Shown piece by piece: positions 1 to 64,000 of a stretch of DNA of 64,000 bases. Origin of the DNA: Megamerina dolium. Taxonomy: Eukaryota > Arthropoda > Insecta > Diptera > Megamerinidae. The stretch spans positions 36,742,540 to 36,806,539 of the forward strand of contig OY978527.1 in the NCBI GenBank assembly GCA_963854835.1, in the 5' to 3' direction. The notes under the pieces were generated by a model. The model had not been told where the DNA came from. It saw nothing but the letters and a program-made list of their open reading frames with translations, and made no database searches. The first letter of the stretch is position 1. The number at the start of each line of letters is the position of its first letter. The translations under genes and the position numbers were made by a program.

Positions 1-495
1 TGGCCACTTGCCTCTGGTTATCGACAAGTAGAAGGATTATATTTTCTATGTGTTCTGTTGCGAGAAAAGCAGTCACAAATAAAGAATATTCCATTTCTGG
101 AATGGAGATAATAAATAAAAGAAAGAACAAAAAAAAAACGTATTTTAGTACAAATGTTCATTTATGTTGACTACATCAAAAACTAGTATTCTGTGACCAA
201 TTGTTACAAAATTTAGTACCACCACGCACACACACACATATGTGCGTGTGTGTGTATTTTTGTATGCACATGTGTAGGTATATTATAGTAATATTATAAA
301 CATATGTACCAATCATACAAGCTAAAATTGTACATTTTTGTCATTTACCCAGTGACAGCTCTCACAGAATTGAACATGTTTTGCATATTAAAAACAAAAA
401 AAAACAAAAAAATACTAAATGAAATACCAAGTATGTATATCTTCTGAACACTTTATAATTACTACATTTATTTAAGAAAAACATGTCCAATATTA
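1..495. other. intergenic, AT-rich, with CA/TG microsatellite
   Basis: No coding potential is seen. Positions about 222-257 hold a CA run followed at once by a TG run, so the stretch is partly self-complementary. The right part abuts a mariner remnant whose outer ends I could not define. Confidence 0.6.
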
Positions 496-1534
496 TTATT
501 CAAAGTATTGCCCATCTGAAGCTATGACTTTTTCCCATCTTTCTGGCAATTTGTGGATTCCATCCCAAAAGAACTGCGTCGGCTTGGCGGCCATGAATGA
601 ATCAAGCCAATTTTTAATACACTGTTCTGAAGGTTCTGATATGAACCTTATTCCAGTGAGGGCGTTCTGCATCGATCGAAATAAATGGTAGTCGGACGGG
701 GCAAGGTCTGGGCTATAAGGCGGGTGAGCCAAAACTTCCCAGGCGCTGTTTTCCAAATTGTTTTTGACCGGTGTTGCAACATGAGGCCGAGCGTTGTTAT
801 GATGCAAAATTATAGACTCATGTTCGGTCGCATATTCCGAGCGTTTTTCGGCTATTACTCTCTTCAAATGGATTAATTGTGTTCGGTAGCGTTCGCCATT
901 GATGGTTTCACCCGATTTTAGCAGCTCATAAAACAGCAGACCCCTCTGATCCCACCAAATACAGAGCATTACCTTCGCGCCATGGATATTCGGCTTTGCC
1001 GTTGATTTGACTGGTTGGCCGGATTTCACATATAATTTTTTGCGCTTGGGGTTGTCATAATGGATCCATTTTTCATCACTAGTAACAATCCGATGCACAA
1101 ATGATTTATTTTTGTGGCGTTCCAGCAGCATTTCGGACATGCCTTTCAACGTCTTTCGGCTTCAGTTCATGTGGCACCCAATTTCCTTGCTTTAGAATGT
1201 ATCCTGCTGCTTTTAAACGTTTTGAAATGGCTGCTGGAGTGACTCCCAAAGACTCTGCAAGCTCTCCTTGTGTTTGGCAACAATCTTCATTGAGTAATAC
1301 CTCCAGTTCTTCATCATCAAACTGTTTTGGCTGCCCACGACGTTCTTCGTCTTCCAAGCCAAAATTACCACTTTTAAATCGTGCAAACCACATTTGGCAC
1401 ATTCGCTGAGCTAGAGCATGTTCACCATAAACTTCCACCAAAATACGATGATTTTCGGCAGCAGTTTTCTTCATATTAAAGTAATGAAGAAGAACTCCCC
1501 GTAAAAACACTTTTTCAGGAACATAATTCGACAT
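496..1534 (-). pseudogene. mariner transposase, D,D34D, broken
   Basis: Two overlapping frames together cover a full-length mariner transposase of about 345 residues. The upstream frame (1106-1534, starting MSNYVPEK) carries the helix-turn-helix DNA-binding half and ends with the WVPHEL linker typical of mariners. The downstream frame (496-1149) carries the catalytic half with TSDEKW (first Asp), HHNNARPH and YSPDLAPSD (third Asp). A small indel near 1140-1155 separates the frames. The second catalytic position reads Asn instead of Asp (HHNNARPH, codon AAC), while the 34-residue spacing to the third Asp is kept. With both a frameshift and a catalytic substitution the copy should be inactive. 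Terminal inverted repeats were not identified. Superfamily assignment is secure; subfamily is not assigned. Confidence 0.93.
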
Positions 1535-2734
1535 ATTTGAGTGAAAAAAAAAATTGTCGTTGTTAAATTAAAGCTACTGACAGTCATAAATAGAAAATAT
1601 CAAATTTTGAGTTATGTCATTATTACAGGCAATACGTTAATATACATATATCTAGTTTTTACACCCACTTCTGGTGACACTATACATTTACAAATATCTA
1701 TACTCATACATTTGATGTGGAAAAGTCGTGGTAAACGTATTTACCCAAAAATGTTTAACATTTTCAAAGGAAATTGTTTTTTTTTTCAATTTTACCACTA
1801 CTCGTAAGTACATATATTAGGGCTATCTCATATCTCTAAATACATGAACACACATATGTTAGTGGTTTTGCTGCTCTATTTTGTCTCTATAATCGTTTGA
1901 ATATATTTCTATTGTCTATCAAAAGATTTGCATTTAAATGTTTAAAAACACACCCATAAGCATATTTTTGTTTTTGTTGTAAGTGTTATATTTGTTTTGA
2001 AAATTTGTTTGTGGGGGATGTGTTACATCAGCTCTTTTTTTTGCCGTACTCGTTCTTCCACTGCAATAGTCGTATGTATGTATGTATGTATGTGTGTATC
2101 TGAGCGATAAATGCCTTTTTAAGCCGATTAGTGATTTCATTTTTGCATAAGTGTCATCATCATCGCCATTACCATCATCATAATCATCATTAGTTATGCA
2201 TATATTGTATTTGTATATGTGTGTGTGTATGTTGAAGATTATCATCGGCTTATGCTGTTAAAAATCAACATATCACTTTTGTTCTGGTTGCTACTGTGTT
2301 TCATCTGACGAAAGTACCTTCCTAAATTGCGATTATAAATTTAAAGCTTTTAAAGTGTTCGTTTGAATACTAAAAATTGTTATTTCAATGTTTTAGATAT
2401 ATTTTAAAATTATATTTAATGATAATAAAGCAATTTGCGTCAGCATTTAAACAATAACAAATATTTTTTGATTTTCAATATCAATTAAAAGCCCATTTAA
2501 AAATTTGTTGTAAGTGTGTTTAACCAAATAATTCCATTTACATAAAACTTTTAGAGTTTCTATGGTATATCAAAACCGCTGACATCATTAAGGGAGTTCT
2601 GAAAAGATATGTGACGGAATATACCATAGTTTAAATATCAGACAATTTACAATAAGTGCCATTACGTCACTAAAGTTGATTTTAAAATGTTCAAGAGTGC
2701 GGTTTTTGTAAGAACGATCTTTCGCGCAGGACGG
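1535..2734. other. intergenic, no gene seen
   Basis: AT-rich sequence with a GTAT/GT microsatellite at about 2069-2098 and a TCATCA-rich patch at about 2153-2190. Open frames here are low-complexity and I do not support them as genes. Confidence 0.5.
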
Positions 2735-2965
2735 CTAAAAATACTCCAATACCCCAAAAACTTCTAGTCGCATGATCTTGAGGGCCAATCGACATTGCTA
2801 AATCTGAAAGTTATACATTCTGGGACCTGTTTTTTCAATGCAGCCAAAATTATTCAGATATTGTAGTTCTGAAGAGTGATAGTAACTGAGGATCTTTAAT
2901 CATTTTCGACAAAATACGGACCAATAATGCCATTATACCAAAATGTACATCAGACACCCACATTA
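2735..2965 (-). pseudogene. Tc1/mariner transposase fragment, degenerate
   Basis: In one minus-strand frame the DNA reads NGIIGPYFVEND, then about 30 diverged residues, then FSNVDWPSRSCD followed by a stop. The GIIGPYF motif and the VDWPxRSCD motif (the region of the third catalytic Asp) are the same landmarks, in the same order, as in the better-preserved D,D41D mariner at 41846-43103. Several stops interrupt it and the N-terminal part is missing. I read it as an old internal fragment of that type. Confidence 0.55.
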
Positions 2966-3464
2966 ATAGGATGCTTTGACTCTCTTAAGGTATTTGTTAG
3001 TTTACATTTGCGCCAATTCTACTAATTTACATATACATCGAGGGAAAAATCTTAACTCTAGGAGGTTCAACCAGGTCTGTGCAGATCTTTTGCATAAAAA
3101 CGTGTGTGTGTAACTTTTTCGTTTTGCGACTTAGAGACGAATCAGTCCATGATTTCCTAAAAGCGACTACGGCGAATACAATGAGCACAAATTCACTCAG
3201 ACCGCTTGTATGATTATGTTCGGTTTGATTCGTGTTTACAAACTAAATGGCTCAAACGGACCAAGCAGGTGGGACATGTGATTTAAATATGTTTTGACTG
3301 GTATGTGCGTAGAACTTGTAAGTAGAACAGTCAGACTGCTCGTGAGTTGTGGCCCAACAACGGAAACCCTATCTACAGGACGAAGATGGCTGCGCATCGA
3401 TATTAAACTATTCTACAATATATTCGATTCACCCAGTATATTCTGTCAAAAGCAGCAAAATATG

Positions 3465-3806
3465 GAATTAAATGAGCTAGTGCGTTGGCTTTCTGATCTG
3501 TAGGTAGTGGGTTCAATCCACGGTTAAAGCATATTATCGAAAATATGTTTCTTTCGAACGGTACCACTTGTCGGCAAGAATTGGCAGTAACAATTTGCCA
3601 AAAAATGCTTCTTAAAACAGTTCTGTGACAAAGCTAAGTTAAAGTGTTATCACAAGGGTTTTGCCGTTCGCGACCGGCTAATATGGCTAGGTCCCTTCTA
3701 ATGCTGTCCAAATTTTTACACGCACAACAGTATTGGAAAAGAAGCTCGGTGGTAACACAGTAGGCCTCTCAGAGAGAGGGCAGCCGAAATAACCTAACCT
3801 AACCTA
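3465..3806 (+). repeat. tRNA-derived SINE, copy 1 (diverged)
   Basis: The head resembles a tRNA with a weak A box around GAGCTAGTGCG and a clear B box, GGGTTCAATCC, about 35 bp later. The body (the GATCTGTAGG motif, a CGAACGGTACC stretch, TTGCCAAAAAATGCTTCTT, and the GGTCCCTTCTAATGCTGTCC part) matches the SINE copies at 10456-10803 and 12954-13316, which lie on the opposite strand. The 3' end differs from those copies and finishes in three AACCT pentamers. This is either an older subfamily or a composite with another repeat. Confidence 0.7.
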
Positions 3807-4060
3807 AATGAAAGGAATTATATGTGCTCGAAAACAGCAAATGAATTGCGTGAGGTTAGTCAAGGCAAAGAGTTCTTTTGAAAACGGGTCGAAAAGTACC
3901 CCGGTTATGGATGAACAATATTTCTTTTCGTCTTTTGATTCGGCCATGGCTTTGATGACATAACGGTTGGCATATGTAGGAACCGTGCGCAAAAATAAAG
4001 CCTGCATACCGAAGTAGATGTTGGATCCAAAACGAGATGTATTCGGTTACCATAATAATA
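3807..4060 (-). other. unrecognised short open segment
   Basis: A minus-strand frame of 67 codons with even amino-acid composition (TVPTYANRYVIKAMAESK and similar) lies directly next to the SINE tail. A possible acceptor (TTTTTTATGCTTTGCAG) lies just upstream at about 4079-4095. I do not recognise the product and see no partner exon. It may be a captured exon fragment, a decayed transposon, or chance. Confidence 0.15.
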
Positions 4061-4269
4061 ACAATGTGCTATATTCATACCTGCAAAGCATAAAAAAGTT
4101 GTGGTTCTTATCTCGACTCAACATGACAATTCCGCCGAAGACTCGTCGAAGTCATCGAAGAAGTCATTTCAAATTCTGGACTACATAATTGCCCGTACAA
4201 CTAGGCAAAGGCCCTTGCGCACCAACTTGATATATTGTGCACCTCTTTGTACTTAAATATTTAGCATAT

Positions 4270-4560
4270 TTAATATATCGAGGAATCGAACCAGCTCCTT
4301 CGTGGGTAGTATTTGAAGTTTTTCATCTTCTAGTAAGTATGAACCCAGGATTTTGTTCCTCCTGTGGCCTAGTGCATCACAAGTTGTGATTAAATGTTCC
4401 ATGGACTCTTCCTCATCACAGCAGAATCTGCAAGTACTTGAGTTAGATATTCATATTTTGTGTAAGTGTTTATTGCATGCGGAGTGGCCTGTAGTGCTCC
4501 GGAGAGTAATCTAAAACTAATTTTGTTTAAGATTAGAGCGGTGTTTGCTCTTTTGGCATC
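4270..4560 (-). pseudogene. LINE RNase H C-terminal tail, fragment
   Basis: Reading the minus strand gives CRFCCDEEESMEHLITTC and then DALGHRRNKILG. This is the Cys/His tail (C-x2-C ... H-x4-C) found after the RNase H domain of LOA/I/R1-type LINEs. The frame ends in an open stretch and a stop near 4270. The upstream part is frameshifted. A similar tail, from a different copy, is at 61370-61863. Confidence 0.55.
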
Positions 4561-4599
4561 AAAGCTCAGGAATTTTTCGAGCTGTTGAGACCGGCAATA

Positions 4600-4830
4600 T
4601 GTGTTAATCCGCAGTGGACACCATGGATCATATGGTTGGCGATTATATTTACATGCAAATGGGGCATAAGCCGAAGACCCTTAGCTCTGTTCGTTAACAT
4701 GTTGGACGTGGTGGACTTGGCTGCATTTCTCATACAAATGCATGACAAATTGAGTCATGTCAAGAGGACAGACCGAAGTCCAGCACAGCTGATGTTCCCT
4801 CACATGGAGCAGAGAGCTATTTTTCAATAG
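4600..4830 (+). pseudogene. piggyBac-like transposase C-terminal fragment
   Basis: The plus strand is open for about 75 codons to a TAG. It contains RRPLALFVNMLDVVDLAAFLI, which resembles the conserved 'RWPLAxFxNxxDVAALNAxxI' block near the C-terminus of piggyBac-like (DDE_Tnp_1_7) transposases. The DDD catalytic core and any TTAA-flanked ends are not visible. The match is one motif plus position, so it remains tentative. Confidence 0.4.
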
Positions 4831-6814
4831 ATCGCATCCAGGTGACGCCACTGCATTGATATATTTCTTTTCACCAAAAATGTGTTACTAGGTTAATTGG
4901 CCTTATGATATGCTTACCTTTAGATCTCACGCACTCATGTATCATATGATTCTATTGTATTTTATTACTTACCATTTTGATGCTATTATTTTCATATAAT
5001 TAACTTTAGCACAATACTTTGTGTGTGAGACGACTGTCTTTTGTAATCAATTTCATTAATAAGTTAATGTCTGTCTTCTTACCAACAAAGAATATTGTTG
5101 TGTTGCCAAAAATTCAGTTACTCACATTCTTCGCATATACTTAGGTATTGTAAATATTTATGTATATATAGTAAGTACTACATACAAAGGCTACCTTTTA
5201 AGAAAATACTTTTGTGTATAGTATTTGTGTAGCTGCTACTTATTGTTGTATGAAAGAATAAAGGTCATACCTTTATAAAATTTCATTTCAATGTTGGTTA
5301 ACTTGTCCTGTTTTCTTGTATTGTTAGCTGGATAGAGGTAGTCATTCGTACTTACTATTATGTATTGTTGCTGTGTTAATTTAAGTTTCATTAATTTTGT
5401 GCCGAGTCGTTGTTGCTGCTACTCGTATATATTGCTTTTGGCCTCATAAAGATAACATTTTCAGTGTAATTACCAACGATAAATTTTCGGACACAATACT
5501 TACCAACATATACAATTCGTATAATAACAATGAAAAAAAGAAACAACTACAAAATGAACAAAATGTTATGGTATCTTGCATCATTGAGTCTGAGTACTGC
5601 TTGCTGCCTGAATGATGTAAAACACTGTGACACTTTTAACTTATTATAGTCATATTGTAAGCGGGTAGGGGGTGGCAAGGCAAGGCAATGAATGAAAAAA
5701 AAATGAGACTAAAGTTTTTATCAGATTGGCTACATGAAAATGATATTTATAAGTATAATATAAATATATAATTTTTATTGCTTTAAACTTTATAAAAATG
5801 GTCTGAAATGGATACTGCTTATTTATATGTACAATATATGAGTGTCAAATGTAAATCGTGTATGTATCCAGTAGGAAATGACTAACATGATTTACAGTTA
5901 CGATCAAAATCATCATATAATTACATATTATAAATATTACAAAGCTACATTTTGGACTATTTATGTCATTCCAATGTGATAGTCTATTACCGAAGCTCTA
6001 TAATTTTTTCAAGTATTCCAATTCAAATGTTCAATGTCCTAATCACGATGAATATGATATGAAAATATGCCTAAATTAATATGAATTTATTTTCCAAAAA
6101 AGAATACCATTGTAGTGCCACTTTTGTCATACTATGGGCTTCGTTTTGTGAATGGAGTATGAGAGTTGAATATTGTTGCACACGATTTCATTAAGGTCTT
6201 TAAGGAAAATAGATTGGCAAAGCAATTGTTGTACTATTAGTAGTAATTACAGTAACCCAGAGGGGAGATAAAGGAGAGAAAAGAGCCTTTCGCTTGAATT
6301 TAACTGCAGGTGATTGTACTCATTCCATTGATATCGGTGCTTTTCCTGTAGGTGGTGTAATAATTGTTATTTCAAAATTGAAATTATTATTATTATTATT
6401 GAATTCGACAGATTTTATTTTATTTTTAGTGTCCGTAACACTCTGAGGTTGGCCCTCAGAGGAATAAGTCGTAGGGCTCATATCCTCTAACAGACTTTAG
6501 TCTGGTTTCGCGTGGTCCACTTGATGTACAATTAGTTTGTCCTTGCGTCAAATTCACGCCGTCTTTTGATTGATCGGTTGATTACCCGAACATATTGCAA
6601 AACTTCTATAAATAATATTTCATATGTCCTTTAATTTTGTATTTTTTTTTTAAATTTATTCTTTGAATATCATTTATTTATTGAATATCTTTTAAATGTC
6701 CAATAACAAGTGTTCACATTTTAAAACTAATAAAACACAAAATCTACAGTCAAAATATGAACTTATTAATGAAGAAATACAAAATTACCTCAATTTACAA
6801 AAAAAAAACGTAAT
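4831..6814. other. intergenic, no gene seen
   Basis: AT-rich DNA with homopolymer runs and an ATT microsatellite at about 6385-6402. A less AT-rich patch at 6430-6560 has no recognisable domain in any frame. Confidence 0.45.
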
Positions 6815-7342
6815 CTAAATTTACTTAACATAGAATAGAATTATACTAACAAAAGTCTCCTATAACAAATTACAACAATGACAGCTGATTTGGCATAGTC
6901 TTGCAATATTTGAAGTTTCACAGCAAGCAATCAAAATGGAGACGAGAAAATTGCAAACTCAATTACAATGGGTCGGGGTATATTCGGGTTTTCCACTCTC
7001 TACGGATTTCGACGTAAGCTCGAGGCACCCACGTGGAAATATGTAATGAGTGCCAAATAACACATGGAGAGATTTCACTAAATTTACTTAACATAGAATA
7101 GAATTATACTAACAAAAGTCCCCTATAACAAATCACAAAAATGACAGCTGATTTGGCATAGTCTTGCAATATTTGAAGTTTCACAGCAAGCAATCAAAAT
7201 GGAGACAAGAAAATGCAAACTCAATTACAATGGGTTGGGGTAGATACGGTTTTGCCATTCTCTACGGATTTCGGCGTAAGCTCGTGGCATCCATGTGGAA
7301 ATATGTAATGAGTGCCCAATAGCACATGAAGAGAAATCACCA
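6815..7342 (+). repeat. tandem duplication of a ~263-bp unit
   Basis: Unit 1 (6815-7077) and unit 2 (7078 to about 7342) both begin CTAAATTTACTTAACATAG and run in the same order through AAAAGTC, GACAGCTGATTTGGC, CAAGCAATCAAAATGGAGAC and ATGTAATGAGTGCC. Differences are scattered substitutions and single-base indels. No open frame is conserved between units. It may be part of an unrecognised non-autonomous element. Confidence 0.85.
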
Positions 7343-7439
7343 TGCCTTGTGACCGTCTGGAACTGATTCAGAAGATACCAGACCTAATATTTTTCTATGA
7401 TATTAAGACGAATCTCATGAAGGTCGTATAAAATCTTTG

Positions 7440-7625
7440 ACTGCAGTCCAAAACTGGTGATGATCTGAGTTTGACCTAGGAAATGATTGCTGATGAGCTG
7501 GACTTGAATGCCATGGCTGTATTGCGAATAGTAAGAAATAATTTTGGATATACGGAGAAATTAGCACAATGGTTTCCTTAAATTTGAAGTGAAGCTAATA
7601 GAGCACGTGTGCATTGTGCTCAATA
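7440..7625 (+). pseudogene. mariner transposase N-terminal fragment
   Basis: One plus-strand frame reads EMIADELDLNAMAVLRIV and then RNNFGYTEKLAQWFP before a stop. This has the spacing of the second helix-turn-helix and the following 'kxxAkWVP' linker of mariner transposases. Flanking frames are broken and no catalytic region follows; a poly-T run at about 7627 ends the similarity. Confidence 0.4.
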
Positions 7626-7642
7626 TTTTTTTTTTTTTAATT

Positions 7643-8529
7643 TCATAATATAGGATCCAGTACCTTCAATAAAATTGTTACAGCCTTAGTTTTGCAAGCA
7701 CGAGCCAGAAGTAAAGCAATAGTTGATAGCATGGAACCCGGAATGTGTTAATCCACCCGTTAAAGCCAGGCAGCAAAAGTTAGTAACAAAAGTCAGCGAC
7801 AAAAGTGCTGATGTCAATTTACTTCATCAGAGGAAACGTTGTAGCTAGTATTCCTCTGCAGAGTAGACAGGCGATAACTACTAAATAGTATACTGAAACG
7901 CCAACTCACCGTGCGGAAATAACCAACAATTTCATGCGCTCTCAGAGATTGAAGACATTCGTGCAGCACCATGTTCTAAAGTAATAACAATTTGACGGCA
8001 TTATTGAGAAGTTAATTTAGACAGTCAAACTTGAAGCGGCAAACCTTAAAAATCCGAAATGTGAGGACTGTTTTAGAAAATAGCTCTACCGGCTTCTAAA
8101 ATATGTAGAAATAAATGGAACACATTTAAAATGATGTAGATTAAATTTATAGAATTAAGAATTAGTTTTTCTTCCATTGGCGATGTCTCAGGGCTTCATA
8201 TGTGATAGCGTGCACCGGATATTGTTTGCCAGATTTTTAAATGGATTTGCTGAATTAGCTTTAAATTTGAACACTTTACACATGTATTGCAAATAATGTT
8301 TGAAATGGCTATGGACCAGCCCAAATAAAAAGAACAAACTTTTAGCTTCATTGAGTTTTTTTTTAGATTACTTCTTCCAAATAAGATGTCTGTCAAGGTC
8401 AGTGCTCAAGCATTTTACTTCTTGGACATGAGGAATTTGAACATTAATAAGCTCAGCAGGACGACAAGTCGGTCTCAACTCACCTATTTCTAAAACTATA
8501 AATAGCTCAAATAGTTTTTTGTTTTTTTT
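7643..8529. other. intergenic, no gene seen
   Basis: Mixed-composition sequence without a supported frame. Some patches (7680-8050) are less AT-rich and may be decayed transposon, but I cannot assign them. Confidence 0.4.
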
Positions 8530-8692
8530 CCTCAACCTCAACAAGACTTTTCCATCGTACACGGTTCTGTGGTGTTATTTTTGCGCCGTCCCATGTTGCG
8601 TTGACATCGGCTAGCTCGAGCAATATCGACCTACTCCAGGTATTTTTTGGCCGACCTCGACCTCTGCTCCCTTGCGGGTTCCAGTCCAGCTT
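8530..8692 (-). pseudogene. LINE reverse transcriptase C-terminal tail
   Basis: An uninterrupted minus-strand frame of about 50 codons reads DWNPQGSRGRGRPKNTW, then an acidic/aliphatic spacer, then NRVRWKSLVE. The 'W.PxGxRxRGRPxxTW ... RxxW' pattern is the C-terminal tail of endonuclease-reverse transcriptase LINEs. It belongs to a different family from the 56546-57362 copy, whose tail reads GRRRRGRPNLRW. Confidence 0.6.
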
Positions 8693-9840
8693 AAATAGTG
8701 CTTTCCGTTAAATATATTTTAAAAATTTCGCTAAAAAAATTTGTCTAGATGAACAAAGATGAACGAAATAAAAAATTGATGGGTTCGAGGGAGCCCTTTT
8801 CTTATTACAATACCTACATATGGTTTAGTATCTATGAGCAATAGCCGTTAGTCATCGTCCTTGTGGTTATTTCCAATAGGGTCTACACATGAGCTCAAAA
8901 TATGTGCTAAGTACTGTCGCACGATGTTCGTAATCTATGTATAGTGTATCAAATAAATAAATAAAATAAAATGTATAAGAAAGTCTCCATTGGTTTATCG
9001 CGTTAATCAAGTGAGTCGTTAAAAATTTTGAATAATCTGAAATGACATTTATTAAGGCAAGCATCATTTATTTTGAAACGAACAACTTTTGAATTGATTA
9101 TATAAAAATATATAGTGGGAAAGAGAGAGTGAGATAAGATGAGACAATTAAATGGGCAGATAGATGTACTATAACTATTGACAAGGCGCCAAGGTTACTC
9201 AAGTACTGGCCGCGATAACAATTTAAGCCTTTTGCTACTTATTATTCTGTTTTCTTTTATTTTACATATACGAATAGCCGTTTATTTGCAGCCACTTGGT
9301 TAATTAAATTTTATATAATATATTATGTACATTTCAATTCAAAGATGAAGAGAAATCTCATTCTACATTTCAGACATTGTTAATAAATGAAATTATCTCA
9401 TTATCATTTTTATGTACAAGTACAAGTACAACCACTGACACTCTGATGTTCATTAACAATTCGAATTTGCTCCTTTTAAATTGATTAAAAGACTGACTGA
9501 TACTGTTTTCCAAGAATAAATTACGAGTACCCACCAGTGATGCCAATTTGAGGGAAATTTCAAATCAAATACATATAATCTAAATGGAAAGTCTGATAAA
9601 TATTGTATTTTCATATAAACAGCAGCATCATACCATGTTTGGTTTAAGTTCGATGAAATAATTTTATAACAGATGAGTCGACTAAACTTGAGACAAATTT
9701 TAAATGCTCCAAATTTTATTTTAATCTCCAATAATAAAGCTTAAATATGCAAAAATTGGTTTTGGGGAAAAAGAAATCCACTATTTTTATGATTTCTTCG
9801 TGATTTTATTTAAAATAGTTCGGATTGTTTAGGTCAGATG
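8693..9840. other. intergenic, no gene seen
   Basis: AT-rich sequence. The minus-strand open frame at 9453-9731 has biased composition and no recognisable domain, so I do not call it. Confidence 0.45.
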
Positions 9841-9844
9841 TAGG

Positions 9845-10455
9845 TCAAATAGGCGCCGTTGTCATAGACGCCCTGCTCCTTATTGGTGTAAAACTCAACG
9901 AACCGATCTTCGTAATCTGTTTTTTATGCCAATTTCTTCTCATGAAGCAATTATGACTATCGCTTGGTGCCAGCTCCGGACTATTAGATGGATGCACCAA
10001 AACTTCCAATCCAAACTTCCGAAATTTTTGGAGAGTAACTATAACTGTGTGCAGTCCCTCGTTATCCTGAGGGATTGCACCACAACTTCTCCTTACAACT
10101 TTAAGTAGATGATTCCTCTTCAGTCCCATCAAATTAGCAGCAAAACCTTTCTAGCTGCTTGTCTTGGTGTGGCTACCGTTTGATCCGCTTTGCAGAGCTT
10201 TTACTATGATCGTTTTTGCAAAATATTGTCGTACGTAATCTATTTCTCATCCTCAGTTTCCATCCGTTTAAAAAATGAGTTCATTTTATACCATTTTCCC
10301 AACGCTTTGCAAATGGAAATTCGACTCATCATGTTCCTTACTTCAAGCATTGTGACATCCAATCATTGAGCTTCTTTTTTAAGCAGATCGTTTAAAGCTA
10401 TTTTGCGGTCGATCCTAAGTTCATATGCAATGCTGCGACTGCTAAGATGCCGATC
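9845..10455 (-). pseudogene. mariner transposase, degenerate
   Basis: The minus strand reads SIAYELRIDRKIALNDLLKK (helix-turn-helix half, about 10375-10440), MNSFFKRMETEDE (about 10245-10280), and LEVLVHPSNSPELAPSDSHN (third-Asp region, about 9935-10000). They occur in the correct order for a mariner, with many stops between them. A SINE (10456-10803) abuts the N-terminal end, so it probably inserted into or beside the element. Confidence 0.6.
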
Positions 10456-10803
10456 TAAAAATAAAATAAATAAATATGTGGCAAGTAAAGCCCCGAAGAG
10501 CTCTTTGACCGAGCTACTCTTCCATTACTGTTTTGCGTGTTAAATTTTGGACAGTACTAGAAGGAACCTACTTATTTTAGCCGGTTCCGAATGGTAGAAC
10601 TCTTGTGACATCACTTTTTCTGAGCTCTGTCACAGAGTTCTTTTAGAAGCTTTTTCATGGCAAATTGTTACCCACCGATAGGTGGGTACCGTTCGAAAGA
10701 AAAATATTTCGATATTGAATTTGTTATGCTTCAGCCGGGAATTGAACCCACGACCTACAGATCAGAAGTCCAACACACTAACCACTTAGCTACGGCACCC
10801 CCG
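10456..10803 (-). repeat. tRNA-derived SINE, copy 2
   Basis: On the minus strand it starts with a tRNA-like head: an A box TAGCTAAGTGG, a GATCTGTAGGTCGTGGG stretch, and a B box GGGTTCAATTCC. The tRNA-unrelated body closely matches copy 3 (12954-13316), and both end in the same AT-rich tail (GCCACATATTTATTTATT). Clear target-site duplications were not found. Confidence 0.8.
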
Positions 10804-12939
10804 TGCGAGATACATTCTTAATACCGAAAATACTGGAACGGAATCGCTCTTGTGAAAGTATTTTAATACTAATTTAGTAATCTACTACATACTTTATGAT
10901 TTACTAGATATGACAAATAATATACCCAATAAACTTGATTGTGAACGTTCAGGGCTCATAATGGACAATTTTCGATAATTTCTACTTTGTACTTTCACAA
11001 ATTTATTAAAATTTACTTCGAATTTGTATCCATGTACTATTTATAATGCAAAAACAAATTAATTGTGCAACAACTTGGAAAATAACATACTTAATGACCC
11101 TAACTCTAAATGCTGAAAAATGAGCAAATTTAAGCCTCATAAAAGAGTCCAAAGATGCTCATAAATTTATTCAAAATGTAGTAAATTGTAGTAAATTCTT
11201 TATAAACGAGCTGGTTTAGATTGAGTGAGTGAAGTAAGTGAGTGGGTTTAAGACTTATGGAACAGTCTAAAAAGGCTCATAAATTCAGCCAGTAATTATT
11301 CAAAGATAATTTAATTTATGAGCATTGTATTAGCCATATTGAAGACTCATTTATGATACATATTTAGGAGCCTTTTATGACTCACAATTAGAAATTGTAA
11401 AAAGAGTCCATCCAGGGAGGAAATAACACTATTTTATGAGTTAAAATATGATCAAATCACTCCTAAATAAGAATCTTTTCTGAGAATCTTAAATATTTGA
11501 ATTTATTCTCAATTCTCCGATTGCACTTTTATGCAAAAATTTTAGGTTAATTGAGGGAAAAGGGAAATTTAACAAGTTACTGACATCACTGTTGGATATC
11601 TCAAATGATGATGACGGTAATGATGAGCGTAAATAATGGCTATATCGCATAATACTACATATTTTGCTATCATCTACCTATCTTTTACGTATTCTTTGTG
11701 AATTTTTACGAGCTCAACTCATTTAAGGCATAAAATGCGCATCATTAATTTATAATTTCTTTATAATTAATCAAGTGCATACGGTACAAATATAAATGCT
11801 ACTACAGCTAAAGTGCTAACAAAAAATTATTTGTATTTTCGGTATCACCAGTATAAAAAAAAAGAAAATCTACCAGCACTCTTGCGATTACATAGTAATT
11901 TTTTTTCGCTTAAATATGTTTTTTGTATCCTCTCTGCCTTTGATTTGTATATACAAGGCGAGAAAAAACAAAAACAATATTGTGGATAGGAAGAACACAA
12001 TTTCATCAAATGGATTTGCAAAACACTTTTTCCACGCCATCGATGGTAGTATGTAAATGTGGAAAAAGGAGGAAATCAGAAAAAAAATTAAATAAAAAAT
12101 AATGAAAATCGCACTAGAATTGAATGTAACTATCCACACTCAAGTTGAAAGTAATTTAAACTAACACTCTTCATAAAAAGCGAAATCACACCCACAATCA
12201 AAAGATTGAGTATCCATAAAAAAATGTTAATAGTGCCTGTGTGTGTGTGTGTGTGAGAAAGATTACGAGAGGGAGAGAGAGGGTCATCAGAAGATGGTGA
12301 ATGTGAAAGTAAAGTAGGCAAAGCTGGATAGTTCGAATAGCACGAGTAAGTGAATGGAACAACAGACAAGAAAGCCCGTTGCCATGAATTGGCAAACAGT
12401 TTGAAGTGCTTCTTTTTAGTTAGCATCGATTTTATGTTTTCGTTCTTTTCTTTCCGTTTTCATCTTTATTGAACTTTAATTAAAGTTGTTTCGATGATAT
12501 TGCATTTGTTTAAATATTGCATATATTTAAAGAAAAAAGAAAAAAAAAACACATTTAACTTTTTGAACTGCCTTTGCGTTATTGATTATCTTCAGGAATA
12601 TTGATCTATTGGTGTAATGATAAAGCAACAATACAAATAGAGGGAGCCAATGCGACTGATGTATGTATGTATGACCATGGATTAGTAAGCCTTCTACTAG
12701 TACAAGTTGCAAACCTTGCAAGCTGATTGCTAATTGTCTACTATTTCCAGGATACATTCCAAACAACATAATCTGCTCTTACTGTTCTCAAAAAAAATTA
12801 CAAAATATTAGAACTATATTTAGTTGTGGTTCTATTGTTGACCTGCTGACGCTCAATTTATTGCGAAAATTATTTTTATCAATTTTCTACGACTTGGCGA
12901 TTCAAAAACAAAGGAGAAATCTATTCGGTAAAAACCCAA
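10804..12939. other. intergenic with repeated CTCATAAA/TTTATGAG motifs
   Basis: No gene is supported. Between about 10951 and 11440 there are some eight copies, on both strands, of CTCATAA or its complement (near 10953, 11135, 11158, 11275, 11316, 11345, 11374 and 11433). A TG microsatellite lies at about 12237-12255. The longest frames (12130-12426, 12527-12769) are low-complexity. Confidence 0.4.
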
Positions 12940-12953
12940 CCAACAAGTTTTTA

Positions 12954-13316
12954 AAAAAATAAAATAAATATGTGGCACTTAAAGCCCCAAAGGGCTCATT
13001 AGCCGAGCTTCACTTCCATTACTGTTGTGCGTCTTAAATTTGGACAGTATTAGAAGGGACCTACTTATTTTAGCCGGTTCCGAACGGCAGAACACTTGTG
13101 ACATCACTTTTTCTGAGCTTTGTCACAGAGTTCTTTTAGAAGCTTTTTCATGGCAAGTTGTTACTGTCGGAAGAATTGCCAATTGCTTGCCGACAGGTGG
13201 GTACCATTCGAAAGAAAAATCTTATCGATATTAAATTTGTTATGCATCAGTCGGGGATTGAACCACGACCTACAGATCAGAAGGCGAACACACTAACCAC
13301 TGAGCTACGGTACCCA
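12954..13316 (-). repeat. tRNA-derived SINE, copy 3, with target-site duplication
   Basis: A complete 363-bp copy. On the minus strand the A box TAGCTCAGTGG (13297-13307) and B box GGTTCAATCC (13255-13264) fit the RNA polymerase III internal promoter. The body matches copy 2 and the 3' tail is AT-rich (ATTTATTTTATTTTTTT). It is flanked by a perfect 14-bp direct repeat, CCAACAAGTTTTTA, at 12940-12953 and 13317-13330, which shows LINE-mediated retroposition. It encodes nothing. Confidence 0.93.
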
Positions 13317-13399
13317 CCAACAAGTTTTTAGTAAGTGATAACAGGGCGTCTTCGTTGAACAGAACTTACACTGAGACACAAATTTAGAGTCATTGTCTA

Positions 13400-14023
13400 G
13401 GGGGGCGGAATAATTCCACCATATAGTAAAACCTCCAAAACTTTTTGCATCCTCAGTCCAAATTTTTTTATGGCCTTATTCAATTTGCAATTTTTTGACT
13501 GACTGCTTTTAGAGTAAGTTAAAATTCATATTGGAGCGAAATATGTTGTTTGGGTACATCAGTAAAATTTTATGAGGATGAATTTCATAGAACATTTTAA
13601 CCCGTTAGCTCTCTTACGAAAAGGTCGTTTTGACCTCTTTTTTTGAAAATTCTAAATAAAGTGGCATTTGGGAGGTGGCTAGAGAGTTTTAGAAAATTAT
13701 TTGTTACAAAATTTCACTAGGAACATTTTCAGACAAAATCTTTATATAAGGAACGTAAAAGTCCACAGAAAATAAAAAACAAATATGCCCCTTGAAATAT
13801 GCAATTTTTTATTCTTTATAATATTCTTTATAATGTGTTCATAAATATAATTCCATCTCTTTTCGAGGGTGATGGTTCGGTGCTCAAGACATCAGATCGC
13901 AATCATCGCTATCATCAAAAACTGAGTTATATATGATGTTCACATGTGACTCCACTGCTGGAGTATTGTAAGTTTTACTATATAAGTCTAGGTCTTTCAT
14001 CCATAGGTGGAATCATTCCGTCC
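13400..14023. other. paired palindromic motif, possible DNA-transposon remnant
   Basis: A near-palindrome (CGGAATAATTCCACC, about 13406-13420) and its inverted counterpart (GGTGGAATCATTCCG, about 14006-14020) lie 0.6 kb apart. Between them a TTAACCC occurs near 13599, reminiscent of piggyBac-type ends, and the minus strand around 13890-13920 encodes an acidic DDSDD stretch. No transposase is visible, so this is only a suggestion. Confidence 0.2.
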
Positions 14024-14224
14024 ACACAAATACTGTGTAACAGTGTTATTTATTAAGTTTTAATACTTTTTTCAAAGTCGTCCCTGTTTTGTTGTTTAAA
14101 ATTGTTTATCATATATTATGCTGGAAGAAATACAACAACAAATGATCTGTCATAGTTTCCTTGACAAAAGTATATCTTTAACAGCCATTACCGTGGCCGT
14201 GGCCATTACAACGGAAAAATCGAT

Positions 14225-15215
14225 TTAGTATACTTCGTGACAGTTAGAAATTGCAAACCACGTCAGGTTTTCCAGTTCTGAATATAACACCTTCTTAGTT
14301 GAAACATGTTCTTCCATTTGCTCGACCTGATCTAGCCAGCGCAGACGATGAAGTATGATGCATTTTACTATGTTGGTGCCGGTATACAACTCATAGAGCT
14401 CATGGTTGTATCTTATTCGATACTCGCCACCAACGCAGATAGGTCCAACGATCTTGTGTAAAACTTTTCTTTGGATAATACTGAGCATTCTCTCATTTGA
14501 GGTGAAAATAGTTCAGGCTTTGCCGCCATACGTAAGAACAGGCCTGATGAGTGACTTGTAGAGAGTGTTTTTCGTTTCTCGAAGGAGGGCTCGACTTTTC
14601 AATCGCTCACTAAGCCCAAAGTAGCTTAGAGATACCAATAGCGACTCTTCGCAATATATCCAGTCTGATGTCATTACTAGTGTTAATGCTGGTTCCAAGA
14701 TAGACATTGTCCTCCACTACTTCAAAAGCGCAGTTATCAACAGTGAGGTGCTGTCCAAAATGATAAGACTTTTTGTTTGTTGATACTAGGTGCTTTGTCT
14801 TGCCATCCAATGGGAGTTATATAGTGTCATTCTGCAATGTCTTTGGAGTTTTGCAGGAAAACCGAGCTCAGACATTGCTGTGTAGAGGTAATCCCTAACT
14901 GGGCTATCGAAAGCGGCTTTATTTATTATCAACAAATAGATGGTGTATGTCGATGTATTTTTCTTAAGTTTTCTCCAAGATTCGGTGTAGTGTGAATATC
15001 TGGTCGATGATAGATTTACTAGATCTTAAGCCATACTAATAGGGTCCAGTCAGGTTGTTGAGGATGGGTTTTAATCTTTGACACAGTACTCATAATAGGA
15101 TCTTGTAAACGATGTTAAGAAAACTTATACCAAGGTAGTTGGCGCAAATTGTGGGATCTCTTTGCTTATGAACGGAAGAGGGGGACACTGAGCCTTGACT
15201 CATCGGGCACGATCA
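14225..15215 (-). pseudogene. LINE reverse transcriptase, degenerate 3' part (family R)
   Basis: Minus-strand frames line up with the cleaner family copy at 56546-57362. They carry GKTKHLVSTNKKSYHFGQH (14750-14810), VYLGTSIN, TLYKSLIRPVLTYG (about 14525-14580), RKVLHKIVGPICVGGEYRI (about 14415-14470) and RLRWLDQVEQMEEH (about 14305-14345). From about 14830 to 15215 there is additional, more eroded sequence from the upstream part of the reverse transcriptase. Frameshifts and stops are numerous. I call the family 'R' here because its clade (RTE- or CR1-like) cannot be settled by eye. Confidence 0.75.
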
Positions 15216-17863
15216 GTATAATGCGGCACACGACACACGGCGAAGAAAATATGATCTACCAATGAGAAAATTATCACACACTAAGACAGAGAAACGGAAG
15301 CTACTTACTTAATAGAATATTATAAGATGCTATATTCCAGTAACCGATGCACATATATTGTAATAGTGGTCGAACAATCAGTTGTAATTTTCTTTTATGA
15401 ACATGTATTTTACATATATATTCTATTATTTATTATATCCTTAATATCCACTCACATACTAATATACTTTTGTCAATAAATATTGTAAATAAATAGATGC
15501 TCAATGGCATTGAACCATAGAGGATTATTAGATGGATGTGCATGCATGTGTATGTGATGATGCCTGGCTAATACTACATAGTAGGTAACGTTATAAATAT
15601 CAAGAATTAAATTACTTAGGCCAAATTAGTCACTTATGTTCTTGTAAAGTATCTGAGTGCAATTTAATTTATTTATTTTTTGTTTGTTTTATTCTTCTTG
15701 TGGATATTGTCATATATTTTTGCAACACCATATCTACATATACTGCATATTTACTTTTGTATGTAGTTAGGACGTAGGACAAGTATCAAAACCATTAAAC
15801 TACACTTTCAATAATCGTATGAATATGTATACAGTCGATGTAACTAATCGCTTACGACATTGATAACTAATTGCAATGTCAATAAATTACACAAACTTGT
15901 TTGGCTGGCAGGCAGAACATATGAGGTATCTCTAAGCTAGACCAGACTAGATCATATTCAGTCGTTCATGCATATAGTTTTATATACAATAGTTTAAACA
16001 CAAACTGACAATTTTTGGTCTTGAAAGTTTCTCCAAAATATCGTATGTATGTAGCTACTATGTAATATAGCAAAATGTTCAGCAAGTATAATTTTATGGA
16101 TATTCAACTGCATCTACGGTCTATGCATATATTACAACAAGAATAAGTAGTGATAGTAGTATATATATATATGTGCAGTAGAGTGGCTTGACAAAAAGGT
16201 TTGAAATTTTCGTCTTTAGTTATGGGTTGTTTTTGTCTAGCTTTGAGGGTTTGATGACAGATTTGGAAATATTATATATCATTGATAATGACTACAAGTA
16301 TTTTTCAGATGTCATTAACTCAATATTTTGACTCTTTTTCGCAAGCTTCAAAAAACCGAATTTAATTAACGTCGAAATGCATTCAAGTTAAGTTTTCAAG
16401 GAAGTTGGGGGCATACTTATTGCCTTTTATATGAGAACCGACCCAACCTAATATGCATATTATATATATACAAGTGTTAGTTTTCATTGAAGACGAACAG
16501 CAACAACAACAACAACTAAATTACAATTAATTTGGAAACTTTTGAACATTTTGTCCTGTTACTAATATTTATTGACTTACTAAATATGTAATATGAATAA
16601 AACAGGATCGTAGATGCAACATGATGTACAAAATCGTCTATTTTTTTGGATTGAAATTAAAGTTTTGTATGTGTTTTTTTTCTATGATCGAATATGTCCC
16701 ATAGTTGAGATAACTTGAAGTTATCTCTTACTATTGCCACAATTCAGAGATACTGGTTTAGTTTAGAGTACTATCTTAGCAGCTTATATTAATTCTTACA
16801 TGCTTGCTGTTTAATACAGACTATATTAAAGACGTTTACTACGCCTAGGACTCCCTTTTTATCTACGTTTGTGCCTCACTGTCATATCAACATTCTGTTC
16901 ATCATCCCTACATGTTTGTTAGATCGCCCAAATGTTACTATACCGCAAGTAACCAAAAGTATTTGTCACTTCCATATGCATATATGTATTATAGTCACTG
17001 TACATTCTCGTACATATACTCTTACATGTGCGTACGAAAGACCAGGACATAGTACAGCTCTTCTTTTAAATAGTTTTAATACAAGTTTTATTATATTTAC
17101 ATCTCCAATGTTTCGAGCACATTATTCGTTTGCAAAAATTTATTATCACATTAAAACTTGCCTTCCAAAAATATATGTGCGTTTACATAGCATAGTTTGC
17201 AGCATAGTTTTCGGTGCTTAGGCTTAGTAAATTTGCATATGTAAGTATATACAATATTTTAGTATATATGAACATTGGGGTGACACTGAATTGGAGTTAA
17301 ACATAATCTTTGTAATCAGTTGGGACTTTGAATTGTATTTTTCAATATTTTTGTAGAATATATGAATACATATCTCGGTACTTAATGAAAAAGGACTTAA
17401 ATCCATTTTTGTTAGTGCTCAAGTAAAAAATCTTCATTTCTATCCACTGAGTTCGTTCATTTATTTGCATGAAGATTAGTATGATAAACTATTTTTCAAA
17501 TTGATTGAAATGTTAAATTTTAGACTTAGCTTGGCACAGCTATACATTTTTAGAAAATAATTTTAAACAATTTTTAAATAATTAAGCCTCACAAAAGTGA
17601 GAATTAAAAATTCTGTAAGTTTTATAATTTTCGAAGTGTTAACTTTTGGATTTTACTACAAATAATATATACAACATAACATAAAAGCAAACCGAGAAAC
17701 TCTTATCCATATATCATGAAACTATATGCAAAGAAATTTATTTCAATAGTACCCAAGAATGTCCCACCACAACGATTTCTGTTGTCACAACGATCTTCCA
17801 CTACCTTTGTAAATGCCTTATCCTGCCCTTTGGATGCAGAGAATCAACAACCTAGATAAACTA
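15216..17863. other. intergenic, no gene seen
   Basis: AT-rich, with short TA microsatellites near 16160 and 16460 and CAACAA repeats near 16500. The plus-strand frame at 16871-17221 (116 codons) has no recognisable domain and I do not support it. Confidence 0.45.
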
Positions 17864-19082
17864 CCAGGTGTACAAGCTTAAATCCGCTATTTTTCAGTAA
17901 AAAAAACATTTTTTTTCATAGAAAGCCAAAAATTAATTTATTCAAAATATTTGTCCTCGCTAGCTATACATTTTTCCCATTTATCGGGCAATTTATGTAT
18001 ACCATGTCAAAATAATTCCTAATTTTTCGAGGAAAACCACTCGTCAAGCCATTTTCCGACGTTCTTTCATTCGAATCGAAGTGCTGTTCGGCGAGCGCGT
18101 GACCCATCGACGAAAACAGGTAATAGTCAGAAGGGGCCAGGTCTGGTGAATAAGCGGGATGAGGTAGCACCTCCCAATTAAGTGTGTCCAAGTAGTTTTG
18201 GACCTGATTTGACGTGTGTGATGGGGCGTTGTCGTGGAGAAAAATTAGCTTCCTAGGTCTTTGTTCATAACCAGGCCTTTTTTCACCCAAAGCACGGCGC
18301 AATTTCACTAGTTTCACTAGGTTTCAACAGCTTGTAGTAGATGACACCCTGCTGATCCCACCAAACGCACAGCATCGTCTTGCGCCCAAAGCGATTAGGT
18401 CTTGGAGAAAAAGTTGCTGGTTGGCCGGGATCGAGCCACGATTTTTTTCATTTAGGATTCTCAAAGTATATCCACTTTTCATCGCAAGTGACCACAAGAT
18501 GCAGGAACGACTTTCTTTTTTTTCTAGCATGCAAGATTTCGCATGTGTTTTGGCGTCGCTCCATCTGCCTATCGTTCAATTCATGGGGTACCTATTTTCC
18601 ATGGCTCGTAAACGTATGGAAATGGCTTGTTGAGTAACACCTAACTGTTCGGCAAGCATTTTTTGCGATTGGGTTTCGTCCTCATCCAAAAGAGCCTGCA
18701 AATCATGGTCCTCAACTTTTCTGGGTCTACTTTCACGCTTCTTGTCACTCAAGTCAAAATGGCCTTCTTTGAACCAACGAAACCAGTCTCTGCAAATGGT
18801 TTCCGATAGCGCACTGTCTCCACAAGCATAAGATGTGACTCAGCAGCAGATTTCTTCAAATTTAAGCAAAAAAGTAGAGCTTCCCGCATATGCTCTTTTT
18901 CTGGCACGAAACTAGACATGATTATACGAGGAAAAATGTATGTTGTTGTATGAAATCACTGATGATGTTTACAAATTGATGTAAACCGTTGTCGAACTCA
19001 TAAAAAAAAGGATGCACAGTCGATAATAGCTCAATATGCTCACTAACGCCATCTACGGGCGGATTTAAGCTTGTACACCTGG
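17864..19082 (-). mobile_element. mariner element with complete ends, inactive
   Basis: The element is 1219 bp. Its 24-bp terminal inverted repeats begin CCAGGTGTACAAGCTTAAAT (17864-17887, and inverted at 19059-19082) and show no mismatch that I can see. A TA dinucleotide flanks each side (17862-17863, 19083-19084), the expected mariner target duplication. The CCAGGTGTACAAG start resembles that of Mos1-type (mauritiana subfamily) mariners. The transposase inside is frameshifted. Confidence 0.95.
17964..18919 (-). pseudogene. mariner transposase, D,D34D, frameshifted
   Basis: Translation starts at 18919 (MSSFVPEKEHMREALLF) and the pieces run to about 17964. The N-terminal half is broken by stops. 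A middle piece (about 18324-18530) carries the CDEKW first-Asp motif and a VWWDQQGVIYYKLL block. The C-terminal piece (17964-18317) is open and carries LHDNAPSHTS (second Asp), 34 residues, then YSPDLAPSD (third Asp). All three acidic residues are present, but frameshifts near 18320 and in the N-terminal half prevent a single product. Confidence 0.9.
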
Positions 19083-19084
19083 TA

Positions 19085-19639
19085 CTCTTCAATAACATCG
19101 AGGAGCTGGCGGAAATAAGCATGAGCGACCTCCTGTGATTTCTAAACACTACGAATTGGATCTGACCGTGGTGCCCACACAAACAACCTAACGAACAATT
19201 GGAAGGGAGGATGTGATAACAATACGGTGCGTAAGCGCTATTTGGACTTATGGATGAGTAAACCACTTCAATCAACTAACCAACACTAAACTTGTATTTG
19301 AAAACTATGCTAATGATAAGTATATCCTTGATCGCACTCAACATCGCATTTAATGTTGCGCATTCGGTTGATAGCAACTAAGACTGTAGATCTTGAGCCG
19401 GATACCCAATATGGGATCATAATCATCAATTGAATAGAAATCACTGATAACTGCTGTCAGTCATGATGCATCCCTCCAATTTTTAGTTATTATTTTGTTG
19501 TGCTGCTTTCATCCAGCTCTACTTTGGCTATAGCGCTCTGTTTATCCGGTGTATTCGGTTATGCCTTTCCACATTTGATTAGTTTTCTTTTTTTTTATGC
19601 AAATGCTGTAGATTTCACTTTGATTGACCGTACTCCTCT
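19085..19639. other. intergenic, no gene seen
   Basis: Sequence between a mariner and a LINE fragment. No frame or repeat is recognised. Confidence 0.4.
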
Positions 19640-19928
19640 TCTTCTTCCTATGTGACCATAAGAACCGATGATCGATTTAGGCCGAACATATAATGCGGCT
19701 CCAGTCTTCTTAGGTTCTTCGCTTGCTGGCGATAATTGGATATTCCAAGCGCCCTCCAAAGTTACCCTGCACTTGCTCCTTCCAACGGAGGCTTGGTTTT
19801 CCTCTTCTTCTGAGTCCTCCAGCCGGTGCCGAATTAAATACCCTCTTCGCTGGAGCATTTTCTTCCATTCGCTCGACACGACCGAGCCAGCACAGCTGCT
19901 GGATTTTGATTCGCTTGACTATGTCAAT
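19640..19928 (-). pseudogene. family R LINE, 5'-truncated 3' end
   Basis: The minus strand reads DIVKRIKIQQLCWLGRVERM (about 19858-19919) and then GGLRRRGKPSLRWKEQVQ in the same frame, matching the C-terminus of the family R reverse transcriptase at 56546-57362. Beyond it lies the shared 3' UTR (GATCGATTTAGGCCGAACAT on the plus strand). The fragment is interrupted at 19929 by the Jockey insertion; its last bases continue at 24216-24230. The uninterrupted paralogue is 35505-35775. Confidence 0.85.
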
Positions 19929-20080
19929 TTTTTTTTTTTTTTTTAACAAGCTTTTTTATTGGTTCTTTCTAAAATTACTTAGAAACTAACAATATGTAAT
20001 CAAATCTTACAAACTAAATAAAATTATGTGATATTCCCAACGTTCCATCACAATTTGTTGAGTCACGAGGTATAGCAATT

Positions 20081-22558
20081 TCACAGCATATTCAGTGTGT
20101 CTTTTCTTTTTAATCGACGATGCCCCGTGCTCAGCAACAATTGCCTAGCAAGGGGATTCGGATGACTGTGTAATTTTTGAATGTAGCTTCTGCAAGACGT
20201 TGCAACTTCCTCAGAAATTGTGGGTACATTTAAATCTCGATGGATGTTAACGTTCCTCATATACCAAGGCGCGTTTACAATAATTCGCAGACACTTGGAT
20301 TGTATTCGCTGCAATTTTTCGATATTTGAGGGATATGCGGTGCCCCAAAACTGAATACCATAAGTCCAGATTGGCTTCAGGATTGCTTTATATAATAGCA
20401 CTTTGTATTCGAGATTCAACTTTGATCTTTTGTGTATCAGCCACCATAACTGATTAATTTTAAGCTTGATTTGAGTTTTCTTTGCCTCTATGTGATTTTT
20501 CCAGGTCAGCCTTCTGTCGAGGTGAATACCCAAGTACTTTGTTGAGGAACATTGTGGAACTGATTGGCCATTAATTTTAAGTGGGGGACATGTATCTGGC
20601 CTTAGCGTGAAGGTTACATGTACGCTCTTTGATTCATTGACTTTTATACGCCATTTTGCTAGCCAGATTTCGAGAGAATCGATATGAGTCTGCAGGAGTT
20701 TAGTAGCTTCTATGGGGTTAGAGCGAGAGCACAATATTGCCGTATCATCTGCAAAGGTCGATATAAATGTATGGTTATGGCTTGGCATATCTGTAGTGTA
20801 TAAGAGATACAGTAAGGGGCCCAAAACGCTTCCTTGAGGAACGCGAGCGTGAATATCCAATGGATTTGTTGTGTAATCCTTGTGATGTACTAGAAATTGT
20901 CTTTTCGTGAGGTAGCTACTAAGCAATGAGGAGACATTTGCAGGCAGTAATAGTTTGAGTTTGTAAATAAGGCCATCGTGCCATACTTTATCGAAAGCTT
21001 GAGTGATATCAAGAAAGACAGCTGAGCAATACTTTTTTTTCTTCAAAAGTGTTCCTTATCAGAGTTACAATGCGGTGGACTTGTTCTATTGTGCCGTGCT
21101 GTTTTCTAAATCCAAACTGATGTTGAGGAATCAGTTGGTTGAGATTAATAAATGGAGTTATATTCATGACAAGTAGCTTTTCGAATACTTTAGAAAGTAG
21201 AGGCAGGAGGCTGATAGGTCTGTACGATGCAACTTTTGTAGGGTCTTTTCCTGGTTTTGCTATCATAATAATTTTTGAAGTTTTCCAGCATTTGGGATAG
21301 TGTTTAATACGAAGGATAGCATTGAAAATGTGCATCAGATGAATTACTGAAGCCGGAGGTAGCTCTTTTATCATTTTACCGGTAATTCTATCTGGACCAG
21401 GTGATTACCGTGTGCCCAATTACCGTCACTCAAACGGATGGGGGAATCAGTGAGAATTGGCCGATTTGATTTTTTTGCTGATTTCCACAAAGAGTAGTCT
21501 GACGCTTCACCAGGTGTTAATTTCGCTATGTGCTCTTCTAACTCTTTGTTGTTTTTATTTTTTAAGGCTTGCTTTAACTTTCGAGTGCAGTGCTGTAGCT
21601 GTGTTTTCAGATTCGGTGATCTGAATTCTTGCCATTGTCTTCGGAGTCTTCTTTTCTGTCTTACTAGCAATTCAATATCGGCTGGTGTGTATGGGCTATA
21701 GTTTGATTGCTTGCATACCTTTGTGCAGGTGGCTGAGCTGAGAGCTAATGAGAGCAGCTGGTTGAATTTTTCTAGTGCTGAGTCTACATCGTGTCCATTT
21801 CTTAATACAGTACTCAGAGGAAGATGGGAATTTATATATTTCTTGAATTTTAACCAGTCTATTTTCTTTCTAACGCAATTACCTTGGGGGCTTGGTGATT
21901 TTATAGATATTACCGTGGGTGAGTGGTCAGATGATAGATCATAATTACACTCTGTGGAGATATTTTCCATCTGCAAACCTTTGGCGACTCCAAAGTCTAT
22001 GAGATCGGGTATTTTCCTCTTGTCCGTCGGCCAATATGTCGGTTGACCGTTTGAAATAACATCGTAGCCATGGTTAGTGATGATTGAACATAGTCTTCTG
22101 CCTTTTGGAGTTATTAAGCGGGAGCTCCAGTGAGTGTGTTTGGCGTTGAAATCGCCAGCAACCAAGAATTTGCTACCAAGAGTTGAGAAAAATTCTTTAT
22201 ATTGCTGTTCGGTAATACTGTATCTTGGGGGACAGTATATCGCAGATATTACTAGCTTAGAGATGTATTCTTCCAGACATATAGATGTTGCTTGCAAGTA
22301 GACGCTACTGAAATCTTCGAGAACATGATGTTTTATTCTGCTTTTTATCAATATGGCAGTTCCTCCGCGTGCCTTACCATGCAGATGATTTGTGGTGTAC
22401 AGTTTGTAATATGGTATTTGGTAGCAATTTTTGTCAGTGAAATGGGTCTCAGATATCATCATTATGTCGATTTGGCTGGATTCAAGGAATTGAATTAGCT
22501 CCAAACGGTGCTGGCTTAAGCCGTTGGCGTTCCAGTGGCATATCTTGAGACAACTCAT
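20081..22558 (-). pseudogene. Jockey ORF2: endonuclease-reverse transcriptase, two lesions
   Basis: The apurinic-type endonuclease domain (22558 to about 21900) is intact, with ISETHF, GDFNAKHTHW and SDHSP landmarks. The reverse transcriptase spans about 21400-20300: AKPGKDPTKVASYRPISLL, the AFDKVW region, VPQGSVLGPLLY and the FADD catalytic box. The C-terminal tail runs to the stop at 20081. Two breaks are visible. Near 21405 the frame jumps from GNWAHG to SPGPDRITG; Jockey proteins normally have some 70-80 residues between these blocks, so I infer an internal deletion with frameshift. Near 21030-21040 an A homopolymer shifts the frame again. The element is therefore unlikely to be autonomous. 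Confidence 0.92.
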
Positions 22559-24165
22559 GGTCTGGATAGCAATGTTTGGAGTAACATCGATTGATTTTTC
22601 ATCATTTCTTGCATCATTGTTTGCATTGAGTTCATGAATTGGTTCATATTCTGAATTAATGTTTGGAGCAAATGTTCAAGGGTACTTGGCTGTTGGGTGG
22701 GCAGTGAGTGTTTCTGCTCATTATTTACATTGCTTTGTTGGTGTGGGTTTTGTTTTAACACGCTAGCGTATGAATTGGTTTGATTCTTGTTTGGGATTGC
22801 AGAGAAGAATTGTGTTGCATCAATATTTTGTCTCTTACTTGAGTTGGCTATCTGAGTTTGCTCAACTGGTTTTAGAGGTTGATTGCTAGCGGAGAAATTT
22901 AGCTTTAGGGTTGTATATACTGGGCAACCTCTATAATTTGCGGTGTGATTACCTCCACAATTGCTGCATTTTTTCATGCTAGCATCGCCTTTAGATTTTG
23001 GGCATATGTTTGATTTATGGAGATCTCCACAAATCACACAAACAGCTGGCAGGGTACAATATGTCTTAGTATGTCCATATTCTTGGCAGTTACTGCACTG
23101 AGGAGGTCCAGTTCTCTTATGGGGTTCTTCGATTGTGATTTTGCGATGCAATAAATATCGAATTTTATATATGGGGTGTACTTCACCTTTTTTTAGGGGT
23201 TTTGTTTCAGGCTGAAGCTCAATACGATATAACGGTTGAGGTATATTGCTCTTGTTGAGAATGTTGAATACTGTTTTGGCTTGAAACCCTTCTTCCTGAA
23301 GGGCAAGTTTGATTTCGTTAATATCAACGTTGGGTTCGACGCCTTTGAGTACAACGATTAAGCCCTTACTACTTTTTAGCTGATATGTGTAGTAATTCTT
23401 TTTTACAGCATCAAATTCCGCAATTACTTTGCGATAATGAGTTTCGCTGTAGATTTGCACTTTCGTTTCCTCAATTTGGCCTTTGCGAATAGGAACAACG
23501 TGGAAATTCTTTGGTCCTATAAGACTTGTAATTCTAGAAATCAACTTATCTGAGTTGCGTTCTCTTAAGAAAATGGGTGGGGGTTTGAAATTTTTCTTGG
23601 AGATAATATTTTCGTCACTTTCATCACCTGAAAGCAAAGCGTATCTATTTTCCGAACTAATAGGGGCAGTGTTCTGCTTATGAATCTTTGTTGAATTCAT
23701 TTGTTTTGAATTTTGTGGACTTCTTTTTCGTTTTACTACAGTAATGTAGCGATCAATTCCAGTTTGAACAGCAACTGGTTCTTTATTAGTCATCGCACTA
23801 GTTGCTTTGACTACTGGGTCATGCACTTCAGTAGAAAGGCCGTTATTTGTTTGCTTTGATGTTGTAGCTGTTGGTATTACAGCAGGAGAAGCGCATTGTA
23901 CTCTCCACGGTATAGAGGGAGATAGTATATCACGAGAGAATAAATTATTTTTTTTGTCTGTATTTATTGTTGATGTAGTGTTAGAGTGAGGAATATGTAC
24001 AGGCAAAAGATTTACACTGTTACTTTCACTTGTGCAGTGTGTATCAACTGTTTTTTTTAATAATGCACTAATCGGGGGGGTTTGCGCGGGTGATTGCAAA
24101 TTATTGATTACACACACATTAACAGGCGATTGCCGTTGCCGGGGAGGAGAGCGCTGAACACTCAT
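22555..24165 (-). CDS. Jockey ORF1: nucleic-acid-binding Gag-like protein
   Basis: An intact 536-codon frame. The first ~190 residues are Ser/Thr/Asn/Pro-rich. About residues 255-340 form the pre-zinc-finger region typical of Jockey-clade ORF1. Three Cys-His knuckles follow: CSNCQEYGHTKTYC (CX2CX4HX4C), CVICGDLHKSNIC and CSNCGGNHTANYRGC. The C-terminus is Gln/Asn/Met-rich. Such proteins bind LINE RNA and form the ribonucleoprotein that is reverse transcribed at the target. The TGA stop overlaps the ORF2 start codon, so ORF2 was probably translated by reinitiation. This is the only fully open LINE ORF in the window. Confidence 0.93.
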   Translation of the reverse strand: MSVQRSPPRQRQSPVNVCVINNLQSPAQTPPISALLKKTVDTHCTSESNSVNLLPVHIPHSNTTSTINTDKKNNLFSRDILSPSIPWRVQCASPAVIPTATTSKQTNNGLSTEVHDPVVKATSAMTNKEPVAVQTGIDRYITVVKRKRSPQNSKQMNSTKIHKQNTAPISSENRYALLSGDESDENIISKKNFKPPPIFLRERNSDKLISRITSLIGPKNFHVVPIRKGQIEETKVQIYSETHYRKVIAEFDAVKKNYYTYQLKSSKGLIVVLKGVEPNVDINEIKLALQEEGFQAKTVFNILNKSNIPQPLYRIELQPETKPLKKGEVHPIYKIRYLLHRKITIEEPHKRTGPPQCSNCQEYGHTKTYCTLPAVCVICGDLHKSNICPKSKGDASMKKCSNCGGNHTANYRGCPVYTTLKLNFSASNQPLKPVEQTQIANSSKRQNIDATQFFSAIPNKNQTNSYASVLKQNPHQQSNVNNEQKHSLPTQQPSTLEHLLQTLIQNMNQFMNSMQTMMQEMMKNQSMLLQTLLSRP

Positions 24166-24239
24166 ATTATAAACAAAATGTTTGCAAACGATATTATTTT
24201 ATTTTTTTTTTATTTCTATGTCAATGTCAGTGGTGTTTA

Positions 24240-24660
24240 TACGAGCACAGCCTGAGATTCTGCAAATACAATATATTAGCTGAGCTTAGGCTTCTCATAT
24301 TAAACTCCTGTTGACATCCCTCAGTCCACGTCGGTCGGTCGATATCCATAAAGACAGTGCGACAGTAGTTCTTCAGTATTACATAGTCACTCCATTACTT
24401 CCGGGAGGGCAAAGAAGACTGTGAAATTCTTGCTAAATATCACAGCAAGTATGATGTAATTGTTTTTTTTATTAGTCGGTGTTTGCGGCATGAGCTAACA
24501 TCCATGGCCGTAGATTCTCACATTCCAACAGCCCGCATCTCCCAGGCTCAGCACTTTTGGCTGCTGACTGTGCAATAAATAGATCTAGCGGGATCAGGTG
24601 CATTAGGATATTTAGAGCCTTCGCCAGCACATGCTGTCTTTTAGATTCCTGTCATTTTGG
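24240..24660 (-). pseudogene. eroded LINE reverse transcriptase/thumb fragment
   Basis: The minus strand reads ALNILMHLIPLDLFIAQSAA and then PWMLAHAANTD. This fits the post-RT region of R1/I-type LINEs ('ALN.LLHL.PLDL.I...AA'). The remainder is broken by stops. A near-identical copy is at 35790-36210 in unit 2, so it was already part of the duplicated unit. Confidence 0.4.
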
Positions 24661-24929
24661 CTTGATAAAATCAAATTTTATAAATTTGTTTTTTCATTAG
24701 CTCTGAAGCTTTTCTATTTGAATCCAGAAATTGAACTCGTAACACAAATATTATGTCCAATATACTGGCGCATTTGCCTTGGTGAACGATCGATCTACTT
24801 TGAAATCAAGTAAATTATATTGTAATAAATCGATGACCTTTTAGAAAATGACACATACAATATTATACAAATTTCAATCAATTAAAATATTATTGTAAAT
24901 TTTTGTGATTTATTTCCAAAATCACTCGC

Positions 24930-25722
24930 TTAAACTCGAACCAATTCCATATAGAAGACAAAACATAAAAATTGTGCCATATTATTAGTTGAACCTAGAT
25001 TTACAATAACTTTATATTCGCCTGCCAAGTGTTTGTCTGGCAAAGAGGGTATCACTAAATCAGCAACCACATTTATATAAACAGTTAGCTGAAATTACAT
25101 AAAATGTATTTAAAAAAAAATGTCTTTCTCTTTGACTTTATTAAAGTTTATCCACCATCACTTACATTCTTAGGTATCGGACATTTACGATTCTCCATTG
25201 GCACTGTTTTTATAAAACGATACCAATAATCGGTTGGATTGAATAAGGCTTGACAAAAATCAGGACGATAAACATGATAAATTGTTGATATCCATCCATC
25301 TCGTTGGCGTTTATATACACGCGCATTAATCTTCATTAAATAAATGAGAAATGAGTAATTTTAAATTTAATTACGATCATCATGTCAATTAAGGTATTAT
25401 CACATATGTACCGGAGAAGGTTGCGTAATTCCTTCTTTTGACGATATATGCCCATACGCATGTATACTACCATTATTCAGCAAATCATATGTTACATTAC
25501 TGATGTCAACGATTTTATCAATAAAATCATTTGGATAATCATCACATTTTGAAAAAATTTCTTCTTCCAAGAGCAACACTTTATAATCATAAGCAGTCTG
25601 AAAATGCAATTTTTAATGTGCAATTCTTCTACTCTGTCTTCAAATTCGTACACACTTACGCTCATCTGAATCCATATGCAGATCAGCAGCAATTTTCCAA
25701 CCGACGCTAGTAACTTTGTCAT
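24930..25722 (-). CDS. secreted DUF1091/CheB-like protein, gene copy A
   Basis: Four exons with GT-AG introns, all phase 0: 25660-25722, 25412-25597, 25166-25330 and 24930-25088. Introns are 62, 81 and 77 bp. The product is 190 residues. Residues 1-21 form a signal peptide (MTKLLASVGKLLLICIWIQM). Exon 2 carries EEEIFSKCDDYPNDF. Exon 3 carries YRPDFCQALFNPTDYWY and MENRKCPIP. Exon 4 carries VIPSLPDKHLAGEYKVIVNL and FLCFVFYMELV. The spaced Cys residues and the 'iPxLPxGxYKV' block fit insect DUF1091 proteins, and the 'PDFC...NPTxxWY...CP' pattern fits the CheA/CheB chemosensory subgroup. These are extracellular, MD-2-like lipid-binding candidates. The family call is by motif only. An AATAAA signal lies about 16 bp after the stop. 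A TATA box is 55 bp upstream. Confidence 0.8.
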
Positions 25723-25776
25723 AGCTTTGTTATGGATTTAAATAATTATTAAAATGTGGGTAAGAGTTCGAATCTG

Positions 25777-25784
25777 CTTTTATA
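25777..25784 (-). promoter_or_regulatory. TATA box of gene copy A
   Basis: TATAAAAG on the minus strand, 55 bp upstream of the start codon, leaving room for a 5' UTR of about 25 nt. The same box stands at the same distance in copies C (46419-46426) and D (50904-50911). Confidence 0.6.
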
Positions 25785-25996
25785 CTCAAAAACTGAAAAA
25801 TCATTTGTTATTTTCATAGAAACAAATTATGGCTAGATTAAAAATATCATATATCTCGCGTGAATTCAACATGAAACGGAAATGTTATACACTCATATAT
25901 CATATTATTATACAACTATGTAGATATGAGTTCTAATAACAAATGACAAAAATTAATTGTAATTCCATAACGACAAGTCATTACTTGATTACTTCT

Positions 25997-26092
25997 GTTT
26001 AGGTCACCCTGTGCTAGTGGCATCTATTGCCGGCAGATGGCGCTGCCTACGTCGATAAAAGTTCCTTTTTTTAATATTAAACGAATTGTTTA
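25997..26092. mobile_element. 96-bp insertion flanked by ACTTCT repeats
   Basis: Units 2 and 3 read GATTACTTCTTTTGAAC without interruption. Units 1 and 4 carry 96 extra bases here, bounded by the 6-bp direct repeat ACTTCT (25991-25996 and 26093-26098). It lies about 0.3 kb upstream of the gene start. It encodes nothing and its class is unknown. The unit 4 copy is 51124-51219. Confidence 0.55.
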
Positions 26093-26249
26093 ACTTCTTT
26101 TGAACCTTAAAGTCTGTAAAACTGATTTCTTTATACAATCGGCACTTTGACCTAGATCGGTTTCAGAATGGCTTCGGAATGGTACGGTATACACAACTAT
26201 TCTGGACCAATATTCCATGAACAATTGACTGTGAAACTGCAGAGTTGAC

Positions 26250-26880
26250 GTTCGACAATAACTTACACACACACATTCTGGATAGAGCGAACTGGGAGTA
26301 TGGCAACATCCCTTTCAATGAAGCAATCCACTTCTTCATCGATGGCTCTAAGCGTAACGGACGATTGGGAGGAGAGGTATTTTCCGAAATCCCTCGAGTA
26401 TTCTGAAGGTTGCCGGACCACTGCAGTGTCTTTCAAGAGCAGAGGTCTTGGCAATTCATAAGGTTCACGCAAGTGGCATAAGTGGATCATTATAAGTCAT
26501 ATGGACGGAATCTCTAGAATCAGTTAATCCGAATTCATCAGTATGCCGTAATTAGCGAACATTTCTTCACCCAAATTATTGTCAAAAGTTTCAATTTGTG
26601 TTCACAAAAATAAAAATAAAATAAAAAATAATAAATATTCGGATTTTTAATTTGATATATTTAATATAATATAGAATTTGAGACGCTTGTAATGTCCGAT
26701 CAGTTATCGGGAACGAACCCGCAGAAAAGCTAGCAAAGAAAGCTACAATACTGCAAAGTTTTTCTGATAAGGAGAGAGACTCTCCAATGGGGGAGAGACA
26801 ATTATAGCAAAGAATGCAATTAGTCTAGGCATCTAGACGATGAGAAGAAACCGGTGTCCATAACTAACCATAACTAATTG
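26250..26880 (+). pseudogene. LINE RNase H fragment (R1/I-like), unit 1 copy
   Basis: The plus strand reads FFIDGSKRNGRLGGEVFSE (about 26326-26382, the first catalytic Asp block of RNase H), then RLPDHCSVFQ, and near 26695-26750 NVRSVIGNEPAEKLAKKAT (the 'GNExADxLA' block). Stops break it. The unit copies are 37640-37990, 47360-47690 and 51377-52520. It sits 0.5 kb upstream of the gene in every unit, so it predates the duplications. Here it is cut at 26881 by the gypsy-associated deletion. Confidence 0.65.
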
Positions 26881-26994
26881 TGTGCTGGGAACCAACTTTC
26901 GCAACGCTTGCAAGTATTGCCTTACGCGTGTGGTGTAATTCGACTGTTGCGACATTCCGCATTTGACACCTTGCAAAACGTGGGAATGTTAACT
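26881..26994 (-). repeat. gypsy 3' LTR, truncated to its first 114 bp
   Basis: Matches 33852-33965 with one difference (A for G at about 26924). The remaining ~158 bp of the LTR are absent. The break joins LTR TGTG to host TGTG, as shown by unit 4 (51951-51961). Confidence 0.9.
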
Positions 26995-27006
26995 CCCCTC
27001 CTTCTT
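26995..27006 (-). other. polypurine tract of the gypsy element
   Basis: On the minus strand AAGAAGGAGGGG lies immediately before the AGTTAACA start of the 3' LTR, the position of the plus-strand primer. Confidence 0.8.
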
Positions 27007-27125
27007 AAAGAAACGTCTCGTTTCTCTCAATTTCTTCTGAAATGCTTTTAACTTTACTTAACATGCTATCAAATAATTTTTGATTTGATTTTTTTTTCTT
27101 AATTTCATAACATTTAATTATTGCT

Positions 27126-28382
27126 TTAGCTACAATAAAAGATATGTAAGAGATACAGATTATGGTAAGCAGTGACAGAATGGAATATACTGTTGGTTGT
27201 CTTTGAATTTAAAAAATTTATATTTTCGAATTTTAGTTCTTCATTAGTGCTCTCTATATATTCAATTATTTCAAATTGATTTGGCTTATTATTTTTCAAA
27301 AAATTTCTAATTATGGCTGTTGGATTTTCGTAAGTTACATTATCGATTTTTGTCTTGTTTTCAAAAGTTATCAAGTAAACTCCTTGAAGTTTTTGGTCAT
27401 TTACTACATGTTCTCCTGAGATTAAAATTGCGCCATCTTTCAGCACCTCCAAATTGTGCAATTGCCCTTATTATTATTTAGTAAATTTGAAAAACATGAT
27501 TTTTTATAATTAAATTTACAAAAATTTCCATTTAGTTCAGCTTTACAGCTTTCGACATTATAAAAAAGATTTTTACACTTTACAATTTCTTTTTCTATTA
27601 CAAGTTTGCCATCAGGCTGTGATATTGCTCTTGATTCAAATAAATTACAATTTTTTTCAACAATAGGATATTTAATGTGAATAACTATTATATCATTATT
27701 TTGTAATATTTTAAATTTTGATGCGTCCATTAAATCAGTCAGCGTAATTTTTTGATGTTCGTGATCAGTGATATCTTGTATTTCTTTGAGGTTAAGGATC
27801 GCAGGGTTTAGGATGCCCATTTTGGATAATGTTATAGTCTGTATTGTGTTCTGTGGTTCATTTATTATTAGTCTATTTCTGTATCTAGTAGTCAAGGTAA
27901 TCTGCAAATTGGTTTGCGTATTCTGGAGTGAATTAGTCAGATCTGTAATGGCTTTAAATATTGCGGAGTTCGTTGTCCTTTGTCTATTGTTATTTTCTAT
28001 CAGTTCATTAAGATTTAAGTTGACTTTAACCATATCATCATGGTCGGGACTTCCTGATATCCATTTCAAATGGTTCCTAATTCATTTATTCCTCTTTTAG
28101 CCCTATAATTTGTCTGGATTAATTGCCGGAGCAAAGTATCAATTAGCTGTAATTCTAAATCTTTTCTTCGGTATCAAAATAATTTCGCTTTTTGCTTAAA
28201 ATTTCTTTAGTTTCTTTTATTATATTGGAGAAATACGTCAAATTCGTGATATGGAATATGTCACTATATTCCTTGTAAATTATTGCTTCCCCGTTCTGTA
28301 CTAATAAATAGTCTTCACGGGTATAATCTATTACTTCAGCTGTGGTAATTACAAAAAACCCAATTATACTCAAGACAAACAT
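27126..28382 (-). pseudogene. gypsy env, envelope-like gene, frameshifted
   Basis: Three frames cover the env position between pol and the 3' LTR: 28155-28382 (hydrophobic N-terminus resembling a signal peptide), 27440-28069 (209 codons, Asn/Ile/Leu-rich with a Cys cluster near its end) and 27126-27461. They lie in alternating frames, so at least two frameshifts interrupt the gene. The hydrophobic segment expected to anchor the protein is not in frame with the rest. Location and general character identify it as the third ORF of an errantivirus-like element; sequence motifs alone are weak. It should make no functional envelope protein. Confidence 0.75.
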
Positions 28383-28458
28383 TTTCTGAAAATATTATAA
28401 GAAAATTGAAAAAATATTAATTACTAATTGTTTTCCACTAGGGATGATCATAAAAAGA

Positions 28459-31400
28459 TTACGTTCTAATATTATTCTTATGGATAATTCTATTCCTACT
28501 GTATATTCTAACCATATTCCCTAAATCTTCCTTTACCTTTTGTTTCTTGAATCTCGGTTGGAGTTTATTCCTCTGGCCTATTAGTTTCTCATAAATTATG
28601 TCGCCATCTTTGTATGTTTTTACATTACTTGGGCCATTTCTATTTAACATTTTTTCCTGTGCCTTTTTTAGCTTTCTATAAGTATCACTATGATCGATTT
28701 TATTAAAAATAATCTCCGATGGTTTTTGTTCAACTACTGAGTGAATAGTTTCGTTGTACTGCTGTACCGCCCTAAAGAAACATTCAACGTCGTCTATTAA
28801 TTTGTATTCTTCTTTTAAACAGCGGGCTATTTCAACTAATGTCGAATGGGCTCTTTCTATTTGACCATTTGTAGTGCTGTGACGCGGCGTACAATAAAAA
28901 ATTTCTATGCCTAATCTTTGTATTAGTGTTTTAAATTGTGGAGTTATAAATCCAGGTTCGTTATCAATCGTGATCCTTTTTGCAAAGGGAAAACTTTGCA
29001 ACAAGTCCAAGACTTTTTCGCCTAAATCCGATTTATCTTCGATATGCTTTATAATGAGGAATTTGGAATAAGGATCAATGCAAGTCATGAATTTCAAATT
29101 TTGCGCGTAAAATATATCGATATTTAAATACTCCCCCTCCTTCTTTGGAATTGGAGCCTCTCCAATTTGTGTTCTTTGAGGATGTCTATTGTATTTATTT
29201 TTATTACAGATTCCGCAGCTTCGGACATGTTGTTTAAAATCAGGAATCATGTGAGGCCAGTAGTATTGCTTACAAATTTGTAAATAATTTTCTTTGTAGC
29301 TTCTGTGAGCTCTAATGTGAGTTTGAACAATAATTGATTGTTGATCGTCCTTATTTGTAATGTCTATTGGAAAAGATCTTGTATAGACAAATTTTATAGT
29401 GAAAATGTTTTTAATGGTTTCTTTGAACACATAAAGATCCTCTGGTGTACAATATATACCGGTTACTATATTTGGCCTCAAATATTCTTTTAAAATTGTT
29501 AATAAATTTTCCTTAGTATCAAATTCTATTATGTGTCTTGTCCTGTTAAAAGTTGTGACTGATTCGTGAATGGTAAATGTATTTTTTGATAGGAGAATTT
29601 GTTGCTTAAATTCATTTAGTGGTTTCTTTGTCTCTATTATCGTTAAATTATCACTGCTTTCAATCGAGTGCTGCGTTTCCAAGATTGATTCGGTCGCAGA
29701 CAAGTGGTTTAACCATTGTCTTGAACAGGCGTCGGCCACTACATTGGCCGTGCCAGGTTTATATATCATTTTCGGTGAGAACTCTTCTATAAAAGCTCGC
29801 CACCTTTTTATTTTAGAGTTTGGATTTCGATTTGAAACAGCGAAAGTCAATGGCTGATGGTCAGTATGGATTTCTAAATTAGACACTCCGTATAGATAAT
29901 TTCTTAGATTTTTTAGCGACCACACAATTGCGTAGAGTTCTTTCTCATTTGTCGCATAATTTTGTTCTGTAGAATACAAGGTTTTTGAGATAAATGTAAT
30001 GGGTTTTCCTTCTTGACTCAGTACAGCTCCTACTGCTACATCTGAGGCGTCTGTAGTTAATATGAATTTTTTGTTGAAGTCGGGTTGTGCGAGTTCAACT
30101 TGGTGGGTAAGTAAATCCTTAAGCTTTTGAAAGGCTGATATTCCTTCTTCATCTAATTTAATTTCTGTTTTCTTTGACACGTATTGAGAAACTCTGCCAT
30201 TCTCGCCTGCTAAATGTTTTGTTAATGGTTTCGCTATGCTTGCGTAATTTTTGACGAATTTACGATAATATCCTACAACTCCAAGAAAGCTTCTCAACTG
30301 TCTAAGCGTTTTGGGTAGAGGATAATTTTTTATTGCATCTATTTTGTTAGGATCGGTTTTTATGACACCGTGGGCTATAATGTAACCTAAGAACTCGACT
30401 TCTTTTGCATAAAACTTTGATTTTTCTAACGAGATTTTCATATTTGCCTCTTTAAGCTTATTTATTATTAATTTTAAATGCGAACTATGATTTTCTAAGG
30501 TATCCGAGTAAACGATAATATCGTCAATGTAGACATGACATATCCTACCTATAAATTCACGCAAAATGTTATCCATTGCTCTTTGGAATATACTAGGTCC
30601 ATTTTTAAGACCAAATGGCATACGCAAAAATTCATATTTTCCGTTATTAACGGAAAATGCCGTTTTTTCTATATCTTCTTTTTTCATCAATATCTGGTAA
30701 AAGCCAGATTCCAAATCGATCGTAGAAAAGTACTTTGCCTTTCCAAGATTAGACAATATAACATTGCAATCCGGAATAGGGTATTTATCCGATATGGTCT
30801 GTTCATTTAATTTTTTATAATCAATGACCATACGTAATTTTTGTGTACCGTCGGGTACAAATCCTTTTTTGGTACGACCCATATGGGTGAGTTATATGGG
30901 CTTTTACTCTCACGAATAATGCCATTTTTTAATAAATTTTTTATTTCGTCGTTGACGAAACTATTTGCAGAAAGAGGATAGAGATATTGCTTGCTCCATA
31001 TGGGCACTTCAGCAATTGTTCGGATTTCCGCTTTAATATCCGTTCGAAATGGCAAATTTAAATTAATATTTGAATGAATGTTTGCTACATCCTCCCTTAT
31101 TTTCCTATTTAGTGATTCCAAGTTTTCTTCATTTTTTAACTTCACTTCGATTCCTAAATCATTTTCTATTTTATATAGGATATTTTCTGTATCCTTTTTT
31201 CCTTTCTTACTTGAGTTATATAAGTTGTCTTCACTTAAAGACTCATTGCTACTAAAATTTAAAAATTTTTCTGAATGATCACCACATTGTAGAATTCCTT
31301 TTTCAAAATTTAAAATTATGTTTGCTTTTTTTCGAAAATTATACCCTATCAAGATGTCTGTTTCTAAATTGGGTATTTCGTAAAACCTTTGTGTTATTCC

Positions 31401-31550
31401 GAATAATGTGGCTACATAAAAATGTTTAATAATCGTAAAACCATTTATGGTTCTGACTCTTTTTTTTATTATAAGCTCCTCTTTGTTTTGAAATGTGTTC
31501 GGACTGCAGTAGCAACTAGTAGCACCGCTGTCAATTAAAATTGTATATTT
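28459..31550 (-). pseudogene. gypsy pol: protease, reverse transcriptase, RNase H, integrase
   Basis: The protease motif IDSGATS (31519-31535) opens pol in the -1 frame relative to the end of gag, the usual gypsy arrangement. The first part is open to about 30865. A one-base shift in a run of A residues, just after the NSPIWVV block, then moves the frame. From there 28459-30882 (807 codons) is open. It contains the YIDD catalytic box, RNase H with TTDASDVAVGA and TDHQPLTF, the integrase HHCC zinc region (HIRAHR ... CGICNK), and the integrase acidic residues in NIDIFY, TIDNEPGF and NGQIERAHS. All catalytic residues look present, so the A-run indel is the main visible lesion. It could be a real mutation or a homopolymer sequencing error. 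Confidence 0.95.
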
Positions 31551-32715
31551 TCTTCCGGATCTTCCCCTTTTGACGATGAAGGGTAGTCCGGATTTTCCTC
31601 TAAAAAAGTGTCCTCATTAATGTTATTTATCCGCTCTGCTTTATGCTGCGGTTGATTACTAACTTGCCCGCTACCCAGTGGTCTCTTTTGGGCTTGCTGA
31701 GCATATTGCGTATTAAAAGGATATTGAAAATTTGGTCTCTGTTGATACTGATATCTTTGACCATTAAAACCATTGAAGTTTTGCCTTCTGTAACTATTGT
31801 GAGTAGGGGGGACGCGTTGTGTCGACGGGTCGACTTCCATTGGCTCAGGTCTGGAGCTTTTAATAAAATTTTGGTTAAAATTGTTGGCTTGATTTGAATT
31901 GCCTGGATTAAAATAATTTTGCCTATCTCCCCTAGGAAAACGCAAGACGTTTTGTGTCTGTTGTTTATTGTTGTAAATTGGATTAGGTTTAACAAATTGT
32001 TGAGCGAAACTTGCTCTGACATGATTAGCCTCAAGCTCCTGGGCTTTAGCTAAACCGTTAAAATATCGTTTAGAGGACTGTTTAGTCCGGTTATGAACAC
32101 GCGAAGGGCATATTGCCTATGTTTGCTATTTAATTCATTCGTAAGGGGGCTATTTGAACCATGCGACATGATGGTTTTATTTATTAATAATGTTAACTTT
32201 TTGTTAACTTCATTGTAAAAATCTAACAGTGTTTTCTTTCCCTGCCTCATAATGCTCAATTCCTGTTCAATGAGATGTACTGGCCGTTTGTCAGCATACG
32301 CAAAGTCGACCCTGCTGACTATGGCATCAAAATGCAAAACAGTCCCATGGTTCGTGAGGACGTCGTTTGCCTCGTTAGCTATTTTGTTGCGCAAAATAGT
32401 GAGAGCCGCGAAATATTTCCTACTACCTTTTGTATATAAGCTTAATGAATTATGAGCGGCTTCGCGCCAACTCACATACGTATTTTCTTTACCCGAAAAT
32501 ACTGGTAGCGATTTTATAACGTCTAAAGTTTCTTCACATATAATCCTTTCATCTATAGTTTGCTGAGTGTATTCTATTACTGTACTTCCTGAACTCAAAT
32601 TTCCTACTTCAGTTTTAAGCCTAGTTATTTCTGCCTTCAGTTCTGCTGTACTCCTTGCAATAATCCTAGTGACTACATCCTCGGTCAATTGAGATGTCGA
32701 GCTACTTGTCGTCAT
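31535..32715 (-). pseudogene. gypsy gag, frameshifted
   Basis: The first frame (32050-32715, 221 codons) encodes the capsid-like part. The second (31535-31945 and its upstream extension) encodes an Asn/Gln/Arg/Tyr-rich C-terminus with a PMEVDPST motif and no obvious Cys-His knuckle, as in the gypsy group. A small indel near 32050 puts the two halves in different frames. The gag stop (31535-31537) overlaps the protease frame, consistent with -1 frameshifting in the original element. Confidence 0.88.
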
Positions 32716-33676
32716 GGTTGCGAATAAATTAACTAGCTCGTCCAGTATGTAATTTCTTTAATTTAAATAATTAAAATATTTATTATACGAAATAATATAG
32801 TAATTTTTAATCAACTAATTTTGTGTACAATATAATAATTAATTTTCCGTGACAATAAGCTAAATTATTTAATTTTGGTTTTATTTTGATAGAATCACAA
32901 TTTTCAATAATAAACTTAAACTTTACTTATCGCTGTCACTTCAGGTGTCTGCTTGCTGCTTTATCCTATTCGCCCACTTATTACTTGTATCACCATGTGC
33001 TACTGTCTGTACGTTGATTTTGATTTTCTTCCGTTGTTGTTCGCAGCGATTTTTCGCTTACATATTTATGCGCCCCTTGATAATATTTTTATTGAAATTT
33101 TAGTTCACTTTTCACGACGTGTAATCGTTTTATCCTTTTAACTTTGTCCACTTGTTGATTCTTTTGTAGAAGTTTATTTTACAAATATTTTCAAGGTTGT
33201 TTTAACTTGTTAATTTTAAATCTGTCTTTACGATTCGCATAATTAGATTTAATTAGATTAATGTGGATTTAGTTTTTTAATTTTCGTTAAATTTCCTGTG
33301 ATTTAATTATTTCTTATATTTTATATTTCCAAGAATTTTTATTAAATTTTTTATTGTTCTTTGTAAACATTTAATAAAATACCATGTCACGAATTTATAA
33401 TTAAAGTGAGAATTTATTATTTAAATTAAAATGCAAGAAACACCGTGCTCCTTCACTTGCAACTTTGTAACACTTTTGTGCGGATTTTTTGTTCAATTTT
33501 TAATCTCACTATTTGCTGTTCCGTTTTTGATTTATATTAATTTATATTTTTTGTTCCTTTAATTGATTAAAACTTTCGTTAAATTTTTAGTTGCTTTTTT
33601 TTGTTTTTTGGTTGGTTTATAATTTTATGGCACTTGCGTATCCTTACTTTGTATTTTCAGGAGTTATTTTGCGTTG
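32716..33676 (-). other. gypsy 5' leader
   Basis: About 960 bp of very AT-rich, non-coding DNA between the primer-binding site and gag. In Drosophila gypsy the equivalent leader contains an insulator; I saw no clear cluster of Su(Hw)-type sites here. Confidence 0.6.
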
Positions 33677-33693
33677 CCCCACGTTGGGCGCCA
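33677..33693 (-). other. primer-binding site of the gypsy element
   Basis: TGGCGCCCAACGTGGGG on the minus strand directly follows the TTAATT end of the 5' LTR. The TGG start is complementary to a tRNA CCA end. Confidence 0.8.
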
Positions 33694-33965
33694 ATTAATT
33701 CTTGCCGAACGGCGAAATCAAAAAAAATATATTTTCACCTTGAGCTTAAGCTCAACTTTATTTCTTCATCTTCAACTTAGAACTGGCTCACAAAATTGCT
33801 TAATGCTAAACCTTTGCCAAAAATCCCTACCTACGTCACGTTGCACTAGCATGTGCTGGGAACCAACTTTCGCAACGCTTGCAAGTATTGCCTTGCGCGT
33901 GTGGTGTAATTCGACTGTTGCGACATTCCGCATTTGACACCTTGCAAAACGTGGGAATGTTAACT
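33694..33965 (-). repeat. gypsy 5' LTR, full length (272 bp)
   Basis: On the minus strand it starts AGTTAACATTCCC at 33965 and ends AAGAATTAATT at 33694, followed by the primer-binding site. The flank at 33966 (TGCATATATCTG) is the host sequence found at 52776 in unit 4. Confidence 0.9.
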
Positions 33966-35504
33966 TGCATATATCTGTAATTGTTGAAATATGTGTATAC
34001 ATAGTCGTATGTATGCATTACAAATAAAACACATAAGCATTGCAATTGCTAAAAGCGTATGTATCTAGAGTGGTTGGCACATATGAACCATTCTGCAGGG
34101 TAACTATGTATCAGCTGCAGTGCGATAGTGTGTGCGGCCGCATGGATTTGTGTTGATAACGACAACATCCTGTCATGGAGGATGTGTTTAAGGATATGTT
34201 CATATGTCATTGTTGTTGTTGTATTCCACACACTCTTGTATTTCCCATCTCTCTTTCTCTCTCTCTCTCTCTCGCTGAGGGTGGGTATGTACCATCTCCC
34301 CCATGGAAAACAATAATGTTTGTCAAGTTAATATGGAGATTCTCAAGATACACTATATTACGTACTTTCAGACACAAACATACAAGTATAAGCTATTGTC
34401 ATTGTTGTTGTTAGTGGTTATTGCCATAATGATGCTCATGTTGCAACTACATAGAAATAAAAAGTATGCTACATTTAGATGGACAAATGCTATATAATAC
34501 ACGTATATTAGTTTACATATTGTGAGTTATAACATCCCAATGGGTACCATGAGCAGTTGGGTCTATATAAAAACAAGGAGAAAGAATGAGAGCGCCCAGG
34601 AATAACTACTGAGATGTATGCTTTAATGCTTGAATTATTATTTTGCTAAATAATACAATAATAATAATGATAATAATAATCATAGGGACCATAAGTCTTT
34701 GACTCTTGCATTACAGTTGTGTTGTGCGGGTTTGTTATGGCTGCTTTCGGTTCCTCTCTCGCAGAGGTAAAGTTAATATTGTCAATGCTACATAGCTTCA
34801 TACTGAGTTAGTGTCATTTTGAAGCGTATGTTATTACCTTATAGTTGTGCATATATATATTTATATATATACGGACTATGTAGGTTAGATATTAGTGAAT
34901 AAATGAACAGTTGAATTTTTTCATTTTTCAACAATATTACATATAGTGTGCCTTAAATTTGTATGCCGCTACAAACTACTACCTAATTTTATTACTCAAC
35001 ACATTTACAAGTGTGCTAAGGCAGGTACAATAGTCTCAGTATATTGTATTAGCAGTTGTTCCAATAGAACATTGAAGTGCTTTCTAGTATTCCACGAGCA
35101 ATCAATATAAGATGACATTGGGCCCTAGCGAAGGTTTCTCAAAGCAAACATTTTGAATTATATTTGTGACGACTCGAAAAACCCTAATGTGATGGCAGAA
35201 ATCTGATCACGAATTCACCAAAAATCCATGAAATGTGGCTATTCGGTTCAGTTGAATATTTGATTTTTTCGTGGATCTGACAAAGCAATAAAACAAAAAG
35301 CAATTAGAATTTACAGAAATCACATTCAATGCATTTTTGATAGCTAAAGCAAAACCTTTAGGATATTTCATAATACAAAACAAAAAAAAAAAACAAAAAA
35401 CAGCAAAAATAGATATTGTGAAATTAGAAAGAAATCCGATCTAGCGACCAAAACTCCAAAGAATGCAACTATTCCAGTTTGTTGATATCTTCTTCATCTT
35501 ATGT
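33966..35504. repeat. unit 1 spacer, duplicated at 52776-54325
   Basis: Collinear with 52776-54325 with scattered substitutions and indels (for example a longer CT microsatellite at 34250-34272). It includes a TAA/ATA microsatellite near 34660-34680. No frame shows coding character; the shared open frames are explained by the duplication. Confidence 0.85.
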
Positions 35505-35775
35505 GGCCATAACAACCTGTGATCGATTTAGGCCGAACATATAATGCGACGCCATTCTTAACTGTTCTCCGCTTGCTGGCGCCAATTGGATATTCCAAGC
35601 GCCGTCAGGTTACCCAACACTTGGTCCTTCCAACGGAGGTTTGATTCCTTCTTCTGCGTCTTCCAGCCGGTGCCGAATTAAATACCCTCTTCGCTGGAGC
35701 GTTTTCTTCCATTCGCTCGACACGACCGAGTCAGCACAGCTGCTGGATTTTGATTCGCTTGACTATGTCAATATC
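35505..35775 (-). pseudogene. family R LINE 3' fragment, intact empty site
   Basis: Same fragment as 19640-19928 plus 24216-24230. On the plus strand it reads GATTCGCTTGACTATGTCAA and on into TATCAGTGGTG without the Jockey insertion. On the minus strand it encodes the frameshifted C-terminal tail and 3' UTR of the family R reverse transcriptase. Confidence 0.85.
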
Positions 35776-35789
35776 AGTGGTGTTTATAC

Positions 35790-36210
35790 GAGTACAGCCT
35801 GAGATTTCTGCAAATACAATATATTAGCTGAGCTTAGGCTTCTCAGATTAAACTCCTGTTCACATCCCTCAGTCCACGTCGGTCGGTCGATATCCATAAA
35901 GACAGTGCGGCAGTAGTTCTTCAGTATTACATAGTCACTCCATTACTTCCGGGAGGTCAAAGAAGACTGTGAAATTCTTGCTAAATATCACAGCAAGTAT
36001 GATGTAATTGTTTTTTTTATTATTCGGTGTTTGCGGCATGAGCTAACTTCCATGGCCGTAGATTCTCACATTCCAACAGCCCGCATCTCCCAGGCTCAGC
36101 ACTTTTGGCTGCTGACTGTGCAATAAATAGATCTAGCGGGATCAGGTGCATTAGGATATTTAGAGCCTTCGCCAGCACATGCTGTCTTTTAGATTCCTGT
36201 CATTTTGGCT
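35790..36210 (-). pseudogene. eroded LINE reverse transcriptase fragment, unit 2 copy
   Basis: Nearly identical to 24240-24660, with the same ALNILMHLIPLDLF stretch on the minus strand. It is part of the duplicated unit and has no open frame of its own. Confidence 0.4.
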
Positions 36211-36477
36211 TGATAAAATCAAATTTTATAAATTTGTTTTTTCATTAGCTCTGAAGCTTTTCTATTTGAATCCAGAAATTGAACTCGTAACACAAATATT
36301 ATGTCCAATATACTGGCGCATTTGCCTTGGTGAACGATCGATCTACTTTGAAATCAAGTAAATTATATTGTAATAAATCGATGACCTTTTAGAAAATGAC
36401 ACATACAATATTATACAAATTTCAATCAATTAAAATATTATTGTAAATTTTTGTGATTTATTTCCAAAATCACTCGC

Positions 36478-37267
36478 TTAAACTCGAACCAATTCTATAT
36501 AGAAGACAAAACATAAAAATTGTGCCATATTATTAGTAGAACCTAAATTTGAAATAATTTTAAAGTCGCCTTCCAAGTGTTTGTCTGGCAAAGAGGGTAT
36601 CACTAAATCAGCAACCACATTTATATCAACAGTTAGCTGAAATTACATAAAATGTATTTAAAAAAAAATGTCTTTCTCTTTGACTTTATTAAAGTTTATC
36701 CACCATCACTTACATTCTTAGGTATCGGACATTTACGATTCTCCATTGGCACTGTTTTTATAAAACGATACCAATAATCGGTTGGATTGAATAAGGCTTG
36801 ACAAAAATCAGGACGATAAACATGATAAATTGTTGATATCCATTCATCTCGTTGGCGTTTATATAAACGCCCATTCAACTTGATTAAATAAATAAAATAT
36901 AAATTTCAAATTTAATTACGATCATCATGTCAATTAAGGTATGATCACATATGTACCGGAGCAGGTTGCGTAATTCCTTCTTTTAACGATATATGCCCAT
37001 ACGCATGTATACTACCATTATTCAGCAAGTCATATGTTATATTACTGATGTCAAAGAATTTATCAGTAAAATCATTCGGATAATCATCACATTTTGAAAA
37101 AATTTCTTCTTCCAAGAGCAACACTTTATAATCATAAGCAGTCTGAAAATGCAATTTTTAATGTGCAATTCGTCTACTCTGTCTTCAAATTCGTACACAC
37201 TTACGTTCATCTGAATCCATATGCAGATCAGCAGCAATTTTCCAACCGATGCTAGTAACTTTGTCAT
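36478..37267 (-). CDS. secreted DUF1091/CheB-like protein, gene copy B
   Basis: Exons 37205-37267, 36957-37142, 36714-36878 and 36478-36636, with the same lengths and phases as copy A, giving 190 residues. The signal peptide ends IWIQMN. Exon 2 differs from A at DFTDKFFDISNITYD. Exon 3 starts LNGRLYKRQRDEW. Exon 4 reads SLPDKHLEGDFKIISNL and FLCFVFYIELV. All Cys positions are kept and there is no stop or splice-site loss, so the gene could be functional. Compared with A, C and D, about 20 bp between the TATA box and the ATG are missing, leaving almost no room for a 5' UTR. Function as for copy A, by family resemblance only. Confidence 0.78.
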
Positions 37268-37301
37268 AGCTTTGTTATGGATTTAAATTATTATTCAAAT
37301 G

Positions 37302-37309
37302 CTTTTATA
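37302..37309 (-). promoter_or_regulatory. TATA box of gene copy B, unusually close to the ATG
   Basis: TATAAAAG lies only 35 bp upstream of the start codon, against 55 bp in the other copies. Initiation about 30 bp downstream would fall almost at the ATG. Confidence 0.5.
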
Positions 37310-37639
37310 GTCAAAAAGTGAAAATAATTTGTTATTTTCATAGAAACAAATTACGGCTAAATTAAAGATATCATATATCTCATGTAAACATGAAACGGAA
37401 ATGTTATACACTCATATATTATTATACAGCTATTCGATTAAATATATAGATATGAGCTGTAATAACAAATAGCAAAAATTAATTGTCATTCCGTAACTGC
37501 AAGTGATTACTTGATTACTTCTTTTGAACCTTCAAGTCTGTAAATCTGATTTCTTTAGACAATCGGCACTTTGACTTAGATCGGTTTCAGAATGGTGCGG
37601 TATATACAAGTATTCTGGACCAATATTCTACGAACAGTG

Positions 37640-37990
37640 GACTATGAAACTGCCAAGTTGACGTTCGACAATAACTTACACACACACACACATTCTGGGT
37701 AGAGCGGACTGGGAGTATGGCAGTAACTCTGTCAATGAACCAATCCACTTTTACATCGACTGTTCTAAGCGTAATGGATGAACGGGAGGAGCGGTATTTT
37801 CGGAAACCCTTTGAGTCCGCATATTCTGAAGGTTGCCGGACCAATGTAGGGTCTTTCAAGACCAGAGCTCTTGACAATTCATGAGGTTCATGCAAGTGGC
37901 ATCAGTGGAACATAATAATGGACGAAATCTCTAGAATCAGTTAATCCAAATTCATCAGTATCCCGTGATTACCGAATATCTCTTAACCCT
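37640..37990 (+). pseudogene. LINE RNase H fragment, unit 2 copy
   Basis: The plus strand reads FYIDCSKRNG, a stop, TGGAVFSETL and RLPDQCRVFQ, a more damaged version of the unit 1 fragment. A CA microsatellite lies at about 37678-37691. It ends at the LOA-like LINE. Confidence 0.55.
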
Positions 37991-38009
37991 AATTTTCTAG
38001 AGTATCATT

Positions 38010-41000
38010 TTTATACCCTGCATAATGCAATATGCAAGGTATATTCATTTCGGTCAGATGTTTGTGTCCACTTGAAGGAATCTCCGGAGATATAGATATA
38101 TATTCGTGATCAGTGTCGCATACATTTTCGATTTAACGATGTACGTCCGTCCGTCCGCCTGTCTGTCACCTGGCTGGTTCGCACGATAACTTGAGCAAAT
38201 ATTGAGCTATTTTGACGAAATTTGTGTTTTCTGCTGAGGTTCAAGATAGTATCAACCTTAATCTGTTCAGGATCAATGAATCTTTTCGACTACCGCATGC
38301 CTGTTTGGGCTCTCCAGTAAACGGTTAGACTAATTTTTTCCTTTTCACATATTAAGTTGTTCATGAAGCTACTGTTTACCCCGCAGAAGGGTTCTGGGCC
38401 TATGAAAGGAGTGTCGGCGCCCTTTTTGGCCAGTAAATCTGCCATTTCATTTCCTGCGTGCCCCTGGTGTCCCGGTACCCATATTAGAGTCACAGAGTTC
38501 CACTTTGCTAAGATGTTGAGGAGTTCAAAGCATTGTCCAACCAACTTAGATTGGAACGAGAAATTCATTAGTGATTTTAGAGCTGTCTGACTGTCCGATA
38601 GAATGCATATGTTGGTTCCTCGAGTGCCTCTACGTAGACATTCTCTGACAGATAGCTCTAAGGCGTGGACCTCCGCCTGAAAAATGGAATCTATTTTTCC
38701 CATTGCAATTGCCTTCCGGAAATTTGGACCTACAATTCCCGCTCCAGCACTGCCATCTTCCATTTTGGACGCATCAGTGTACCATAGCTGTGAGCCCCGT
38801 TCTAGAAATATTTCGTTGTTTCTCCACGCTGAGAAATATTAATTTTTTATCCATCCTGTAAAAAACCGTGAGGCCCTGTGAATTCCAGACTACGTCTAAA
38901 ATCTTAAAGTGCCCTTTTAGGTTACCTTCTTTCAGGTGAATAGAGTTCGAAAGCCTTATGGCTGCACTGGCTGCTGTCCTCTTAACAATGAGGTGTAGAG
39001 GATTGAGACCTGTGATTATTCCTAAAGCTGCTGTGGGGCTAGTTCTCATCGCTCCCGTTACGTTCAAACAGGCTATTCGATGAATCCTGTTAAGGATCAT
39101 CTGAGTCCCAATTTGATTTACCTTCGGCCACCATGCCAGAGAGGCATAGGTGATCATTGGTACTATTACAGTTTTGTAAGACCACGCCATCATTTTAGGT
39201 CGTAGTTCTAAAGTTTTACCTACAGCCTTTGGCAAGCGAAGGTAGCCCTCAGGGCTTTGTTCGTGATGTATTATAAATGGTTGTTCCAAGTAAGAGTTTT
39301 ATCCAGGATTACTCCCAAATATTTCATCTCCTCAGAGAGTGTTAGTTCTGTTTCACCTAACTTCAAGATCCCTAAATTCAACTTCCTCCTCTTCGTGAAG
39401 GGTACGAGCGTCGCTTTGCTAGGGTTTATCGAAAGTTCTTTCTCTTCACACCAGTCTTGTGTGATGTCAAGAGAAATAACTTTCGATAGGTAGAGTCAAA
39501 TTTGCCTCTAACCATAATTATTAAGTCATCTGCAATGCCCTGAACTTCGTATCCGAGATCATCGAGAGGTTGTAAAAGCTTGTCAATGACCAATAACCAT
39601 AGGAGCGGCGATAAAACGCTTCCTTGAGGACAACCCTTGGTTGTCTTGACAATTAAGTTTTCTGTCCCCATTTCGTAAATTAATGTCCTATTTTTCAGCA
39701 TATTAAGAACGCATGTTATGATCAGTCTATGAATTTTCTTCCTGACCATACCTGTTGAAAGTAGCATTATCAAAAGCTCCTGTAATGTCAACCGATGTAC
39801 AAAGAGCTATTTCTTTACCCTCTAATGCCTGTTTGATTTTACTCGTTAGGCAATGTATTGCAGTCTCAGTCGACTTCCCTGACTGGTAAGCATATTGTTC
39901 AGTAAAGAGTGGTGTATCTTTAAAATAAACTTCCCTGATGTACTGATCTATAATTTTTGCCATTGCTTTTAGCAGGAAGGATGTTAGGCATATGGGCCGA
40001 AAGGATTTGGGCGTGTGATCAGCCTTTTCTCCTGCTTTCGGGATGAAAGCGACCCTTGATTTTGTCCATGATTTAGGCACTGCACCTAATTCCAGGCTTA
40101 TTCTGAAAATTTTTGTAAGAATTGGTGCTAATACTTTAGCCCCTTGCCGGAGAAGGCAAGGTTTAATATCATCAACACCCGGAGATTGCCCATTTAGTTT
40201 TATTGACGGTAAACATTTTACGAGCTAGTGATAGTGACCTGCGTGTAGCCATCAAGAAAGTGATATCCTCGATGCTTTCACAGTCCTCATCACAGGTGGC
40301 ACAGCCTGAAAAGTGAGAGTCCAGCAGTAAATGTCCCGTTTCATAATTTCAATCTGCCTTTTTAAGTGTAGAAAGGCCAACTGAGTAATCTTTTTTGAGC
40401 GATTTCTGGAGTCTGGTAGCTACTGGGAGCGCCTCGATCTCCTCGCAAAACCTTTTCCATGAGTCTCTCTTAGATTCTCTCAGTTTGTTATTGTAAGCCG
40501 TTAAGGCACATTTATAGGATACTCAGTCTCCATTAGACTTGGCTCTGTTGAAAAGCTGACCTGCTTTCTGGCGTAACTTGTTAAGTTCCTCGCTCCACCA
40601 AGGGACATTCCTAGGACGTTTCTTCACCAGCAAGTCGCAGCTCTTTTCAAAAGCTTCAGTTATTGTTTCTTCAAGTTTCCTGACCTCGAGGTCCAGTTCT
40701 TGAGAATTGTTAATTCTCTCATTTAGGCACCCTAAATTTTGCTCTAAGTAGAAGTTCCTAGCATTCCTAATTTCGAAGATGTCTTCATGACCTTCGCCTT
40801 TTAGGTCAAAGCGTATATAACGATGATCCGACAAGGAGACTTCATCTAACACCCTCCAGTTAGAAATGTTGTTAGGTATAAATGCACTAGTTAGAGTGAG
40901 ATCTAGCACCTCCCCCCTGATTGCATTTACAAAAGTTGGTTCATTTCCCCTATTTAACACCACAATGTTGTTAGTAGTAATGAAATAAAAAAGTTACTCA

Positions 41001-41565
41001 CCTAGAGTGTTTGTATCCGTACTTCCCCATGCCGTATGATGTGCATTTGCGTCGCAACATATCACCCATTTAAGATTCCCAGTGAGGCAGTAACCCATGA
41101 GCTGTTGGAGCTCCTGGTTACTGCCTGGTACAACTGGTACACGTTGTAAGAGCTCTGAAATTGGAAGAAATTTTAAATTTTTTTTTGCGGCCTTGGATGG
41201 ACACAAAGTCCAGACAATTTTGTTCAACCATGGCACTGAGTCTGTATGAGGCGCTATTGCCCGGTGGAAATTTATTTGGGGGCATTTGAGCTGCCTTCAA
41301 CTGCCAGTGTGCATTCGAGGTGGAGCCTGTGACATTATTTCCGAGACTGGCCCCTTCGGACCTTACCACCTTTTGTGCTTCGCAAGGTTTCCCTGGCCTC
41401 CGGATCCTTGCGTTCCAATTTCCTGAGTCGATCCGAGAGCAGAGATGGTTTTGGACGCCGGGCACTGGTGCCTTTCTCTACCATCGGTGCTGGCTTTACG
41501 GTGCTGGAAACTGTTTTCGGCTTTCGGCTATTTGCTTGCGCACGAGCCGCCGCCGAGGTCGAAAT
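38010..41565 (-). pseudogene. LOA-like LINE (endonuclease-RT-RNase H), broken
   Basis: Minus-strand frames give, in order: endonuclease (about 41236-40523, with CCDANAHHTAWGS and SLSDHRY); reverse transcriptase (about 40080-38900, with FRPICLTSFLLKAM, VDITGAFDNA, KGCPQGSVLSPLLW and a GIADD catalytic box); and RNase H (38290-38800, with YTDASK, QAEVHALE, LSDSQTAL and GNEMADLL). RNase H plus the 'SFLLK' motif points to the LOA/Bilbo group. At least five frameshifts are present. About 120 bp near 41165-41200 are missing relative to the unit 3 copy. Beyond 41565 similarity to unit 3 stops, so ORF1 is lost here. Confidence 0.85.
38012..38043. repeat. 32-bp imperfect palindrome at the LINE 3' end
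   Basis: The sequence starts TATACCCTGCAT and ends ATGCAAGGTATA. By eye 14 of 16 positions pair. The same palindrome is at 47710-47741. It is followed by a GTCC/GTCT-rich microsatellite (38145-38168). Confidence 0.7.
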
Positions 41566-41843
41566 TTTGCTACGTGTTATACTGAATCGTTACAGTAATT
41601 AAGATCTTGCAAAATTTTTCATTTAGTGAAAAGATTATTTTTACGTTTTCACTCAATTTAATGCAAATTTTTTATATACAATGGCCCTAAATAAGCTTTT
41701 GTTAGTAATAATTTTTGATATCTAAGGAATTATACTTGTATACCTACTGCGTATATACATTCAAGTATATATATCTTATATATATTTCTATACATTATGT
41801 ATATTTGTTTATATATTCACTCATATGTATGTATACATAATAA
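41566..41843. other. unassigned AT-rich spacer
   Basis: Sequence not shared with the other units; TA-rich near 41760-41830. No feature recognised. Confidence 0.4.
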
Positions 41844-41845
41844 TA

Positions 41846-43103
41846 TTGGGTGATCCAAGTAGACATACTTTTTTCAATAGTCTTTTTTTGACAGATCACG
41901 TGTGAATCGTGTCATGCTGTCATGTTATTTTTGTTTAGTATTGTTTGGCATTTCATCATGGAAAGACTTACTCCTGAACAACGTTTACAAATCCTTCAAC
42001 TTTATTACGAAAATTCACGTTCTGTGAGGAATGTCTTCCGTACACTTCGTTCAACTTATGGTCAACATAATCGGCCTACTGAGCGTACTATTCACAACAT
42101 CATCACCCATCTTGAGACCCAGAATTCATTATTGGATAATAATCGACCGAATAGACCACGTCCAGCACGCAGTGAAGAAAATATAGCGGCCGTAGCTGAG
42201 AGTGTACACGAAGACCGTGGAGAGTCGATTCGACGCCGTTCGCAGCAACTCGAACTGACGTATGGAACGACAGCTTGTGCAAGAACTGAAGCCGCCCGAC
42301 CATCCCAAGCGACATCGCTTCGCTCTATGGGCTCTTGAAAAGTTCCAAGAAGATCCGACGTTTTCGAGCCAAATTTTGTTCAGCGATGAGGCCCATTTCT
42401 GGCTCAACGAGTATGTAAACAAGCAAAATTACCGCATTTGGGACGAAGAGCAACCTGAAGAGATTCAACAGCTGCCACTTCATCCAGAACAAACAACGGT
42501 TTGGTGTGGTTTGTGGGCCGGTGGAATAATCGGTCCATATTTCTTCAAAAATTATGCCGGTGAGAACGTAACCGTCAATGGCGACCGTTATCGTGCCATG
42601 ATATCCGACTATTTGATGCCTAAAATTGAAGCTCGTGATCTCGGCGACATTTGGTTTCAACAAGATGGCGCCGCTTCGCACACATCGTATCAATCCATGG
42701 ACTTATTGGGAGAACACTTCAGTGAGCAGATAATTTCACGTTTTGGGCGGGTCGATTGGCCACCAAGATCGTGTGATATCACACCGTTAGACTTTTTCCT
42801 GTGGCGATATGTAAAGTCTAAAGTTTATGCGGACAAACCCGCTTCGATTCAGGCCTTGGAGCAAAACATCACGCGTGTCATTCGCCAGTTACCAGTCGAA
42901 ATGCTCGAACGAGTCATCGAAAATTGGACTCAACGGATGGGCCATCTGAAACGTAGCCGCGGCCAACATTTGAAAGACATAATCTTCAAAAAATATATGC
43001 CAAAGAATGTTGTTTCAAATGATAATAAACATTCCCCATTCAATTTGAATTTTCTGTGTTTTTTTCTTTAAAAAAGTAGGGAACCTCGAAATGGATCACG
43101 CTT
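41846..43103 (+). mobile_element. D,D41D ('rosa'-type) mariner with ends and TA duplication
   Basis: A 1258-bp element. The two ends share GTGATCCA and TACTTTTTT in inverted orientation (left about 41846-41874, right about 43072-43103). They are flanked by TA at 41844-41845 and 43104-43105. The transposase inside has 41 residues between the second and third catalytic Asp, the spacing of the rosa group described from tephritid flies. Confidence 0.85.
41958..43071 (+). pseudogene. D,D41D mariner transposase, one frameshift
   Basis: Translation from MERLTPEQRLQILQLYY (41958) gives the helix-turn-helix half up to LELTYGTT near 42270. The frame then changes, and the remaining 269 codons (42262-43071) are open. 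That part carries LFSDEAHFWLN (first Asp), GIIGPYFFKNYAG, WFQQDGAASHTS (second Asp) and DWPPRSCDITPLDFFLW (third Asp after 41 residues). The jump from YGTT to QLVQELK removes the end of the DNA-binding half, so I infer a short deletion. Apart from that, the catalytic half is the best preserved DNA-transposon domain in the window. Confidence 0.92.
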
Positions 43104-43105
43104 TA

Positions 43106-43559
43106 TATCCGTATATAATTCCATATATAATAATCATAACACATTTGAATTTTATCATTGCTGAAATAATATAAAACTTTATTTGAACTGAAACGAATTT
43201 GACTGCTTTTAATAATTGTGATATTATGTCCGTGTAAAATAAAATATTTGATATGCGGCAACTCTGAGATGAGAGTTTCGTTATCAAATGATTGTATAAA
43301 AAATGTGCAATATTACTTATTTCTACTACTATTGCTCCTACTACTACTACTACTATTTTTACATTATAAAAGACATTTAAATACACATAAAAATTTTATA
43401 GTTTGCAAGAAAAGTCCGATTTACATGTAGTATAATAAGTGCAAACAAAAAATGTGCAACATTCCATACTACGGCAACACTGTTTGAGAATTATAGTTCT
43501 TGCTTGAGAGATGGTGTGTTTCTTTTCTGATCTTTAGTGTTTCCGCAAATTTCGTGCTA
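43106..43559. other. spacer with CTA microsatellite
   Basis: AT-rich; CTACTACTA repeats at 43325-43356. AAAAAATGTGCAA occurs twice (about 43298 and 43448). No gene recognised. Confidence 0.4.
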
Positions 43560-44355
43560 TGAAGATCATGGAAGCGGGAATGTATTATGCCTTTAGTGTA
43601 TTTCTTACTTCCCTTACCCCTGAGAACAGATTAACCTCTTACCTAGCACTCGCTGGCTCTTTGACTGTTTTACGAGCCGAAAATGTGCCCAACCCTGGTC
43701 TAGACGATGAGAAGAAACCGGTGTCCATAACTAACCTTCGGTGTGAGTGTCCGTGTTTGCAGCGACCAGGCTGCAGAATGACAAATCTAGGCAGTCACTT
43801 CATGCATGAGCGCCCCGAGCTGGTTTATTGTCAGCTAGGAAATATTCTATACTTTACCCGAAGCTCGGGTTGGTTTACAACGTAAATGGGGTAGTCCGTC
43901 TGTGACATCACAGCGGGCCTTACTTGGACAACTGCCGCAATAGAGTCTAAATATGACATATTCAGTAAACTGCTGAAGATGTTCAGTGAAACTACTGCAC
44001 CTGCTCCTTTTTCTTTAATAACTGTGGTAATTTTCAGTATCCTACTCTCATAAAAAAGAAATTTCGATACAATATTTTAATTACATGATTTTGATCATTT
44101 TTGAAAAATATGAGATGTCATAACCTAAAGCATGAGCATAAGTCAAAGACGAAAAACGAAGGCCCATAATTATAAACAAAGTTAGAATCATCTGAAATTT
44201 AAAATTGAGATGACTGACATATGGTATTTCCCCATAAAAAAATCTGTCAAAAAGCCAAAAATCAAAAGGATGAATTCTAATTTTGACTATAACTACGAAC
44301 CAGACAGTCTTAGCCTTAGATCTATCATATCGAAAACTGAAGAGATTCGAATATT
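43560..44355 (+). pseudogene. LINE RNase H C-terminal tail and 3' UTR, unit 2 copy
   Basis: Plus-strand frames read GLDDEKKPV, ETGVH in a second frame, then CECPCLQRPGCRMTNLGSHF and LGNILYFTRSSGWFTT. This is the Cys/His tail after RNase H in R1/I-type LINEs. The match to 51905-52520 starts at about 43699. The open frame 43559-43885 therefore looks like transposon tail, not a host gene. The rest, to 44355, is non-coding and shared with unit 4. Confidence 0.6.
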
Positions 44356-45421
44356 CGAGGGCGGTCCCAGAACTACAAACAAATTTGTGCAAATTTTTCT
44401 TTATTTCTCAACATAATCTCCTTTCAGCTCTGTACACTTTTCCCAGCGATATTCAATAGCTTCGATACCCTGTTTATAGTATGAACTGTCTAGCTCATTA
44501 AAATAGCCATCTACCGCAGACTCCACCTCTTCAGTGTTTGCAAATCTTTTACCACCAAGCCATTTTTTCAAATTTGGAAATAAAAAATAATCCAAAGGAG
44601 TTAAATCTGGCAAATAGGGCGGGTGCTGAAGCAATTCGACCTTTAACTCATTGATTTTAGCCATCGCAATAGCGGACGTGTGAACTGGTGCATTGTCTTC
44701 ATGAAACAACACTTTCTTTTTCACCAAATGCGGCCTTTTTTCTTTAATTTAATCACTTGAACGCTGCAACAAATTCGTATAATACTCGCTCACGTCTCAG
44801 CCATGGTTACGAATCGACGCAAAAACTCGGCTTTATCACCGTGAAACATCGCCAAATACTCTTTAGAAACATCTTCACGACGTTGTTTTTGTTCTATTGT
44901 CAGCAAACGCGGCACCCATCTTGCACACAGCTTTTTCATCTCGAAATTTTCGGTCAATATACGATGTATAGCACTTTTTGAAATGCCTGTCATTTCACCT
45001 ATCTCACGCATCTAGCTTCAGCCGGCGATCATCCAATACCATTTTGTAGATTTTCTTAACCATTTCTGGCGTGGCCACCTCAATTGGTCGACCAAGTGTT
45101 CGTCTTGGCAGCTCGTAGGACCTCGTTTAATCTCTGCCACCCAATATTTAATGGTCGTAAACGAAGGAGCAGACTCCCACAGAGTAGAATCTAGTTCGGG
45201 TTTAATATTCGTTGGACTGAGACCTTCCAAATGAAAGTATTGAATTACATAACGGTGACCATCGTCGTTAATTTCGATGGTTCTAAAAGAATACTAAACA
45301 ACGCGGCGCCTCGAAACTTAAGACATATGTTTTAAAAGGTAGCCACTTTTCACCAAAGTAATTTTTTCCAAATTACTGCCGCCATCTATATGTCAGGTCG
45401 GTAGTTCTGGAACCGCCCTCG
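44356..45421 (-). mobile_element. mariner with 21-bp inverted repeats, internally deleted
   Basis: Inverted repeats start CGAGGGCGGTYCCAGAACTAC (44356-44376; inverted at 45401-45421, one mismatch). The right flank is TA; the left flank reads TT. Minus-strand pieces give an N-terminal half (45018-45230, 44790-45011) and a C-terminal half (44401-44727) with LFHEDNAPVHTS, 34 residues, then PLD. The first-Asp motif is destroyed: the frame reads VTMAET and then a stop, and the following ~200 bp expected of a mariner are missing. It sits exactly between units 2 and 3. Confidence 0.9.
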
Positions 45422-45633
45422 TATGTCCAATATACTGGCGCATTTGCCTTGGTGAATGATCGATCTACTTTGGAATCAAGAACACTACTTAGAGATTTAT
45501 GATCGGTATATGTGATAAATATATTGTAATAAATCGACGATTTTTTAGAAAATGACACATACAATATTATACAAATATCAATCAGTCTAAATATTATTGC
45601 AAATTTTTGTAATTTATTTTTAAAATTACTCGT

Positions 45634-46364
45634 TTAAAGTCGAACCAATTCTATGTAGATGAGAAAACATACATATTGTGGCATATTATTAGTAGAACCT
45701 AGATTTACAATAATTTTGTATTCGCCTGCCAAATATTGATAAAACAAATTTCTTTCTATTTGCTTTTATTGAAGTTTATCCATTATCACTTACACTCTTA
45801 GGTACAGGACATTTACGATTCTCCACTGGCACTGATTTTATAAATCTATAATAATAATCGGTTGGATTGAATAAGGCTCGACAAAAATCAGGACGATAAA
45901 CATGATAAATTGTTGATGTCCATTCGTTTCGTTGGCGTTTATATACACGCGCATTAATCTTCATTAAATAAATGAGAAATGAGTAATTTTAAATTTAATT
46001 ACGATCATCATGTCAATTAAAGTATGATCACATATGTGTATGTATATGATACCGGAGCAGGATCCATAATTGCTTCTTTTAACGATATATGCCCATATGC
46101 ATGTGTACTACCATTATTCAGCAAATCATATGTTACATTACTGATGTCAACGAGTTTATCAATAAAATCATTTGGATAATCATCACATTTTGAAGAAATT
46201 TCTTCTTCCAAGTGCAACACTTTATAATCATAAGCAGTCTGAAAATGCAATTTTTAATATGCAATTCTTCTACTCTGTCCTCTTAATTCATATACACTTA
46301 CATTCATCTGAATCCATATGCAGATCAGCAGCAATTTTCCAACCGATGCTAGTAACTTTCTCAT
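45634..46364 (-). pseudogene. DUF1091/CheB-like gene copy C, exon 4 acceptor deleted
   Basis: Exon 1 (46302-46364, starting MRKLLASVGKLL), exon 2 (46053-46238) and exon 3 (45794-45958) are intact, with GT-AG boundaries and the TATA box at 46419-46426. Relative to the other copies about 75 bp are missing before 45731. This removes the third acceptor and the first ~20 codons of exon 4 (the LTVYIN to PDKH region). Only the GEYKI-to-stop end (45634-45731) remains. Splicing to the next AG, in GGCAG, would shift the frame and stop after six codons. I infer a pseudogene, or a truncated protein lacking the last strands. Exon 3 changes (NEWTS, CRALF, SVPVENRKCPVPKS) place C close to the 3' half of copy D. 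Confidence 0.85.
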
Positions 46365-46566
46365 AGCTTTGTTATAGATTTAAAAAATTATTCAACTGTG
46401 GGTAAGAGTTCGAATCTGCTTTTATACCCAAAAACTGAAAATCATTTGTTATTTTCATAGAAGCAAATTATGGCTAGATTAAAGATATCATATATCTCGC
46501 GTGAATTCAACATGTAACGGAAATGTTATACACTCATTTATTATTATACAACTATTCGATAATATA

Positions 46567-47140
46567 CACAGTGCGACAACTATGTAATGAAACTCGAACC
46601 ATATCTCAGCAACCAAACGCGCCATCTATGTGTGAGCACATGCGTTTTGAAGCTTCAACCTTCCTCTACTAACTGTCAAATTTGGCATTTGGTTGACATT
46701 TAATGTTTATTGACATTCATTTTACAAGACACGTGTTCGTTTGATGTTGAAATTTTAACATGAAATTTAACATGAAATTTAACACACAGCACTCATTGTT
46801 CGTCAATTTTTGGTTCGGAATCAGGTCTGTGTGTTGAATCACCCACCGTATTCACCTGATTTGGCACCGTGCGACATCCTTTTGTTCCTAAAACTGAAAT
46901 TGAAGTTGAAAGGATGCTTTTTTGATGACATTCAGACCATACAACGGGCTTCGACGAGGGCACTGAAGGTAATTCCGAAAAATTAGCTAGAACACGCGTT
47001 TGAATCACTATTGAAACGATGTAACAAGTCTATTGAATCAGGAGGAGAATATTTCGAATAAATATACCGAAAAATTAGAAAATATCGTGTTTTAATTGTG
47101 TTTTATAGAGGCAGTCTTAATACATAGTTGTCGCACTGTG
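46567..47140 (+). mobile_element. short mariner derivative (574 bp), perfect inverted repeats
   Basis: A perfect 20-bp inverted repeat, CACAGTGCGACAACTATGTA (46567-46586; inverted 47121-47140), with TA on both sides. The interior keeps only the transposase C-terminus: LNHPPYSPDLAPCDILLFLK and then LEHAFESLLKRCNKSIESGG on the plus strand, broken by a stop. It lies about 0.2 kb upstream of gene C. The other units are empty at this site. Confidence 0.93.
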
Positions 47141-47359
47141 TATGTCGATATGAGTTGTAATAACAAATGACAAAAATTAATTGTCATTCCGTAACAGCAA
47201 GTGATTACTTGATTACTTCTTTTGAACGTTAAAGTCTGCAAAACTGATTTCTTTAGACAATCGGCACTTTGACTTATATCGGTTTCAGAATGGTACGGTA
47301 TATACAAGTATTCTGGACCAATATTCTACGAACAGTGGACTATGAAACTGCCAAGTTGA

Positions 47360-47690
47360 CGTTCGACAATAACTTACACACACACACACATTCTGGGTAG
47401 AGCGGACTGGGAGTATGGCAGTAACTCTGTCAATGAACCAATCCACTTTTACATCGACGGTTCTAAGCGTAATGGATGAACGGGAGGAGTGGTATTTTCG
47501 GAAACCCTTTGAGTCCGCATATTCTGAAGGTTGCCGGACCAATGTAGGGTCTTTCAAGACCAGAGCTCTTGACAATTCATGAGGTTCATGCAAGTGGCAT
47601 CAGTGGAACATAATAATGGACGAAATCTCTAGAATCAGTTAATCCAAATTCATCAGTATGCCGTGATTACCGAATATCTCTTAACCCTAT
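47360..47690 (+). pseudogene. LINE RNase H fragment, unit 3 copy
   Basis: Nearly identical to the unit 2 fragment: FYIDGSKRNG, a stop, TGGVVFSETL. Here the first catalytic block keeps Gly in DGS. It ends at the same LINE junction. Confidence 0.55.
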
Positions 47691-47707
47691 TTTCCTAGAG
47701 TATCATT

Positions 47708-49963
47708 TTTATACCCTGCATAATGCAATATGCAAGGTATATTCATTTCGGTCAGATGTTTGTGTCCACTTGAAGGAATCTCCGGAGATATAGATATAGA
47801 TATATATTCATGATCAGTGTCGCATAAATTTTTGATTTAACGATGTCCGTCCGTCAGTCAGTCCGTCCGTCTGTCTGTCACCTGGCTGGTTCGCACGATA
47901 ATGTGAGCAAATATTGAGTTATTTTGACGAAATTTGTCTTTTCTGCTGAGGTTCAAGATAGTATCAACCTTAATATGTTCAGGATCAATGAATCTTTTCG
48001 ACTACCGCATGCCTGTTTGGGCTCTTCAGTAATCGGTTAGACTAATTTTTTCCTTTTCACATATTAAGTTGTTCATGAAGCTACTGCTTACCCCGCAGAA
48101 GGGTTCTGGGCCTATGAAAGGAGTGTCTGCGCCCTTTTTGGCCAGTAAATCTGCCATTTAATTTCCTGCGTGCCCCAGGTGTCCCGGTACCCATATTAGA
48201 GTCACAGAGTTCCACTTTGCTAAGATGTTGAGGAGTTCAAAGCATTGTCCAACCAACTTAGATTGGAACGAGAAATTTATTCGTGATTTTAGAGCCTTCC
48301 CCATAGCGTATGATGTGCATTAGCGTCGCAACACATCACCCATTTAAGATTCCCAGTGAGGCAGTAACCCACGAGTTGCTGGAGCTCCTGGTTACTGCCT
48401 CCTGGTACACGTTGTAGGAGCTCTGAAATTGGAAGAAATTTAATATTTTTGTTGATGAGTAACGCTGCCCTGGGTCGGTGAGCATTTACTCGTAGATCAA
48501 CTTACATGTTTTTGTCTGCAGACCATTTATTTGTCCATGTGCGGCCCATGGTTCTTGGATGACTACAAAGTCCAAACAATTTTGTTCCACCATGGCACTG
48601 AGTGTGTATGAGGCGCTATTGCCCGGTGGAGATTTATTTGGAGGCATTTGAGCTGCCTCTAACTACCAGTATGCATTCGAGGTGGAGCCTGGGACATTAT
48701 TTCCCAGGCTGGCCCCTTCGGACCTTACCACCTTTCGTGCTTCGCAAGATTTCCCTGGCTTCCAGATCCTTGCGTTCCCATTTCCTGCGCCGACCAGAGA
48801 GCAGAGATGGTTCTGGACGCCAGGCACTGGTGCCCTTCTCTGCTATCGGTGCTGGCTTTGCGGTGCTGTAATCCGTTTTCAGCTTTCGGCTATGTGCTTG
48901 CGCACGAGCCGCCGCCGAAGTCGAAAGTTGCTCTTCAGCAACAGTCTTGACTTTTGCCCTGTTACCATTTAGCCTGCGTCTTAGCTTGGCACTGCCAAAG
49001 CCATAAAGACTTTTTTGCTCAGCTTTTCAACCACTTCCGAAGACTGTGGGTACAGGGCCACCGCTAGCTCGACACGGTCACCTTTGTGACCATTCGCTAA
49101 CACAAATGTCCGCGTTCTGTGACTCAATTTGCTGCAGAATTCGGTCATTTGACCACTATACTGAGCCAGGGAAGTATCCTACAAAGATTTTGGCCTCGTC
49201 CACAACCTTTAAATCGGCTCCCTCCCATGGTTTCAGGGCTGGTACCATCTCTTTCAACCAGGCCACAGTTTCGTCGTCCAGACAGTTAATAGTTAACCAT
49301 CCGGTCTTAAAACCATAGCCTGCAAAGTGAGGCTTCACCGGGCCACAGCGGGACTCGTCGATGATGCATTTCCGCACCTTGCCAATTTCCTCAGTGGACC
49401 ATATTCCCTCCGGGAAATTGTTTGGGATAACCCCGACCTTCTTAGAGCGGACAGCTTCAGCCAGAGTTGGCTTCGAACAGGGAACGAACACAGGAGCGAT
49501 TTGTGGAGCCACTCCTTTAGAAGCTACCGCTGCCACCGCCTCCATCTCCCCGCAGACCGGCACAGCGAACGCAGTCGAAGGCACTGTTGATGGTCTATCA
49601 ACCCTACCCTCAGGTGCGAATCGCTTTGTCGGCTTGGAGCTCGATGACGGAGTGGAGCCATCTGATCGGGATCTTTTCGGGGTCGTTTGTACGTCGCTAG
49701 TCGTAATTACTCCAACAGGCTTTACCACCAAGGACCTTGCTGTTTCCAGCGGTATGCCCTTGGCAAGTAAAGCCTTCAGCGTCTTGCGTCCAGCCCCGGA
49801 TAGCTTCACCCTGTCGGTTTTGGAGTCTTCCCTTGGGAGAACGCGTTCCTCCTCATGTGTGATGTGAGTTCCAGCCGACTCTTGGCTAAGTTGGACGTCC
49901 ATCCTTCCAAGACTGTCGGAAGAAGGGCTATATGCCCCCTCCGATTGGTCTTGGTCCATGTTC
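47708..49963 (-). pseudogene. LOA-like LINE, 2.4-kb internal deletion, keeps ORF1 remnant
   Basis: Same 3' end as 38010-41565. At 48297 the sequence jumps from mid-RNase H directly to the endonuclease region (equal to 41024 in unit 2), so the reverse transcriptase is gone. Upstream it keeps the endonuclease start (MVEQNCLDFVVIQ), then a long ORF1 (49156-49959, starting MDQDQSEGAYSPSS). That ORF1 is Ser/Pro/Lys-rich and then has the globular VGVIPNNFPEGIWSTEEI ... GWLTINCLDDETVAWL region. This resembles the DUF4780 domain seen in insect LINE ORF1 proteins. ORF1 is cut by a stop after YFPGSV. The 5' end joins the 3' flank of gene D. Confidence 0.8.
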
Positions 49964-50051
49964 TCAGTAAATGACACATACAAATTTTAATCAATCCAAA
50001 TGTTTTTTGTTTTATTGTAAATTTTTGTAATTTATTTTCAAAATTACTCGT

Positions 50052-50849
50052 TTAAAGTAGAACCAATTCCATGTAGATGAGAAAACATAAATATTGTGGC
50101 ATATTATTAGTTGAACCTAGATTTACAATAACTTTATATTCGCCTGCCAAGTGTTTGTCAGGCAAAAAGGGTATCACATTATCCGCAACCACATTTACAT
50201 CAACAGTTAACTGAAATTATATAAAAAAAAAAAATTAGAAAAATTTCTTTCTATTTGACTTCATTGAAGTTTATCCATCATCACTTACATTCTTAGATAT
50301 TGGACATGTACGATTCTCCACTGGCACTGATTTTATAAAACTATAATAATAATCGGTTGGATTGAATAAGGCTCGACAAAAATCAGGACGATAAACATGA
50401 TAAATTGTTGATATCCATTCATCTCGTTGGCGTTTATATACACGCGCATTAATCTTGATGAAATAAATGAGATATTAATTTTAAATTTAAAGACGATCAT
50501 CATGTCAATTAAAGTATGATCATATATGTATATGATACCGGAGAAGAGTCCATAATTGCATCTTTTAGCGATATATGCCCATATGCATGTATACTACCAT
50601 TATTCAGCAAATCATATGTTACATTACTGATGTCAACGATTTTATCAATAAAATCATTTGGATAATCATCACATTTTGAAAAAATTTCTTCTTCCAAGAG
50701 CAACACTTTATAATCATAAGCAGTCTGAAAATGCAATTTTTAATGTGCAATTCTTCTACTCTGTCTTCAAATTCGTACACACTTACGCTCATCTGAATCC
50801 ATATGCAGATCAGCAGCAATTTTCCAACCGACGCTAGTAACTTTGTCAT
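50052..50849 (-). CDS. secreted DUF1091/CheB-like protein, gene copy D (mosaic)
   Basis: Exons 50787-50849, 50539-50724, 50289-50453 and 50052-50210, with introns of 62, 85 and 78 bp and 190 residues, all open. Exon 1 and most of exon 2 are the same as copy A (SVGKLLLICIWIQMS; EEEIFSKCDDYPNDFIDKIV). From the HISLKDAIMDSSP end of exon 2 onward it resembles copy C (CRALFNPTDYYYSFIKSVPV; NMPQYLCFLIYMELV). Cys residues and the VIPFLPDKHLAGEYKVIVN block are kept. The TATA box is at 50904-50911. This is a plausible functional gene produced by exchange between units. Function as for copy A, by family resemblance. Confidence 0.8.
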
Positions 50850-50903
50850 AGCTTTGTTATGGATTTAAATAATTATTAAAATGTGGGTAAGAGTTCGAAT
50901 CTG

Positions 50904-50911
50904 CTTTTATA
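50904..50911 (-). promoter_or_regulatory. TATA box of gene copy D
   Basis: TATAAAAG 55 bp upstream of the start codon, in a promoter region that appears identical to that of copy A. Confidence 0.6.
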
Positions 50912-51376
50912 CTCAAAAACTGAAAAATCATTTGTTATTTTCATAGAAACAAATTATGGCTAGATTAAAAATATCATATATCTCGCGTGAATTCAACATG
51001 AAACGGAAATGTTATACACTCATATATCATATTATTATACAACTATGTAGATATGAGTTCTAATAACAAATGACAAAAATTAATTGTAATTCCATAACGA
51101 CAAGTCATTACTTGATTACTTCTGTTTAGGTCACCCTGTGCTAGTGGCATCTATTGCCGGCAGATGGCGCTGCCTACGTCGATAAAAGTTCCTTTTTTTA
51201 ATATTAAACGAATTGTTTAACTTCTTTTGAACCTTAAAGTCTGTAAAACTGATTTCTTTATACAATCGGCACTTTGACCTAGATCGGTTTCAGAATGGCT
51301 TCGGAATGGTACGGTATACACAACTATTCTGGACCAATATTCCATGAACAATTGACTGTGAAACTGCAGAGTTGAC

Positions 51377-52520
51377 GTTCGACAATAACTTACACACACA
51401 CATTCTGGATAGAGCGAACTGGGAGTATGGCAACATCCCTTTCAATGAAGCAATCCACTTCTTCATCGATGGCTCTAAGCGTAACGGACGATTGGGAGGA
51501 GAGGTATTTTCCGAAATCCCTCGAGTATTCTGAAGGTTGCCGGACCACTGCAGTGTCTTTCAAGAGCAGAGGTCTTGGCAATTCATAAGGTTCACGCAAG
51601 TGGCATAAGTGGATCATTATAAGTCATATGGACGGAATCTCTAGAATCAGTTAATCCGAATTCATCAGTATGCCGTAATTAGCGAACATTTCTTCACCCA
51701 AATTATTGTCAAAAGTTTCAATTTGTGTTTTATTTATATTATTTAATATAATATAGAATTTGAGACGCTTGTAATGTCCGATCAGTTATCGGGAACGAAC
51801 CCGCAGAAAAGCTAGCAAAGAAAGCTACAATAAAGTTTTTCTGATAAGGAGAGAGACTCTCCAATGGGAGAGAGACAATTATAGCAAAGAATGCAATTAG
51901 TCTAGGCATCTAGACGATGAGAAGAAACCGGTGTCCATAACTAACCATAACTAATTGTGTGAGTGTCCGGCCCTGTATTGCCGCAGAATGACAAATCTTG
52001 GGAGTCACTTCGTGCACGACTGCCCCTAGCTGGTTTACTGTCAGCTGGGGAATATTCTACGCTTTACCCGAAGTTCGGGTTGATTTGCAACATCCCGTCT
52101 ATAGCCCGTCTGTGACATCACAATGGGTCTTACTTGGACAACTGCCACAATGGAGTCTAAATTTAATAAATTGCAGAAGATGTTCACTGAAACTACTACC
52201 CCTGATCCTTTTTCTGTAATAACTGTTATCATTTTCAGTGTCCTACCCTCATAAATAAGTAAATTTCGATAAAAACTTTGTATTATATGGTTTTGAACAT
52301 TTTTCAAAAATATGGAATGTCATAACCTAAAGCATGAGCATAAGTCACAAACGAAAAACGGAGTTATCATCATCGGAAAGTTAAAATTGACTTGATTGAC
52401 ATATTTCCCATACAAAAATCTGTCCAGAAGCCAAAAGTTGTTTGGCTATAACTACGAGCCAGAGAGTCTTAGCCTTACATAAAGTATCATATCGAAAACT
52501 AAAGAGATCCGAATGTTATA
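51377..52520 (+). pseudogene. LINE RNase H fragment, tail and 3' UTR, unit 4 copy
   Basis: The longest version of the LINE remnant upstream of the gene. FFIDGSKRNGRLGGEVFSE lies at about 51453-51509, NVRSVIGNEPAEKLAKKAT at about 51773-51829, and the Cys-rich tail with its 3' UTR from 51905. Stops and frameshifts are frequent. The segment 51962-52775 is what unit 1 lost beside its gypsy element. Confidence 0.6.
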
Positions 52521-52775
52521 TAATTCCTCTAAACAATGTAGCTCAAATTACTGAAATTAACTCAAAATTCTGAGTGATCTTAATATCGTACTACACTTGT
52601 AAATGTAATTGATTTATTTAATGCATATCGCGCTACGTGAAATTGTAATACAATTTTTTGTTTGTTTGCATCTGTATTCAGCTAAACTGTTATTACTGTT
52701 GACCATCGGTTTACTAATGTTTCACAACACGGCTAACATATGTAATACGGATGAGGGACGACTATACACTATACA

Positions 52776-54325
52776 TGCATATATCTGTAAGTGTTGAAAT
52801 ATGTGTATACATAGTCGTATGTATGCATTACAAATAAAACACATAAGCATTGCAATTGCTAAAAGCGTATGTATCTAGAGTGGTTGGCACATATGAACCA
52901 TTCTGCAGGGTAACTATGTATCAGCTGCAGTGCGATAGTGTGTGCGGCCGCATGGATTTATGTTGATAACGACAACATCCTGTTATGGAGGATGTGTTTA
53001 AGGATATGTTCATATGTCATTGTTGTTGTTGTATTCCACACACTCTTGTATTTCCCATCTCTCTCTCTCGGTGAGGGTGGGTATGTACCATCTCCCCCAT
53101 GGACAACAATAATGTTTGTCAAGTTAATGTGGAGATCCTCAAGATACACTATATTACGTACTTTCAGACACAAACATACAAGTATAAGCTATTGTCATTG
53201 TTGTTGTTTGTGGTTATTGCAATAATGATGCTCATGTTGCAACTACATAGATATAAAAAGTATGCTACATTTAGATGGACAAATGCTAGATAATGCACGT
53301 AAATTAGTTTACATATTGTGAGTTATAACATCCCAATGGGTACCATGAGCAGTTGGTCTATATAAAAACAAGGAGAAAGAATGAGAGCGCCCAGGAATAA
53401 CTACTGGGATGTATGCTTTAATGCTTGAATTATTATTTTGCTAAATAATACAATAATAATAATGATAATAATAATCATAGGGACCATAAGTCTTTGACTC
53501 ATGCATAACAGTTGTGTTGTGCGGGTTTGTTATGGCTGCTTTCGTTTCCTCTCTCGCAGAGGTAAAGTTAATATTGTCAATGCTACATAGCTTCATACTG
53601 AGTTAGTGTCATTTTGAAGCGTATGTTATTACCTTATAGTTGTGCATATATATATTTATATATATACGGACTATGTAGGTTAGATATTAGTGAATAAATG
53701 AACAGTTGAATTTTTTCATTTTTCAACAATATTACATATAGTGTGCCTTAAATTTGTATGCCGCTACAAACTACTACCTAATTTTATTACTCAACATATT
53801 TACAAGTGTGCTAAGGCAGGTACAATAGTCTCAGTATATTGTATTAGCAGTTGTTCCAATAGAACGTTGAAGTGCTTTCTAGTATTCCACGAGCAATCAA
53901 TATAAGATGACATTGGGCCCTAGCGAAGATTTCTCAAAGCAAACATTTTGAATTATATTTGTGACGACTCGAAAAACCCTAATGTGATGGCAGAAATCTG
54001 ATCACGAATTCATATTCAGCCACCAAAAATCCATGAAATGTGACTATTCGGTGCAGTTGAATATTTGATTTTTTCGTGGATCTGACAAAGCAAGAAAACA
54101 AAAAATAATTAGAATTTACAGAAATCACATTCAATGTATTTTTGATAGCTAAAACAGAACCTTTAGGATATTTCGTAATACAAAACAAAACAAAAAACAA
54201 AAAACAGCAAAAATAGATATTGTGAAATTAGAAGGTGATGGCGGAAATTGGACGACAACTATTCCGATCTAGCGACCAAAAATCCAAAGAATGCAACTAT
54301 TCCAGTTTGCTGATATCTTCTTCTT
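52776..54325. repeat. unit 4 spacer, duplicate of 33966-35504
   Basis: Collinear with the unit 1 spacer, with a shorter CT run near 53058-53068 and the same TAA/ATA microsatellite near 53445-53470. No gene is recognised. Confidence 0.85.
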
Positions 54326-55090
54326 CTTATGTGGCCATAACAACCGATGATCGATTTAGTCCGAACATATAATGCGGCGCCATGTTTATCTGTTCTTCGC
54401 TTGCTGGCGCCAATTAGATATTACGAGCGCCGCCGGGTTACCCAACACTTGGTCCTTCCAACGGAGGTTTGGTCTTTCTCTCTTTTTTCGTCCTCCAGCG
54501 GGTGCCAAATTAAATACCCTCTTCGCTGGAGCGTCTTCTTCCATTAGTTCGACATGACGTAGCCAGCGCAGCCACTGGATTTTGATTCACTGGATTATGT
54601 CAATGTCAGCGTACAGCTCACACAACTCATCGTTGTATCTCATTCGGTACTCGCCATCAACACAAATAGGTCCGAAGATCCTACGCAGAACTTTTCTCTC
54701 GAAAACTCCAAGCATCCTCTCATCCGTGGTGGAAATTGTACAGGCTTCTGCTGCTTCATATGTTAGGACAGGAATAATGAGGAACTTGTAGAGTGTGATT
54801 TTCAATCTTTGAGAGAGGACTCGACTACTCAATTGCTTACGCAGCCCAAAGTAACACCTACTAACAAGAGTTATCCTACGCATGATCTCCAGGCTGACGT
54901 CATTACAGTTGTTGATCCCGGTTCCAAGATAGACGAAGTCCTTCACCACCTCGAAAGTGTAATTGTCAACAGTGAAGTGTTGTCCAAGATGACGGGACTC
55001 TTTGTTTGTAGACACTAGGTACTTCGTCTTGCCCTCGTTCACCGTAAGACCCATTCGACGTGACTATCGTTCCAATTCAGAGAATTCTTC
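54325..55090 (-). pseudogene. family R LINE, 3' part of reverse transcriptase
   Basis: A longer copy than those in units 1 and 2. Frame 54587-55054 is open for 155 codons, with GLTVNEGKTKYLVSTNKES, VYLGTGIN, VLTYEAAEACTISTTDERML and RKVLRRIFGPICVDGEYRM. A frameshift follows before the Arg-rich tail and 3' UTR. In units 1 and 2 only the part up to ADIDIV is present, so those copies begin about where this open frame ends. Confidence 0.85.
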
Positions 55091-55288
55091 ACATATTTTT
55101 CATATTAATATGGGAAAAAATTAATGAAAATATAATAAAAATAATGAATTGTATTGTACTTATGTTTTTGTTGAATGAAATAATTAAATGTTCTCAATGG
55201 TAGTGTGAACAATGATGATGAGAATGAGTACAGCATACATACAGTTTACAGTTTCATTTCTGGCGCACTCTATCGCACACAAAGTCGA

Positions 55289-55376
55289 TATAAAAGAAAA
55301 CCGGAAATTGTGCACTAACCATCAGTCGAACAGCTGACAATGGGATACTCTACATCAGCACTATTCCACTCATAAC
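55289..55376 (+). promoter_or_regulatory. candidate core promoter with first exon and splice donor
   Basis: TATAAAAG (55289-55296) is followed by an initiator-like ATCAGTC with A at 55324, 35 bp from the TATA start. A GTAAGT donor follows at 55376. The 52-nt segment between contains an ATG (55340) with only 11 codons before a stop, so the exon would be 5' UTR. The combination is what a dipteran TATA/Inr gene start looks like, but the rest of the gene is not identified. Confidence 0.35.
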
Positions 55377-56129
55377 GTAAGTACTTATTATACCACTTGC
55401 CATATAATAATATACGTTTCGTTCTCATATATATCTGCATATGTATGTACACCCTGTGCCAATAAAAATGTAGTTCTGATTTGAATTGAATTTATGGTTT
55501 TTTGAAGCATTAACTCTTCATGTATGTTTTCTTTTATCAATTTGATATTTATTTAATATCAACATTTACAACAATATTTGGAAAAGAGCTCGTACGAGGT
55601 CTATGAGAATTCCTTTTTATATAAAACTTATTTATTATTGCAATATTTTTTTGTGAAAATGATTTAATATGGTTGTATTTAGACTGATACTGTATGTAGT
55701 TTCATTGCATTTGTATAATATGATATAATCACTCTGTATTTAATTGTGACTCGACGACATAGTCAAAGTGAATGAATGGCTGTGCTCATCCATGTACATA
55801 TGTAAGGTATGTACTACATATATGTATATGACTGTCTATGTACTCGTCGTACTCATATGTTTCATTGTAAATTATATATACATACATATGTTGAGCGCTT
55901 TAATGAAATATATATTTTAATTTGTTAAGGATATGCATAGTCAGGTTATTGTCGCCGTATTTCAGTAAGCTTTCTCGTTGTATGTTTCTCTGCTCTGGCA
56001 CTATTCTGTACACATAAGAGTACTCGTTTGTGCATACGACTATATATAATCATACAAACATATGTTCATATGTTATTCATTTGAATGTTTCTTTTATTTT
56101 TTTTAGACTTTTTTTTTTATTGTTACTCT

Positions 56130-56279
56130 ATGATGACAATAACGACAATAAATTATTATAATATGATGCGCTTCCGTTTAAAAAAAGAACAAATAAAAAT
56201 AATTCGTTTTTTTTTATTACGTTATATAGCAGCATTTGTGAAAAGAAGACAAATGAAATTTCAAGAATACGAAATCTGA
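56130..56279 (+). CDS. small basic ORF after a possible splice acceptor, unrecognised
   Basis: An open frame of 49 codons starting MMTITTINYYNMM and rich in Arg/Lys/Phe. It follows a long pyrimidine run ending in TTTTAG (56101-56106), which could serve as an acceptor paired with the donor at 55376. I do not recognise the product. AT-rich DNA often gives frames of this length by chance, so this is only a candidate second exon. Confidence 0.15.
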   Translation: MMTITTINYYNMMRFRLKKEQIKIIRFFLLRYIAAFVKRRQMKFQEYEI

Positions 56280-56545
56280 AAATTTTATGTTTCATTGTTT
56301 TAAAATTAAAAAAAAGCCTTACACCTCAAAAGTGTACTGTTTTACCATTTTTGCGTAATGATTTTTATAACAACCAATTACACTAGAAAATAAGACTTCG
56401 TAAATACGAATTCCTTATTTATAAATATTGTTTTTCATGCAAAATTCACCTTAAATTGGTAGTTGTCAAATATTCAGCAAATGTAACTTTCATTTTTTAT
56501 CGACTATGATATTCTTATTTTTTCATCTCATTAGACAACTGCCAT

Positions 56546-57362
56546 GCCGACGATATTGATATAATCGGCATGAACACGCGAGCAGTCAGTGCAGCATTCT
56601 CAGAGTTGGAAAGAGAGTCGGGTCGGATGGGTCGCACGGTGAACGAGGGCAAGACGAAGTATCTAGTGTCAACAAACAAAGAGTCCCGGCGTCTTGGACA
56701 GCACGTCACTGTTGACAACTACGCTTTTGAAGTAGTAAGGAACTTTGTCTATCTTGGAACCAGCATTAACAGCAGTAATGACGTCAGCTTGGAGATCATG
56801 CGTAGGATAACTCTTGCTAACAGGTGTTACTTTGGGCTGAGTAAGCAATTGAAAAGTTGAGCCCTCTCTCGAAGAACGAAAACTACACTCTACAAGTCTC
56901 TCATCATGCCTGTCCTAACATATGGCGCTGAAGCCTGGACAATTTCCACCTCGGATGAGCGAATGCTTGGAGTTTTCGAGAGAAAAGTCCTACGCAAGAT
57001 CTTTGGACCTATTTGCGTTGGTGGCGAGTACCGAATAAGGTACAACCATGAGCTGTACGAGCTGTATGCCGATATTGACATAGTAAAGCGCATCAAAATC
57101 CAGCGGCTGCGCTGGCTAGGTCATGTCGAGCGAATGGAAGAACACGCTCCAGGTAAGAAGGTGTTATATTCGGAACCCGCTGGAGGACGGCGCAGAAGAG
57201 GAAGACCAAACCTCCGGTGGAAAGACCAAGTACTGGAGAACCTGACGGCGCTTGGAATTTCTAACTGGCGCCAGCTAACGAAGAACAGAGATGGCTGGCG
57301 AAGCATGTTATTTTCGGCCTATATCGATATTCGGTTGTTATGGCCACATAAGTAAGTAAGTA
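56546..57362 (+). mobile_element. family R LINE, 5'-truncated insertion with target duplication
   Basis: An 817-bp insertion bounded by the 13-bp direct repeat AGACAACTGCCAT (56533-56545 and 57363-57375). It starts exactly at the reverse transcriptase catalytic ADDIDIIG motif and reads through EGKTKYLVSTNKESRRLG, VYLGTSIN, VLTYGAEAWTIS, RKVLRKIFGPICVGGEYRI and RRRGRPNLRW to the stop near 57353. One in-frame TGA at 56858 interrupts it; otherwise the frame is open. The 3' end is a TAAG tandem repeat, not poly(A). This is the best-preserved family R copy. It supplies the reference for the fragments at 14225, 19640, 35505 and 54325. Confidence 0.92.
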
Positions 57363-57375
57363 AGACAACTGCCAT

Positions 57376-58949
57376 TCCGAAGCTCGTTGCCCGTTTGTAA
57401 GCTTACCTCATCAATCCATACATCATCATTCAATATAATGCGTTGCATTAATATAGAAAACACTATAGGTGGACTAACAAAATGACAAATACCGGAAACT
57501 CTTTCGACATAATGTTTTTTTGCAATGTTCAATCGTTATAAGGAGGATAATTTTGCTACATAGCAACCGTGTTGTGGTGGAAAGGAAATTATGTTAAGAA
57601 TTAAATTTAGTTTTGTCTAAAAGTAGTGTTATCTTACCTAGGTAGACGGCTTATGAAACAATCTCGTAAATAAATTTTATAAATATGCAATTCATCTTAA
57701 AAGTTCATCGAGATCACAATTGAGCTTCCGTTTTGGTTTGGTACGACTTTTAGTAACAGTTTACTTGCAACAAATCAACACTGGAGTTTTCTACAAAAAT
57801 TTTGCACCAGCTTGCTTTTCAAAAATCACTTAATAGTTGTGTGAAGAAATATTTAAGATTTAATTACACCCGACGAATGCCTAAGATTTTATTCCATTTG
57901 ATTATATCATCCGATCCAGCTTGTTCTAGCAGATATTTCACTACTGATCTTAATGCATGATGCGTATGTGTTGCCATTGAAGGATGATCAGAGGGATATG
58001 AAGCACATGTGAAGGCAATGTTCTGAAGAAGATAATTTAGAAAATTAGGATAATTACAAATTCTAATAAATTCTTAGACTTCAAATGAATTTCGAGATGA
58101 AGTAAGAAATATATGCGTTTAAAAGAATAATTTGGAACTACTTCAATTTGCATGCAAAAAAGAAATAAATGCATTTAGAATAGTAAATAAACATCTACAT
58201 TCTCTATAGCACTTTTTGATGAAAAACATTTCTCGCTAATTTGTATGTGTTGTAAAAGAAGAAAACAGCTACATTATTTGAGTTAAAATACAAACTTCAC
58301 TAATACCACCTAAAAATACCATCACTACCATCCGCTAAAATCATCCAACTTCCTTCATTCCCTTTCATCGTTTACATCATATTTTTAAATTTACCTTTGG
58401 GTTTTTCGATGCTTTTATCCTATTAGATATACTTAAAATGTTATTGATTCAATTTATAAACATGAGTGATTGCTAGAAGAATAAAAAAAAAAAAAACCAA
58501 TTCCCCTAAGAAAAGTTGATACATTTCATTTAGGTACTCGTAAGCTACTGATGATGTCTCTGTACCATCTTCATACAAGAGGAACAGAGTGATAGACAAT
58601 TACAATAAACGTTGATCCTTTTTAAAGTAAAGGTTATTATTTGATGTCTTTTTTTATTGCATTCATTTTGAAATGACTTAATACACACACACATATATTG
58701 ATTAAGGAAATATGCAGACATTCACAAAAAAATATACCATTGTCTTGTGATTATTACTATAGATTTTCTGATCATTTTTGTTTTTAAATTGCTTTTGGTG
58801 TGCCTATTGATTTGAATTCTCATATATACTAATAATGTACTAGCGCAAAACTATAAATAATAATTTTATTATAAAAATGGCATAAGCAGAAAATAAAAAT
58901 GTCTGAGTTTCTGAAAAATTAAATAGAAGCTGTCGAGGCAGGCCAAACT
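57376..58949. other. intergenic, no gene seen
   Basis: AT-rich with A homopolymers (for example 58485-58497). No recognised frame, RNA or repeat. Confidence 0.45.
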
Positions 58950-58959
58950 CGAACTGATG

Positions 58960-59960
58960 ATTGCTGATATTATATCAATATATCGACATTGCTGATATTT
59001 TTTGCTTCCGATACAATATTATCGGCACGATATTTTTTTGGACGAAAGTTTTCTACTTAAATTTGGCAAACCTGAAACTTAGTTGTCCCAGCCATCTCCG
59101 CATCCTCCGAAAGGGTTGCGACGACAATAAAATAAATTACAAATAACAAAAGTAGGCTACTGGATAACAATGTAAAAAGCGCGGATTTTTTCAAAACAGT
59201 AAACGGAAATTTAAGTTATTTTTCTTTTCTTTTAACTATTATTGAACCAGGATGCTTAAATATTGCTGAGAACTTTCAAATTTTTTTTTTTTGCGATATA
59301 TCGACATATCAATATTTTCAAAACAATTTGATCGATAAAGTGATTTTTCAATTTCGTCATATCGATATATCGAAAAGCGATATTTTTAAAAATTTCAACA
59401 ATCCCACATAGAATAAAATAATTACAATTAAAAAAAACAAAATTCAGTAATGCCAATGTTTCACACTATCCCACTGACCATCGATGGCGACGACGTAATT
59501 GCAGTAAAATATTACCTGCCTAAATATTTATACGACACCGGCGAACGCATTTAAAGCACAAAAATAGGAGCATACCAATATTATGCAATAAAAATGAATG
59601 ACTCAGCAAAGCAAAAATATTCTAAAAACAACGAATTTAGAGACTAATAAAAGTTGTTGCTAAAAAGATAAAAAAAAATTATTCTACAAATTTTTTAAAG
59701 AGGATAAAGTTTCTGAAAACTGAAATTTTAAATAGAAGAGCTGTCAAAATCATATTTTATTATAAAATTTTAGCGATCGCGATTTGTAAATATATCAAAA
59801 GTTAACATCCGGATTATGTACATACAACATAAAAACAAATGCTATCGAAACTTTCGATAGTTATCGGTAGTTAGTAGAAAACTATCGCCCACTATCGTGA
59901 CTATCGATAGATCGCGAACTCTAATAGAGAGTTCATTTTAAACGCTGCACATATCGATGA
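58960..59960. promoter_or_regulatory. cluster of CGATA / ATCGAT motifs
   Basis: More than a dozen TATCG, CGATA or ATCGAT sequences lie in three patches: 58975-59035, 59295-59385 and 59838-59960. They include ATATCGATAT-like and CTATCGATAG-like palindromes. In Drosophila such motifs bind DREF and BEAF-32 near housekeeping promoters and domain borders. No adjacent gene is visible here. Confidence 0.3.
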
Positions 59961-61369
59961 GACCACCTTAGCAGGCAAACAATTCTAATTCCTAGTACGA
60001 GTATAGTAAACTTCTCGTGGGATAAAGATGTAGAGTTTTTTTTCTTATACATGTGATTTCAATATAATTGTTTTTTGCACAGATCTTCCCTTACAATACA
60101 TGTATATTATGGAAATAATCTTGCATGCCTCTGCACTTTTTATTAGATTGCCCACTACATTCGATTCATTTTGTCCCACTCAACAGTATACATGAAAATA
60201 GATTTGACAACTCAAATAAATGACAAAGTTAATGAAAATCTTGCTTCAAGTAATTATTCATGTATTTCCATTTTTTAGTGAAATGATAGATTCCATGAAT
60301 TAGGATGAGTAATGTTTGATTCCCCATCTCTAGCGAATTGTTAGATTGTTCTTTAAAAAAATGTGTCTTGTATACTCGTAACTATCGTACTAATAATACA
60401 ATAAATTATTTTTATTACTTATGCTTATCATTAGAGCTATTAGAAGACAAACGGATAACGACTAAAATAATAAAAAAAAAAAAAAAAAAAAAAACAAACA
60501 AACAAAAAATTTCTAGAACCATCATGCTGCTGGCAACAAACAATTACCATCATTCTTGATGAATAAATATCATTTGAAAAATTGTAACGATTTATTGAAG
60601 ATGACGAGCTTTTTATTTCATTTTTATTATGATGAAATGCAAACAATTTTTTGTTTGTTTGTTTGTTTGTAATAGTAACCAATTCTGTGGTATTTTCGTT
60701 TTGAATTGACGATAGATAATCTAAACCACATACCACCGGTTGGTTTGGATAACCACCAACCAACCCACCCATCATGAAAATATATGTGAAAATATCAAGT
60801 CATCATTGGCAAGAAGCAAACAGATACTCACGCCTACATCGACTACCTCACACACACACACTCAAATGAATGAATCCAAATATTTACAAAATCGCTGAGA
60901 AATGACTTTAGCACAACGATTTATCATTTTAATTTGCAAAAAGATATCTTCAAAGTAGACTACACATAACGCATGCACACACCGACACACACACACCAAC
61001 ACTCACACACATTTTCGCATTGAAAAGACACTAGAAGAACTAGGTAACACTCAGGGGATTTGTATGAAATAAATGATTTTCCAAAAAAAAAAAAAAAAAA
61101 AATCAAATAAAATAAAACATGCAAGCAAAGATAAAGAGGCGAGAGTGATGCAAAAAAAAAAAAAATCTGAAATCTCAAAAAGTAGCAGCTGAAACTGATT
61201 TCAAGTTGATGACGCAAAACAAAGAAATACAGGAAAAATAGAAAAAGCAGAGCAAAAAAAAAAAAAAATCACCATTGAATCATTGTCAGGCTACAGGTAA
61301 ATCGGATGTATGATATATACTTAGCTTTTATTATTATCGTTGGGGGGATATTGCACCGTGAACTATAAG
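59961..61369. other. intergenic with simple repeats
   Basis: Poly(A) runs at about 60470-60494, 61082-61102 and 61256-61268, TTTG repeats at about 60650-60670, and CA-rich DNA at about 60847-60862 and 60974-61010. No gene is supported. Confidence 0.5.
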
Positions 61370-62115
61370 ATCTATTGTGCCCGCTTCGCGGAGCTAGAGT
61401 ATGTCTCTGAGCTCAGTTCCCACGATGTTGGTCCTACTTCACAGAGTCTAAGTTCATTCTCGGATATGATGAAATCTCCCCAGGTGTTTCCTTCTCTTGT
61501 GCATCAGTGCGGAACAAGTTCCTATCACATGTTGTGCGGTCTCGTCCTCTTCCCTGCAGAACCTGCAGAGAGCATCAGAGAAAATTCCCAGTTTTGTTGG
61601 GTTGTTAATTCAGCTTACAGTGCCTTGTTAATAAGCCCGTAATGATTCGCAAGTTGTTCTTCGTTAGATTCATACAGTCCTCGTAGCGTTTTAGGTTGTA
61701 TGTATGTCCCTAGCGCTATTTTGGAGTGTGTTAGCCCCGGTAAGTTTTCCCAGTATAAGCCTGTTTGTCTATCCTCTTCTTTCCAGATGATACGGGAGAT
61801 GTTATCCGATCCTAATCCTATACTTAGCTTGGAACTGAGAGAAACAGTTCCTTTTTTCGGCAAAATTCATTTCATTTTCCAATGCCTCTCGAGATTTAAC
61901 TTTGACTTCATAGAATTTAAAGTCTTGCTAAATTATGTGATCAAATTTTCTACATCATTTCGAGTATCAGCCTTAGCTCCGAATTTTTTTCAACATCTCG
62001 TCGATATTCTTACACTTTTCTGGCATGGTGATGCTCTCACTAGGAATGATTTGAATGGTCGCTGCTTGTATGACCGCATTGAATTTCATTTTGCTTATGC
62101 CTCCATACATTCTTT
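61370..62115 (-). pseudogene. LOA/I-type LINE RNase H end plus unidentified coding remnant
   Basis: From 61863 to about 61430 the minus strand reads RIIWKEEDRQTGLYWENLPG (end of RNase H), then NEEQLANHYGLINKAL, and in another frame LCRFCREEDETAQHVIGTCS and MHKRRKHLG (Cys/His tail). Upstream (61870-62110) a frameshifted frame reads MKFNAVIQAATIQIIPSES and then GAKADTRNDVENLI. That part looks formerly coding but I cannot name it; it may be a Gag-like piece joined by rearrangement. Confidence 0.5.
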
Positions 62116-62199
62116 TTCCAATTTCGAAAAAATGAATTTGATCAAGAATATATTATATCAAGTAGCAGCCATATTGATAGAATTAGTATGATTATTAGC

Positions 62200-63380
62200 A
62201 GGCAACAGTGATAGAGTATTCAGCACAACATCATCACTAACAGATAACAGCTTCATACATACACTTGGGTTGAGGTGATTGAGGAGAAATTATTTCACTG
62301 CTTATGGCTGATGGAGGCAGTTGGGTTTGGTGTTCGTGGTGGTGATGTTGGTGCTAGTTAGTGCCATGCATGAGTATGGTGGTTGTATAACAAATCAAAC
62401 CCAAACAAACCAAAAATGTCCTTGTTCATTGGCCGTAAGCATATTATTTCGCTGCAGGGTGAAATATATCCGCTCATAAATTTTCCAAAATGCAAAAAAA
62501 AAAAATCCGTATTTTTTATTTCTCTATTTTTTCCCCCCCAAACATTTCTTTTTATTTCAATATTTTTCTCTTAGGTCCATATATATGAACATATAGCTCC
62601 ATTTATTTTATTTTTTTTTTTTTTTATTGTATGTAGGTAGGTGGGAAGGTACATTCGCCTAAGGGGAGTTTTCTCCATTTGTTCATGTTGTACATGCACG
62701 TATAATTGGAATTTCATACACCATTGATCAGCAATTGTGGTAGAATGGAGTGGAGTGGCGTGTAGTAGATATGGAATGTGTGGCAGTGCGTCAGTTTGAA
62801 TTGTATACACATTCTAAATATACATATTTCTACATTCAATAATTCAATCAGTGGATTTATAAATGCCATTCACCGTAAAAGATTTACTCACATATGATTG
62901 CTCACTAGTGACCATTCTCATGCCATAGTCACATTTCAATATCCGTTTATCTTACTATCCTATATCCCATTAGCTGTTCCATTAGCTTTGGATACCAAAA
63001 GTTAAACAGTGTGTAAGTAATTGAGGTATGTAAGAAATAATAATATCAATAATATCAATACAATTCAACAATTCAATACCTACAATATGAAAATTAATAA
63101 TGCCCCTCAGTACATATATTTTGTATGTACTCATATAGTCATATTTACAAGACCCTCCCCTCCCGCACACCTTCTTTGGCATTTCTTTCAACAATGCCAA
63201 TTATTATGTAAAACGTTTTCCGACATCCTTTCCAGCTGTGCATACAATTTATGTATACAAAATTATAAATCATACCCTTTTGGAAAGTCAATCATTAATG
63301 TAATGTTGGAACTAGTCGTGAAGTACTTTTGAATAATAATATGATATTTGTTCGGATTTCCATGAATAAATATTTAATTC
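62200..63380. other. intergenic, no gene seen
   Basis: AT-rich with T and A homopolymers (62495-62505, 62608-62625). No supported feature. Confidence 0.45.
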
Positions 63381-63383
63381 AAT

Positions 63384-64000
63384 GAAATCCGTGTTACGTG
63401 ATAACGTAAGAGAGACGGGTGTTGAGCTTGGTGTATCAATTGCATTCGCGCACAATATTTTACATGATGTTTTGGGCATGAGAGACCCTCACGAGCGCCT
63501 AGTTTCCAAATTTCAAAAAGAATACCGGAAAACAGTCGCTATATGAATACTTGCAATGAGCAATGCGAATTTTCAGCACTAAATTACTGGGGACGAGACT
63601 TGGGTCTACGTTTTTGACATAGAAACTAATCAGCAATCATCGGAGTGACACCGAAACCTAACCAATCAAGTCAAAGTCGATCGAAAATCATGATGATGCT
63701 GACTATTTTCTTCGACTATGAAGATGTTGCGCACTTGAAGTGCCTTCCCCAAAGTCAATCTGTTAACGCTGGTTACTATTTGGGTATCTTAAAGTGCTTG
63801 CGAGAGAATATTCGTCTCAAGACGCCAGAATTATGAAAGAAGAAATCATGGTTCTTGAACATGATAATGCTCCGGCTCACATATTACGCATTGTATGCGA
63901 CTATTTCACCAAAAACATCGTTAATCTCATTCCGCAGCAAAGTACGCTCCTGACCTAGCCCACTGTGACATTTTTCTGCTTCTCAAGCTCAAGTTCCCTC
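63384..64000 (+). pseudogene. mariner transposase, degenerate, runs off the window
   Basis: Plus-strand pieces read ETGVELGVSIAFAHNILHDV (helix-turn-helix), GDETWVYVFDIETNQQS (first Asp), TIFFDYEDVAHLKCLPQ (frame 63645-63836), then EHDNAPAHI (second Asp) and YAPDLAHCDIFLLLKLK (third Asp). Frames change several times. The GDETW and PDLAxCD signatures differ from the other mariners in the window, so it is a separate lineage. Confidence 0.75.

What the first reader, a model, noticed from the sequence alone, without database searches (positions are those of the whole stretch)
24930..50849. Four-copy array of a small secreted DUF1091/CheB-like gene embedded in transposon-rich segmental duplications
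Four head-to-tail minus-strand copies share exon lengths (63/186/165/159 nt), phases, TATA box and flanking LINE fragments. Three are fully open (A, B, D) and one is broken (C). Lineage-specific expansion of CheA/CheB-type proteins (implicated in contact chemosensation and pheromone response in Drosophila) would be notable, and here the duplication vehicle is visible. Gene structure is seen directly; the family is an inference from Cys spacing, the PDFC/NPT block and the LPxxxxxGEYKV block.
Basis: partly seen in the sequence, partly recalled or inferred. Interest (0 to 1): 0.78.

Follow-up and report, generated by a model that had tools for sequence, protein, structure and literature searches.

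The report
Recombining array of secreted lipid-binding fly genes
The window holds four recently reshuffled copies (three intact, one broken) of a fast-changing fly gene that probably makes a small secreted lipid-binding protein, an ordinary kind of local gene-family expansion rather than a new system.

Summary
In detail: four minus-strand copies, exons 63/186/165/159 nt, phase 0; A, B, D open, C lacks the start of exon 4. A, B and D pass Pfam's DUF1091 cut-off (27-30 bits vs 25) and match an unnamed fly family profile to profile (99%, E 2e-18; shuffles at most 0.5%). That family's predicted fold ranks GM2-activator first among solved structures, with TM-scores under 0.5. CheA/CheB membership could not be tested. 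These are the only close copies found in the 500-Mb genome; distant relatives with the same introns 2 and 3 form two small groups on contig 1. New here: A is a mosaic of B and D (12 runs, shuffles mean 68), with 0/1117 differences from D over promoter to exon 2 and 1/214 and 1/203 from B in two later tracts. dN/dS is near 1, so constraint on residues is not shown; constraint on frame is (0 of 6 indels coding). A haplotype join in the assembly could mimic the A unit. New member of a known kind; moderate interest.

The parts
24930..25722 (-). Gene A, intact: exons 25660-25722, 25412-25597, 25166-25330, 24930-25088; 190 aa; mosaic of D-type (5') and mostly B-type (3') sequence
   Evidence: DUF1091 30.1 bits
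36478..37267 (-). Gene B, intact: exons 37205-37267, 36957-37142, 36714-36878, 36478-36636; 190 aa
   Evidence: DUF1091 27.4 bits
45634..46364 (-). Gene C, broken: exons 46302-46364, 46053-46238, 45794-45958 open; 76 nt missing at the intron 3 acceptor and start of exon 4; remnant 45634-45741
50052..50849 (-). Gene D, intact: exons 50787-50849, 50539-50724, 50289-50453, 50052-50210; 190 aa
   Evidence: DUF1091 27.2 bits
25484..26600 (.). Tract of A (upstream sequence, promoter, exon 1, most of exon 2) with 0 of 1117 differences from D; extended to 26884 it is 6 of 1351 with 2 gaps
24216..25251 (.). 3' part and downstream flank of A, B-type: 1/214 (25038-25251), 1/203 (24775-24977), 8/559 (24216-24774) differences from B, broken by a 35-nt patch identical to D (24990-25024)
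33963..35777 (.). Right flank of unit A, matching the right flank of D (52773-54609); 21 mismatches in the first 1185 aligned positions, more divergent in the terminal repeat
35488..35777 (.). Repeat at the junction of units A and B; left part like the repeat right of D, right part like the repeat left of A
19637..19928 (.). Left-hand copy of the boundary repeat
54316..54604 (.). Right-hand copy of the boundary repeat
19940..24214 (-). LINE (zinc-knuckle-associated ORF, endonuclease and RT frames; ends approximate) in the left flank of A; CTATGTCAAT on both sides; uninterrupted site at the junction copy near 35770
26881..33965 (-). LTR element between A and B, 114-nt end repeats 99% alike; pol and Gypsy env-type domains in separate frames (described only)
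38293..40993 (-). LINE remnant right of B; part of it is shared with C's flank, where about 2.4 kb are missing

Best explanation
A small tandem array of one fast-evolving gene for a secreted, lipid-binding protein of the DUF1091 / GM2-activator-like superfamily. Shown: four copies, three open; family membership by profile; gene A is a chimera of B-type and D-type sequence. Predicted: the family's fold. Inferred: a signal peptide sends the product out of the cell, where the beta-cup binds a hydrophobic ligand (a cuticular or other lipid) and carries or presents it, as proposed for CheB. The array grows and is homogenised by unequal exchange and gene conversion between copies and between repeats at the unit borders; C is a copy on its way out. 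The tissue (taste or leg sensilla, reproductive tract or other) is unknown; a chemosensory role is my first guess at about 0.3.
For: Gene structure, TATA and poly-A signals; DUF1091 over cut-off in A, B, D; end-to-end BLASTP to a Stomoxys protein, E 7e-18; hhalign of the window trio alone against 15 fly proteins 99.0%, E 2.3e-18, 20 shuffles at most 0.47%; four cysteines kept in 8 of 8 aligned own-genome proteins; introns 2 and 3 at the same places and phase in five distant paralogues; family model pLDDT 85.1, all 7 Foldseek PDB matches at E<=0.001 are GM2-activator chains, the top 20 VIA rows are GM2-activator, NPC2, MD-2 or MD-1; mosaic test; hybrid junction repeat, 31 R to 9 L then 3 R to 19 L, 0 of 20000 shuffles with as few runs; 6 of 6 indel events among A, B, D lie outside coding sequence, p 0.006.
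Confidence: 0.7

Rival explanations
1. The A unit is not a true fourth copy: one haplotype carries a single B/D hybrid gene (a deletion allele) and the other carries B-C-D, and the assembly joined them head to tail at the repeat.
For: A's flanks differ by 1.4% from B (8/559) and 1.8% from D (21/1185), as alleles might; A begins like the left end and finishes like the right end of the B-C-D block; the join lies in a repeat.
Against: Assembly in 8 contigs, so presumably chromosome-scale; the R-like part of the junction repeat differs from the right-hand repeat visibly more than the flank does, which a simple allelic join does not predict. No reads could be examined.
Confidence: 0.2
2. All four copies are pseudogenes or nearly so, drifting neutrally after loss of function on the stem.
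For: dN/dS near 1; one of four is broken; exon divergence B-D (54/573) is close to intron divergence (24/217).
Against: A, B and D all keep frame, splice sites, TATA and poly-A signal; 0 of 6 indel events in coding sequence; four cysteines and other invariant residues kept after a stem of 2.6 changes per site.
Confidence: 0.2
3. The genes are true CheB (or CheA) orthologues with male foreleg gustatory expression.
For: DUF1091 and GM2-activator-type fold of the family; CheB42a is a secreted protein (PMC2827562, passages).
Against: None of the 18 homologues retrieved is named CheA or CheB as far as the names are shown; the window genes lie on a very long branch; no expression data.
Confidence: 0.12

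Closest known systems
Unnamed proteins of Schizophora flies (e.g. D. ananassae GF11757, D. simulans LOC6734775, Musca LOC109613956, Stomoxys A0A1I8Q462)
   Same: Hydrophobic N-terminus, four cysteines, EIFSKC / W..T / DFC / KC / G.YK / C blocks, length about 190-205 aa in most, profile match 99%
   Different: 20-24% identity; window genes lack the WDVEPTDRI block and are two residues shorter there. Window genes have an intron behind the signal peptide that the contig-1 paralogues lack; gene structures of the other flies were not examined
CheA/CheB proteins of Drosophila (CheB42a)
   Same: Small secreted proteins; CheB is discussed in print as related to GM2-activator (passages). That CheA/CheB fall in DUF1091 is recalled
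   Different: Direct sequence relation not tested; no Che name among the homologues; expression unknown
GM2-activator protein, NPC2, MD-2 (ML/GM2A lipid-binding fold)
   Same: Best-ranked solved structures for the fly family's model
   Different: 8-13% identity in rows 1-14 of the VIA list, TM-scores under 0.5; ligand and role unknown

Membership tests
Pfam DUF1091 (PF06477) | Whole-protein score above the curated cut-off of 25 bits | tested here: met
   A 30.1, B 27.4, D 27.2 bits
Pfam DUF1091 (PF06477) | Most of the 83-position domain covered | tested here: met
   A 1-83, B 2-83, D 1-78
Unnamed fly family of alignment A3 | Profile-profile similarity beyond shuffled controls | tested here: met
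   99.0%, E 2.3e-18; local rerun 99.45%, 20 shuffles of columns 25-190 at most 0.47%
Unnamed fly family of alignment A3 | Four conserved cysteines and W, T, D, G positions | tested here: met
   Alignment A2: W96 T99 D107 C109 C133 G161 C180 invariant in 14 of 14 rows, C39 in 90% or more
Unnamed fly family of alignment A3 | PTDR signature, invariant in 15 of 15 aligned fly members | tested here: not met
   Absent from A, B and D; I call the window genes a divergent sister branch, not a typical member
CheA/CheB | Nested with named CheA or CheB proteins in a tree | not testable with these tools
   No protein named CheA/CheB was returned
CheA/CheB | Expression in gustatory or other chemosensory sensilla | not testable with these tools
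   No expression data on hand
GM2-activator / ML lipid-binding fold | Beta-cup fold | tested here: inconclusive

The most novel reading that the evidence does not exclude
The array is a site where recombination between copies is building new lipid-binding proteins: gene A joins the promoter and N-terminal part of D to a mostly B-type C-terminal part, in a branch with dN/dS near 1 and a stem of 2.6 changes per site, so that ligand range and expression of the copies are being reshuffled under diversifying selection.
Probability: 0.15. Interest if true: 0.55.

Novelty: new member of a known kind. Interest (0 to 1): 0.34.

Why it matters
It ties an unnamed, fast-evolving fly protein family to DUF1091 and, by prediction, to the GM2-activator lipid-binding fold, and shows an intact chimeric copy, relatives of both its parents, a broken copy and repeats at the unit borders together in one place, so that gene birth and death by unequal exchange can be read off directly. 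If expressed in sense organs or the reproductive tract, it would be a small test bed for how contact-signal binding proteins diversify.

Tried and rejected
A homology search with protein A alone found nothing at E<=0.001; only an alignment that included the contig-1 paralogues reached fly proteins, so the family link was re-tested without those paralogues. Sequence searches of solved structures gave only chance-level matches, best E 0.25 and 0.11. tblastn of A on 28 loci of the genome gave weak matches only, best E 0.048. Four of five typed paralogues (L029, L031, L032, L033) were scanned with Pfam and none reached the DUF1091 cut-off (best 14.1 bits); of the 15 fly proteins 10 match DUF1091 at E<=1, best 1.9e-4. 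That the LINE beside B is an insertion absent from C was rejected: the LINE's RNase H frame runs across the break, so C more likely carries a deletion. The two DUF1091 classes of the genome that I profiled are at best remote kin (4.6% and 2.0%, against shuffles of at most 1.1% in 20 and 0.25% in 18 that returned a score). That A and D are one locus assembled twice was rejected for the gene itself (35 coding differences); a haplotype join for the A unit remains a rival. In 25260-25419 A agrees clearly with no one copy (13/157 B, 9/157 D, 8/160 C). A paper on CheA/CheB turnover that I recall (Torres-Oliva 2016) is not held and was not read. Six paper searches were made; of their hits I saw passages of PMC2827562, PMC6721284, PMC9801554 and PMC10844241 and of the rest only the listing. 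Whether A's left flank is a dispersed repeat was asked and never answered.

Rows dropped: homologues P0009, P0010 and P0018 (with an insert, short, partial) were left out of alignment A3 and the tree (P0009 and P0010 are in A2); paralogue L034 (frame broken) was left out of all alignments; of 102 DUF1091 hits 43 were used, 34 of them in the two classes compared. In the junction test only columns 22-338 with letters in all three copies count.
Full report
Observation. The window lies at contig 3, 36.74-36.81 Mb, of a 500.5-Mb, 8-contig genome. On the minus strand there are four copies of one gene. C keeps exons 1-3 open; 76 nt are missing, taking the intron 3 acceptor and the first 51 nt of exon 4. 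TATAAA 42-62 nt upstream of the ATG and AATAAA from base 16 after the stop position occur in all four. A whole-genome protein search gave 26 matches: 16 in these four copies and 10 weak ones elsewhere (E 0.01 to 0.5), at three places near contig 1, 104.92-104.93 Mb, three near 101.39-101.40 Mb and one on contig 2 (the tool calls such counts lower bounds).

Family. Pfam DUF1091 is the only family over its cut-off in A, B and D. It was not found in the window by the exon-wise genome search (102 hits, none inside the window), as expected for a domain that intron 3 splits. The single-protein search of 5.8 billion proteins found nothing. An alignment of A, B, D with models of five contig-1 paralogues found 10 fly proteins at E<=0.01, and a wider one 15 at E<=1, 18 different proteins in all, from Drosophila species, Musca, Stomoxys and Haematobia; the names shown are 'uncharacterized' or 'hypothetical', with one 'Reelin domain-containing' and one UniRef name cut off at 'MD-2-related lipid-r'. 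Because those profiles held the paralogues, I tested the window trio alone against 15 of the 18: hhalign 99.0%, E 2.3e-18 over 167 columns; rerun locally 99.45%, with 20 shuffles of columns 25-190 at most 0.47%. BLASTP of A with the Stomoxys protein alone gives E 7e-18 nearly end to end. The trio scored only 4.6% and 2.0% against two DUF1091 classes of its own genome, slightly above the shuffles. The paralogues themselves miss Pfam's cut-off (four of five scanned), and 10 of the 15 fly proteins match DUF1091 at E<=1 with best E 1.9e-4: this is an outlying branch of the superfamily. That the organism is a fly is inferred from these matches.

Place in the family. In a tree of 23 proteins the window trio is a 100/100 group on a stem of 2.61 changes per site, nearest by path to paralogue L029 at 3.4. 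PTDR, invariant in 15 of 15 fly proteins, is missing from all three window products, while cysteines 39, 109, 133 and 180 are kept. Intron 2 and 3 positions and phases agree with paralogues L029-L033; these have no intron behind the signal peptide. Gene structures in other flies were not examined.

Recombination. At 137 sites in 24775-26000 where B and D differ and A agrees with one of them, A forms 12 runs; 20,000 shuffles average 67.9 with a minimum of 43. Upstream sequence, promoter, exon 1 and most of exon 2 (25484-26600) differ from D at 0 of 1117 positions (6 of 1351 if extended to 26884); 25038-25251 and 24775-24977 differ from B at 1/214 and 1/203; a 35-nt patch in exon 4 (24990-25024) is identical to D; 25260-25419 agrees clearly with no one copy. 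The outer flanks are slightly more divergent: 8/559 to B on the left, 21/1185 to D on the right. A is thus read as a recent chimera made by exchange plus conversion; the direction of each transfer is not known. The repeat where unit A meets unit B is like the repeat right of D in its left part (31 of 40 sites) and like the repeat left of A in its right part (19 of 22); 16 runs against a shuffled mean of 31.7, 0 of 20,000 as low. Against a simple picture, its R-like part differs from the right-hand repeat visibly more than the flank does, so the exact partner copy may be lost or converted. A LINE in A's left flank has CTATGTCAAT on both sides, and the junction copy shows the uninterrupted site. 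An LTR element with pol and a Gypsy env-type domain in separate frames separates A from B.

Selection. dN/dS by Nei-Gojobori is 1.06 (A-B), 1.13 (A-D), 0.90 (B-D), and 0.69-1.00 with exons 1-3 of C. Three paralogues at 101.39 Mb give 1.18-1.41; the pair at 104.92 Mb gives 0.57. None of these was tested for difference from 1. The neutral share of amino-acid changes is 0.745 at kappa 2 and the observed B-D share 41.8 of 54. Constraint on residues since duplication is therefore not shown. Frame constraint is: 6 of 6 indel events among A, B, D in 24880-25872 lie outside coding sequence although it is 58% of the stretch, p 0.006; chance openness after 54 changes is 13%. The conserved cysteines and intron positions along the long stem argue that the ancestor was functional.

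Verdict. The array is real and belongs to a known kind: local birth and death of small secreted genes of a lipid-binding superfamily. Turnover of Che-type genes is already in print; for example a passage of PMC6721284 reports a contracted CheA/CheB family in some tsetse flies. This genome has at least 102 DUF1091 domain hits, many in clusters. What is worth keeping is the chimeric gene A, the great divergence of the branch, and the link of the unnamed fly family to DUF1091 and, by prediction, to the GM2-activator fold. The best functional reading, inferred, is extracellular binding of a hydrophobic ligand; chemosensory use is possible but unproven. An assembly join of two haplotypes is the main rival for the A unit. 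My confidence in the main reading was set slightly lower (0.70) on re-reading the TM-scores.

Noticed in passing
G000 contigs 1, 2, 4 and 5 (e.g. C4:13.05-13.08, C4:19.86-19.92, C4:29.84-29.89, C2:71.02-71.18, C1:117.25-117.77 Mb): 102 DUF1091 hits in the genome, many in clusters, of at least two sequence classes.
   Followed up: partly
L029-L034 (C1:101.39-101.40 and 104.92-104.93 Mb): Two further groups of at least three copies of the window's subfamily; the first has dN/dS of 1.18-1.41, and one copy of the second (L034) has a broken frame.
   Followed up: partly
46564-47143: Short element upstream of C with 31-nt inverted ends (90% complementary), absent at the matching place in B; looks like a MITE.
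   Followed up: no
499-1567: Mariner-type transposase (Transposase_1, Mos1 HTH) in two overlapping frames, minus strand.
   Followed up: no
41892-43068: DUF4817 helix-turn-helix frame followed by an overlapping frame without a Pfam match that looks transposase-like by eye.
   Followed up: no
49159-49986: 276-codon open frame with a DUF4780 domain directly downstream of D, probably transposon-derived (origin guessed).
   Followed up: no
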